Shown here piece by piece: positions 1-64,000 of a DNA stretch of 64,000 nucleotides. Made by a program: the position numbers and the translations under genes. The stretch's first letter is position 1. Each line of letters begins with the position of its first letter. Source of the stretch: Allacma fusca (Eukaryota; Arthropoda; Collembola; Symphypleona; Sminthuridae); NCBI GenBank assembly GCA_947179485.1, contig OX359250.1, positions 47,899,450-47,963,449 of the forward strand. The letters are read 5' to 3'. The notes below the pieces were generated by a model that made no database searches, was not told the origin of the DNA, and was given only the letters and a program-made list of their open reading frames with translations.

Positions 1-103
1 TTTATCACAAATTAATTCCGTGTCAAAATAAACAACTCAGCAGTAAAATTTAATTATTTATATTCATTTAATTATTAACTTATATTTATCAAATTATTTA
101 CTG

Positions 104-994
104 ATGTTCATAAAATTAATTACTTGTAGTCAGTATCAAAGTATTGTCATCAATTTGGTTATTTCGAGTAGAGAGCCTGCTGTCTTGCCTAGAAGAGGCG
201 TCCGATCTGTTCCAGTTCTTGTGTCTGTGGATCGTGGGCAGCTGGTTACATTTACGTGTGCTGCAAACGCCCAAGGAAGATTTATTCCTCCGATTTTCGT
301 GCTTCCAAAGAACAGTCGGTATGTAGGTACCACATCAGCTCCAATTGGATCCCTTTTCTTCAAAACGTCAACGGAATGGAGTACCACTGATGCCTTTTGC
401 CGTTGGCTAAAGCACTTCCGTACTCAAGCGGCTGAAAATTGTAGAACACCAATTCTACTCATTCTCGACAACCACTCCAGCCACATTTCATACCTGGCTG
501 TAAAGTATTGCATGGAAAATAATATTGAACTGCTCACCCTGCCACCTCATACTACACATAAGCTTCAGCAATTAGACGTATCCTTCTTTTCGCCATTAAA
601 GACGAAGTACGGACAAGTACTTACAGATTGGCTTGCAAAGCATCCCCAGCGGAAGGCACGAGTAGAGGACATCCCCCACATTATTCGTAAAGCTTACAAA
701 GAATCATCCACAGAAAGAAACGCCGTCAGTGGCTTCAATAAAACTGGAATTTTTGTGCATGCTCTCAGGAAGCCTGACAGATTTGCTTTCGACGAGAGTG
801 AGTTTTATCCTGAGTTGGAAGACAGGACCATTGCCCAGGAAGATCCCAATATCCAGAATAATGACGATCCAGATAATAATGGGGTTGGAGTGGGGGAGAC
901 AACCAACCAAAAAAATTCGGATAATGACGGCAGCCAGTACGGACAAATAGGTCAAGAATTTAATCGCGATGAAAGTGGAAATACTCCTGATTGA
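104..994 (+). pseudogene. pogo/Tigger-like DDE transposase, catalytic core (5' part missing)
   Basis: An open frame of 296 codons matches the DDE_1 (pogo/Tigger/Jerky) transposase domain of the Tc1/mariner superfamily. Visible landmarks: a beta-strand region ending in GRFIPPIFVLPKN (about residues 58-70), the second catalytic aspartate in LLILDNHSSHIS (about 117-128), and the third in LPPHTTHKLQQLDVSFFSPLK, where the D follows LQQL. A tail rich in D, E and N begins near residue 230. Full-length relatives have a CENPB-type helix-turn-helix region and the first catalytic D (in a VDE-like motif) upstream. Neither is seen in the 103 bases before this frame, so this is the 3' two-thirds of the gene, cut by the window edge or by decay. 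The ATG used is only the first in the frame and probably not the native start. Such enzymes cut and paste their element at TA sites. Because the N-terminal domain is absent and the tail is broken, I call it a relic. Confidence 0.85.
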
Positions 995-1683
995 ATTTCC
1001 TTAGAAGATAATACAAGAATTAGCATTCCCGAATTTAATCAAACCATTTCACAACCTTACGTTATTTCATTTAAGAATTCCATAACGTCAGACCCACCAG
1101 TACACCTCAACCGTAGTGATGAAGAATGTCGAAATGGAGTTCATTCCGTAATGGAAGATTGGTAGACTACAGTTCTGCATCTGACGAGGGAGATTTTCAA
1201 GACGAATTTCAAAATATAACTGAGGATAGTTTAGGAGCAGCTGTATTTACTGGATCGGATGAAATTTTTGACGCAGATTAAGAAATTGATGCTGTTTTAA
1301 TTGCAACCCCTACACCGTCGTCGCTGGAAGTTAAATCAGTAGTAAGTATCAAAGTAAAAAAATATTAGTTCAAGAGCACACAGGAAAATCACGCGTTTAG
1401 GTTTTTTAATAATAAGAACTTGATACATTTTTATTTCAAGTTTACTGTCACTCCTTGGGATTTAGTCAGGAATAGCGACGAGGAACGACCAACAACTTCT
1501 ACGCGCAAACCAAGATTGCGTCAAAAATCTGAATTAATGACATCGGAGGAAAATTTCGCTAAACTTAAGCAGAAAGAAATAAAAAAGCGGAAGAAAGACA
1601 GCAGTGATTCGGACGATAGACGCATGACCCGTCAGCTGACAACGGCACAAAAACGAAAACATCAAAGTCGTGTTGCTATTTAA
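995..1683 (+). pseudogene. Degraded C-terminal tail of the pogo-like transposase
   Basis: After the stop at 992-994 the same frame continues in protein-like sequence to about 1163, where a second stop (TGGTAG) ends it. The adjacent frame then reads an acidic stretch (YSSASDEGDFQDEF...) to about 1280. A last frame at 1420-1683 gives a basic, lysine-rich end (TSTRKPRLRQKSELMTSEEN, then KEIKKRKKDSSDSDD). Acidic linkers followed by a basic segment of the form R-x-R-x-K-S-x-x-x-T are normal at the C terminus of pogo/Tigger transposases. I infer one ancestral reading frame broken by at least two stops and two frame changes. AATAAA lies at 1775-1780. No terminal inverted repeat could be recognised on this side. 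Confidence 0.6.
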
Positions 1684-2011
1684 TTTGTTATCTTTGTTAG
1701 CTATTTTTATGTCAGGAATTAATTACGTAAAATCTAATTGATTTGAATGTTCATATATAAATATATCTAACGTCAATAAATATTGTTTTATGCATTAGCA
1801 ATTGATTTCCTTCTTTCAAAGATGAGAAACATTAATTTTTATTAATTTATACTAATGCTCTTACGAATTACGAATTACGAATTACGAATTTATTCAGGAT
1901 TCTTTTCGGGAGGCGCCCATATCATCCAGATGTTAAACGTTACAAGTTTTAACAAATATGTATATATTTATATATGTATACGTATATGTAAGTACAAGAC
2001 TTAAGTGAATA
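1684..2011. other. Non-coding spacer with a short tandem repeat
   Basis: This spacer lies between the transposase relic and the LINE. It holds a polyadenylation-like AATAAA (1775-1780), about four copies of the heptamer TTACGAA (1861-1890) and AT-rich sequence with TATATATGTATA-like runs (1960-1990). No gene is seen. Confidence 0.6.
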
Positions 2012-3769
2012 CTATACATTTACAAGTACATCAATGAAGTTTTTTCTGATAACACAATTCTGAAAGAATTTAAAAATATCACACACCATATCGCATGATG
2101 GATTTTTGAAAAGAAAATGCAACGAGGATTCGTTGCGGAGAGATGTTAAGTTATACTTATTGTTTAATTGTGTTCTAGGGGAATTAAATAAGTGGCATTT
2201 GGTCATCACATGCAGGAGGTCATGTCTTCCCTAGTTAGTTTATCCAGAATATGAGCCATAATTATAGGGTAAAAATTTGAAGTGTATTCTGGGGATTGAA
2301 ATTCCCATACTGCGGGGAAACCGTTTTGGTATAGGATGTTTCTAATTAAGCCTGCCCAGGATGTCCTCCGTCGAGTTACCTGATTATCGCACATCAGGAG
2401 CTTAAGGCTATTATAGCATACTCTGACTGGTCTCGTATCGGGTAACGTGAGAATTTTAACCCAATACCTTAATGTCCAGCCAATAATTCTATAAAATACT
2501 TTTGTTCTTCCGGTTTCTATTCGGAGTGCGTAGGAAGGAGTATCATTAGGTAACCATAAAAGTTTTTTTAGAAACTGATTTTGAATTATTTCAACTTCGG
2601 CGGGGATATTAAGCGCCCAGAATTCTGCTGCATATGTCATTGTTGGGATCACTGTGGAGCCCAACAATTTCATTTTAGCCTCCCAGGAGTCGGTTTTCGA
2701 AGCTCCGATGATTTTTAAGGTGGGCCCAATTATTTACATTGATTTACTCTTAGTCATAGAGGGACTTAATTACCCCGATAAACATGGAATTTACACAGAG
2801 GCTATTCAGTTTCCTCCATAGGAGTTCATGATTAAGTAAATCAAAAGCTCGTGCGAGGTCGACAAACAGAGCAAAGAGTTTTCCACCAGGTTTTCTCAGC
2901 TTTATTTCAATGATTGCCAGGAGAGAAAAAATTTGATCCTGACAACCACGCCTCTTCCGAAACCCAGCTGGAGTTTCCGGGAGGATTTCTTTACTTTCAC
3001 ACCATGTGTAAAGCCTTTCATATAAGATTCGGGTAAATAGCTTTGTAATTGTATTAATCAGCGATATGCCACGATAGTTCTCCGGGAGTTATGTATCACC
3101 TTTTTTATGGAGCAATATTAATTCAATCTCTGACCAGCTGATTGGATTGATACCAGAAGTGAAAATTTGATTGAAAAGGGATTATAATTTCTGCCTTAAA
3201 TTCTCAGAGGAGTATTTCCAAAATTCATTTGACAGCCCATCAATACCCGGAGCTTTGTTATTTTTTAGCGCCATCAGCGCCACTTCTAGCTCCGCGGCAG
3301 AGATGACAGCATCTAGCGTGTCGTCGTGGTTTGTACAAATGACTTCCCGCGGAATTCCTTTTGGGGGCATAACCTGCGCGTAAAAGGATTTCCAGATTTC
3401 AAGAGGGATCGGGTTAATATTGTTGGCCTCCGGACCATGGTCCGGAAAACCAATGAGAACAATTAAATAATCATATTTTCCCCCTTCAAATTCTTCTTTT
3501 ATCCCCAGAAATGTCAGTTTTAATTTGTTCCACGGGATTTTGTTTTTTTTTATTTTGCTTACGTTTGAGACCATGGTCCTGTGGTCAGATCTGCACTGGC
3601 CCTGAAGCTGGACCAATTGTATCAGGTGTGTTCCAAGTGTTGAATCAGACCGGACCAGAGCATACAAATCTTGGACCAGACTGAACCAGACCAATAACGG
3701 ACCATTATAAATGATCCGGACCCGACCATTGGCATCCCTACTAGAAACCATCCCTGCAGAGATATGCAC
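2012..3769 (-). mobile_element. Jockey-like non-LTR retrotransposon, internally deleted ORF2 remnant
   Basis: Read on the minus strand from 3769, the sequence gives the fingers of a LINE reverse transcriptase: MALKNNKAPGIDGLSNEFWK, then WSEIELILLHKKGDT and LPENYRGISLINTITKLFTR (motif 1/2 region). Next come GFRKRRGCQDQIFSLL and the palm motif A in LFALFVDLARAFDLLNHELL. In-frame stops lie after RQKL (near 3180) and after HKKGDT (near 3090). After IKSLYD (near 2745) the frame jumps directly into the C-terminal region (WEAKMKLLGSTVIPTMTYAA, LETGR-like IETGRTKVFYR, ending near 2012). Motif C (the YADD box), D and the thumb are therefore deleted. The apurinic endonuclease domain is also absent. The YRGISL, GFRKRRG and MTYAAEFWALN segments resemble Jockey-type ORF2 of arthropods. 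The clade is inferred from remembered motifs only. The element is dead. Confidence 0.8.
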
Positions 3770-3981
3770 AGAAGCTGGAGCTCACTTGCATTTGGAATGA
3801 CTGTTGCGTATTCTGTAAATCGTTGTGCTTAAAACTATTCTTCTAATTTGTCATCATTTTTGAAAAACGGTTGAAGTAAATTGTCCGGGGAGACTGTAAC
3901 ACAAGAAAAAGATTTAGTAAAGACGACGGAAATTGAAAATCTTAGCTCCACCCGTTGGAATGGTTTTGTGACTTCCTACTA

Positions 3982-4254
3982 CAAAGTTGCAACGTTCGTT
4001 CAATTACTTGAAATCTAAGTTCGGGTTCAATCCAATTCCAAGTTCGGTTCTCAAGATTTATGGACCCGATATCCAAGTATCAGATCAAGTTCGGGTTTAG
4101 GAAAGATTACTTGCAAGATATGATTTGGTATGACAAGTAATTACTGGGACCCAAAACGACAAGTTCGGGTACTGACAAATATCAACTTGAAAGTTCAAGT
4201 GCAGGTCAAGTTCAAGTTCGGATCCTCAAAATACTTGACCCGAACGCAAGTCTG
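3982..4254. repeat. hAT-like MITE fragment built of CAAGTTCGGGT words
   Basis: Degenerate copies of AAGTTCGGGT and AGTTCAAGT fill the stretch. The right end reads CGAACGCAAGTCTG, the reverse complement of a CAGACTTGCG-type hAT terminus, and resembles the CAGAGCTGCGCTCAAGT end of the element at 40040. The left end is less clear, and no 8-base target duplication is seen. Confidence 0.4.
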
Positions 4255-5586
4255 CCCATCAAGAGTTTACATTTAATGGAACTCACGATTTTCAAATTCC
4301 TATCCAAACGTGATTACTTATATCCAAAAAATTACCTCCAGTCATATTTCCAACCTGGACATTTCTCTATTGAGTTTTTGCCATAAATTAGGCTTAGACA
4401 ATTTTTTATTTTGCATTAAATTTGAAAGCCAAAATTTTAAATAAAATATACCATTGAAATTTCTGAAACTTTTGACTTACAATTAGGGTACCATAAGCTT
4501 AGTTTCATTTTCCAAGGGAAAATGGTGAGAAAATTCCACCTTGGGCTTTGATGTGGGAGTTAAAATTAAAAGTAATAAAATTATTAGGTTGAATCGCAAC
4601 CAGTGCAAAATGAAAACTTTTATTGAAAAACTCATCTTCATGGTCTCCTCATGCAGCCATTAAAAAACATATTAACACATATTAAACATAGGAACACACA
4701 AATTATGTCTTTACGACTTGACGCCATACCAAATTTGTTTTGGTTTTATAGGCTAATCATTGTGATAAGTTGAAGTCACTGAAAGTTACGAAAACTAGTG
4801 AAATTAGACGCCGGATGAAAAAGGTTTTGTGATGGTCACTATGATGTGTGTACGATGCAGCTCAAGAAAAGAGATCGGTGAAAGTGGCGTCAAGTTTCAT
4901 GCTTACGTTAAATAGGATAACTGTACAAAGTCCTTTTTAGTTCAGTCCTAATTATGTGCATTCATTATTGCAAAATCTTCATTCTCATGTAGTATTATGA
5001 AACGGGGAAAAATCGCTGAGGAATTACTATTATTATGCACTGGAAGAACATAATGATTTCAGAATGAATTCAGTGGCAATGTAGCGTAATATTCAAGTTT
5101 GAACGACGCTGCATATATATAATTATATGTATATATATCTATACATATTACTTTGGATTGCTGATGCAAATAATGTTCGCGTGGATTCTAACTAAAAGCC
5201 AAGTGTTAAAATTTTTTTAAACAGTTTTCAAAAATTGTTTTCCAATAATTATTATCTTTGTTTAAGCATGTCTCACAGACTGTTCTTCAATACCAGTTGA
5301 ACAAAGCATTGTGATTTTTGATTCAACTTTTATTTTGTGTCGAGAGTATTTATTTACTATCGGATTATAAGAAAAGAATGGAATCATTTTTGGTGAGAGA
5401 AATAATAGTGTTATCAGATTTCCAGGGGTCTTATTTTTTTAAATCTAAAAATCCCTGTTTGCAAAACAAATTTCCTTGAAACACGCCAGCACATTTAAAA
5501 ATCCATGCCAAATATAAAGTCAACGAAAGTTGAAGTTTGAAGTTTAAAATTAGCAAATTTTGTGTTTATTTTTTTGGGTTTTATAG

Positions 5587-5755
5587 GTATATAAAGCCAA
5601 TTAACTACGTACCGGTTAAAAGTTTTCACGCCACTCTATTCATTTTGAAGGATCATCACATGTGTAATCAGCTAGCTTTTGCGGTTGTTACATGCAAACC
5701 ATATGCAGTTGGTTTTGCCGTAACTGATTGTGTGGTTGCAATGATGATGGGCAAC
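5587..5755 (+). other. Possible single exon around the motif at 5628 (weak)
   Basis: A pyrimidine-rich tract ending TTTTATAG (to 5586) could be a 3' splice site, and GTGAGG at 5756 a 5' splice site. Between them 56 codons are open, containing SFHATLFILKDHH around the ACGCCAC core. The product is not recognised and carries no known domain. Open stretches of this size are common by chance in this DNA. It is listed because the splice-like signals flank the best-preserved motif copy. Transcript data would decide. Confidence 0.15.
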
Positions 5756-7766
5756 GTGAGGTTTTGGCAAACAATAAATGGAGCAGATCGGGGTTCCTTG
5801 CGACAAAATATTAAATTAGATTAATTAGTTTATTAAAAAGTGATTTGTCAGATAGGCGTTTTTGTCCCATTCGAGTCTCATAGCAGAGTCCAATCATTTT
5901 TGGTTTCATTTTGCTAGTAATAATTTTAGCTTGCGTCATAATTGACGTAAATGTAAATTAGCTTATCGTTAGGACAAAGCATAAAAAGGTCAGGTTAAAA
6001 TTAATGATAAAATATATAGAACTTACGCTGGTATTTGCTGCCTCGAAGGCTCTCAACAGATAGGAAGTTTTTACAATTTATTCTAACAAGGGAGCATTGA
6101 CTTGGAAGCCAAACCAGAAAGATTAATATTGTGTAAACAGTGTTAAGCGTTTGTAACAAGTTCAAAGAAATTATTAATTAATTTCAGCATTTCGGTTCTG
6201 AAGAAATCATAATTTCCTAAGAATTGAGAGCAGACCGAAAAAGAATCTTACATAACAAACTAGAATGTAATTTCATAAGCTGCTTTTTCAGAAATGAGCT
6301 GGTTGAGCTCTTATTTTGGCTTACTACATCATACATGCGTACATTATTAATCTGGTTTTTGTTTTAATCAAATTTAAATAGACTCTGGTAAATAATTTCT
6401 GCCGTAATTGGAAAGCATCCATACTGTTGTCGTACTGATTTTTTAAAAGTAAAACAAATGAAAAGTGAAGTCAGAGTGTATTTTAATAAATTATGACTTT
6501 CACGCCATTTCAAATAAATATCCCAGAAGTTCATGAGCGGGCTTAAGTTAAGCTTTTTCCGTCAAATATTGCCCAAAACCAGATTTTCAAGAAAATTCTC
6601 TTAAACGGATTCTCTAACAAATTTTTAAACTTTTGAAAATCATAGTTTGGGAAAGACAGTAAGTTTAAATATTTAGTTCCTGGAAAATTCCAAAAGTTAT
6701 TTGATGGTGCACGTCAAAACCATCGAATATTGTAGATGCCAAAGAAAAATTGGAAAATATTGGTAGAATGAGATGTAGGACATGGATCATGAAAAAAATG
6801 AAATGTTTGTAACAAATTTATGAGCAAGTTCATGTTTGTTTGTTTTTTCATGTACATATTTACCTATACAGTCAAGGAATTATTTAAATGACGTATAGTT
6901 ATTTATTCTAAAAACATTTGAATGGGAAATTTTTAACTGCGTTAGAAGCCATAAATTCTAAAGGCGACCTTTGTTACAAGGATTAAAACTGTGTAAAGGT
7001 ATTAAAAATCCACGAAGTGTTAATAACAAAATATTTGACTTGAACGCCACTCTGTGTATCTTCCAGGACAAAACCGGTGATGTTAGCAAGTTGAAGTGTG
7101 GTTTGAAATTTTCTGTGATAATTGTCCATCAATCATATTTTGTTGGCACTTGGTGAATTAAAGCTCCTCTGAAGTACCCAATTGTAATAATATCCGAAAA
7201 TTATCACCGGATCATGAATTGCATAATTGATTCCAAATATTCAAGGGGCAAATGACTCTGGTCACCCTGTAAATTCAGATTAAACAAAATGAATTATAAA
7301 ATTAAGTTTTCCATCTCAATTGGAGAATTTCATTTTAAATATCGTTTTAAAATAGGAAGTGAGTTTTGGAAAAATTAATTTAATTAAAAATTTAGCTACA
7401 TATTGTAACTACGAATAAAGGGCTTTTTTAAAACCAATTCTGTGTTTTTTACTTTACCGAAAATAGTTCAATATCCTCAAATCGTGGGAAACTTACTTTT
7501 TGTTTTAATCAAGCTTAAATAGATGAGACATAATATCTCGAAGAATACAACGAATTATTATGAAAAAACTTTAGAAATCTGATTTTGACTTCTAATTTTA
7601 ATTGTTTACCAACATTACCCAAATAAACTTCGCAGACAGTTTCCAGCAGATCCATTGCAGTAAATTAGCAAGTTCGGGGAAAATACAGTACACAACTCCA
7701 CGTATTTTCCCTATGTACAGTTTGTCCATAATATCCTGCCACCATGCCTAGACCCCGTAAGGGAGT

Positions 7767-8299
7767 TAGTGGTAGGACCAATTCAATTCAGAATTGGAAA
7801 TTTTCGATTCGATTCGATTCAATTCAATTCGATTCAGTAATATTTCGATTCGATTTGCAGTAAAGCCAAATCGAATGATTCGATTTGGGTATTGAACTGA
7901 ATCGAATCATATTATGTGAATTGCAATTCAAACAATTCATCAAAACCGCTTCGGCTGCGCACGGGTACTTTTTTCACGCATATTCAAAGTCCAAATACTA
8001 CGTATACCACAACGTTTGTTATTTTAGCGTAGCTTTTACTATACCCTTTACAATATGTATACGACACTCCAGTAACATAAGTAAAATTTTGTATTTTCCC
8101 ACTTGAATCGTTCGATTTACAATTCAATTCGATTCACTGAGTGAATTGAATCGAATTAAATTGCTTTGGGGCAAATTGAATCGAAAATCGGTTTTTCGAT
8201 TCAATTTCGCTTTTTCGCTCTTTCGCAATTTCGCTCAAATTAGCTTCAAATTGAATCAAATTGAAAAATTCGAATCAAATTGAATCGATCCGACCACTA
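7767..8299. mobile_element. Non-autonomous hAT element, 533 bases, with 8-base TSD
   Basis: The ends are TAGTGGTAGGA and TCCGACCACTA. The target duplication AAGGGAGT is perfect (7759-7766 and 8300-8307). The flanking sequence rejoins as CCCGTAAGGGAGTTACTTAT, which is the uninterrupted block b seen at 22440 and 49509. That gives a natural empty-site comparison and fixes the boundaries. The interior is nearly all degenerate AATTCGATTCAATT words in both orientations, and no transposase is encoded. An open frame at 7885-8106 lies within it but resembles nothing. Confidence 0.85.
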
Positions 8300-10861
8300 A
8301 AGGGAGTTACTTATAAAATATTTGAATCCCCCAGTTCGTAACAAATTGTTGTCTAGGTTTTATAAAATCCAGCAAATTGATCTATGCCGATATGTTTGGT
8401 CACATGGGCAAGAAGCGGTTAGTAAAGTTGGGTTTCTTTTATAATGTCGTAATATTATTCTCGTAGTTTTATTTATCCACGAAAGAATTCAAAAAGCATA
8501 ATTTCTTCTCTACAAAAAAGGTGACATTTTAGTCAAAGCAAATTTGGCTACCTTTTACAGACTTCCGCGAAGGTTTACGAATTGTTTTTGACAGACGGCA
8601 TATTTTAAAGCCATTGATCATCTTTTTAATGAACAATTATTAACCGAGATACAACATCAGGATGAAAATATTCTCCAGTTTTTTTAATTTTATAAACGCT
8701 TCCAAATCGTGCTTTCTCGTTATTTTAAAGATAAAAAAATGAGTTTGATTTTAAAATTTATTCAACAACTTCCTTCAAATACAATTTTTTCGGAGGGGAA
8801 CTACCAAGCCTCACATAATTATCTCTTGACAAAATAAAATTGCAAAATTTTGGGTGAAAAATTAAGAAATTTGAATGTATCTCCGAAATTTTGATAAGCT
8901 TTTCAAAATTTCCGTTAGCATTATTTTAGCTTGTAGGGCACATAACCAGCTTTCAAATAAAATCTCATTCAAAAGTTATTGGGTTTTTTTTTAAAGTTTC
9001 AAGTTGATTCGATTAGCCCTGGTGGGTTTGTCTCAGATGATTAAATTTGCTCGAAATAGGGGGATTCAGCTATGTTTAACTCATGTATGTGAGCTAGAGG
9101 GGTTGGGGTAAGTCATGACGGTCTCTCTGAACATTCTAATTAAGTTAAATAGATACCGTATACGAAATTTAATGAATGGCATTTTAAATAGGAATTTAAA
9201 AAAAGAAATTAAATTTAAGAAATTCAGATTTATTAAAACTTTGAGTGTTGAGGTGGCTTTTAAGAAGTTTCATTTGCACAAATTCCTGCTGGTGAGAAGG
9301 ATGGTCAGTTGATGTTTGTCTGAAATTCAAATTATTAGCTAGGTCAATAAGAAATCAAAAAAGATGATCTAAAACACATTTAGTAAAAATTGAGACATAT
9401 TTTACACTCTGGTGAAAACATTCAAATTTTTAAAACGATCAGAATTCGCAACAGATAAAGTACGCATTTAACCTAATGAGAAATTAATAATGGAAAGAAG
9501 GAATTTTTGAAATTGCGCCTTTCACGCCGCCTTAATTATTTTGAGTGCTACTCTGGCCCATTAGCAGCAGATCAACAAAAATGGGTGGTAAATTGTTCAC
9601 AAATATATTTTTCTGATACTGCCACGCGTAATTTCTGAAGACAATTTTAGGGAACTTTGCCCAAAGCATTTGTTTCAAATGTTTTTGAAGCATTTTAAAA
9701 TTTAAGTTTAAAAACTGAATCAAAAAAAAAGTTTTTGATTCATATTGAACAATATTTTCCCAAACCTCAAAAAAATTTAATCTCACAGGAACAGGTACGC
9801 AGAGTTCTCAGGAGGATAAGCATATCTTGAAGCTTAATAATTATTATTGTTACCTACAATTTACACATTTGGAATTGTTCGGCGATATTGATTCCATAAA
9901 TATTATTCTCGAGTTTATTTTTATTTATCCCGTCAAAATGATTTGGCCACGAAATTTAATTTATTTAAAATTTAATTGATGATTTGCGTTTCATCACTTG
10001 TACAATTAGTATATTTATATCCAAGTTTATAACAAAAATTTTTTTTATGTTAAAAATGTTTAAAATTATTATGTACAGTGTCGTAAGGCAAATACTATTG
10101 TGGTATCAGTGAAATAAATTATTTCTTTCTCTCTCTCTTCAGTCCAGGTTTCACTTCAGATTGTATAACAATTAAACTACTTTTGATTGAATCCTTTAAG
10201 ACCGAGAGAGGACATCCCCGTCAAACGTTGTTCCAATTTTTTACAATAATATCCACAATCTGGCTTTTATAGCTAAAACCACAAGCACTTGGAAGCTCCG
10301 TTCAGGTTGTGAGAATATTTGTCTTAAAATCAATGTTTTTGAATATCCCGTCAAACTTTACCTACGACAGGAATATATAATCACACGTACCCTGAAGGTG
10401 CCCATCACTCAGATCATTTCTTCTCAACAAAAATGTGACATTTTGGTAAAAATAAATTTCGATTCTTTGAAGATAAATGGCCATGAATTTGATTTTTGAA
10501 AATTTTTCAACAACCTCAATGACAGACAGTTATTTCTGAGAGGAAGTACCAAGTCTGGCTTAACAAAATCCTAGGAGCACATACATATGTGTTTGAGTTG
10601 AGTTTTGCTTACTTTGTCCCAATTGTGTTTTATATCCTGCCAATGAGGATTCGCAAACTGACTTTACCTCATGGAGTTATTTCCATTCATTGGAATTCCT
10701 TAATGCAAACTTCAACTTTGATGTATAGTATTTACAGTATTTATTTAGCATTCGATTACAAGATTTGAAAAGGAACGGGTTTTTGTGAAAAAAATAATAT
10801 CTAGTTGTCTTAGTTCATATATTTGAAAATCAAAAATATTTTTCGGTCGGATTTATAATGA
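8300..10861. repeat. Type I array segment, no gene seen
   Basis: AT-rich array sequence containing one motif copy (ACGCCG at 9524) and block e at about 10570-10680. No coding, RNA gene or younger element is recognised. Confidence 0.5.
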
Positions 10862-11269
10862 GTACCCAGGAAACCATACGATTTGGCCCGCTAGTGGCTA
10901 GAAACTGAAACCAACGGCTCACCACCGACCATGGCAATGCGCTGCAATCCAGCGACGGCCCAAAGCTGCTTTCCGTAGCAGTACCAAACCCAGCTCAATC
11001 CCAGGTCTTATCCAAATGTGGCAAATAACTTCCAGCAGCATTCCGGAATGCTGGCGCTGGAGCCGTCCCGTAAAATTACCCGACCTGGCCAGTGCTGACA
11101 GAGATCTGGCCCATAACTGTAAAACGAGAATCAAGCACATGCGCTATCCCATAAATGTACACGACGGCGGTTTATTATTTCCATCCGGCTGAATAAAGCT
11201 GATTGTGAGTCTACGCCATTCTTCACATAGTAGCAAAAAGACAAGTCTGAACAAACTTTTAAAAGCTCC

Positions 11270-14063
11270 ATGGGGCTATATTATGTAATACAGTTTTCTA
11301 AAGACAACACGGTCGAGGTTGCGCCAGCATCATGGCTGTTTGATAACAATAATCAATGCAATTGGCCGCACGAAATTACGGATAAAGTAAAATTAAGCAA
11401 TTTAATTAAAAAAGGCAACCACCCAAGTGAAAATCCCAAAATTTCATGGAAAATTTTCCAGTGAAATGTACTACTGGGTTCAGGTAATTTATTATTTTTA
11501 ATATTATATTATTTTTATTATTTTTATTTTTAATAATGACTTGGATGACTTGGTTATTTGGTGCTAATTCTTACTAAATAATAATACTTATATGACTTAC
11601 TACAAACATTATATACATCATTCCGTTGGCTTTAATTTCTTAATAAGTTTAGATGCTGATAGTTAAATTTCAATTTGACTACTTTAGACGATCTCCATTA
11701 TGCAAGAACGGGAGCAAAGAAAGCTTCGGAAGCGTTAGAAGATTCCAGAAGTGAATTTGATTTGACTGATGCTGAAGTTGGAAAAACGGATGGTGGTCGC
11801 GTGTTAAAAAAACAAGCTCACCGATCAAATTACAAGATTTACAAGAATACGACTGTTTTGGATGAAGCGATCCAAATATATGACACTTCTGACACTAATA
11901 CAAGAGATCATGATGAGCCCGCATTAATCCTTAACGTGTTTCAAGACTTTGCCTGTAAATTACTTCTATTATTAATAGACTAATGAGGAAGTTTAAGCAC
12001 GTAATGTGTAATCGCAAATTATTTAATTTAGCAACTGACACACCAGCACACGAACCAGAGCACATGTTACGAGTTTCCAGTAATAATTTAAACCAGGGCG
12101 ACCTACAGTTTACATCGGAGATTTTCGCCAGACTTGATAAACTAACTTTGAACATTCAGCAGTTTCGATCGGAACTACAAAGTAATGACAGCGCTAATAT
12201 TTGTCCTGCGCACATTTAATAATTAATGCAACATTTATCTTGTAGATTTTGAGGTGGTCACCATCGAAAAATTGGTTAAAGTATCGAAAGAATTGGACCA
12301 CGTCTCAAGAACCCTTGGACGACACTTGATTTCATCATTGCATGACGACGAACTTAATTTACCAGTCGGAATTTCATTTCCGCTCCGAGATGGACGCCAA
12401 CTTGCAACTTTGCACCTCTGGCTGGAGAGTAATGACAAGCAAATTAAATTAGTAAGGAGTTTATTTATAATATAGTTCAGATTTGAAGGACTGCATGAAG
12501 CGAATCCATGAACGGCTTATTTCTCCAGAATTGGGCCGAGCTATGAACTTTTTGGGGGCGAATGCAAAAATAGCTTTTAAGAATTACCATCTACGCCCGT
12601 GTCTTATTGGTAAAAACGTTTTTATATTTAATTTAACTTTCAGTTGTGCTTAACATCATACTTATTACACATATATGTATACTTTCCCCCTTGGTTGTGC
12701 ACTTGCATACAATCCTCCAAGCATTTTATACAATTGCCATACTCCTCTTTATCCATTTCTTGCTACTCTCATTAGTACAAGTACTGTTACTTAAGCAAAG
12801 CCCAATAACAGTGGGAGACGTACTTATAACTATGCATTTTTCATAGTATATATACCCTTTAAGTAATAAATCCGCTAAGAAGCAAATCTGAGTATCTCAA
12901 ACATTTTCCTCATTTAATATTTTCCTTCACAGATGGGGAACCAGTATTTGTTTTTATTACTGTTAATTAGAGCATCACCCCGCGTGATATTTTAGGACCG
13001 TACACGCCCGCGGACCGTAAATGTTTACCCGCGCCCGTCCGGCCTGAAATTAAAGTTCCACAATAAAGGCCGCCCGGCCCTTAAAATTTAAAAAAGCCCG
13101 TATCCCGCCCGCTAATATCAGTCTAGCTTTTAAATCCATTGTAGACCCAGAATATTTTTTTGAATGAATCTGGTAAGAGCAGAGTTTGCTTCCACTGCAG
13201 AATTCTTACAATTATGCTTGGCCAGAGTTGATGTCCCTCCTTAGTAGATCATCTCGGGCGGTTAACGTTTGCAGGTAAGCCCGTTAAAAAGGCCCGCTCG
13301 GGGTTCGGGCGGGTACGAATAAAATTTGTTACGCTTGACGGGATACGGGCGGGTTTCCATAAATTATGTGAAGTTCAATGAGTGCAGGAATATTCTAACA
13401 GGCGTTCGCTTTAAGTGATACTCTACTCCTTAGCGTGATTGCCTGCTAAAATATCGCTGCACTCATTGCATTTCACATAATTTATGGAAACATTTATTCA
13501 ACTAGTATCTGTTTAAATGATTTCCAAACTTTCGATCTTCCGATTCTTTCCTTCAATTTAATTCGTTGACATTGAATGTCAAGGCTTTTTGTAAAGATAA
13601 AATTACAAACGTTCAAAAATCGTACTTTTACAACCCCTGTCCCAGCATGCTACACATAATTTTTTTCACGGTCATTTTTAACCGCATGAAAAGATCGTAC
13701 CCGCCCGTAACCCGTCAAGTGCAATATATTTTACCCGTACCCGCCCGAAGCCCGGGCGGGCCGGGCTAACTACGGGCTTACCCGCACATTTCAAACGCCC
13801 CAGATGATCTACTGTTAATTATTACATACGTATTCTCCATGAAGTTATAAATTGTGGAATTCATATATTCTGACATGAATATAATTTCAAACTTTCTAGC
13901 TGCTTTAAGGACAACTGAATCATCCATTCCAACTGAAGTCGAGGTTGACAAGTTTGTCCAAAAGTGGTTTGGAAATTCTGGAGATCGTAATGGCGGTCGC
14001 AAGGCTCGAAGGCAACTTGCAAGTAATCAGCAGTCCGCTACAGCGCCAGAAGTCTTAGAATAA
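11270..14063 (+). pseudogene. DUF4806-domain gene, six exons, nearly intact
   Basis: The exons are 11270-11483, 11688-11954, 12032-12181, 12246-12451, 12481-12609 and 13900-14063. All introns have GT/AG ends. Exon 1 starts MGLYYVIQFSKDNTVEVAPA and holds the W-L-F...C-N-W-P pattern usual at the start of this family. Exon 2 is a charged K/S/D-rich linker. Exons 4-6 form the DUF4806 domain: LPVGISFPLRDGRQL, DLKDCMKRIHERLISPEL, GRAMNFLGANAKIAFKNYHL, then TEVEVDKFVQKWFGNSGDRN and a basic end. Splice phases agree at every junction except exon 4/5, where one base is missing for the expected D-L-K-D joint. Codon 65 is TGA (11462-11464). These two defects could be decay or base-call errors. The last intron contains the foldback element at 13242. 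The function of DUF4806 proteins is unknown. Here the gene lies inside a transposon and reads in the same direction as its neighbour. Confidence 0.7.
13242..13812. repeat. Foldback element with CCCGCCCG words, in the last DUF4806 intron
   Basis: Inverted arms at 13242-13358 and 13696-13812 both begin with AGTAGATCATCT or its complement and carry CGGGCGGGTA and CCCGTCAAG-type words. A second inner inverted repeat (13353-13395 and 13441-13491) shares CATAAATTATGTGAA. A related GC-rich stretch (GCCCGCGGACCGTAAATG and similar) lies at 12980-13130. It is built from repeated CCCG words like the other short elements here. No target duplication was found. Confidence 0.55.
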
Positions 14064-14110
14064 TTTATTTTGTTTTAGACGTGTTAAGTGCTCCGTGATA
14101 ACGAAACAAT

Positions 14111-14815
14111 ATGAGTCAGAAAACAAAACGACGCAAGGTACTTAAGGAAACAAATGAATTACTTTTAAGAATAAGATCTGTACAGGCAGTGACTAATGAT
14201 CCTAACGATAATTCACAAGTGTCTGCTGATATTCGAAATGCAATTTTAACATTACCACAATACAAAGATGCTAATGTGTGTGATAACGGTACGGATCAAC
14301 TTACTAGCGATAGTGAAAGTAGCGATAGGGAAAGTAGTGAAAACAATGACCTATTTCTTACATTGGCTGAATGCGCGTGTAAATATAACATAACTCATTG
14401 TTCGTTAAATTCTTTACTTACAATCCTTAACAAACGTGTTTAATTTAGCTAATAATTTATCCGAAAAATCAAAAGGTTTTGTTAATAAGTCATATGGCAA
14501 TAAGTTTATGTATAAAAATGTACTTATATCAAATAATGCAGGGGATAATTGTTTTCTGACAAAAGACTTTAAAATGCTACTTATTGTAGACCTGAAAAAT
14601 GCAGATGAAGGAATAATTGTTTGTAAAATATTTAATCGTATGGAAAACGTGGAATATTATCCTATTGATAGTCGCTCCTAATGTATTTTCAAATGCTTGT
14701 GGTTACCTCAGTCAGTGGAATTACCAGTCATGTTTGTTAAAAAAATGTATTGCTTTTTTGGGGACAGATTCTTACGTTTGCATGCCTCTAACTTTGGATG
14801 TTAACACTTAGTAAG
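14111..14815 (+). pseudogene. Partner gene of the DUF4806 element, internally deleted and frame-broken
   Basis: It begins 47 bases after the DUF4806 stop. The first frame (14111-14443) gives MSQKTKRRKVLKETNELLLR, an S/D/E-rich patch, then LFLTLAECACKYNITHCSLN and SLLTILNKRV. A second frame (14436-14681) gives KNVLISNNAGDNCFLTKDFK and NRMENVEYYPIDSRS. A third frame (to 14811) gives FSNACGYLSQWN and KKCIAFLGTDSYVCMPLTLD. From memory, uncharacterised invertebrate proteins exist with a KRRK start, an 'A-x-x-Y-N-I-x-H' segment and this type of C terminus, separated by several hundred residues. I infer that the middle, which would hold any catalytic domain, is deleted and the rest needs at least two frame changes. 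AATAAA follows near 14851. The assignment rests on motif memory only. Confidence 0.45.
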
Positions 14816-15705
14816 TTTTAATGGTTATTATTGTATTGTAAAGCAATCAAATAAATCCCGTAGTTGTGAATACATTGTACATTTCTAATTGCGAATACTA
14901 CATATATAATATATTTATATATAAATGCATCAAAACACCAGCGCTGGCACGGCGCCGTTAAAAAGCATGGCTAACCTCTGGCAATCAGCGCCGGACCAGC
15001 TCTTAGAGCCGGAGATGATGGCCAGCGCTGTGCCGGTTATGTGCCAGCGGACAAATCGGTTACTCAGCCAGCGGTTACGTAGAGCGCTGGTTCAGTGCTG
15101 GCTCCGTAAAGTGTGGTTTCCTGGGTACCATTAGACGAGACATTATCCTTTTATAGCTTTTAAAGTGCAAATGCTGGTCCGGGCTAAAATTAAATAATTT
15201 TGTATTTATTTTTGAATCTTGAGGTGAATATATGTGGATGCATATATACTATAAATTCAATTAACTCCACACAGTTTCTAATCTCGCACGCCACTCTATC
15301 CATTTTCACGGATAATAATCGTTGTATTAATAAAGGTGGTAGAAATAATTTGCCAGCACGCGTGAGTTGCAAAATTGTATAATAGTTTCTACATTTTATT
15401 TCCGAAGGAAACAGAATTTCAGAACAATTACACAGTAGACCGAAAACGAATCTTTGATCATAAATTAGAAAGGTATTTTCTGGGGTTTTAATTTGCTTTA
15501 TCGAAAATGAGCTAGTTGGGCTTTGACTCCACTGTAGATTTTTTTCATCTGAATACCAGTTTTACAGTATGCCGCATTAGGAAAACTATTTATTTACAGG
15601 GGTAACACTTTAACGCATTTTATTAAAAAATTTAAATTTATTTCATTTTACCCTCTTAAAAGCTTGCAGTAAGGGAAATACGGGAATTTCCAGAAAGATT
15701 GGAAC

Positions 15706-16629
15706 CATGCTTGCAGTTTTGGTCCAAAGTTCAAATTCAGTTCCATTCACAACCCCAAATTTTTCGTCCCGTTCAGTTAAGTTCAGTTCCCCTTGTCCAA
15801 AGCCTGACGTAGTTCAATTCAATTCACTGCATACTTTTTAGTCGTTACGTTCAGTTAAGTTCACCCTTGCAGTATTTTTTCAAAGTTCAATTCAATTCAT
15901 TATATACTTTTCAATCGTTCAGTTCAGTTTATCTGTCATTAGCGAGCCAATTAGTTCAAGTCGTTTATCGTATATTTAAGTGGCATTTAGTTTTATTTTT
16001 ATAGCTGACTTTGTACTTTGACTAAAGCACGATTTTACGCTAAATGACTGATTAGATAACTACTTTCAAATCTCCGGTGACTGAGCAGTATTGACTTTAA
16101 GCTTTCTGGTAAACGATGAATCTACGAAAACCAAGCTATTTCAAGTTAATAAATCCTATAAACATGCTTACAATTATTGCCCGTTTTAATTCATACGATT
16201 TCGTGCAAAATGTGCCAAATAGGCGTTATTAAATGTATGATTCCGGTTTTCTTGTAAACCATTTCTTTGATTTGCGATTTCATATCATTGAAATGAATAG
16301 TCAAAAACCAGCGTGCTAGGTTTTGAGATTAAAACTACAAAATATATGGCCATGAAATTTAGAGCTAGATCAAATTCGTGTTGTATTCACGAATATAAAA
16401 GTTTATATTCAAACCTGAACTCTTAAGTTCAATTCAGTTCAGTTTGTGTTACTTGAACGTACTATAAACGTTCGATCACATTCATAATAAGTTCTGCTAA
16501 ATTCAATTCAAATTCATTCAATCAAAATTTTGCGTTTAGGTAGTTCGTTCAAGTTCATTCAAAAACAATGAAAAAGTGAGTTAGTTCAGTTCAGTTCATC
16601 AGTTTATGAACTGAACGGCTGCAAGTATG
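15706..16629. mobile_element. hAT-type element, copy 1 of an inverted pair
   Basis: The ends are CATGCTTGCAG and CTGCAAGTATG. ATTGGAAC flanks it on both sides (15698-15705 and 16630-16637), a perfect 8-base duplication. The interior is a run of GTTCAGTTCAATTC-like words with no coding capacity. It lies immediately next to copy 2 in the opposite orientation, and the two share the middle ATTGGAAC. Confidence 0.85.
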
Positions 16630-16637
16630 ATTGGAAC

Positions 16638-17548
16638 CATACTTGCAGCCGTTCAGTTCATAAAGTGGTGAACTGAACTGAACTAGCCCTTATTTTCATT
16701 GTTTTTGAATGAACTTGAACGAACTAGCTAGATGCAAAATTTTGATTGAATGAATTTGCATTGAACTCAGCAGAATGTAATATAAATGTGAACGAACGTT
16801 CATCGTACGTTCAAGTAACACAAACTGAAATGAATTGAACTTAAGAGTCCAGGTTTGAATATAAACTTTTGTATTCGTGAACGCAACACGAATATCAACT
16901 AAGTACATATAAACTGCATGACAATATATGTATTTTATAGTTATAATCTCAAAAGCTAACACGCTGGCTTTTGACTATTCATTTGAATGACCTTAAATTA
17001 CAAATCAAAAACATAGTTATTTACAAGCAAGCTGGTTTCTTATATGTATATTTAATAACGCATTTATTTGGCATATCGTATAAGTTAAAATACTCAATAA
17101 TTGTAAGCATATTTACATCATTTATTAACTTGTTTACCAGAAAGCTCACAATTATTACTGCTTTCACAACTCCGGTGTTTTGAAAGCAGTAATTTAATCA
17201 GCCATTTAACCAAAAATAGTTTTGTAGTCAAATTGCAAAGTCAGTTATAAAAATCAAACTAAATGTCACTTAAATATATAATAAATGGCTTCAACTAATT
17301 GGTTCGCTAACGACAGATAAAGCGAACTGAACTGAACGACCGAAAAGAGTATAATGGATTGAATTGAATTTCTAAAAAATACTGCAAAGGGGAACTGAAC
17401 TGAACGTCACGACTGGAAAGTACGCAGTGAATTTAACTGAACTACGACAGGCTTTGGACAACGCGAACTGAACTTAACTGAACGGCACGACAAATTTGGG
17501 GATGTGAATGGAACTGAATTTAAACTTTGGATCAAAACAGCAAGTATG
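16638..17548. mobile_element. hAT-type element, copy 2 of an inverted pair
   Basis: The ends are CATACTTGCAG and CAGCAAGTATG. ATTGGAAC flanks it at 16630-16637 and again at 17549-17556. Its sequence is the reverse complement of copy 1 with scattered differences: copy 1 starts CAGTTTTGGTCCAAAGTT, and the complement of copy 2's end reads CTGTTTTGATCCAAAGTT. The junction with copy 1 forms a palindrome centred near 16633. No transposase is encoded. Confidence 0.85.
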
Positions 17549-17640
17549 ATTGGAACAATTCAACCTTAATTTTGTTTTAAAATAGTGAGCGAACTTTGGA
17601 AAGATTATTTAATTCAAAAAAATGAACGTTTTATTACTTA

Positions 17641-18458
17641 TGCTAGGTTTATAGTCGCTCCTTTTTTTCATTTCACTCAATGATTCGCACGTTTTCACGT
17701 ATCGTTCACATTTACAGTTGCTTTCGTGAAACTTTTTTCATTCAAGTTTCACGCGGCAATTAGTTCACGACAGTTTCATGATTTCCGCGCATTTATAGTC
17801 CCCAGAGTCGTGAAAAGTTTCATTCGCTTTTCCGTTTAATCAAAACTGAAACTTTCAACTCTTGACAGCGTGAAAGAAGAATTAAAAGTCCAAAACTAGT
17901 GAACGCCCCATAATTTGCAATCAAAATGTCAGGGAAACTGCCAGGGCCAGTAAAGCTGAGTTTGAGCAAAACATTCCCCACATAATACCCCAATATATTT
18001 TTAATGTAAATAATACCCCAATATGATGCCCAAATAACATTTGCAACTTAACGGAAGCATTTGTGGTGGTACATGGGATCATCTGCAAGTTCACGAACTA
18101 AACTTATTTCATCTTGGACATTGCGTCTCTTCAAAATCGGTCTAATATACATTGGCCGAAACCGTTTCTTGTCCCGATTAGTTATTTTCCATGCAAGAAG
18201 AAATTTTAGTAGTTTACGTTTATTCACTGTTGCCATTTTAATTGCAGGTCAAAGATCACGGACCTAGAATTGACAACTGGAGGTTTCTAGTTTTTGGTCA
18301 GTAAAAATGCAGTGAAAATGAACGAAAATATTATAGGAGTTTTCGCGCGTGAAACGTTGGAACTATAAATCATCGGAAGTATACCTGCGTGAAAGTTGCG
18401 TGAACAAGATTGCTCAGTGAAAAGTCAATGAAAAATCAAAGCGACTATAAACAGGGCA
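17641..18458. mobile_element. PIF/Harbinger element, deletion derivative, TTA target duplication
   Basis: The left end TGCTAGGTTTATAGTCGC and the right end GCGACTATAAACAGGGCA are inverted repeats, flanked by TTA at 17638-17640 and 18459-18461. A 3-base TTA/TAA duplication is the hallmark of PIF/Harbinger. The interior (818 bases in all) keeps a fragment of the transposase start (18048-18236, minus strand). The long internal deletion makes it non-autonomous. Confidence 0.8.
18048..18236 (-). pseudogene. N-terminal fragment of a Harbinger transposase
   Basis: 62 codons from ATG: MATVNKRKLLKFLLAWKITN, then KRFRPMYIRPILKRR, DEISLVRELADDPMYHHKCF and a stop. The order 'R-x-(W/Y)-V/I-R-P-I ... E-(F/I)-x-x-L-V-x-E-L ... 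D-x-x-x-(F/H)-x-x-x-F-R' is the opening of HARBI1-like nucleases. The DDE catalytic domain (normally another 250 or more residues) is absent from the element, so no activity is possible. It sits inside the TTA-flanked element, which supports the family call. Confidence 0.65.
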
Positions 18459-18461
18459 TTA

Positions 18462-21400
18462 GGAATAATTAACGGCTTTTTTGAAACAAATGAACGTTTT
18501 TTATTTTTTACCAACAATATTTCCAAATATAATATCAAACCCTGGTTTGGAAAATAATTTTGTTTAAATCAAGCGTAAATAGACGGTAAATAATTTCTAT
18601 CGTAATTTGAAATTTCTTCATAGTTTCTGTGGATATTAATTTTTTTGAAGGATTTTGATAAAGAATTGTTGAACCACTTCAGTTTTATAATTTAAACACA
18701 ATTTACGGGAAATAATAATTTTGTCAATGACTTCCTATTCAGCACAGTTGATTCAAATGAAACAAAGTTTCCAAAAATATGGAAAATTATTTGCTAATTG
18801 AAGCAGAAACTGGATATTTCCCACTATATTTTCTTACATGGACTGGACGGAGTAAATCTATTTTTGAGTCCCTGCACAACAGGTACCTAAATTCGTATTG
18901 GAAATTGTGGAAGTTGATATATATCCGAATATATTTATTTAAAGGTTCATGTTTTTATAAACGTGAATCAAAAAATTATTGAACTTATTTCCAGTTGCTT
19001 CTTATTTTCGCTTATATGTAAGTAATCTTATTTTTTATGGATATTATAGGGTTTCTAAATATATATTTTTCGCAGATTAATTCCCAATGAATTTACACAG
19101 ATTGCACAGAAAGTCAAAAATACCGTGAAACCTTATTACTATTACCAACAATTTACAAATTTTGAATTATTTGCCGACATTAGTTCTGCAGTATTAAAGT
19201 ATTCTCTTAATTTTTTTATTTATCCTGCCAAAATGTTTTGACTATGACATCAAAACTTTACTGAGTATTTCATTTCAAGATGTTCTGCAATTGAAATGCT
19301 TTTGAATGAACCAATTAAGACTGAGATAGGACATCATCGTCAAAAGTTCTTCCTATTTTTTCTCCAATGGTACTCAAAATCAGGCGGCGATACAAAAGTT
19401 ATTTCGATTTTCGGAAAGTAGATACTTCGAGTCCTCAAAATTAGTTTTTTAAAAATTTTGAATCCCAGTCAAAATGAATTAAAGATTTTTATAAATAATT
19501 ATTAAAAACTACGGCATAAGACGAGTCAGAGCTGAAGTAGTCGAAATATATGGATACAATTTCGATTAAGATTCAACTTAACGAATTCCAATTCCAATGT
19601 ACTTGTTTTGTAAAAATGTTTTATTCATTTACTTTTATTTCAAAACATACTACAGATAATTCTTTAATAGGATTTGCAAAATGAATATCCTGGGTTGAAA
19701 TGTGTGTGCAGATTAGGTTTAACTTACTTGCTTTATATCCTGTCTACGAGGATCTGTAAAATGACCAAATCGCCTGGATTTACTTATATTCAATGGAAGT
19801 CTCTAATCCCAAACTTGTGTCATTCGATGGAACGGAATATCATGGAGAGAATTTTACATTGGAGTAAATAAGATTGTCCAGATTACTTGCTTTACTATAT
19901 TCCAGGAATAAAATTCGAATGTTTTCCAATATCACCTCCGATTTTATATCCAACATTTCAAGCACTATTTAATGAAAAGAGATTGGACGCCACTTTATTT
20001 ATTACCCTTTTAATCTGCTGAACACTTTGTAGAGTTGCACGACAGCCAAATCTAAAATGTAGGTTTTTAAACATGTTGTACAATAATTATTTTATAATAT
20101 TGTAATTATCCAACCGGTTATTCTTTAACAACATTTGAAAAAATAGTAGACTCACAGTCCCAATAGATTTTGCAATGGGCTTTCGTTCAGCGTGAATTGT
20201 TTCGTATGCTGCAGGACCATGCTTCAGATCCTTAACGTAATGACCTATCAAATACCTCCTGAAATAAAGCTTCTGAGGCAAATTTTGCGCGATAATAAAA
20301 ACAAAATAATGAAATTCTTAAGAGAACCCGAGAACCCGGCTTTAAACTTGACTTAACCTGACCCATGTGATCTGAACTCTTGACCGAGATCAGTAAAGAA
20401 AATGTTTAAAAATCTAGTATTAAATTGTCTACAAACTGTCGGAACAATTATTTTTCACTCCGTTGTGGTCCGTAGAGGGCAACTTGGGAAGACGGAAATA
20501 AGAACTCATCAATGATGAAAATGATGAATGTACCAACAAATGTATGCCTAGTGTATGCTCCCTTGGATTACCTTACAAAGCAATAAGCGTAATACCTGCA
20601 ATAGATCTTTAAACTATTTTGGAAACTTGATTAGCTTTAACCCAAATTTTATGAGTTGCGAATAGTTGTTGTTGAAATTTGGAACTTTAAAGCAGTTTGT
20701 GAGAAATTTTAAGAATAAGCAATTAAAATTCGTTCAACTGAAAATTTTAGTTTAAAACCTTATTATAAAATCCCACCGTTAGTTCCATTTGCAAATATCT
20801 TCTCCTGCAGTTGAAATTCCCCAAACTGACTCTCCTCTTCTTACAGACCGTGCCCGAATTTCGGAACGCATGTACAGAACTGGAAAAGCTTACTTCTGAG
20901 CGACAACGTAATTTCCTTAAAGTTTTTTGGAAACAATATTTAAAATTTGAGCCCAAAATTCACCACGTTTTTCAAGAACATTACCAAAAACAACCCTGAC
21001 TAATCGCCGTGCTTAACCATCTGGAAACATAGTTTTTGAACTAGTGAAATAAACTTCTACTAACTAAATAAAAATCTGAAAAAGGATTTGCTAAATCATG
21101 AAGGAACTTGATATTTCCAACTACGTTTCCTTACAGGGGCTAGAGGGGTTAAATCAATTATTCACACCATCTGCAATTGAGAAGGCTAAAAAAATCAACC
21201 AAATATGAAACAGAAGCGTCAATTTTGCCAGTAAGTACAAGTTGAAATAAAAGATTGATTTATATGCCACTTGACATATTATTTGGGACGCAAAATGATA
21301 ACGTTTGGAGATCTGATTTGCGGTGAATGTATATTATCGTTCATTTGCAGGCAAATGATTTTGATCACATTGTAGAATCAGTTTAAAAGTAATGAATTAT

Positions 21401-23470
21401 AAAATTTCGTTTGCCAAGTGAATTAGAAAACGTCTGTTTAGCATTTAAAAATCGCTTCAAAATTGTAACGGACGTTTGGAAGTATTAATTAGAATTGTCA
21501 AATCAGGGTTTGTAAACTATCTTTTTATTTTAATCAAACTTAAATAGACTGTCATTAATTTCTGTTGTAACTTGGAATCTATCTGTCCTTGGAAATTAAT
21601 TCTCTGCTTCGAAAGGACATGTCCACTGATTTTTTGACCCTTCTGATTCTGACCTTCAAATTTGTTTAAAAAACGTTTCCTTCAGATTCATAACTTCAAA
21701 TCAACATTACTGTCGCCCAGTGTCATGGTGATGTTCCGAAACTAGAAACAACAAAGCACTTGTATTATTGTTTTACTTTAATGTCTGTGAAAATGCACAA
21801 CTTAATAATTTTCAATATTAATTTCTTGTCACATAAGCTAAGTAATGGAGTAGTACTAATTGACGATAAGAATAAGACTGACAGGAAGAGAACTGCTTAA
21901 GCTTTCGACGAGGACAGACACAAATATTGTACCTAAGATTTTGAATGTAAATTTGATTCACTGCTACTTGCAAAATTTGTTTCTCACAATAATTATATTG
22001 TTTGGTTAATAAATAATAGTTGAAAACACTCATCTCTTTATTGCTGCATGTTGAGGAATCCAGTCTAATTTGAGTTGAAAGTTTGTAGTTGCCATTTAGC
22101 GCTGCCCACGCATTGCCATTGACTTGATGTTGAGTTACGAAGGAGGAATAGTTGATCCTCAAGCCGCAACAATTACAGAGCCCTGTACTAGCTAGTATTC
22201 AAAATTTGAGAGCAAATAATGTAAAATTCAATGAAAATTGACAAATAAGAACAAAAATGAAACAATTGAAAAAAAAGTACTTGTTGGAGTGCTTTTTTAA
22301 AATTAAGCTTTAACGCCGTTTTCCCCATGTTTCATTTTTTTTACAAATATTCCGCAAATTAGTTCCGGAGAGATCTAAACTGGACTGCAAATGTAACGCT
22401 CCAGAAATGTACAGTTTTTCTCATATGTAATCCTATAATATTCTGCCACTATCTCTAGGCTCCGTAAGGGAGTAACTCATAAAATATTGCGAGTGTCATA
22501 AGATTTTTAAATCAAATTTTAAAAATTGACTACACAATTCAAACCTTTTTTAAGAGATTTTCCGAAAACAATCCTGCCCCATAGCTCCACTTCCTTAACT
22601 CCTAGAATCGTAATTTTTGAGCACACGGGATGTAATCAATTTTTCAAAAATTTGGAAAAGGATTTGCTAAAGCACTGAGGGAACTTATAGTTCCCACTAC
22701 CTTTCTTTACATGGGCTAAACGGGACAAATCTGTTGTTGAGTCCCTGTACAGTTGGTTCCTCAATTTGCATTAGAAATGTCAGGGTTTGAAATATATCCA
22801 CCTATATTTATAGGTCCATGTTTTTATCACTGCATCAAAAATACACCTTGGACAAAAATGACCCCGACTGAGCGGGTGTTTGTCAAGAAGTAAAAGTTTA
22901 AAAAAATGGTTAATTTATAAGCCACTTAAAATTTTATTTGTGATGGGCTCTGAATAAGTATATATAAACATAATTCACACAGAACTAATACATGTAAAAA
23001 TTGTATAAGAATACATGACTTCACAGAACCTTAATTAAATTAGCATATAATAAATTGAGCTATATTGCCCTGTTGCCTTAAAAAACTTCAAATTTGAACT
23101 CCGCAGGAAGGAATATGCAGGGTTTTGAATCGTAAGAATTCATTTCAGAACTTGCAGCAATAAATAATACTTTTACTATTCCTGTCACGCTTGACAACCT
23201 ATTATTTGTGATTTTGAAAATTGAAAACTAATTGGTCAACACTAGTGACAAACTAATATATGCCATTACCTGTAATTACAGTGGTGTAAACAACCCAACT
23301 GAACACTGTACTTTACTAGCTTTGTTTTCCTAAAGTCATTGGTTTTACTAAAATTCAAAAATGAAATTCGAATGTTTTCCAATCAAAATGGCTCTAATCA
23401 ATTTCAAATCAAATTTCTAGTTCCAAGAGGCAGGGGTCGAATTTATGTGGGAAGAAGGGATAAATCTTCC
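18462..23470. repeat. Type I array segment, no gene seen
   Basis: Holds blocks a (18556, 21526), c (18805, 21105, 22683), e (19690), d (20452), f (20740) and b (22440), and motif copies at 19987 and 22313. An open frame of 114 codons on the minus strand (21818-22162) and one of 62 codons at 20811-20999 resemble no known protein. The latter overlaps block f, which recurs at 55390 with its reading frame not preserved. Confidence 0.5.
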
Positions 23471-24517
23471 CAGTAAGGTTCCTCACAACTCAAGTTATCA
23501 CGTTATTTGAACACGAAGTTGTACTTCGTTGAAAGTTGAATTTTCAACTCAATTTCAGCCTAGTAGTTGTATTTGACCATTTGTAATTGAATTTTTTAAT
23601 TTATAGTCAATTACCGGAAAGCAACTTATAGCATCAATAATTGAAATTAACAATTACAAGTAGTAACATTTGTACAAATCGAATTTGAATTGAAATTCAC
23701 TTGAGGTTGATTTAAAGTGAATCAAACAATTGAACGTGCCATTATATACTGCCACTTAATATCCAAATAAAAATATAATGGTTTATAACATGCTCCTTTA
23801 TTCCTTTTAACACATAAAATTATAAGATTACCAATTACCACCAAACCATGCACCTAATAGCACTAAAGTAAAACTAATTTTCCGTAAGGAGCTTTTTAGA
23901 AATATAAATTGATTTATACTTCAAAAACTCCAGAATGGTTTTCAAATTTTAGACAACTCTAAACTCCGTCGGTGAACACCTAACGCTTGTTTATGTCAAA
24001 GGATTTCTTTTTCGTTTTTAGTTGACTGCTTGAACCATCTTCTGGGTCTCCATTACCAACCAAATCAACGATTGTCTCCTTTTCCTCACTCATATTAATA
24101 ACGTTGATTAAACCCATGAATTATTTCATAAGTCATAATAGATTATGTGTGAACAAGATTTCTGCAACTTTGAGTTGGTGTAATATCTTTTTTCATTAAA
24201 AATGCCGGTGGATTCACGCTATTTACTACAATGCTTTTTCCAACGCGCATAATTAATTTGTTCAGAAATTGTCAATCGGTCAACTTCAACTGTCAACTAT
24301 TTTTACTTCAGCAACTTGAAATTGAATTTACTATGCTTCTCAAATGAAAAGCTTTATTTGGTAGTTGAACTGAAGTTGAAATTAAATGATCAACTAATTT
24401 TTTGTTTCAAATTAAAGTTAATTTCAATTTTTTTAAAAAAGAAATTGAAGTTGGCTTGAAGTTGTGATTGAAATTGCAAGTTGCAACTACTACTTGAAGT
24501 TGTGTGGAGCCGCACTG
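23471..24517. mobile_element. hAT-like element built of CAACTTCAAGTTGAA words
   Basis: The left end CAGTAAGGTTCCTCACAACT and the complement of the right end CAGTGCGGCTCCACACAACT are imperfect inverted repeats with the usual hAT CAGTG start. The interior (1047 bases) is largely words such as TTGAAGTTGAAATT. The 8-base flanks (AATCTTCC and ATTGTCAA) do not match, so one side may be rearranged. A truncated relative begins near 57708. Confidence 0.6.
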
Positions 24518-24720
24518 ATTGTCAAATCTGTTGACCTTTTTAGGTAGGGATTTTCGAAATTGTTGAGGTGTATTACGGAATTTATTTTGTCAACAGGGAG
24601 CTCAAAACTTGCTTCGAACATGTACATCACAACTAGCAGGGAAAATCCAAAAATACTTCCAAGGAGATTTACAAAAATCCAACCCCTGACAAGAGGCACT
24701 ATTTTAACAGAGCATCGACG
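24518..24720. repeat. Dispersed repeat R (AGGGATTTT...GTTGAGG), copy
   Basis: AGGTAGGGATTTTCGAAATT, then GTTGAGG, and AAGGAGATTTACAAAAATCC with AACCCCTGACAAG. The same sequence of phrases occurs at 36180-36480 and three times in tandem at 59820-60400. The motif ACGCCAC (24718) lies at its right edge. Confidence 0.55.
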
Positions 24721-24822
24721 CCACCTTATACATTTCGCCTAAAATCTCACACAATTTAGTAGTATAAAATGATTAAAAATTAAAATGACTAGACCAACTT
24801 TATCCTTGTATATACATACCTG

Positions 24823-25320
24823 CCCAGGAAACCAAACGTGCGATTTTTAGTGCACCTTTCTATTAGAATTTCAATCAGTATATATAGATAGTTAACGTAA
24901 ACCATATACAGGTGAGAACATCGACTTTGCGACACCACCTGTTGAGCTACCCGTACGGTAAATTTCAGGGCGTGAAAGACTGAACGTTTTTGAAATAGAA
25001 GGAAAGAAAAATTTTGGGGGTGCCTATGCACACAGGTTGGTGATAATGAATTGCTTAGTTTCTTTTCAGTTTCTTCTCCTATGAAGTATAGTATTCCTAC
25101 ACCCATGAAGACATCAAATTTAAGTCTTACATTCCGTTGTAACTTACCTACCGTATTTTACATTTAACTTAGTACTAGTACTGACGTAATAGAAGAAGCG
25201 AGTTTTTAGTGCACCTTTCTGAAGGATTTTCAACCAGTATATATAGTCAACGTGAACCGTATACATGTGAGAATATCTACCTTGCGACACCACCTGTTGA
25301 GACACCCGTAGGGTAACGGG
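24823..25320. repeat. Orphan transposon terminus and a direct repeat
   Basis: CCCAGGAAACCA at 24823-24834 is identical to the end of the 10862-15128 element. It is followed by a stretch (24843-24962: TTTTTAGTGCACCTTTCT, then GCGACACCACCTGTTGAG) that is repeated at about 80% identity by eye at 25198-25315. No matching right terminus was found, so this may be one end of a broken relative. Confidence 0.5.
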
Positions 25321-25594
25321 ACTTAGTCTTTTGACTGATCTATTCTAGTTGAACAATTTGTTGCTACACATGTCTTGTGTACACTACTTAAAGTTATTAG
25401 CTATCTGAATTTGCTTTAAATTGTTGTTTGTTGAATCTGTCCGTGCTATATATAGAAACAGAAAGAGTGAAAATTATTTGGGTATTTTAAATCAGTTTAC
25501 TATATATTTAGTATTTTCCATATTTTCTGTCAGGTGTTTTCTTTTGTATTTTGTCTTTAAAGAAAAAGTATTTTGCATATCACTGAAAATACAG

Positions 25595-26560
25595 GGACTT
25601 GGACCGACTGGAACACACTATTTTAATCACCCGGGTTGGACAAATGTAATTCCAAATCGTCTAGTAACACTAAGCCAAGTCTGAGTTTTTCAGAATGCTG
25701 ATTTCTTAACTATTTCATTTCCACAGACGATTGTTTTCAGAAAATGTTTCGACGCTGATGTAGCCAATTTTATTCTCTATTCAACGAGCTATTCAATATA
25801 CCTCTACGATGACAAATCAAAAAACATTTCGGTAAGTTGCGTTTGTAGCAAACTTCATGGGGATAGCATTCATATTAGTATGACCTCGTGAAGAAAATGC
25901 AATACTGGACATTAATAGTTTATTGTTGTAGTAATTAAAATTGAAATACCAAATAAAATTCTGATTAAAATTGTTTGCTGGATAGTGACATTTCTAACAA
26001 TTACACCCAGGTTAGTTTTCTGCACGCTTTAAATCTGAAAATGTATATGTCATTGGAATTTTCAATAGCATTAGTTATGAACCAATTACTAAGAGCACAA
26101 TTGATTTGCAGACCTTTGAAACAAACTTAAAAATGTCTGAGGCCTGTGGTGAATGGGATAAAAAAGAATGGAAGTTGCTAAGCACCTTGATACAAGCATA
26201 GATGCCGAACGCATTCGACGAGAGAATGGCTTTACTTACAAATGTTCTAAGTATACAAATATGGATACTTTATTCTAAATAAGGGGCTACGTGTACTATC
26301 AGAATGTTTAGGTATATTTATATAGCCCGGACATTATTGGATAATTATTTAATTCTTCTAGCCCACATAAGGAATTCAATATTTTAGTCTCCTGATATTT
26401 TTAACACTTTTAGGTAAATATTCACTATGGTCTCAATGAATCAATTTTGTTTGTTGTCCTACAGTTAAATATATGCTACGAATTTGAACGACCTCTTTAT
26501 ACTAACGCTGGCAACAAGATAGAATTAGTACTGATTTGTTTAGAATGGTCAACCTATTAG
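25595..26560 (+). CDS. Possible three-exon coding fragment, unknown product (weak)
   Basis: The candidate exons are 25595-25678 (28 codons, GLGPTGTHYFNHPGW...), 25727-25831 (35 codons, TIVFRKCFDADVANF...) and 26414-26560 (48 codons and stop, ending IELVLICLEWSTY). Between the first two lies a 48-base interval with GT at 25679 and CCACAG before 25727. The second is followed by GTAAGT, and the third is preceded by TTTTAG or, at 26465, TCCTACAG. All joints are phase 0. The middle exon contains the array motif (TTCGACGCT at 25749) read as F-D-A. I recognise no domain. Consistent splice phases argue for a gene or recent pseudogene, but the exons are short enough to arise by chance. A further short frame, MEVAKHLDTSIDAERIRREN, starts near 26170 and may be unrelated. 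Confidence 0.22.
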
Positions 26561-26590
26561 GCTTTTTGAAAATTGCATTCATGATTTTTC

Positions 26591-28250
26591 TACTATTGAC
26601 ATATTTATAACATCAGAACAGCCATTTTTCGGCGCTCTGGTCTGATTTTGATGAGCTAATGCACGAAGTAATGTTTTGGGGTTGAGATTTTAGACTGACT
26701 TCCAAACAATATTCTTTTTTCCCTTTAAACAAACAACACTTTTTAATGTTTCAATACAAAGTCAATAGATTTTATAGTTTTACAGTTTAATTCCTTCCTG
26801 TCACTTTTCAAGACGTTTAAACTGTTTCAACTTTGGAAAACAGGAATGCATTTTTTAACATGTAGTAACAGCATGTATACATACTTAAAACGTGTCAAAT
26901 GTGACTTAAATCTGCCGTCAGGGAGTCATTAATTGATTAATTCGGGTAATTGTCGACTGTTGTGAGCCTGTGAGCCCTTTTATAATTAATGAGCACTGAG
27001 GATGATATTAATTGAAAGTGTTCCATTTCAAATGCTTAGATATAGTAGATTATTTACTCTGCAGTTTTTAACTTTTTCGGGCACCTGTTTCTGATGGTGT
27101 TGATGGCGTTCTTGTATGTATTTCATTTTTGTAACCATATTTTCTTTAAGTTTTTTGAATTTTGGACCTTTTGTTTGTTTAGGTTATTTACGTATCCCCA
27201 TTTTCCCTTGCCTTGATGTCCGTCAATCTCCATCTGACTTGGTGACTAGTCCTTCAAATTATGTATACTGTCCTTGTCGTCTTTAAAGTGTTCCTCATCC
27301 GTTGTGTTATCCATAAATGGTTTAGGATTAAAATTTCCTTAATAAATGGTGCTAAAATATTTTTACATTCGCCCAAAGCGTATCGCATTTATTACTTGCT
27401 TCGTCACTATAATTTAAAGTACAAAACACAAATTTGAAGTTGTTAATTTTTCATTATGACATTTTTAATTTTAACCTGATCTTATAGAAATTTATTTTTA
27501 TTTTTTACCTAATTTTTAAATTTAAGTGGGCTTTGTGTGGGTGGTACTTATTATTTCATTTTTCGGTTTGTGAATTATTAAAACAGTGTTGTGGGACCTG
27601 GTTCTGTTGGTATATTTCTTTACAAATGTGATACGTTTCAATTTAACGTAATGCTTAGTNNNNNNNNNNNNNNNNNNNNNNNNNNNNNNNNNNNNNNNNN
27701 NNNNNNNNNNNNNNNNNNNNNNNNNNNNNNNNNNNNNNNNNNNNNNNNNNNNNNNNNNNNNNNNNNNNNNNNNNNNNNNNNNNNNNNNNNNNNNNNNNNN
27801 NNNNNNNNNNNNNNNNNNNNNNNNNNNNNNNNNNNNNNNNNNNNNNNNNNNNNNNNNNNGTAAAAACTCGAATTTCCTTGAAATAGTGCAAATAAAAATT
27901 TCATCGACTTTTAAAAATTGAAAATCCTTATGGATTTAACATTGAATTTTTTTGAAAAGACAGGTCCCCACCTGTGGTATCGTTTCAAATTTGAAACTTT
28001 GGTGACGTGTCCTAGGAGAACGGGGCAAAATGCACTCGAGTTACATGAGTTTTGAAACATACTAGGTGAGTACTAAAACATGTGCTATCATTTGTTTGAA
28101 TCGGCTTGTACCATCCCAAAATCTTACCTTGTAAGTAAGATTTAATGTAGTCATTGTATGTATGTATGTATGCTAGATTGGTCAAAGCGTTCAGGATCCG
28201 TAGAAAATTTGTAAAAGGGGCTGACGATTAATTTCCAAAATTAAAAAGAT
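26591..28250. other. AT-rich spacer with assembly gap
   Basis: No gene, repeat block or motif copy is recognised. Positions 27660-27859 are an unsequenced gap of 200 N, a size often used for gaps of unknown length. Open frames crossing the gap are artefacts. Confidence 0.7.
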
Positions 28251-30126
28251 TTTTTTTCTTTGACGTTACACATTTGTTTTGCTCTGGACTGGTCTAGATT
28301 TAGATAGAATTTAGATCGCTAAAAGCCAGTGCTATTCCAATGCAAAAATATTCTACAAAGAAAGTAGCATAAATATTTTATAAGTTACTCCTGTATGCTG
28401 GCAACACGACAAAAACGTATTTCGAATCAACAAGTACATACATTGTTTTAAGTTATTTATCAAATTGAGAGTCAGTTATAACTCAAAATTACCGGTTTAG
28501 TTTTTTCCCGAATTTGAGCTTAAATTTGGCATTCAAATTACATTTATCAATTTTCTGATTTTAGTTTCACATGTTATAAAAAAATGCCTGAAAGTAAATT
28601 CGGACACATATCGTAAGATCACAGTTAATACCACTTCCGTAATTTTAGTTTTCGAGGGTGGAGCGTCGATTAAAATTAAATGGGCTAATATTTCGCTTAA
28701 AGCAATTGCTGGATTTTATGTACAATAAGCTATACAGAAAACGCAAAGCTTAAACTAAATCCAAATTTAAATCTGACTTTGAGGGTATCGAGTCGGGTAT
28801 CTAGTAAGTCCATCAAGTCGAGTTTCAAATTGACTTCACTGTCAAATGGAGTTACTAGCTTCAATTATTAGTTACGGTATTATTACCGACGTTTCATTTT
28901 TAATTATAAAAAATATTCGATTTATCCATTTCCTTTTATACAATTCACAGGATCTGAAAAATATAGAAAATAAAATGTATTCCTGGTTAAATTGATTGTA
29001 TTTTTATAATATATACATATATTACAGTTCTGCTATTAAACGTAAATACGAACTAATTTAAACCCTTGATAATTTTAAAATATTTTATTAGTCATTAGTA
29101 TTGGAAAAACGACCTGAATATGAAATACGAAGTTCTAGGGGCAAAATCATAACAACAAATTGAATTCTCATATCTGGTTTTGATGAATACCCTGGGAAAA
29201 TATAATCTTTATTTTTTTATTCATTACAATTTCCTAGAAGATCAAATGATAAAGATGTATTAAAATGATAAATACCAAACTCGGACTGAATTTTCAAATT
29301 TTGATGATAATATCACGAAATTTTGTTTCTAAATACATTGATGTTAAAATTGTTTAATTTTCACGCCGTTTGAAATGTTTTCTCTTTCCTGCAAAAGATA
29401 TTCGAAGAGATTAATTTTAATTTCCAGAGTAATTTCAAGTATTCTCCCATTGGGTTTAATTGAGCCTAACTTTGCATCACAGGAATTTTGCATTGAATTT
29501 TTGTTAAGTTGTATTTTAACATTTTCTGGTGTGTATTTAGCACCACTGTCCAAGTATTTTGCATTGCTCCAATCAGAGAAATAATTCTTAATAATTCTTG
29601 TTTAATTAATCGGAGAATAAATATCTACCTCACGACGGTATGCTTTACAGTTCATTCATTTACACATCATACATCACTAGTAGGAAAATGTGTTGGAATA
29701 AGCAATACAATAATTATAAACTTCTCCAATGTATACAATCTCTGTTTAAAATATTTCAAATGAAAGAAACGTCAAAATTTGAAGAACTTGGTTACAACGA
29801 GATTAAAAAAGCTAGACTGCTTTCTATAAACTCACGTTTCAATGTAGCCTTGTATGTATGGATGCTGGATAGGCCAAAGTGTCACAGTACGTTTTAAGAA
29901 TGTGCGTAAACATAATTTTCAAAATTAAACACAATTGTTTCTTTGACGCCACTGAATGTATTTCTGCGTAGGAATTTGTACTAAATAAAATAGATCCGAA
30001 AGAATTCGTCGTGCTATTCGAAAGCAATACAAAAGCGGCTGTTACAACAATTTTACATTTATGGGAAATGTTACTCCTTAAAATTAAACTTAAAATTGAA
30101 TGAAAAAAGTGCCCCAGCTGAAACTT

Positions 30127-31127
30127 CCCAGTCACTCGAAATGTATAGGATCCTACATGTAAAATCTATAGGATAAAAGTATCAGATCTGCGGACGATAT
30201 CTCAAACGATTTTCTTACAGGATCCTATACTATCCCATAGTTACTAATCCCAACCTCGCATGGGATTTTCTCTAGCTTGTCCTATAGTTGAAAATTTATT
30301 ATTATCTTATGCGCTTCTCTACTTCTACTCCATTTTCCTCCAAAATTAAAACTACATAACCATCTTTACTACAGTTAGCTTAATTTTTAGACAATTGTAA
30401 ATATTCTAAATATTTACAATTGTCTAAACAATTAAGCTAACTGCCATTAACGTTTTCATACATATACATTTCCTCAAATTGTCAATAGTAATACACCCTA
30501 CACTGCAGTTCTATGTAGAAATAACATGTAACACTAGAAAATAAAATTGCAGCCACAAGTAAATAATTTCACGTATAAATTGAAAAAAAGAACAATAACA
30601 ATCACACACTGGTTATATTTTCCGCTTGTCTTACTATTACTAATTGTAAGTTAAAATTGAAACAATCTAAAGAACAGGTAAGTCGATTTGGTGTTCATCA
30701 CAACCAAAGAACACGTGAATGACAACTGCTGTTGATTAAGTATGGCGAATTTGGCGGTTATAATATATGTCTTGTACAAACGATGAGGAGCGCAGAATCC
30801 TTGTCAAAGCAAGTACAGGATTTTTCTAAAAATGTCCTATGGTACCCGAAACCATAGGATTTCTCTGAAAATGTCCTATAGAACTCGAACTTGCTGGATA
30901 TGCGGCACCCAACTTATAGGATTTCTTTAAAAACTTCCTATGGTACCCTCAGCTTATGGGATTTTTCTGAAAACTTCCTATGGTACTATATCTTATAAGA
31001 ATCGCGTGCCAGTTTCTGACGAGCTGAATGATTTCTATAAGATCCTATATGGCTTGTGGGATTTCTGGTACATTTTCTCACAGACATTGCATCCTATAGG
31101 AATCCCATACAGTTTGAAGTGACTGGG
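30127..31127. mobile_element. Short DNA element with CCCAGTCACT ends, built of ATAGGATTTTTC words
   Basis: Terminal inverted repeats CCCAGTCACT and AGTGACTGGG enclose 1001 bases. The related array copy at 45387-45420 lacks it: CCAGCTGAATCTTGTATATG there, against CCAGCTGAAACTT-element-TTATACATG here, so this is an insertion with at most a 2-3 base duplication. Most of the interior is repeats of GGATTTTTCTGAAAA and TCCTATGGTA. A near-perfect palindrome lies inside (30372-30443, 34-35-base arms around CTA). No coding sequence. Confidence 0.6.
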
Positions 31128-31929
31128 TTATACATGAGGATTATTTAAATATGTTAAGTATAAAAATGGAACGAGTCATGTAATAATTTTCTATGCAGAC
31201 TGGGAGATATGAACAGTTTTAAATATTGACTTCGGTTAATTTCTAGGATCTGCTGTTTTTTAAAAGCTGGCAAAAAAAACTTCCACAAAGAAAGTAATAT
31301 AAATATGTTTAATGTTACTCCCTTATTCAGGTTACAGGGCGAAAACTTGTATTGAGTATGTACATCAATTTTTTTAAATTGTAAATCAAATTGAGCGTCA
31401 CACTTTTAATACGAAATTACCGGCTTAGTTGGTTTTTTCGAAATTTTACTTTCAAATTGTATTTCTCAATTTCAAGACCCACATAGCAGGTTGATGGTCT
31501 GATTTTGAAATTTTTTCATGGCACGAGTGGCTCTTGTTACTTGAATTTACACATTGAAAACATTTCAAGGGATGAAATAATCTTTTTTATTTAATCGAGA
31601 AATTCGAAATATTTCGTATTTAAATATTTTTAATTAATTTTTAATTTGTTTTTGTCTTCTATATTATGATCCAAATTTTTTTTTGTTGGAGAATTTATTT
31701 ATTTTTATTTGGTATTTAGATTTTTTTAAATATATTATCCGCGGTATTTTGTATTTTGACTTTTTCAAAATATTTATTTTTGAGACACAGACCAAGTATT
31801 TTGTATATCTGAATTTCCATTCCCTCAAGATATTTTATAACGTCACGAAAGCACGTCGGAACAGGTAATTTGGTTTGAATTCTAATGGAGAAATATCTTA
31901 ATATAAAACAATATACACGGATTTGCATA

Positions 31930-33000
31930 ATGCTCAAGAGCGGTTTGGTTGAAGCCCAGACGAGTTGCCTGTCAATGTTAGTTCCAGTTGGTGACACAAT
32001 GATCCAGCTGTGACCTCCGAGGTCACTACCACACCCATACCGAATTTGGTATCTAAAAATCATTCGAATTGCCCAGAGATAGGCTAGAATCATTGGTTTG
32101 AGATCCGATGGGGTGCCTGTGGGGTTTGGTTCTAGTTGGTGACACGATGACCCAGCTGTGACCTCTGAGGTCAATATATACCCCGAGCCTTCACAATGAG
32201 TCTGGAAAAGGCGGGGGCGAGACCGCAAGGTCGTTCAAGTCTCATTGATGTTTAGAAATCGTGATATGGAAATTATAACAACTTGCGTCGCACAAACCCG
32301 TTCAAGGAATCGCCAAGAAAATATGTATTTTGTATGTAGAAAAATTAATATTTCTAGAATATTAGTGACAAACGTTTTAACGCGTTATACAATGTTACAC
32401 ATTAGGAAAACTCAATAGGCGACAATGACCAGAATTGATCATTGATCAACGACAAATTGACAATTGATCTAGATCGAAGTGACAAATCCCCACGGGGTCA
32501 GAGCATGGTCAGGGTGTCAATAACTTAAACACAAAAGTTCTACCCTAGTTACGGGCAATTCAAATAAATTTTGGGCACCAAATCCGGTATGAGTGTGATA
32601 TTGACCTCGGAGATCATAGCTGGGTCATCGTGACACCAAGTGAAACCAAACCAGGCAGGCACACCATTGGAGCTTAAACCGAAGATTCTAGCCTATCTGG
32701 GGGCAATTCGATTGATTTTTAGGCACCAAATTCTGTATGGGGGTGATGTTGACCTCGAAGGTCACAGCTATGTCATAGTGGCACCAACTGGAACCAAACT
32801 TGGCAGGCAACTCGTCTGGGCTTAAACTAAAAGTTCTAGCCTATTTGCGGGCAATTCGAATGAATTTTAGATACCAAATTCGGTATGGGTGTGGTAATGA
32901 CCTCGGATGTCACAGCTGGGTCATCGTGTCACAAACTGGAACCAAACTCGGCACACGTTTAATATGTGTCTAGTCAATGCCCTAGTTCTAATCTGGGCTA
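31930..33000. repeat. Inverted arrays of a tandem repeat of about 148 bases
   Basis: Phrases such as GACCTCGGAGGTCACAGCTG, GGTCATCGTG-CACCAACTGG and GGGCAATTCGAATGAATTTT recur in tandem on the + strand at about 32470-33000 (GGGCAATTC near 32554, 32702 and 32848). They recur in opposite orientation at 31930-32190. The spacer is about 32220-32460. This is a foldback arrangement. Ends and target duplication were not found, and the open frames inside (31716-32228 minus, 32640-32825 plus) are products of the repeat. Confidence 0.6.
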
Positions 33001-36000
33001 GCATCATCACCGTTTAGATTATGAAACCGGTATCGACCGTATTTGACCTCTGGAGGTCAGTATCTTGGAAATTTGAGGTCATATCTCGCTGAAAATTGTT
33101 TTGTACGTTATGTAATTTTAATTTCGGCCTTTTTTAAAAAATTCGGGCATTTTCTCGTAAGGATTGTGCGGTGTTCTTAGTAGTACGACGGTTTAAGCAA
33201 AAGTATATGATTTTTAAATAAAATATTGTGCTTTGTACTTAAATATTGTTTCAATTATTAATTTGTAATCTTTATTTTAATTTTTTGATCATTTGTGTTT
33301 TCCATAGTACTTTGTCACGGATCAATTATTCTGCAATGCTCGAATTACAAAAATATTTCTTGTGAAAAAGTAATACAAATTTGATAAAATTCGACGCTGC
33401 ACAAAATATTTTTCGGACTCATCCATACATTCTTTGCAGCTTTTGGTTCGCAATTTAGCAGGCAAATAGTTTAGATTAAACAAAACCAAATTTTTAGGCT
33501 TTTGCAAGATAAAAAACGCTGAACTTTAAATATTTCAAATAGCAGCAACGCCGAAATTTGTATTACCTGCTGACAACTGTTTAATGCAAGACTATAACAG
33601 CTGGATTGTTTTCTCAAGGATTAAAGCCAACAACTGACAAGTGGTAATTATTTTCTAATACTTTTGAATTCGGAGTGTTAGTAGTAATTCCAAGTCTTAT
33701 TAACTGTGAAGATATTGTGTATTTTCTAGACGTGATCACTACTGGAAAATAGTGAGACTAAAATAATCATTTGTTTTGAATTTATTTTTTTATTATTTGC
33801 TATTTAGATTTTTTTAAATTTATTATCCGCGGTATTTGTCCCACGCTGAAAATTGTGGGCATTTATATTATTCGGTTTACTTTAGTGTTGCCAATATTTG
33901 AAGATAAAATTTTCCCGATTTTACTCTGGATTCTTCCAGATCGTGCGCATAATTCTTGAAGTAAGGATTTTTTGCATAACTCCTCGAAACGCCTCTAAAA
34001 TTTTATGCAAGTAAGCGTCAAATTGTGGAAAAACTTTTGTTGTCAAAAATAACGTGTTTTAATAAAAATATACTTCGAATGAATAATAGAAAATTAGAAA
34101 AATATTTGCAACAAAACCTTACATTGAAGGTTTGAAAGGTCACTCAAGTCTAATTATTTTAAATAACTTAAGTTTTTAGTAAACCATTAAATGATGTCTG
34201 TAACCTTTAAGGAAGTCTGGGGTGTATATACAAAACTTGGACTAGTGTCTAGAATATATGAGAAATTAAATGTAATGCTGTAGGATTTAATTATAATAAA
34301 ATACAGTGCTATATATACATAACTGCTCCTTACATATTTTTTAAATATTTTAACATTAGCGCCATACAAGACGTTCTACCAGGAAGTCGCACTACATGTC
34401 TCTAACGCATGTGTAGCTGTGTTTAGCTTGTAATGAATGTGAAAATAAAATCTGTACATACAAATTGAAGCATCGTGTGCTCTTTTTTTGATTGGTCAAC
34501 AGCAATTTCAGCTATATTTGCTATAAAATGAAATTATAAATGTCCACCCTTTTTCTTGACGCAAATGCATATTGTGTCGTAAAATCTGAACAATTACAAC
34601 AATATTTAATTTATATTTTTGATCTTGTGGACTAGCCCTTGTGTCGATTGACACTTATAATATTAAGTCATCTCAATTATATTTTTGATATTTTTTGCAG
34701 AAGTTCACATTTAGGTTTTGGTATTTTGGTATATTTTATAATATATTTTTCATAGTATTTTGTATTTTGACTTGGATGGTATGCACATATTTTACAAAGA
34801 TAAAATAATTGGCGTAGCTCTGAAAATCAGTAGTTTTCAAGCAAAATTTGTTTTGTCGGAATGAAATCCAAAAATTTGAAAATAGTTTTGAATCGACGAT
34901 GTCTTATTTATTTCACGGGATATTTCACACTAGCAAAACGGATAGCAGTTCACGTATTAAATGACGACTGTATCGAAATCAGAGGAAAAACAATTTTATC
35001 AGTAAGATCAACGTCCTGGGGTTACGCATCAACACCTTTAGAGTTAGAAACGCTTCCGCTATCTTGGTTTGCGAGGGATGTCACTATTTTAATACATTAG
35101 AAACATTGTTAGCACCTCATACAACGGATTTATGACAAAATCTTCAAATTCTGTTTCTATGTCCAAAGAGATATGCACCCTTAAAAGTAAATGCTGATTT
35201 AAAAAGCGCATATGAAATTTGTTTTAAGCTCGCTATTTAGTCAATTATGTGTACTGTGTGAAAGCCAGTAGGTATGCAAATTCCTGTACTTGACATTTAA
35301 TTGGCTACGGAATTAAATAGCCTGAACAAAATTGTCCGTTAACTACGCCAACATGCATATAAACATTTTAAAATTTAATTATTTGATTGAGCTTCACAAT
35401 TTTAATTGCAAATTTCCAGTATAACTTTTTAAAATTCGAGTTTAAATTATCGTCATGTTAGCATATATTTAAAATTAAGGAAATGCTATGAGACGTTGAG
35501 AAATATTAAGGATTTATGGGGCATAAATTTCGTTTTAATTATTCATAGATTCCACTCCAATTTACGTATTTAAAGTGCGCACAATCCTGATTTTGGGAAG
35601 ATCATACCCAGTTAATGGTAATAGGAGTACATAATTTGTGGATAGTTCAGTACTACGCAAATAAAAATCGGTTTAAAAAAACGAATGTATCCTTTTGGAA
35701 TTTTAAGTAGCTATGTATTTTGTATGCCAATAGGCAGAAATACACCCCGGGGGGATATAAAAAGATTGTCGTTACAATTCGTGCCCATTCAGCATTAAGC
35801 GAGGAGGTTCCAGCAAAAGTTACAATTAATTAAATATCGTGATGGTATATTCAATCTTAATAAAATGCTCAATTGCTCATTGCTCATTCAAATTGTCTTT
35901 TGATATTTTAAAAATGGTTGAACATTGAAGCACACTAGGGATTACCTCCTGAAAATCAGCATCGGTGAAGAAAAATTTGTTTTGTAGAAATAAATTACAA

Positions 36001-36179
36001 AATTTTAAAATATTTTTATGCCGACGCCACTGCACTTATTTTAAGGATTTCTTATATCCGTGATTTGCATGGTTGGCAGTTCTCTCAAATTTTTCTTGAC
36101 GATATCAAAACCAGAGGAAATTTTTTTTATCGGTACTTCAACCCATCGTCCAGGAATGACACGCTGGTCGGACTTTCGT

Positions 36180-36480
36180 GGTAATAGCGAACGATTCTTC
36201 CCAGGGAAAATCGTTTATGGCTGGGAAAATCTGAAAGGAAAGCGATTCTTATTTGCAAACAGGGACTTTTAAATTCATTAAACGTTTTTTCTCAGGGATT
36301 TTCAAATTTGTTGGCGTGTTTCAAGGAAACTGGTTATGCAAATAGTGATTTTCAGATTGCTTGAATTTATTCGGCAGGGATTTGACGTTTTGTGAAAATA
36401 TTATTTTTGCCGACAAGGATGTTGAAAATCATTTACCATTAATTCAGCAGGGATTTTTGAAATCGTTGAGGACCCCCCTG
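36180..36480. repeat. Dispersed repeat R, copy
   Basis: TCCCAGGGAAAATCG, CAGGGATTTTCAAATTTGTT, GATTTGACGTTTTGTGAAAA, then CAGCAGGGATTTTTGAAATC and GTTGAGGACC match the tandem copies at 59820-60400 and the copy at 24518. It is a dispersed element of unknown class. Confidence 0.55.
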
Positions 36481-36601
36481 TATAAGTTTCAGAAGGCAAA
36501 TTCTAAAAGGATCTTTTGAGCTTATTTCCCTATTGTTGAAGCACCATAAAAAGTTAATACTAGTGTAACTATAATTTACCTCCCGAAAATCAGCAGAGCT
36601 G

Positions 36602-36783
36602 AAAAATGTTACAAAAACTTCCATTATTTTAAAGCACTTGAATACCTGAAATATTTTATGGTACTAACAACATGTACAGAATATTTTGAGACGTCTCAAA
36701 ATATTCTGTACATGTTGTTAGTACCATAAAATATTTCAGGTATTCAAGTGCTTTAAAATAATGGAAGTTTTTGTAACATTTTT
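36602..36783. repeat. Perfect 91-base palindrome without spacer
   Basis: The two arms 36602-36692 and 36693-36783 are exact reverse complements meeting at GAGAC/GTCTC, with no loop and no mismatch seen by eye. Surrounding array sequence is strongly diverged, so such perfection points either to a very recent inversion-duplication or to a read or assembly hairpin artefact. Confidence 0.85.
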
Positions 36784-39700
36784 TCATACTGAAAGTAGAA
36801 AAGACAATTTGTACTTGCTTACATTGAATGCAAGATCAAATGTTTTGGTAATAAAATATTTTGTTCAAAATAATTTTCACTTCTAGCATTATGTTTATGA
36901 TGGTACATGTAATTACCATATATCATCACACATATGGGACAGATTTCGTAAAATGTGGTTTAAGCAAAAGTATGTTGTTTTTTTAAAAAAATATTTTTTC
37001 ATGGTGTTTCGTCAAAGACCAATTATTCTGCATTTCTCGAATTGGGAAAATATTTTTTTCTAAAATAAAGAATAATTTATAGATTTGCTGAATTTCGACG
37101 CTGCACGGAATATTTGTTGTATTCACTTTTAGTATAATCGAAAGATTACTGGTGTTGTAATTTAATATGCAATTATTTTAGTTTAAACACAGCAAGAATT
37201 TTAAACTTTTCCAAATATTGCTGTGCTTACAATATTTTAAATTGCAGGAACCCCAAAATTTGAATTACGTGTTTACAATACGAGTATACATAAAAGCTGG
37301 ATTGTTTTCTCAATGCTTAAAGCCAAAAATTGACATGCTGCACTTATTTTTTAATCATTTTCAATTCTCATCAAAAATTGATTTTAAAAGTTTCACTTCT
37401 TAAAAAATAATTCAGACTTGGCTCTGCTTTCCTACTAACTAAAATGAATAATAATAAATAATAACGTAAATAATATTAACTGTGAAGATGTTGATGCGTA
37501 TTGTGTAGACGCGGCCACTCAGGGATAAAAGTTAGACTAAAATAATAAATTCCATTCTTTGGCTTACGTGGTTCACTTTATTAAAACAAGCTAAATTATA
37601 TGCAAGCTTTCGACATCTGCGAGTGAGAAATAATTTTCACAATTGAGAAAAAATACATTTAAATTAAATTTTCGAGGAATGGATATTTCCTTAAAAAGAA
37701 GTTATAATTTGTGGAATCAAAGGCTTCCATGCAATGTCTAATAAAAAAAATAATATGAATTACAGAAAATTAGAAATTAAAATAATTATGAGGGTTTTAA
37801 CTTCTTTTTCAATTCAACACTGATTCATTTAACACAACTTTTTTAGGAATATATTTTGAAGCATGCTAGGTCGATAATTCTGAGCATGACTAATTGGAAC
37901 TTAGCAAGGTTGAGGAATTTTACATTCAAAGGAAATACCTGAAACGTGTGCAACAGCTACAGTATTCTGAATATTTTTTGAACGACATGCTGTCATAAAT
38001 TTTCTTGTCAAGTTGTCAGTCTCTTAAAATAAACTTTCTTCAATTTTTTTTCTGTCAAAAATTTATTTTGTAGAAATCAAATCAAAACATTTGAAAATAC
38101 TTTTAAATCGACGCTATCCTATCAGTTTTCCAGGACCTTGCCAAGCTATCCTAAAACAGTAAATCCTACTACAGATTAAATGACGACGATATCGAAATCG
38201 TACGAAAATATGTTTTACCAATAAGCCCAACGTCTAGGAATTACGCATCAAAATATTTACAGTTAATAACACTTGCGTACGTCAGCTCATTTTGCGAGGG
38301 ATGGTGCTATTTTTAAAATTAAAAAAAATTACAACAAATCACACATCCAATTTTTTGCCAAATCTAGTAATTCTGTTTCTATATCCAGTGGTACATCTCG
38401 AAATTTAATCATTTCAATTTAGATGCTATTTGAAATATTTTAACCACGGAACTTAACTTTTTGAAATAGCCTGAAAATCTCCTGATCCACAATTGAAAAC
38501 ATTTTACCCCATGGGGTGCAGTCAACAAAGAAAGTTTTGTGTCCCAATTATTTTATGATGAATTCACAATCGCATCTACTAAGTCAATAGAATTGTTGAT
38601 TTGTTGATTTTAAACAGTTAATTAATTTTTTAAATCTTTATTAAATTCCCACCTCACCCTAGTAAAAATTGAATTGTGACAGGGCTATGTGGTTTTTTGA
38701 AGGTTCTCTAAATTATCCTATGGTTCAATGGGATCATCGTCCCTGACATGTAAATCATACTGGGATAAAAACTATTTAATATATTAAACTTTGACGCCAG
38801 TCCATATTTTCACTGATAAACAAATTGAAAATCAAGATCGAACCACAAGAACGGACCACTCGATAATATTAATCCCGTTTATTTGCATTTAAAACCCCAG
38901 TAGTTTTATTTTATTCTAAAATGGCATTTGGTAATTGGCGATGTTTCAAACTGGAGAAATGAATAATTACACAGACTTTCCTCAGCTATGTATATATCTT
39001 TAAAAATTACACATCAGGATTGCAAATAATATATTCATTAAAAATTGTCACGTATATGCATGGCTCCAATGAGAAATGGATGCCCCCAAAAATTTATTGA
39101 AAGAAGAATTGAGAGAATACAAATAAAATTTAATAAAAAAGGTTTTTTTTTAATTTTAAAGGGATTTAAAATGCAAGTTTTAAAATGAGAGTGCCCTCAA
39201 AAAAATATGCAATATGTGATTAATCCATACAGTTTTCAAAGTGAAATGGTACGACGGTAAAAATAATGTACTTGTACGACATAAATTGCTTTCTAAATAT
39301 TTACGGCTTTCACGCCGTGCCGAATATTTCTCTGTTCGGCCAAAGTTATTTATTTAATACAGATTTTGTGGTTAGATGTGGAGACGCTAAATTGTTATTT
39401 GGAAACAGCGGTCTTGCACAAATATGAATCTAATCATTTAATTCATCTGAACAACTTTGGGATTTCGTTTTCTTATTTTTTGCACAAATACCCCACAATA
39501 AATGTGCCAATTCGTGGGATATTAGGAAATACATTTTCACTTTCCACACTGTGTAAGTAAGACTTACAATTAATGTTATGTTACTCCCGTTTCTACACAT
39601 CTCAAGACTTAAGATGTTAATGACTTAAAACATTTCAGGTATTAAAGAATTTTAGAATATTGTACAAACGTAAGTTGTGCTGAAAAGTAGTAAAAAATAT

Positions 39701-40039
39701 TTCGCTCAAAATAATTTGCACTTGAACCATTATATACCTAATTATAGTGAACGTGGAATATATCATTACACAACAGAATTCATAGAATGAGGTTTAAACA
39801 CAAGTATGTTATTTTGAAATTAAATGAAGCATTGTATTTTGAACTTAAATGTTGTTGCCTAATTAGTAGCTTGTATTCTGTATTTTGGTATTTTGATTTT
39901 TTAATAAATAGTATTTTCCATGGTATTTGTCACAGGCAAATTAATCTGCATTGCTGGAATTGCACAAATTATTTTTCTTCATTCTTTCACACATTTTTTG
40001 AATTTCGATGCTGCACAAAATCTTTTCAGTACTCATGAC

Positions 40040-41267
40040 CAGAGCTGCGCTCAAGTTCAAGTAGACCATGAGTATTTCAAGTCATGGTCAAGTTCGGGTC
40101 ATGGTCAAGTAAAATATAATGGATACTTGAACATTCAAGGCATGGTCAAGTTATTTATTCTACTTGACCCTGAGATTTGAAATCAAGTAATTATCATGGT
40201 CAAGACAAAAAATTCTACTTGAGAGTCAAGTCATGTTCATGGTCAAGTAAAAATGTATAAATCCTTGACCATGAACCATGAGTATTTCAAGTACTTATTC
40301 AAGTAACGAAACGTTACGCATATCGAAGTTGTGGCACTATATATTTCAATAGGTTTTCTTTCATAATGTTATCGTTACTCCGAGACTCCGTATCCATACA
40401 TGTTATTCTAAACTACATATTTTTGGGTTACGATTCAATATCTCTAGATATTGGAAAGCCACAGCTGTAATAGTGAACGAAAGAAAACGAATATAAAAAC
40501 TTTGGAGCAGCACCTATGAAAGCAACAGTGTTCAATGTTCGATTGTTGTATAAAATAAACACGTTGTTAATCAATCAAGTTACTTAAATCCAAGTACTCT
40601 TTTCATTCTAAACAATTTAACATCTGTAAAACGTTAAACACTACCACATAAGCCAGTTTGTTTCATTAACAGGGTGGACGCTGAACTGTAGATATTTTCA
40701 GTGAAGCAAAACCCAAACTTGAATGTTAGCGTAAGTAATTATTATTAACAGGAAAATTCAATGGGAAATGATTTACTTACTTCTAAAAGACTGTTTACCT
40801 TACAATTAGCAGAGACTATTCGTAGTTTCTCGTGATTGAAGGTTGGCTAAAACTAAAACACAAGACATTAAAATATCCAACAGAAGCAGCAACTCATTTA
40901 CTTGGAGAAGCTTGACAATTGTGAATAATATTGTTATTGGCTAAGTTTTAACCATAAATGGTGTACTTGGTGTATTTTAAGTGTGAATACTATTTTTCTA
41001 TTTCTATTTTTTTAAAAACTTGACAGTTCAAGTAAAGTTCAAGTTCGGGTCAAGGTCAAGTCATGGTCAAGTCAAGAGTTGTCCCTGCTATACTTGACCA
41101 GGTTCAAGTTACGCGGAAAGTACTTGAATACTTGACTCTGAATTTTCAAGTAATTGTCTGACCATGAACCGTCAAGTTCAAGACCGTCTGAAAAACCTAC
41201 TTGACTGTCAGGGTCAAGTCAAGTTCAGGGTCAAGTTTGGGATTTACTTGACTTGAGCGCAGCTCTG
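40040..41267. mobile_element. Non-autonomous hAT element, 1228 bases, with 8-base TSD
   Basis: The ends CAGAGCTGCGCTCAAGT and ACTTGAGCGCAGCTCTG are 17-base perfect inverted repeats. CTCATGAC is duplicated at 40032-40039 and 41268-41275. The outer parts are dense in CAAGTTCAAGT, CATGGTCAAGT and GTCAAGTTCGGG words. The centre (about 40320-41020) is ordinary AT-rich sequence. No transposase is encoded. It splits a type II block g copy. The similar but degraded end at 4254 suggests related families. Confidence 0.9.
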
Positions 41268-42641
41268 CTCATGACCGCACAGTGAAAACATTTTTCTTTG
41301 CATTTAAATAGACAAATATTTTTTATTGAACAGTACAAGATTTTTATACTTTTTCAATCTAAATAACACTGTGCTTAAAATATTTCAAATAGCAGTAGCG
41401 CCAAAATTTGAAGTACCTACAACACGAGTATAAAAGGTAGATTGTTTTTTCTATGCTTAAAGCCAACTATTGACAATTCACACTTATTTTGTAATAATTT
41501 TGAATTTTAAGCGATTGTCATTTGTAAACCAAATTTTCCGTTAAATGACCATTTCTTTAAATAAATATCAAAGTTTTGCTGCATTTTCAATTCAACACGG
41601 ATCTATTTTAGCAGCAATTGTTTTAGAAATGCCTGTAAAATACGTAAAATGAAATGTGTTGCTGAAGGTTTTAATTAAAATAAAATAAATTGCTGGTTAT
41701 AATTGTCCGTCGGTATTTTTTTAAGTATTTCAAAGTAACGCCACACAAGTCATTCTGTCGACAAATGGCGGTGAATTTTGACAATTGATATTTGATTTCA
41801 ACGTTTGCAACTGACGTTGAGGTAAAAATCTAATTATAAATAATGTGGTCAACAGTATAATGTGCTCAAGCGTTAAACGTCCCTTGCAAGGGATAATACT
41901 AATTGCCAGTATTTGTCAATTAAAAAATATAATGGCAAAATTAAGTAAGTTCATATTACTTTGGGAAAATTTACTCAAAATGTTAAGTATGGAAGTTTAA
42001 AGACTTGAACGGGAGTCTGGACGTATTTTTCAATAGCTGAAACCTAGTTAGGACAACGTTCACAACTTTAATATATTAAAAAAATTAAAATCAATCCCAC
42101 ATCCGATTTTTTGTCAAAATCTGAAAATTCGGTTTCTAAATCCACAGGTACGCTTGGTAATATAAACATTCCGATTTTTACGCCTTTAGAATATCTTAAC
42201 CACGGAACTTGGCTTTTCTAGAATAGTCTAAAAATCTTGTTATCCGCAATCGAAAATATTTTCCTCATGCGGTGAAGTGAACAGTCGAACAAAATTTTGT
42301 AGCCCAATTATTTTATGACGAAATCACAATCACATCTCCCAAATCAATAGGATTTTAAATTACGATTTTTTAAAAATCCTTAACGAAGACGAAAAATGAA
42401 TCTAAAAAGCAATATAAAATTGTTGAATTTCCACGCTCCACAAAATATTTATCCAACTTCATAAGCAATCCAAAATATCAAATTCAAGGGCAAAAAGGCA
42501 AAATCGGCAGGTTAATTGGTGTTATATTTGGTTTATAAAGGTAAAAGAAGGTTGTTCAAAGCGAATGTATAATATAATATAGTTACTACCATTTCCCTAA
42601 AAACCTTTATTTCCCAAGTCAAGTGAGAACTCAAACCATTA

Positions 42642-44032
42642 AGGGAGTGTGCACATATTACGTTTCATTTTTTCACCATTTTTGGACCCTACCCCCCCTA
42701 TCGTCATCCTAACGTCATTATTCCTTGACCCCCCCTCCCCTGGAAACGTCATCGAAGCAAAAACAAGTTTAATCCGCAGCATTTTTAGGGCGGCGTCAGC
42801 CCCCTTATAAGATAGTGTTGTCCGTGATGTCTGGTAGTTTTCCCCCGAAACTACTAGACCAAACCGTTCAAAGGTTTAGTTATCATTGGATAGGCCGAAA
42901 ACTCGTGTGAGTTTGTTACTGATTGTAACAGGTCAGCGTGTTCTTGTGTAAAAAAAACTACTTTCCTCCGAAAATGCTCGACCCATTTTGTTCAATATTG
43001 ATGAGTGTGTTAATGGTTGAAATCGGTCCACGTGTTCGTACTTAAACAAAATAAACTAAATTTTGAAGGAAGAAAAAAAATAATTAAGGTAAACGAATGA
43101 ATACGGGTTGGAAAACTTGAGATCGCGGTCATTTTATTTTGGTTTCGCCTTCGCGGACTAAAGGGAAGTTGCAATTATTACTGTTTTTGCAAAGAGCCCA
43201 TTGTTATTATAAAATTTACATTTAACGTCAATAATATCGGCAAATTCGCTCTGTATCGAGTCAGCCACATTTACAATAACTTCATCGGTGTTTCCGACGA
43301 ATACTCCGCTTGACATGCTGTGGAAAATTGCATTTGATTACTTTGAACAACAGATTCAGTATTTTTCGAGATGCTTTCTAGCAAATTTCTATGAGCAACT
43401 ATTTTGTGGGGTTCATATGCAATGTTGATAACAAAATAGTAATTTATTGCACGCATGGTGGGTTTGGCTTTCAAGGTTGTCTTGAATGCTGGGGCAATGG
43501 TAGACAGGGGATAATTTCCAGACATTTAACATGCCATTTGACAACAAACCGCCAAAGTAGGCAGATGAATCGTCCGGGTTTTCAAATAGGAACTCAAGAA
43601 AAATCCTGCTTAAAGAGCACCGGAACCTGGAGAAACTTCTATATTAAAAATTTGTCCAAGTTACATCGCCAAGGGCGACAGCAACTGAGATCATGAAAAC
43701 AAATTATTTGCAAAAGTGAAATTGACGGACGTGATTTTGTAGCCATTCTTGCGTAAGCCATGAGTTTTCGGAATGCTCATAGTTGTCAGACATTTGGACT
43801 AATGTACGGCTTTCGTATGTTTATAAAATGTATCAGTGGTCTTTCACCAATAAAAGTTTGTTACTAAAAACGCTATCCTAACAATTATCCGTGTCTTTCC
43901 TTACATTTTTGTGAAAATGGGTGAAACGTCATCAGTAAGATTACCCCCACCCCCCCTTGGTATACACAAAATCATCTGCTTCAAGACCCCCTCCCTCCCC
44001 CAAAAATGAAACGTAATATGTGCACACTCCCT
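42642..44032. mobile_element. DNA element with 31-base terminal inverted repeats
   Basis: The ends are identical for 31 bases, beginning AGGGAGTGTGCACATATTAC. Next to both ends lie C-rich runs (CCTACCCCCCCTATC and ACCCCCACCCCCCCTTGG) and CGTCAT words. Neither TA, TTAA nor an 8-base duplication matches exactly at the flanks (CCATTA before, AACCTGG after). The middle holds overlapping open frames on both strands (43271-43525 minus, 43391-43696 plus) that match nothing I know. The superfamily is unassigned. Confidence 0.65.
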
Positions 44033-44536
44033 AACCTGGAAATGAAATCCGAGTTACCCAGTTAAAAAGTATTTTAGATACTCTAAAGTGTTCAAGATCC
44101 ACAATCCACAGTTCGTCCCGAAAATTCAAGACAGTGCTGTGAGTTTGTTAGGAAGTTCTCTAAATTATTCTGTGGTTCAAAGGACTATCGTCCCTGACAT
44201 GCAAATTATACTGAATAATTCAGGAATTAATAATGCTTGATTTCATTTTCAAACTGCATTTGGTTATTCACTGCGTGCTTCCAACTGGAAAAATAAATGC
44301 ACAACATTTGCTGAGCTATTTGAATTTAAAAATTAAACCTCAGGAATTTCTACAGAACTAATCTTTTTAGAAGAAAATATGAGTAGTTAATGAAATTACA
44401 TTTAATATATGTAATGAACAATACATTTTTAAAGAATTAACACATATACGCATTAACTGCTATAATAATTTTTATTTAATTGTTACAAATGTTCACGTTG
44501 GAAGTGAAATATTAGTTTTCAATAATTAGTTAAATG

Positions 44537-45095
44537 CAGAGATGCGCAGCCTTCGAAGGCTAGCCTTCCAAGAAGGCTTCCTTGAAGGCGGAAAGGTAAC
44601 TTTCTTAACGTTGCAGAAGGAATGGAAGGATGGGGATACTTTTTTCTGAAGGCCGAAGGAACTCTTCACAAAAACTAGCAATGAAGGATTGTGAAGGAAG
44701 GGTTCGTATATATTAGCCCTCTATGGCCGTGAAGGCTTCCAGGTACACGAAATATCTATATCGTGAAAGCATAGCATATGCAACGACGTTTTGCTGTTGG
44801 CGCAACAATGCAGCCAATTCGTGAACTCACAACTGACAACGTGGGCCCGCTCTCTTCACTGCACTGAATCCTGCTCGTACAAAACGTTTTTAAGCGGGTT
44901 GTAGTTTAAAATTGAAGGAAGGCTAATTTTAGAAGAAGGCTGAAGGCAAAAATGAGTTTATGTATTTTGGGAGGAAGGGTGAAGGAAGGCAGATTATTTA
45001 GAGGGCTTCATTCTCGGACATGTTGAAGGGAAAATTTTTACAGAATTTTCGCCTTCGAAGGCTTGAAGGAAGGCTATTTCCTTTGCGCATCTCTG
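44537..45095. mobile_element. Non-autonomous hAT element, 559 bases, with 8-base TSD
   Basis: The ends are CAGAGATGCGCA and TGCGCATCTCTG, with GTTAAATG duplicated at 44529-44536 and 45096-45103. Much of the interior is degenerate GAAGGCTTGAAGGAAGG words. No coding sequence. It is inserted in type II array DNA. Confidence 0.9.
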
Positions 45096-45578
45096 GTTAA
45101 ATGATTTAGTGACGTTTTTTTAGCAGGAACAGAGATCCTGAGAACAAAATAGAGATTTGCTATTGTGCATAGGAGCCACATTACGATTTAAGAATGGGCT
45201 ATAAAACTTAAATTTCAAAATAAAAACATTTTTTCCTTTGACGCCACTGAGAGTTTTTTTGAGTAGGAACCTCTCGTCCCTTACAAGATAAATGCACTGC
45301 TCTTTCAAAGGAATACTACAACAATAATCATAACAATTATACGTTTATGGAGGATCTTACCAAATTAATGGCAAAGAGTGCTCCAGCTGAATCTTGTATA
45401 TGAGGAATTATTGAAAATGTTGAGAATAAAAATAGAGCGAGACTTGTCATAATTTGTTTTGTAGACTCGGGGATATCAGTTTTTTTAAATAATGAATTTA
45501 GTCAATTTGTAGGATAGGAGGTTTTCTAAAATCAGGCAAAAAAAATTCTGCAATGATAGTATTATAAATAATTTATAA

Positions 45579-45613
45579 GTTACTCTCTTATGTAAGTTAC
45601 ATAAGAGAGTAAC
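45579..45613. repeat. Short perfect palindrome
   Basis: Arms GTTACTCTCTTATGTA and TACATAAGAGAGTAAC around AGT. It lies in block j, where the related copies at 28360 and 31285 carry only one arm, so the palindrome arose after the array duplicated. Confidence 0.7.
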
Positions 45614-46199
45614 ACAGAGTTACTTTTAATACGAAATTACCGACTTAGTTTTTTTTTCGAATTCGAGCGTAAATGTGGTTTTCAAATTGTATATAGCAAT
45701 TTCACGATCCACAGCAGGTTGAAGGTCTGATTTTGAAATTTTTTCATGGCAGGAGTGGCTCAAGTTACTTGAATTTATACTTTGAAAACGTTTCACCCGA
45801 TGCAATAATCTTTTTATTTCATCTAATAATTCGAAATATTTTGTACTTAAATATAATTGTATAACTTAATTATTGATTTGTATGTGTCTTCTGTATTACG
45901 GCTCAAAACGTATTGTGCTTTTATTTGAATTTTCGCTTCATACTCCAAGAAATTTTGCGGCAGAGAATTTATTTTTGGATAAGTTTTTTTTTATTCGGTA
46001 TTTTAATTTTTTTAAGCATATTTTCCTTGGTATTTTGTATTTAGTCTTTTTTTCAACATTTATTTTGGAACCACAGCCCAATTATTTGGCATAGCTCTGA
46101 AAATCAGTGTAGTTTTAATGCAAAATTTATTTCGTCAAAATGAAATCAAAAAATTTGCAAATACGCCTCCAGAATCTTGAATGGCTACACTAAACAGGT

Positions 46200-46380
46200 A
46201 GTATATCGTCGGTGAAGAGGCAAAATGATCTAGGTGCAGGATCGATTAGAATCGAAATGATCTACATGCAGTTTAACTAAAGACAAAATGAACTACTTGC
46301 ATTGAATTTTAAAAGCAAAATGATCTGGATGTAGTTTCTCTTAAAAGCAAAATGATCTATGTGGATGCAAATTATAATAA
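46200..46380. repeat. Tandem repeat of about 45-50 bases
   Basis: GCAAAATGATCTAGGTGCAG-like phrases occur about four to five times (AAAATGATCT or AAATGATCT near 46222, 46253, 46318 and 46347, AAAATGAACT near 46286). Type II block h breaks off just before it at about 46170. Confidence 0.6.
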
Positions 46381-46470
46381 AAACAATGTTTAAAAATATT
46401 ATAATGTCAATCTATGAATAGGGAATTAAAAATCCTTTTTATTCCTGAAAAAATAAGTTACATTCGGCGT

Positions 46471-46749
46471 TTAAATTGTGTTTGAATTTGAATCCCATTT
46501 GACCATTTTACCATTGTTTTTAATTTGTTTTCCATAACGTTCAATACAAATTCCACACAAACTTCCAAACGCAGCTAGTTGAGTAAAATTCATCCGAAAA
46601 TTGCGGCTGGAGCATTTAAAATTATGTCCAATGGTTGTTTGCTGTTTCAAAACCTTATCCTGAGAAATAATAATTTTCTGCTTATTCCCACCTAACGGCA
46701 AATATTTGAGACCTGTATCCGCAATCGTGGACTCAGGTGTTTGGGAGAC
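46471..46749 (-). CDS. Open frame of about 92 codons, unknown (weak)
   Basis: On the minus strand the frame opens after a TGA and reads VSQTPESTIADTGLKYLPLG, ... IGHNFKCSSRNFRMNFTQLA, GICIERYGKQIKNNG and stops at 46471. The mixed composition with four cysteines looks more protein-like than most open frames here, but frames of this length are expected by chance. The in-frame upstream end lacks an ATG except at about 46701. No domain is recognised. It could be an exon of a gene with 47742-48141. Confidence 0.2.
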   Translation of the reverse strand, partial: VSQTPESTIADTGLKYLPLGGNKQKIIISQDKVLKQQTTIGHNFKCSSRNFRMNFTQLAAFGSLCGICIERYGKQIKNNGKMVKWDSNSNTI

Positions 46750-46872
46750 TCAAAAGATCCTAATCAAATTTGCTACAAGCAAAGTGTTTGGAAATATTTT
46801 TAGACGGACCCAATCGTCCCTAAAAATAGAAGGAAATTCTTTTTCCTTCTTCATTGAATGCCCACTTTTGCT

Positions 46873-47520
46873 CCTGACTAATGTTAGTCAAACGGGACTC
46901 AGCTCTTTTGGACTGAACCAAAACATAGGGAGTGGAGTGGGATTGGAGTGAGAGTGGGACTGATATGTATGAAAACGGTTGAGACTGAGACTGACAATGA
47001 GTGGGACTGACGGATTGGACTGATTCAAGTGCAAGGACTGAGCGGGACTGGTGCGCGTACAATATTAGGCAGTTTTTAAATTTTCGCGCCATATATTAAA
47101 GCCCAAGGATGAAAATGAGCGCCATTTTGTATCCTTGGGGACTGAGTGGGAGTTTGACCAAAGAGTTTCATTGGGACTGAGTTGGACTCACACTGTAGAT
47201 AGCATAGGAGTGAGTGGAGTGAGTGTATCACAGCGCTTCTGGGACTGACGAACTTAAGACTTTACTAACATTACTCCTGACACTGACATTCCCTCAACGT
47301 TGTTTGGTATTCTGGGGGATCATGCATAGATGCACATTTTATTTTCGCTCACCCTCACCTCACGCTCATTGACGGTGAAGCACCGCTCGCTCGCCCTCAC
47401 GCTGCCTCACAATTTTGTATACATATTGTAATCGCCCTCACGCTCATGAGCGTACAAAAAATAATTTATGCGCTCACCCTCGCGCTCATGAGTGCGCTCA
47501 TTTAATTTACGTTTACATTG
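46873..47520. repeat. Two adjacent word-repeat stretches (GGGACTGAGT and CGCTCACCCTC)
   Basis: 46873-47250 is largely degenerate GGGACTGAGTGGGAGT words. 47325-47520 is CGCTCACCCTCACGCTC and CATGAGCG words. Both resemble the interiors of the hAT-like elements in the window, but I could not find clear terminal repeats or target duplications. Confidence 0.5.
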
Positions 47521-47741
47521 AGTTCAATTGTATATTATTGTTTTGAAATTATCCGTTTACATTTATAAATTTCACCTTTTAATACTAGGCTTATACATTG
47601 AATATTATTGTTGCTGTAGCCGATTATTTTTATTACAGAAAAAGGGGATTTTAGTGCACGTTAAATGAAAAATTGAGAAATACGATATTATGTATGCGTC
47701 ATTATTGGTTCTCTTTTACTATTCTTTTACTATAGCATAAA

Positions 47742-48141
47742 TTATCCTTCATTTTGATAATTGTTTTGAATTTCGGCTGGGAGTTGGAAGAATGGACGCT
47801 TCTTGGGTGTTTCATTTTTTAAATTTAACTCCCAGTTATTTAATGAACTTTCTGTGCAGCATTCAGTATTACGTTCAGAATTTACAAATACATCTAGACC
47901 ATTATTACTCATTCGTACATCTTCTGTAATGCAATCTGATTTTTGTAAAGACGTGCAAGCTAGAGGTTGAATCTTTACATAAAATTTTTGGATTTAATTT
48001 GTTTACCTTGTAAAAACAGGATTTAAACAGTTGTAAGTGAAACCGAGCTTGTTTTTCACTGTAGATCTGTTTTGATGTTTTTAGCGAAATTGTTGCGTTA
48101 TCTTTTTGCTTTGATTCACTCATTTTCAAACACGAAATCAT
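47742..48141 (-). CDS. Possible two-exon open frame, unknown (weak)
   Basis: From ATG at 48141 (or 48123, MSESKQKDNATISLK) the minus strand is open to 48007 (FKSCFYK), followed by GTAAAC. After 34 bases ending TTTATGTAAAG, a second frame of 76 codons runs from 47972 to a stop at 47742-47744 (IQPLACTSLQKSDCITEDVR ... KKRPFFQLPAEIQNNYQNEG). Both joints are phase 0. A 34-base intron would be unusually short. Reading straight through also gives a frame ending at 47905. No family is recognised, and each frame alone is within chance expectation. Confidence 0.2.
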
Positions 48142-48619
48142 GTTTATTAAAATAACGTAATAATTCCTCTACAAGCCACTCGTAGAACTGAATTTAAATG
48201 TACACTGATCATAATATTCAGCTGGTATTTTACTTTACATCGAAGCAGAAAGCTGCATAGATAATTATTACCACAACGCAAGATGGCATTATTCTATATA
48301 ATTATTTATTTACGTGTGCTAACATCTGAAATAATTCCAGATTCCTAAATTACTATTATTATTAAACTTACTACAAACTTTGGGAATCAATTATTTTTCA
48401 CTCCCTTATTCTGGCTAGAGTCAAGGGAAAATCTTGAGTCTGAATCTGAAAGAGTGATTGACGAGAATTCAGAGTAGTTACTTTAAGCTTTGATTTCCGA
48501 TTTTAAGATTTTTCATTTCCATAGATTTTTGCTGGTGTCAAGATTAGACAGTAGAAGATTGCCAGGTGTTCAAATTAATAGCTAAATAAAAGAAACAAAA
48601 TGTATCTTCTGTTCTGTCT

Positions 48620-48900
48620 GCGCATTTTAGGGCCAAAATGAGCTCCAAAGTGTAATGTTTTGATGCCTGCGTGTCTGCTTGTCCGTCTTCACGGTAGCTG
48701 CTGAGCACATGTAACCAAATAAATTAGACTTTTCACAGCCTAACATAACTTTATATGGCAGAACCCCATCCATTTTGGAGAATTTCGGGTCAACCGTTTG
48801 AACCCAGGAAATTAAAATAGGTCACATTTAAATATATGTTAATGCAATCGACTCCGACAAAAGGCGCTGTCCGAGGTACAAGGAACAGTCCACAAATGTT
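48620..48900. repeat. Dispersed repeat S, copy
   Basis: GTCTGCTTGTCCGTCTTCAC, CGGGTCAACCGTTTGAACCC, GGAAATTAAAATAGGTCACA and CTCCGACAAAAGGCGCTG occur here in an order repeated at 57265-57510 and in part at 51391-51500. Copies differ by many substitutions. The class is unknown. Confidence 0.5.
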
Positions 48901-49938
48901 TTATGCTCTTTGTAAAATATCAACCGATTGGAGTCGGGCAAATGTGACTTCGTCCATAGGTTATCTGAGCGTTAGCCACGGGTCAGTGATCTGTGAAAAC
49001 ATTTTTGCTCCTATGGAGATAACGCTCTGAGCTTTACCATTTTAGTAGAACCGAACAACCCGCAATAGTATTTTTCAAATTGTAACCACTTCCGGTCCTT
49101 TCATGTAAGAAAATTATAAAATTTTCTCTGACACAATTATCCCATAACGCGTAAAGTATCAGTTGGCGCGATTACCTGAAACTTTCCTAAGGGAAATTTA
49201 GCCGCCTGCATTTTAAAGTTTCAGTTTGAAAACATAATTTGCTTTTGATTAAGGTTTTCCGAATATTTCCAAACCTCTCTAAAATGTAACCTTTCCCAGT
49301 ACATAAAACGGATAATTAAAAAAAATAAATGTATAAATCCGATTTTGACTCCCAATTTTATATTTTTACAAATACTACCCAAACGGACTCTGGAGGCAAA
49401 TCCTACCAGACCCTATCAGATTTATTAAGATTCAACAAAACATTAGCAAGTTCCAGGAAAATAAAGTGAACAACTATGAACCCCAGGTATTTTTAGTGTG
49501 AATATAATAATCTGCCACCACCTCTAGTCCCGTAAAGGAGTTACTTATAAAATATTTGATTCCCACAGTTTGCCGAAAATTCTTTTAAAAATATTTTAAA
49601 TTTACTACATTCGCCTGGATAGATACCTGAGGTCACAGGGTCAAGAAATTTCGGGCAAAGTCGGATTTGTAATGACTTTTTATATCACTTACATTACCCT
49701 GTTGCCTCCTGCAAAATCAATCTGCATTCCCAGTATTGGAAGTAATCTGCAGGATTGTGAGTTGTGGCAAATGACACCAACAATTTAAGTGTTTGTGATT
49801 TTAAAAATTTAAACGTAATTGGTCAATACTTACGGGCAACTAGCACAGTACCTGAAATTACAGAGTATTCTAAATAACAAATCACACTAGCTTGGTTTTA
49901 TCTGGGACATCATTTGTTTTGCTATAATTCAAAAACGA

Positions 49939-50255
49939 GGTGGCCCGACGCCTCGGTGGTGTAGCGTGTCTGTACGGTTGCAGAGGAGTCGGCTTCGACT
50001 CCAGCTCACCCCGCATAACTTCCTGGGTATTTATCTATCTCTCTCTATCCACTTGGCTGTGTGTGAAAGGTGCATGTACCTGCTTTACGCAGGGGATGGA
50101 CATATGGTCCCACTAATTGCACACAGCCACATAACAAGTGTAAACCGATGAGGTCCGGTATATGACTCTCACTTGTAAGGGAATCATACGCATTAATGTA
50201 ATTTCGATGTACTATGGTGTGCCAAGAAGTACTTAATAAATACATACATACATAC
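49939..50255 (+). mobile_element. tRNA-derived SINE with 15-base target duplication
   Basis: 317 bases flanked by ATAATTCAAAAACGA (49924-49938 and 50256-50270). The head has an A-box-like TGGTGTAGCGTG (49957-49968) and a B-box-like GGCTTCGACTCC (49991-50002) at tRNA spacing, so it would be transcribed by RNA polymerase III. The body carries no homology I recognise, and the tail is (ATAC)n (about 50240-50255). A long target duplication and a simple-repeat tail indicate LINE-assisted insertion. The perfect duplication suggests it is young. Confidence 0.85.
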
Positions 50256-52950
50256 ATAATTCAAAAACGATATTTGATTGTTTTGCAATACAAATCCCAA
50301 TTTTTATGCTCCAAGAGGTACAACTTCGAAAAGATCTTCCACGCCACTTTATGTGTATCACAGACGTTGTGATGCAAGCTTAACTAAAAACTTAGCGAAC
50401 ATTGCTTTACAGCCATATACTAGTTTCTTTTTGTTTTAATATATCCTACAGATAATTCGTTAAAAAAATTTGAACAATTAAACTCCTGGGTTGACATGTG
50501 TGTGCAAATTAGGTTTAACTTATTTGCTTATATCCTGCCAATGAGAATATACAATTGAACCAAATCTCCTGGAACTGCACTAGATATTTAATCTATTTTC
50601 AAAATTTGTTTAGCTTTAATACAAATTATATGCATTGCAAATAATTGTCGTTGAAATTTATAACTTCTTCCCAAAATTAATGCATTTTTTGAGCTAGTGG
50701 GATTAAATAAATTTTGTAAATATTTGGAAAAGGATTAACTAGTAAATGAAGGGGGAACTGGATATTTCGGGCTACCCTTCCGTACATGGAATAGAGGGGG
50801 AAATCTATTTTTTAGTCCCTGAATTGGTCCGTCAATTCGTATTAGAAATTGTGGGGGTTGATGTTTGAACGTCCACATAAATATAAATCATATCCTTGTT
50901 TGTATTACAGCATCAAAGAATATGGGAACCAAAGGACGAATCATGAAAGGGTAAAAGTCAGAAAGCTAAAGTCGAAATAAATTATTAATTTACACCCCAT
51001 TTGAAATATTAGTGGGGATTGAGCAACCTGTAGTTTTCCATAGATTTTCTTCACACGTGGGTAACACGTGAAGTAAAATAAACAAGGAATGAGCTAATGA
51101 AGTCTAACGTAATTACAAAAGTGACCATGATTTCTGATTCAAACTTAAATTTCTATTCAAAATTGAATTCCAATTCAAACTTAAATTTCTATTCAAAATT
51201 GAATTCCAAATCAAACTACGCTACTCATAAATCAGAATATGCAAAAGGTGAGCTAATAAATAGTAGAGCTTCGTTATATGTGACCATAGAATCTGCGCAA
51301 AATATAATATGGAGTTTAAAATTTTACCAAGCCCATTATCTCATTAGCGTGAGTCTGACCATACAAGTAACAAAATATATTTGTATTGGATAAAATCGGA
51401 TCATTCGTTTCGCCTCAGGAAATTAAATAGGTCTCATTTAAATACTTGTTAATATATTCTGCTCCGTCAGAGACGCTGAAAGAGGTACACATTTTTTATG
51501 GTCCTTGTTACATTATCGACCCACTGGAGTCGGGCAACAATCACTTTGCACCTTCTTGCCCTTAAAGCTGGCCAGAAATGTTTTTGAAAGTAGCAATTTA
51601 AAAATTTGACGTAGAGGGAATCTGTGTAAACATTTTGACTCCTATGGAGAGTTTTTCAAGTTCTGTTGCAAATCTTAGCTCATGCAATTGAATTTCCACA
51701 AACTTTCCGCTTCTTTGTTCTGGATTTGTTTTGAGGGGGAAGTACCGAGTTTCTTTTAGTTCCTTCTTGGCGGAAAAATTATTGAAATTTTGGTCGAAAA
51801 ATTGGTGAATTTGAATATGCCGCCAGAATTTTAACAAGGATTTGGAAATTTCAACGGACGTAATTTTATTTTGTAGACCTTTAACAAATTTCCATGTGCT
51901 ACTATAGATCGACATTTGCTTATGCGACCAAAGTCATTCCAGGTTATTAAAATTACTCCACGGCCTCATTTTTTTAAATTTTCAAATCCTGTCGACCTGA
52001 ATTAGACTTGTTTATAAATTATTTTAAATTTATGACATACGAGTAATTGTCCTGAGTGGGTAGGAACCAGGTCTTAGACTATTTTCTTTTAGACAAAATT
52101 TTTTTTTTCAAAAAATCCCAGCTAAAATTTTCTAAATCAGTAAACTAATACAAAGACTTGAGTCGGGATTACTATGGCGACGCAATCGAAGTATTCCACT
52201 TGGTTCTACGGTAAGTACATCAGAAACTTATAGGTGATTCGAATTCATAGGTTGAAGAAACATTTTGATAGGCCAAAAATTCAAGTCAAAATTTGATTCT
52301 GGATTACCCAGACAGTTCCATGACAGTACAAATTTAATCTTTCGGGACGTATCAAAAATGTTTAAGAAACCTCAGTTATATATTTATATATAATATAAAA
52401 AAAATCAGATACGTATGTTTAAGATGTAGCGTGTGTATGTTAATCGCCACTTAAAATATTATTTGTACTAGACTTCGCTAGGTTCACATCAGTTACGTGA
52501 TATTTCTTACCAACGATCAATTTCACGTTTCTGAAAATAGAGACCAACAAAATACTTCCTCTAAAATCCCTAAAATTTTGTATAAAAGAGTGTTAAAACA
52601 TTTTCTGAAACTAATTTCGCGTGAGAACATTCTAAAGAGAATCCGACAGTAAACTTCAGTTTTCCTGACCCCTGCGAACTTAAAACTCGACCTAAGTTAG
52701 TTCGATTTCTTAATTCGAGAAATGCTGGAATAATTATTACAATTACTACAAATGGGGAAATTATAATTATTAAAATATTTATTTTTCACTCCCTTATGTG
52801 GGCTAGAGGGGGAGGAAGGTCAAATGATGATGGTCACCCTGTACATTCAAATAAAACAAAAAAATGCATCAAAAGATAAATTATTTGTATTTAAATAGGA
52901 AATTTTGGGCTCAGTATTTATAATTTTAGTATTTAAAAATAACATTTTAG

Positions 52951-54498
52951 CAGGGATGTCAATTTCCAATTTTGTGATTACAATTAACGATTAACGATTA
53001 CTTCGAAAACAAAATGAATTTATAATTACAATTAATGATTAATGGGCTTATAACTAATAATTAATAATTACGATTAACGATTACTTTAAAAATATTATTC
53101 ACTGATGATTACAATTAACGATTACTTTAGAAATAATTTTCACTGATGATTACAATTAACGATTACTTTAGAAATAATTTTCACTGATGATTACAATTAA
53201 CGATTACTTTGAAAATATTATTCACTGATGATTACAATTAACGATTACTTTAAAAATAATTTTCATTGTTGATTACAATTAACGATTACTTTAGAAAAAA
53301 TTTTCACTGATGATTACAATTAACGATTACTTCGAAAATAATTTTCATTGATGATTACAATTAACGATTACTTTAAAAATAATTTTCATTGATGATTGCA
53401 ATTAACGATTAATGATTATTTTGAAAATTAATTAATTGAGGATTGCAATTAACGATTATCTTTTAACAAAATATTTAATTGTCGATTACAATTATTAATG
53501 TTTATTTTTTTAAACATTTAATTGTCGATTACAATTATTGTTATTTTTTTTTAACATTTAATTGTCGATTACAATTATTGTTCAATCAATCAAGGCCTGT
53601 TCGGCCAGTTTATTGCATTTACTCGGGCTTACCCATAATGCATTACATAGATACCAATTTTTGAATGCATGAAATTAGGAAGAAGGCTAGTTGTTTACAT
53701 AGATTCACGTCGGCGTTACAAATATTACGAAGGACTAGTCTCTTGAGATGTGTGAAAAGTACTTAGTTCTAATATCACATAAGTACTTGCAGTCATACAG
53801 AATGTGCTCAATGTCATAAAGTGTAGGTGGGCCACACAGCTAACAAAATTCTTCATTAAATATAATACAGTTCATTCGATAGATTAGCGTACTGCTGTTG
53901 AGTCGAAACTGGCACAGTAGGGCTTTGAGTGACAATGGAATGTGGGTATTTAGATACTGCTTGCATTTATCATTTTAATAAGCTAACTTGTACAAAGGGT
54001 GAGACGAGGAGTTCAGGATTCTGTTCATGTCGTGTAAACTGCTCTGATCGTAAACAGAGTGTATTATATCCTTTATATTATCAGCCAGATACACCGGACA
54101 CTGCTTAGTAAAAACTTCTTCGAACCCTAGACTGCTTAGAATTTTGGAGACGTCGCCAGCCCGATAATTGATGATTACAATTGATAATTGATTTTTGAAA
54201 ACGGCTAATTGATTATTACAATTAATAATTGATTTTTGAAAACGGTTAATTGATGATTACAATTGATAATTGATTTTTGAAAACGGTAAATTGATGATTA
54301 CAATTGATGATTGATTTTTGAAAAAGGTTAATTGATGATTACAATTGATGATTGATTTTTGCAAAAAGGTTAATTGATGATTACAATTGATGATTATTTC
54401 AAAAAATCCAAGCTTACTAAATTAACGATTGATGATTAATAATTAGTAATCATTAATCGTTAATCATTAATCGTGATTATTAATCGTTGACATCCCTG
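52951..54498. mobile_element. hAT element with 8-base TSD, itself split by a LINE fragment
   Basis: The ends are CAGGGATGTCAA and TTGACATCCCTG. CATTTTAG is duplicated at 52943-52950 and 54499-54506. The outer parts are repeats of GATTACAATTAACGATTAC (left, period near 48-60) and TGATTACAATTGATAATTGA (right). Between about 53581 and 54163 the pattern is interrupted by a LINE 3' fragment. The hAT portion encodes nothing. Confidence 0.9.
53581..54163 (-). mobile_element. LINE 3' fragment nested in the hAT element
   Basis: Minus-strand translation from 54155 gives VSKILSSLGFEEVFTKQCPV, YDQSSLHDMNRILNSSS, KALLCQFRLNSSTLIYR, then C-stop-LCGPPTLYDIEHILYDCK: the C-x2-C...H...C zinc-knuckle-like end of Jockey/R1-type ORF2. 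In-frame stops fall after LYKLAY, within the knuckle and after HISRD. The 3' tail reads TTGATTGATTGAA. It is a 5'-truncated, dead insertion that must be younger than the hAT element around it. Confidence 0.7.
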
Positions 54499-54506
54499 CA
54501 TTTTAG

Positions 54507-56784
54507 TAATCATTAACAATTCAGGGAGTCACTAAAATCTATGATGAAATGATGTAGAGCATTGTTAGAAATAGAAAAAACTGGGCCATAATATTCTTCA
54601 TTCCGCAAATTGATTTAATATTTAGTTGACCAGACAAGCAGCAACTCAAATTAATGGTTTATTCAGAATATTAAAAAACATTTGAAATGCATTCAGTAGA
54701 AATTGGGACATTCAACAGATATTTGGACAATCTGGTAAACACATTCTAATTTAAATTTTTATTACAATTTCGGGAATAACAATAATATACGAAGTAGAAC
54801 CAATAAAAACGGAATTAAGGAAACAAGTGTTTTTTAATTATAATTTCCACGCCGTATTAATTCTTTTTGACGGTAATCACTCCATGTAATGCAGTTAATA
54901 AAATTTCTTCAGAATAAATCATGAAAGGAGATCACGATACAAATGCATACGTTCAATATCATTAAAATTCAATCGTAAATGAGGATGTTCCAGCAATATT
55001 TTTTGTTTGTATTTGTATTATAGAAATAAAATATAATTTTAGAATTGCACCGATAGCATTTGTAAAATATTTCAGCATTGACGCCACACAACATATTGTG
55101 TAAGGGAAATCGCTGTTAAGCCAATGAGGTTAAAAAAGTCTCGGGATTGAAAAATGGAGGTGAGAAATCGTCACAGTTGACAATATGAGGCAACGTGTTG
55201 TGAGGTGTTCGTCCCTTTTGTTTATCCCAAAGAGCAATTTAAGCCCGAGACCTTGCACTAGAACTGTAAACTAATTTTAAAATTTGATGAACTTTAATAC
55301 GAATTTTAATAATTGAAAGTAAATTGTTGTCGAAATTTGGAATTCTACCAGCGTTAATGCATTTTTGACAAATTGTAGAAAAAAATGGTTCAAATTAGTT
55401 CAACTGAGAATTTGTCTTTAAAATTTTATCGCAAAATCCACTCGTTACTTTTTCAAGCCCTTTTGCACATCTTTGCTCCTGTAGTTGAATTTCCACAACC
55501 TGACTCTTTTTACGCACTGTGTCAAAAATTCTTAACGTATGTTCAGAACTCTAAAGTCTCTCTTCTGAACGACAACGAGATTTCCTACAAAATTAAGGGT
55601 CGGAAGTTTTTTGTAACATCTTAAATTTGAGTAAACAAGTCAAACTTTAAAGACGTTTTCCAAAAACAACCCTGAATTAAAACTCGAAGTTCTTTACCCC
55701 TGGACCCATAATTTTTGAGGTATTGGTTTTGAATAAATTTCAATACAACAAAATTAAAAATTATTTGACCGATCATGGGGGAACCGGATGTTTCCTACTA
55801 AGCTTCCTGACATAGGCCAAAGGAGTAAATCAATTTCTCTGCACTCAAAGTCTCTGTACAATTGGTTCCTGAATTTGGAGCTAGAAATTGCAGGTTTTTT
55901 TTTGAAAAATATATTAATTAGAAGGATGTGTATTGGCAGTAAGTAAAAGTTGAAATAAATGCTGCTTTATAAGCTACTCGAAATTTTATTTACGAGTTAG
56001 GTATATTTAAACTAAAGATAACTTCTTCCTCAGTGAAATGACTTAAATGCTTTAGGAACAAATAGTCAGTGTCACTCTGTACATTCAGATTAAACAAAAT
56101 GAATGAAATAATTCCGTCTTGGACTGGGAACGGTTGGAAAAATAATTAAATTTAATAAAATTTGTTGCATGATTATGCACAATTACTTACAAGGCTTCGC
56201 GAGCAAATACTGATGTAAAGATACAACACAAAAATATTTAAAACTGACAAGAATTCCTAGTGTTTCTACAATCTTTCTTTTAAAACCCCGTAATGTCTTC
56301 TATAATAGAGTTGAGTGTTTACAATTTTAAAACCAAATTAATATTTTTAAATGTTTAAAGCTTTTTGAAATCTTTTGTTAATACAAAACCACTGTTTTTG
56401 CAAACCACTGGCGCTAAATAATGAATTAGGACAATTAAATGTTTTAGATAATTAACCTTAAAACTTTCTTCAAACTAAATGGGCTTGAACTAGTCGAAAC
56501 AACTCCAATGTTTACTGTAGAGGAGCAATAATGGTCATAGTGTAATTATGTGTTTTTGCCAAACTGCCAAATATCCTGCCTAAGATGTCCAAAATGCAGG
56601 GCATTTTCAAGGTAATACATAGGTATCATAGGTGTTATAGTTCCATTAGGATGTCTAGTAATGCAAAAATTATGACGAGGCAGAATTTTTCCTAGCTTGT
56701 AATTGCTGTGATGTAAATCATAGAAATGTCATCATGTTGAATCGTTTACAGTAATTCTTTTTAAAGTACCTGATTGGCTACAGG
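54507..56784. repeat. Type I array segment, no gene seen
   Basis: Contains motif copies 54849 and 55081, block f (55390) and block c (55790). The open frame 55385-55624 overlaps block f. Its relative at 20740-20999 reads in a different way, so I do not call it a gene. Confidence 0.5.
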
Positions 56785-57020
56785 TACGTAAGAAAATTTT
56801 TCAGGTACAGGTCCATATATTGTGTATATTTTGGGTACGGGTAAAATTCAGGTACAGGTATGCACTACTTGCAAAATAATCAGGTCCAGGTACCAACATT
56901 TATTTAATGGGTACTTTTATTCAGGTACGGGTTTGGGTACGATGTTTGCCGGTACCCACTATTTGGGTCCAGGTTCAGGTGGAGGTACAGAATTTGTGTA
57001 CCGATGCGATGCACTGCCTT
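56785..57020. repeat. Word-repeat stretch of GGTACAGGTACGGGT
   Basis: Degenerate CAGGTACAGGT and CGGGTTTGGGTAC words. The right edge GATGCGATGCACTG has a hAT-like CAGTGCATCG complement. No target duplication was seen. Confidence 0.5.
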
Positions 57021-57264
57021 GAATATTATGGTACAGATAAGGAACTTGTTTCTAATCAGGACTTATTTCCTTTAGTTTGACACCACTCAAATGTGAGAAT
57101 AGAAAGTAATCATAATCGTAAACACAGATAGGTAGAAAGACCACACAAAACGGGCAAAATATAAAGTGGAGTTTAAAAAAATGCAAATCATATTATTCAT
57201 GACAGTGCGTGCGCCCTTAAATGAAACAAATCTGTCTCCCTGAGTCAAGCTCTTTTTATGGGTG

Positions 57265-57510
57265 AAGTGAAACGACGTTCCATAGTGTATTCGTCTGTGT
57301 GTTTGCTTGTCCGACCTCACGATAATATCCGAGCCCGTGCTACCAGTGAAGTCGAACTTTTTACAGTAAAACATTTGACAAAACTTTGTTCATTTCGGAA
57401 ACCGTCGGGTCATCCGTTTGACCTCAAGAAATTAAAAATGGACACTTTTGAACTCATGTTAACACATTCCGCTCGATCAGAGGCGCTGCCCTAGTTACAA
57501 GGATCCGGAG
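57265..57510. repeat. Dispersed repeat S, copy
   Basis: GTTTGCTTGTCCGACCTCAC, CGGGTCATCCGTTTGACCTC, AGAAATTAAAAATGGACAC and CTCGATCAGAGGCGCTGCCC parallel the copy at 48620-48900. The overlapping open frame is a by-product. Confidence 0.5.
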
Positions 57511-57707
57511 CGTGTGCAAATATTTGGGCTGACACAAATAAAAAATTAATTTTAACACATTGTAACATTTAAATAGGAAATGTGAAGAATTCAGTAGTTA
57601 AATATTTGAAGTTCGAGGCCACTTTTTAGATTTTTCATATTCGCCTAATGCTATTTATAGGAAGATTATACAGTGTGGATAACGTTCAGAATATCAAGCT
57701 AAGCTGG

Positions 57708-58010
57708 GTCTAGGTCTTCTCACAACTCAAGTTATCACGTTATTTGAACTTAAAGTTGACCCTTAAATTGAATTTTCAACTCAATTTTGGCCTCATTGTA
57801 TTTGACCAGCTGTTAAATCGATTTGTTAATTAAAAGTCACTTAAAGGAAACCAACTTATACAGCTTGTAGCTTCAATATTTGAAGTTGACAATTTCAAAG
57901 AGTAACATCTGCACAAATTGAAGTTGAATTCAAATCGACTTGAAGTTGATTTAAATTGAGGCGAACAATTTAACGTGCCATTAAATACTTCTGCTTAATA
58001 TAAAAATATA
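57708..58010. repeat. Truncated relative of the 23471 hAT-like element
   Basis: TCACAACTCAAGTTATCACG, TTATTTGAAC and AACGTGCCATTA-ATACT match the left 300 bases of the element at 23471. The right part is missing. Confidence 0.6.
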
Positions 58011-59529
58011 ATGGAAAACAAATCTTCAAATTTTGTTCGGCAAATTGATGACTTCATCCAAAGACCATTTGTTCTGAGATGGTGGCGGCAAATCACAGGT
58101 GATTTTATCTTGAAGAAAACTAATGTCGATATTTGAGTCGAAAATAGGGAAAGTTGTTCATTGCGCTAATAATTTAACTAGAATTTATAAATTTGAAATT
58201 CAGGTTGACAAAATTTACAGCAAATATTTTTTCAAAAAGCTATTTTAGGATAAATGAATTATGTGAGACTTAAGTTATTAGAGTTTTTGATATTACTTCA
58301 GACCTTCAAAATTGATATTTTCAAAATTTGGAACTCCGGACTGAATAAATTGTTTAACAAATTATTTATTTACTCCATCATTAGATAATTAATCCCGAGG
58401 GGAGCACGTGTCAGATTATTCTTTCTGGACAAAAAATAGGTAATGTCAAAAACCTTGTCAAAATTTAAGATTTTTTCAAAAATTCTAGATCAAAAATTTA
58501 CAATCCCTAAATAAAAATAAAAATTTGGTCGGAAAGTCAAGATATATTGATGTTAAAAGTAGACGCCACTTGAAATGTAATTGATGATAGCGTGCGAATA
58601 TCTACTACTTGTGTTGCTTGTGTAAACAACTTTGTAGTGGTCACATCGGTGCTTGAAAGCAAAACAATTGCCCATTGGGATTGAATATAAGAGTTCCTAA
58701 GATAGTTATACAGCAGAAGACTATTTAAATATAACGCTTCGACGCCACATGATACATTGAGCCTTGAAAAACTTAAAGGTCGTTTGAATTTTCTATAAGT
58801 ATTTAATGGTGTTTGTTGTTTGAATAAACAAATTGAACACTGACACAGGTAAATAACTAAAACGTATGGAAAAGGACAACGGAGGGGAAATAAATATTGC
58901 ACTCTATTGCTGTGAAAACTTGTCCTTTGTGTTTCCCCACAAGAAGTAAACTTCAGTTTTCCTGACCCCTGCGACCTTAACTCTCAACCTAAGTTAGTGA
59001 AGTAAATTCGAGAAAGTCTGGAATAATTACATTTGCTAAAATTGGGGAAATTATAATTAATAAATAATTATTTTTCACTCCCATATGTGGGCTATAGGGG
59101 GAGGAAGTCAAATGCTGATGGTCACTCTGTGCATGCAAATAAAGCAAAACAAATGCATCAGAAGATAAATTAATTGTATTTAAATTTTGGGTTCAGTAAT
59201 TAAAATTTTAGTATTTAAAAATATTATTTTAGTAATCAATTAAAAATTCAGGGAGTCACTGCAACATCTCATGAAATGATGTAGAGAATTGCTAGAAATA
59301 CGAAAAACTGGAGCTTCGAGGCCACTTATTTATAATATTTTTCATCCGCAAGCAGACTTAAATTATATTTTGACAATACAAGATAAGCAGCAACCGAAAT
59401 TGATAGTTTATTTAGAATATTAAACAACATCTGAAATGCATTGAGTAGAAATTGGGACATTCAACAGGTATTCGAAGAATCTGGTAAACACATTCGAATT
59501 TAAAATCTAATCACACTAGTAGTAGCAAG

Positions 59530-59599
59530 AATGTCGATCTATCACATAATCAATAAAATCTCCATGGAGATTTTATTGATTATGTGATAGATAGACATT
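59530..59599. repeat. Palindrome with 35-base arms
   Basis: The arms meet at CTCCATGGAG with one mismatch and no loop. Thirty bases on, a second palindrome (about 59629-59662, TTCATTCTGAAGGC-TC-GCCTTCAGAATGAA) follows. A CA-dinucleotide run lies at 59757-59780. Together they mark the right boundary of the type I array. Confidence 0.75.
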
Positions 59600-59814
59600 T
59601 TGCTATATAGGGGTACTGTGAGACGCGTATTTCATTCTGAAGGCTCGCCTTCAGAATGAAATGTGCGTGGGCGGCTCAACCTGTTGCTGCTAGTGGGGAA
59701 CCCTTTCAAAGAGAGGGAAAACTCAAGGGTCCCTTTTTCCTACGACTGTTCCGCTACACACGCACACACACACACACACAGCTCTAAATTCCAATAACAT
59801 GCAGTTACCAGGGA

Positions 59815-60400
59815 TTTTCAAATTTGTTTGACGGGTTTCGGAGGATTTTTGAAATCGTTGAGGACCTACCGGCAGAGAGATAATAGTCGGGGATTATCTT
59901 CCAGGGAGATTTACAAAAATCCGACCCACCGGCAGATACCTTGCGTAAGTGGATTTTTTTTGGCGGGGATTTCACGTCTTGTAAAGGATTTGTTTTGCCA
60001 ACACGGATTTTGAAAATCGTTGATCTTTTTTCAGCAGGGATTTTTGAAATCGTTGAGGACCTACCAGCAGGGAAATTCGGGGATAATCTTCCAGGGAGAT
60101 TTACAAACATCCGACCCCCCGCCAGTTACGTTACGTAAGTTGATTCATTTTTGGCGGGGGGATTTCACGTCTTGTAAAGGATTTGTTTTTGCCAACAGGG
60201 ATTTTGAAAATCGTTGTCCTTTTTTTTTCAGCAGGGATTTTTTGAAATCGTTGAGGACCTACCATCAGCAGGGAGAAAATAGTCAGCAGGAAAATTCGGG
60301 GATAATCCTCCAGGGAGATTTACAAACATCCGACCCTCCGACAGTTACCTTCCGTAGGTTGATTTTTTTTTGACGGGGGGGGGGATTTCACGTCATGTTA
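59815..60400. repeat. Tandem copies of dispersed repeat R
   Basis: GGATTTTTGAAATCGTTGAG (near 59843, 60039 and 60237) recurs three times, each followed by CAGGGAGATTTACAAA-ATCC and GGCGGGGATTTCACGTCTTG-like phrases. The period is about 195 bases. It is the same family as 24518 and 36180. Open frames here are repeat by-products. Confidence 0.7.
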
Positions 60401-60404
60401 GGGA

Positions 60405-62115
60405 TTTGTTTTTAAGTATGTGTGTGTATGTATGTATGTAAGTTGTGCTGTAATTTGTCCTTTTAGTATTGTATTGTACTTTGGTGAAAAGTACAAAAGT
60501 AGTACAACTAAGATATTGTTTTGTACTCCGAGTTTTGTTTTTGTTTTGTACTTCTATCAGATTGTTTTTGTTTTTGTACAATCTGTATTGTATTGTTCTA
60601 AGGTTCTAGAAGACGCTAGAAATTTGCTAAAGTGATAGTTGTATCTGAGTTCAAGAGCACGTAGGAATTGATTTGTGCAACTTTAGTTGTTTAAAAATTA
60701 CATGAAAGATCAAAAAACCAGCCATTGACTAATCTCCCATATGAGATGCATTGAATCTGTTGACGGTCGAATTTTGAAGGGTGCAATTCTGTGGCACCAA
60801 CCTATTTGTGAATAATCCCTGTAATAACCGCATTGTAATTTCCAGAAGAACATAATTTATTAAACAATATTCACTACCATTGCTTAAAATTAGAATGGAT
60901 AGAGTAGACGCGTGGGCTCTGTATATCTATATTTTCAGTTGGATCAGCCGTTGGATTTTACCACCTATTTCCTCGATGTAGAAATGTCCCCTATGCGTGG
61001 ACTACATTTACAAATCGCATAGTTCGTTTGTTAGACTAGGTCTTTTGTCTTTGTTGTCTACCCGCGAACTCAGACTAGATTTATCCAGGTCAACATTTAA
61101 ACCATACGGTTAGCCAATTTTATTGATCAGTACCGATTCATTGGTATCATATCTGATGCCATTGAATTGTCATTAGCCAGTGTTGATTTAATTCATGACC
61201 TTTTTCATGACATCTTACTAATCCACATTAAATGTAACCTACAACTAGTACATCTTATCGGTGGCGTCTAATAATCAATATAATAATAATAGGGTTTTAT
61301 TCGTTGATATAGTGGCCTCAGCAGTTACAACCTTTAATAATCAATATGGTGACAGTCAAAGTCATGTGACTATTAGTGCCACAATATGTTCAATCTGAGG
61401 TTGTGTGACTATTAGTGACACGGGAAGGTCAATCTGAGGTCATGTGATTATTAGTGACACAGTAAGGTCATGTGACCTCAGATTGACTTTATTGGGTCAG
61501 CAATAGTCTCATGACAGATTACGGTTTTAAGGGGCGCATGACCTGTAATGAAGCTTGGTGAGTAACTAGTAGTAAATCACCTATGATTGACTTTATTGGC
61601 GCATTAATGGTCACATGACAATAGAATGACCGACTCAATGTAAGTAAATATTTTATATGGGCGATAGTAGGTGAATCTATCGATAATTAGTCAATGCCCA
61701 GTTTTGTGCTTTGACGTGTTTTTTTAGGATTCCAATTACACAAATCAATTCCTATGTACTATAAAAATATATTACAACAATCAGTTTAGTAAATTTCTAG
61801 CGTCTTCTAGAACCTTGAAACAATACAATTTGGATTGTATTGTTTTTTTCAATTCCTCTTTTGTTTTTGTTTTAGTTTTATATCTCGAAAATGGATATTG
61901 TTTGTTTAGTTTTGTACCAAAGACAAAAACAATACAAAAGTACAAACTAAACGAGTACAATATTACAGCACTATATGTATGTATGTGTGTGTATATATGT
62001 ATGTAAGTATGTGTGTGTATGTATGTATGTATGTAAGCATGTATGTGTGTGTATGTATGTATATGTAAGTATGTGTATGTATGTATGTATGTATGTAAGT
62101 ATGTGTGTATGTATG
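60405..62115. repeat. 1.7-kb foldback element ending in (TATG)n
   Basis: The left arm (60410-60690) and right arm (61735-62115) are inverted relatives. Both carry a TATG run at the outer edge, then TTGTATTGTTT...TTTTGTTTTTG words, then TTCTAGAAGACGCTAGAAAT or its complement, and GGAATTGATTTGTG. The middle (60690-61735) holds repeats of GTGACTATTAGTGACAC, GGTCATGTGACCTCAG and GGTCAATCTGAGGT. No coding sequence; the frames at 61781-62140 are microsatellite translations. Confidence 0.65.
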
Positions 62116-62204
62116 TGCACGCGTTTTTAATCATCATCAATAATTATGATAGCATGTTAATTTGAATAACTAAGGTGATTAACGTTGAATGAATATGGGA
62201 CAAA

Positions 62205-62375
62205 AAGCTTTGGGTAGAAATTCGGACTAGCAATTTAATCAGCAGCCAAGCGACTTCTAGCATTCCCTACTTTATCGGGCCTTCGTCAATTTTCTCGTAG
62301 TAGCTTCGCAAACCTGATATTAATATTTCTAGTGTCTTCGAGAAATGGATTTTCACCTCGTGCAAGTATCTTGTA
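62205..62375 (-). pseudogene. Minus-strand relative of the 62382 coding fragment
   Basis: Read on the minus strand: TRYLHEVKIHFSKTLEILIS, GLRSYYEKIDEGPIK, a stop (complement at 62267-62269), then GMLEVAWLLIKLL. This parallels the + strand frame at 62382-62606 residue by residue (TRYLHEVKIHLSKTPELLQM, DVRSYCEKNDEGSIKYG, TLEEAWLLTKLPF), with the stop where the other has Y. The two copies are head to head with about 70 bases between, so their transcripts could pair. The family is unknown. Confidence 0.45.
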
Positions 62376-62381
62376 TTTGCG

Positions 62382-62606
62382 TTGACGCTAGAGAATTTCT
62401 CAATAATCTATTATGCAATGAAGTTCAAGAATTTTTCTAACGACAGCGTTACTACAAGATACTTGCACGAAGTGAAAATCCATTTGTCGAAGACACCGGA
62501 ACTGTTACAAATGGATGTCAGAAGCTACTGCGAGAAAAACGACGAAGGTTCGATCAAATATGGAACGCTGGAAGAAGCTTGGCTGTTAACTAAATTGCCA
62601 TTTTGA
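62382..62606 (+). CDS. Short coding fragment, one arm of an inverted gene duplication
   Basis: Open from about 62382 to a stop at 62604-62606, ending SIKYGTLEEAWLLTKLPF. The last 50 residues (from TRYLHEVKIHLSK) have a clear protein-level counterpart on the minus strand at 62205-62375. Most differences keep the same or similar residues, which suggests it was coding when duplicated. The first 24 residues fall in the unpaired centre and may not be native. Codon use is less AT-biased than in the array. I recognise no domain. It may be the 3' exon of a longer gene whose other exons are not in the window. Confidence 0.4.
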   Translation: MTLENFSIIYYAMKFKNFSNDSVTTRYLHEVKIHLSKTPELLQMDVRSYCEKNDEGSIKYGTLEEAWLLTKLPF

Positions 62607-62928
62607 CCTTCCGCCCAGGGCTTTTTTTGTTTTGTTTTCAGGATTAGATTTAGATTTATGCAAAATGTATGTAAATGTATATTACTCGTTCCTATTTAGC
62701 AAATACTCCTAGTTCATCTAAAGGATTCGTCATGGACAGCCTACCGGAATTAAAGTAAGGGAATAATTCATTATTTAGTTTCAGTGATATATACGTTGGT
62801 CCTTTTGTTCTATCCTATCTCTTTTTACATGTTTTCAGCTGCATATTCTTTGTAACTAAAATGTACTTGCATAGGTTGGAAATTTGTGCAATTGTTGTGA
62901 AAATGTTGCAAATTTAAATCCAATGAAA
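62607..62928. other. Spacer, nothing recognised
   Basis: AT-rich with T-runs, no repeat of the array and no motif copy. No gene seen. Confidence 0.6.
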
Positions 62929-63500
62929 TTATCGTTTTCACTTATTCCGCACAGCGCAGGAATCTCTTGGAGAAAACCTCCACCGAGTTCAGAGAGCCTT
63001 TTGTAGAAACCTATTCCGCACCGAGCAAGTGTCTGTTTGGGACTCGCTTCAAATGAGGTGGGACTCGAAGAGACTAATTGCACAAAGTGGAAGGGTTTCC
63101 TGAGGACTTAATGAACATAGTGGAGTATAACTCCATAGGATTTATTGTGCACGGTGGAGAGGTGTCCAAAAACTTACTGTCTTGGTTAGATTCATGTATT
63201 AATGCTCATGCTTTAGACTTGCATATGTGGAATACTGGATGTAAATTTTATCTCCGATAAAATCATCGTTTTCGCTTATTCCGCACAGCGCAGGAATCTC
63301 TTGGAGAAAACCTCCACCGAGTTCAGAGAGCCTTTTGTAGAAACCTATTCCGCACCGAGCAAGTGTCTTTTTGGGACTCGCTTCAAATGAGGTGGGACTC
63401 GAAGAGACTAATTGCGCAAAGTGGAAGGGTTTCCTGAGGACTTAATGAACATAGTGGAGTATAACTCCGTAGGATTTATTGTGCACTGTGGAGAGGTGTC
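62929..63500. repeat. Direct duplication, 240-base copies spaced 332 bases
   Basis: 62929-63168 and 63261-63500 are almost identical (GCACAGCGCAGGAATCTCTT ... GGTTTCCTGAGGACTTAATG). Only a few differences are visible, for example GTCTGTTT/GTCTTTTT, TTGCACAAA/TTGCGCAAA and CTCCATAGG/CTCCGTAGG. The 92 bases between are unique. The minus strand is open through both copies (LARCGIGFYKRLSELGGGFL), but no protein is recognised. The high identity makes this one of the youngest events in the window. Confidence 0.8.
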
Positions 63501-63650
63501 TACAGATATATCGAATACATTGGATTTTTGCTGAATGGGAGGGGTGTATGCACATGATAAATAATAAATGCAAGTTAGAAATATTATTTACATAAATCAG
63601 TTTAATACTTTAGAAAAATAATTTATACAAACCTGAGATTATGAATTTAA

Positions 63651-64000
63651 TCATTTAAGATTTTCATAATTATTTAACTGGTTTTCGATGCGTTCAATGA
63701 GCTCGATATCAGCCTGCTTTTCTTTTCTGATATCTTGTAGAACACTTTGAACGTTGGTAATCTGGTCCAATTCGACAAAATCCAATTCCTCGAGGAACGC
63801 AAAGGCGTCTTCGAGTGACAGATCCTCGTTGGTTGAATCAATGCCGTGGTTGTAGTCAATCACTGTTGATGTCTCAACTGGAGGGTTCTCAACTGGGGGG
63901 TTCTCAACTGGTGGGTTCTCAACTGATGGGTTCTCGATCGCATTTTCTGGGGACACTGTATCCTCGTCTAGAGTTATAACCTCGGGTGACCTCGGTGGTT
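63651..64000 (-). CDS. 3' end of a host gene: acidic protein with VENPP repeat
   Basis: The minus-strand frame is open from the window edge (64000) to a TGA just before 63651, so only the C-terminal 115 or so residues are present. It reads PPRSPEVITLDEDTVSPENA, then a tandem ENPPV repeat (four to five units, 63850-63940), an acidic stretch (TNEDLSLEDAFAFLEELDFV), and a charged helix likely to form a coiled coil (SVLQDIRKEKQADIELIERI, ENQLNNYENLK). A polyadenylation signal for this strand lies at 63475-63480, inside the direct duplication. Codon use is balanced and unlike the surrounding DNA, which supports a real gene. A proline/acid-rich tail suggests a nuclear or scaffold protein, but nothing identifies the family. 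Confidence 0.6.
   Translation of the reverse strand, partial: PPRSPEVITLDEDTVSPENAIENPSVENPPVENPPVENPPVETSTVIDYNHGIDSTNEDLSLEDAFAFLEELDFVELDQITNVQSVLQDIRKEKQADIELIERIENQLNNYENLK

What the first reader, a model, noticed from the sequence alone, without database searches (positions are those of the whole stretch)
4721..59323. About 30 copies of a directional ACGCC(A/G) motif across 55 kb
Seen: 13 ACGCCAC on the + strand against about one expected and two on the other strand, plus some 15 close variants. They share an upstream AT-rich tract with AAATATTT and TT(C/T/G)(G/C/A) just before the core, then lose similarity to each other within 5-15 bases. The surrounding array is so diverged that only a few blocks align, yet this core persists, at several non-homologous places within one unit. 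Established comparison: nematode piRNA loci consist of hundreds of tiny transcription units, each with a short upstream motif, clustered in AT-rich DNA; the core there is CTGTTTCA, not this. Inference: possible promoter core of a small-RNA cluster, an exon relic reading (F/L/I)(D/H/N)A(T/V/A), or a chromosome-organising site. I cannot choose between these.
Basis: partly seen in the sequence, partly recalled or inferred. Interest (0 to 1): 0.8.

Follow-up and report, generated by a model that had tools for sequence, protein, structure and literature searches.

The report
Candidate tiny-RNA gene arrays in springtail
A springtail chromosome end carries a long array of short, mostly same-facing DNA signals, many followed at a fixed distance by a start-like signal inside a stretch that changes unusually fast; this is the layout of the tiny RNA genes that worms use in genome defence, and it would matter because that design is known from nematodes, but no RNA has yet been measured here.

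Summary
The motif is real and far above chance. A weight matrix trained on 35 window sites finds 96 sites in 260 kb (89 on one strand; 4 in the reversed sequence), 58 of them outside the window. A strict pattern gives 189 hits genome-wide against 5 in the control, mostly, where listed, on chromosome 1 and X2.

(1) A second motif, AGNT, starts 44-47 nt after the core in 58 of 131 sites (7.3 expected), on both chromosomes. (2) Between duplicated units the motif and outer flanks align, but +20 to +68 has turned over: 0.51 identity against 0.64 in flanks. Frame preservation, splice signals, hairpins and known RNA families were not found, and 17 snRNA upstreams lack the motif.

Best reading: each site is a promoter for one tiny RNA whose sequence evolves fast, laid out like nematode piRNA loci but with an unrelated core, so probably convergent. 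Transcription, RNA length and Piwi binding are inferred. Rivals: processing signal of a long precursor, Pol III units, a break-repair site.

The parts
4701..4789 (+). unit, core A at 4721; motif about -20..+28, variable block +20..+68; AGNT T at 4771
   Evidence: PWM 19.6 bits; AGNT
5608..5696 (+). unit, core A at 5628; AGNT T at 5677
   Evidence: PWM 26.5
6482..6570 (+). unit, core A at 6502; AGNT T at 6549
   Evidence: PWM 25.2
7024..7112 (+). unit, core A at 7044; AGNT T at 7092; +20..+88 has no second match in the genome at E <= 1
   Evidence: PWM 26.7
9504..9592 (+). unit, core A at 9524; AGNT T at 9572
   Evidence: PWM 31.3
15268..15356 (+). unit, core A at 15288; AGNT T at 15337
   Evidence: PWM 27.4
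15506..15594 (+). unit, core A at 15526; no AGNT
   Evidence: PWM 24.1
19967..20055 (+). unit, core A at 19987; AGNT T at 20036
   Evidence: PWM 24.3
21244..21332 (+). unit, core A at 21264; AGNT T at 21312
   Evidence: PWM 24.5
22293..22381 (+). unit, core A at 22313; no AGNT
   Evidence: PWM 21.6
22899..22987 (+). unit, core A at 22919; no AGNT
   Evidence: PWM 17.2
24698..24786 (+). unit, core A at 24718; no AGNT
   Evidence: PWM 29.4
29343..29431 (+). unit, core A at 29363; AGNT T at 29411
   Evidence: PWM 33.7
29926..30014 (+). unit, core A at 29946; AGNT T at 29995
   Evidence: PWM 31.1
33374..33462 (+). unit, core A at 33394; AGNT T at 33441
   Evidence: PWM 34.6
34339..34427 (+). unit, core position (here G) at 34359; no AGNT
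   Evidence: PWM 24.2
34876..34964 (+). unit, core A at 34896; no AGNT
   Evidence: PWM 25.3
35534..35622 (+). unit, core A at 35554; AGNT T at 35602
   Evidence: PWM 21.6
36004..36092 (+). unit, core A at 36024; no AGNT
   Evidence: PWM 31.4
37078..37166 (+). unit, core A at 37098; AGNT T at 37146
   Evidence: PWM 28.7
38091..38179 (+). unit, core A at 38111; no AGNT
   Evidence: PWM 23.9
38403..38491 (+). unit, core A at 38423; no AGNT
   Evidence: PWM 22.1
38774..38862 (+). unit, core A at 38794; no AGNT
   Evidence: PWM 25.0
39292..39380 (+). unit, core A at 39312; no AGNT
   Evidence: PWM 27.4
39988..40076 (+). unit, core A at 40008; block interrupted at +32 by a repeat insertion; AGNT T at 40057 lies inside the insert's end
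   Evidence: PWM 24.8
40040..41267 (.). inserted repeat, inverted ends CAGAGCTGCGCTC..., 8-bp target duplication CTCATGAC at 40032-40039 and 41268-41275 (hAT-like by recalled convention)
   Evidence: sequence, and unit homology resuming at about 41291; its end matches 39 further places
41718..41806 (+). unit, core A at 41738; no AGNT
   Evidence: PWM 20.7
42074..42162 (+). weak unit, core A at 42094; no AGNT
   Evidence: PWM 12.4
42413..42501 (+). unit, core A at 42433; no AGNT
   Evidence: PWM 32.8
42728..42816 (-). only minus-strand site at 12 bits, core A at 42796
   Evidence: PWM 15.7
45221..45309 (+). unit, core A at 45241; AGNT T at 45289
   Evidence: PWM 28.1
50321..50409 (+). unit, core A at 50341; no AGNT
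   Evidence: PWM 22.6
50974..51062 (+). unit, core A at 50994; no AGNT
   Evidence: PWM 24.4
52424..52512 (+). weak unit, core position (here T) at 52444; AGNT T at 52494
   Evidence: PWM 14.6
54829..54917 (+). unit, core A at 54849; AGNT T at 54896
   Evidence: PWM 25.9
55061..55149 (+). unit, core A at 55081; AGNT T at 55130
   Evidence: PWM 32.5
57596..57684 (+). unit, core A at 57616; AGNT T at 57666
   Evidence: PWM 25.3
58543..58631 (+). unit, core A at 58563; no AGNT
   Evidence: PWM 25.0
58722..58810 (+). unit, core A at 58742; no AGNT
   Evidence: PWM 31.5

Best explanation
Each site is a small promoter. A DNA-binding factor reads the directional motif (about -20 to +20, core TT(C/G)ACGCC(A/G)(C/T)...TATTTT) and places RNA polymerase at a fixed distance downstream, at the AGNT signal 44-50 nt after the core A. 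The product is one very short RNA that starts at the T or two bases before it. The encoded sequence is free to change, and does so faster than the duplicated DNA around it, so the array yields a large and changing set of guides, most simply for a Piwi-type Argonaute. Shown: motif, orientation, clustering, fixed-distance second motif, fast turnover of the block, no sign of coding or hairpins. Inferred: factor binding, transcription, start point, RNA length, Piwi loading and any silencing of transposons.
For: 96 sites (89 on +) in 260 kb against 4 in the reversed sequence; 58 of the 96 lie outside the window that trained the matrix, 52 of these on +. 189 strict-pattern hits against 5 for the reversed pattern; a looser pattern gives 1590 against 442, which with its local sensitivity (33 hits in the 260 kb against 96 matrix sites) suggests about 3,000 units (rough). 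For the TTYG half of the pattern the list is complete: 52 of 76 hits on C1, 12 on C9, 5 on C8, 7 on C41, C60 and C62, none elsewhere, so none on C10 or C12. From C1:46.67 to 47.99 Mb all 47 listed hits are on minus (24, 23). An unsupervised search over +30..+75 finds nAGnTn with 0.49 of its positional weight at three neighbouring offsets; six other windows of the same size give 0.20-0.25. AGNT starting at +44..+47: 58 of 131 sites, 7.3 expected, largest background window 14; C9 35 of 83 (4.6 expected), C1 23 of 48 (2.8 expected); among sites that did not train the matrix, 17 of 49 on C9 and 23 of 48 on C1. At +45..+49 identity between paralogues is within 0.02 of what composition predicts, so AGNT is largely not inherited but recurs, which points to constraint. 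In 20 independent pairs the block is 0.511 identical against 0.643 and 0.645 in the flanks, lower than the mean flank in 18 of 20. Only 13 of 131 blocks have a non-self match in the held DNA, against 59-87 of 131 for four equal-sized flank segments. Piwi-domain genes are present: 48 exon-level matches, 47 over the cut-off; another springtail, Folsomia candida, is reported with 19 Piwi-like homologues (PMC12147562, passage). Geometry of nematode piRNA loci: motif peak 42 nt from the RNA (PMC6436959, passages); core about 40 nt upstream (PMC3597512, passages).
Against: No RNA data of any kind. The core does not resemble the nematode CTGTTTCA, and unlike the nematode case it does not resemble the genome's snRNA upstreams: matrix scores are negative in all 17 fetched. 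AGNT is missing in 73 of 131 sites (18 of 37 in the window), which must then be dead or start elsewhere. The total likelihood of the unsupervised AGNT model (105) is hardly above that of AT-rich models found in two upstream windows (102 and 101); only its sharp position sets it apart. The nematode initiator has Y where AGNT has A. The spacer between motif and AGNT turns over as fast as the presumed RNA, which the promoter model does not by itself explain. Long same-strand runs also fit a single long precursor; elsewhere on C1 the strand switches between and within runs. C. elegans loci show no prominent strand bias (PMC3597512).
Confidence: 0.62

Rival explanations
1. The array is read as one or a few long same-strand precursors, as in fly uni-strand piRNA clusters, and the motif acts in the RNA as a processing signal that sets the 5' end of a guide RNA about 45 nt downstream.
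For: Long same-strand runs; fixed spacing from motif to AGNT.
Against: The motif has an AT-rich upstream part and a TATTTT tract about 30 nt before AGNT, which look like promoter DNA; fly-type clusters are not known to carry one motif per RNA (recalled). Tandem duplication alone would also give one strand.
Confidence: 0.15
2. The units are Pol III genes of the U6 type (upstream element plus TATA) making short non-coding RNAs unrelated to Piwi.
For: A TATTTT tract lies at about -33 to -28 relative to AGNT.
Against: No clustered TTTT terminator up to about +150; no Rfam family and no tRNA in the window; no folding excess; the two U6 upstreams fetched lack the motif.
Confidence: 0.07
3. The motif marks a site of programmed breakage, recombination or insertion; the block changes because it is cut and repaired, and transcription is not the point.
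For: The spacer and the presumed RNA turn over alike; a repeat has inserted at +32 of unit 40008; males of globular springtails lose X chromosomes in development and a set of autosomes in spermatogenesis (PMC9630974, passages).
Against: A break site gives no reason for AGNT starting at +44..+47 in unrelated blocks on two chromosomes.
Confidence: 0.08
4. The copies are relics of a duplicated gene (microexons, with the core near a branch point) or of a transposon.
For: TTSAC fits a branch point and AG is mildly enriched at +21 (24 of 136); many units share flanks.
Against: AG is absent there in 112 of 136 sites and no GT follows at one fixed place in most; length changes are not in threes (31 of 88); the TTYG hits are absent from C10 and C12, so not a freely dispersing element.
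Confidence: 0.05

Closest known systems
Ruby-motif (type I) piRNA loci of Caenorhabditis and other nematodes
   Same: Many short units in AT-rich Mb-scale clusters; directional core motif; initiator-like motif ending in T about 40-46 nt downstream; unrelated product sequences.
   Different: Core ACGCC(A/G)(C/T), not CTGTTTCA; initiator AGNT rather than YRNT; long same-strand runs; no likeness to the genome's snRNA upstreams; block turns over faster than flanks; host is a springtail.
Uni-strand piRNA clusters of insects (flamenco type; recalled)
   Same: Long same-strand domains in repeat-rich DNA of an arthropod.
   Different: Those are read as long precursors and carry no motif per RNA as far as recalled.
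snRNA promoters with a proximal sequence element
   Same: Upstream element about 50-60 bp before the start.
   Different: In this genome the likely element reads CCGTTTG by eye in 7 of 17 upstreams and differs from the array motif.

Membership tests
Nematode Ruby-motif piRNA loci | Core CTGTTTCA / GTTTC | tested here: not met
   Core is TTSACGCCRY
Nematode Ruby-motif piRNA loci | Core about 40 nt upstream of the RNA's 5' U, with a YRNT initiator | tested here: inconclusive
   AGNT with T at +47..+50 in 58 of 131 sites; R, N and T fit, Y does not; no RNA 5' ends known
Nematode Ruby-motif piRNA loci | Mb-scale clusters on few chromosomes | tested here: met
   C10 and C12 have none of the 76 TTYG hits
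Nematode Ruby-motif piRNA loci | Motif related to the SNAPc element of snRNA genes | tested here: not met
   Negative scores in 17 of 17 U1, U2, U6 upstreams, sense strand; 8 of the 10 U2 upstreams may not be true promoters
Nematode Ruby-motif piRNA loci | Capped precursor of about 28 nt, mature RNA bound by Piwi | not testable with these tools
   No RNA data; Piwi-domain genes present
Uni-strand piRNA cluster | Long precursor transcript | not testable with these tools
   Only strand coherence seen
Protein-coding exon array | Reading frame kept and splice sites at fixed places | tested here: not met
   31 of 88 length changes in threes
Dispersed transposon | Copies spread over all chromosomes in both orientations | tested here: not met
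   89 of 96 local sites on one strand
Hairpin RNA (microRNA) cluster | Stable hairpin beside each motif | tested here: not met
   Mean fold z between -0.20 and 0.27 in five segments, 100 of 131 sites, base shuffles

The most novel reading that the evidence does not exclude
Springtails have independently invented promoter-per-RNA piRNA genes, some thousands of them, whose coding block is actively replaced while promoter and flanks are kept, and new transposons landing in a block, as at 40008, become new guides: a promoter array that acquires specificities from invaders.
Probability: 0.2. Interest if true: 0.96.

Novelty: new variant of a known kind. Interest (0 to 1): 0.85.

Why it matters
Piwi guides in arthropods are thought to come from long precursors (recalled); one promoter per RNA is described for nematodes (PMC3597512, passages). 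A second, unrelated invention of that design in a springtail would show which features are essential (geometry, initiator, clustering) and which are accidents (the core sequence, descent from snRNA promoters). The block also gives a direct measure of how fast guide sequences turn over against the duplicated DNA beside them. The reading predicts the 5' end of many RNAs to within a few bases from sequence alone, so one small-RNA library decides it.

Tried and rejected
Coding microexons were taken seriously because TT(C/G)AC fits a branch point and TATTTTTCAG a 3' splice site in some chromosome-1 copies; counts of AG, GT and AGGT by offset, the base before T in AGNT, and the length changes spoke against it (the 88 pairs share sites, so they are not independent). 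snRNA-type elements were tested against 5 U1, 10 U2 and 2 U6 upstreams: no likeness; 8 of the 10 U2 upstreams are related repeat-like DNA without CCGTTTG by eye, so probably not true promoters. Spliced-leader RNA: no match, but the search rang in no control genome either, so it says nothing. Hairpins, Rfam and tRNA (both on the window only): nothing. Transposon matches of blocks: one block tested has no second copy, one carries a repeat insertion; too few to generalise, and 40008 was chosen because it already had repeat-like matches.

Flanking homology links 123 of 136 sites into one group at a loose cut and leaves 74 groups at a strict one, so how many ancestral units there were is open. Searches returned nothing because of invalid blastn settings; they were repeated as and are not results. 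The block profile uses 58 spanning pairs of 330 core-covering alignments; pairs share sites, so the test rests on 20 independent pairs. Dropped before counts: loci L034 and L041 (they overlap L033 and L040) and sites within 200 bases of a stretch end, and five near-duplicate sites between 136 and 131.
Full report
Where it is. The window is G000:C9:47899450-47963449. C9 is 48,059,808 bases and ends in TTAGG repeats, the arthropod telomere (the taxon link is recalled). Contig lengths of 81.89, 66.08, 58.81 and 48.06 Mb and a total of 392.74 Mb in 91 contigs match the published Allacma fusca assembly qeAllFusc8.1 (chromosome 1 81.9, 3 66.08, 4 58.81, X2 48.07, total 392.8 Mb in 95 scaffolds; PMC10427803, passages). 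Small differences (91 against 95, 48.06 against 48.07) remain. The other genome paper found with that total, Tenthredo mesomela, has other chromosome sizes. So C9 is taken as X2 and C1 as chromosome 1, by length, not by a name in the data.

The observation. ACGCCAC: 13 on + and 2 on - in the window, 0.96 expected. Growing a weight matrix over both strands from these sites gave 35 plus-strand and 7 minus-strand sites. A matrix of -25..+25 from the 35 plus sites gives 38 in the window (37 on +) and 96 in 260 kb (89 on +) at 12 bits, against 4 in the same sequence reversed. Since 35 of the window sites trained it, the 58 sites outside (52 on +) are the independent evidence. Median spacing of the 80 plus sites on C9 at 14 bits is 1,277 bp. 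The consensus is AAATATTTgagcTT(T/C)(C/G)ACGCC(A/G)(C/T)nnnAnATATTTT, informative from about -20 to +19.

Genome scale. TTYSACGCCRYNNNANNTATTT: 60 plus and 129 minus hits; the pattern read backwards gives 5. Its two halves were listed apart: all 76 of the TTYG half and 100 of 113 of the TTYC half (the last 13 places are not shown). Listed places fall on C1 (0.16-11.2 and 45.9-48.9 Mb), C9 (24.4-24.6 and 45.3-47.9 Mb), C8 (9 places) and small contigs C41, C60 and C62. Runs on one strand are long in places (47 of 47 on minus at C1:46.67-47.99 Mb) and shorter and mixed in others, such as C1:5.7-9.1 Mb. The 15-base pattern gives 1590 against 442. Bare ACGCCAC gives 16,623 against 13,064, which would suggest more units; I trust the longer pattern more, and both depend on the reversed pattern being a fair control.

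A second motif at a fixed distance. With 86 C9 sites and 50 C1 sites the column profile showed A, G and T enriched near +46 to +49. An unsupervised search over +30..+75 in 131 non-redundant sites found (A/C)AGNT with its first base at +44..+46. Control: the same search in six other windows finds AT-rich words of similar total likelihood in two of them (102 and 101 against 105) but without a preferred position (share of the top three offsets 0.20-0.25 against 0.49). Counting AGNT directly: 58 of 131 start at +44..+47, 7.3 expected, p 4e-32; both chromosomes show it separately, and so do sites that did not train the matrix, 17 of 49 on C9 and 23 of 48 on C1. In the window 19 of 37 plus-strand units have it. 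In nematodes the motif lies 42 nt from the RNA and transcription starts two bases before it (PMC6436959, passages). Here the T lies 41-44 nt after the last base of ACGCCAC. Between paralogues these positions are no more alike than composition predicts, within 0.02, so the motif recurs in unrelated blocks.

A block that turns over. Of 330 alignments covering both cores, 202 end between +9 and +60; the median reach is 33 bases downstream and 129.5 upstream. In the 58 that run through, identity is 0.65-0.73 upstream, 0.88 in the core, 0.78 at +7..+20, 0.46-0.56 in the bins from +20 to +68, and 0.56-0.72 beyond, 0.60 or more in all but one bin. In ten pairs with flanks of 0.75 or more, flanks average 0.79 and the block 0.61. 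As an independent view, a 50-bp block segment finds a non-self match in the held DNA for 13 of 131 sites; four flank segments of equal size for 82, 87, 59 and 82. The matrix was trained on -25..+25, so conservation there is partly selected; the contrast of block with outer flanks is not.

What it is not. Not coding: length changes in threes in 31 of 88 pairs; downstream stops as frequent in the proposed frame as in the others, though upstream stops are somewhat fewer (91 against 109 and 108 of 131). Not spliced microexons. Not hairpins, known RNA families or tRNAs. Not the snRNA element: all 17 upstreams score below zero.

An insertion that fits the idea. Unit 40008 carries a 1,228-bp insert at +32 with inverted ends and an 8-bp duplication CTCATGAC; its end matches 39 other places at 94% identity or more among the 40 best candidates scored. 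The AGNT of this unit lies inside the insert, so a transcript from this promoter would begin in the repeat's end. The C. elegans literature notes transposons landing downstream of the motif and giving new guides (PMC3597512, passage citing others). One case is an anecdote.

Argonautes. The Piwi-domain family has 48 exon-level matches (47 over the cut-off) on C1, C5, C8, C10, C12 and C13. Genes were not assembled or assigned to the Piwi or Ago branch. Folsomia candida, another springtail, is reported with 19 Piwi-like homologues (PMC12147562, passage).

What is in print. Searches of open PMC text showed no report of one-promoter-per-piRNA units in an arthropod and no springtail piRNA study among the listed titles; several lists were only the top of thousands (15 of 6,209, 12 of 6,490, 10 of 1,330), and subscription papers and preprints were not searchable. 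A dust-mite study looked for shared motifs in its siRNA master loci and found none like the Ruby motif (PMC5805368, passage). An annelid study mentions the nematode design only as background (PMC8915122, passages). The honey bee paper has 'promoter motif' only in a software sentence (PMC8978429, passages). The A. fusca paper on paternal genome elimination has no mention of small RNA or piRNA in its main text (PMC9630974, term search).

Verdict. Works like nematode piRNA loci, probability about 0.6. Membership: not a Ruby-motif locus, since the core and the snRNA link were tested and not met. The spacer's fast turnover and the 73 sites without AGNT remain unexplained.

Noticed in passing
window 47-994: Open frame with a DDE_1 domain (Pfam E 3e-20), a pogo/Tigger-like transposase end (label recalled) just outside the array.
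   Followed up: partly
window 2206-3781, minus strand: Broken frames, one with a reverse-transcriptase match (RVT_1, E 4e-11 in 2750-3088), probably a non-LTR element relic.
   Followed up: partly
window 40040-41267: 1,228-bp repeat with inverted ends and an 8-bp target duplication, inserted in a unit's variable block; its end is repeated over the genome.
   Followed up: yes
window 15703-17551: 1.85-kb near-palindrome, 79.7% between arms.
   Followed up: no
window 36602-36783: Perfect 91-bp palindrome with no spacer; could be natural or an assembly artefact.
   Followed up: no
window 53067-54399: Two minisatellites with a 41-bp period.
   Followed up: no
G000:C12:45483221-45614001: 21 of 31 U2-like matches lie here, many at about 4.5- or 6.7-kb spacing; the upstreams fetched are related DNA, so perhaps U2-derived tandem repeats.
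   Followed up: partly
L051, L052, L061-L065: Shared CCGTTTG about 55-60 bp before U1 and two U2 genes, a candidate springtail snRNA proximal element (by eye).
   Followed up: no
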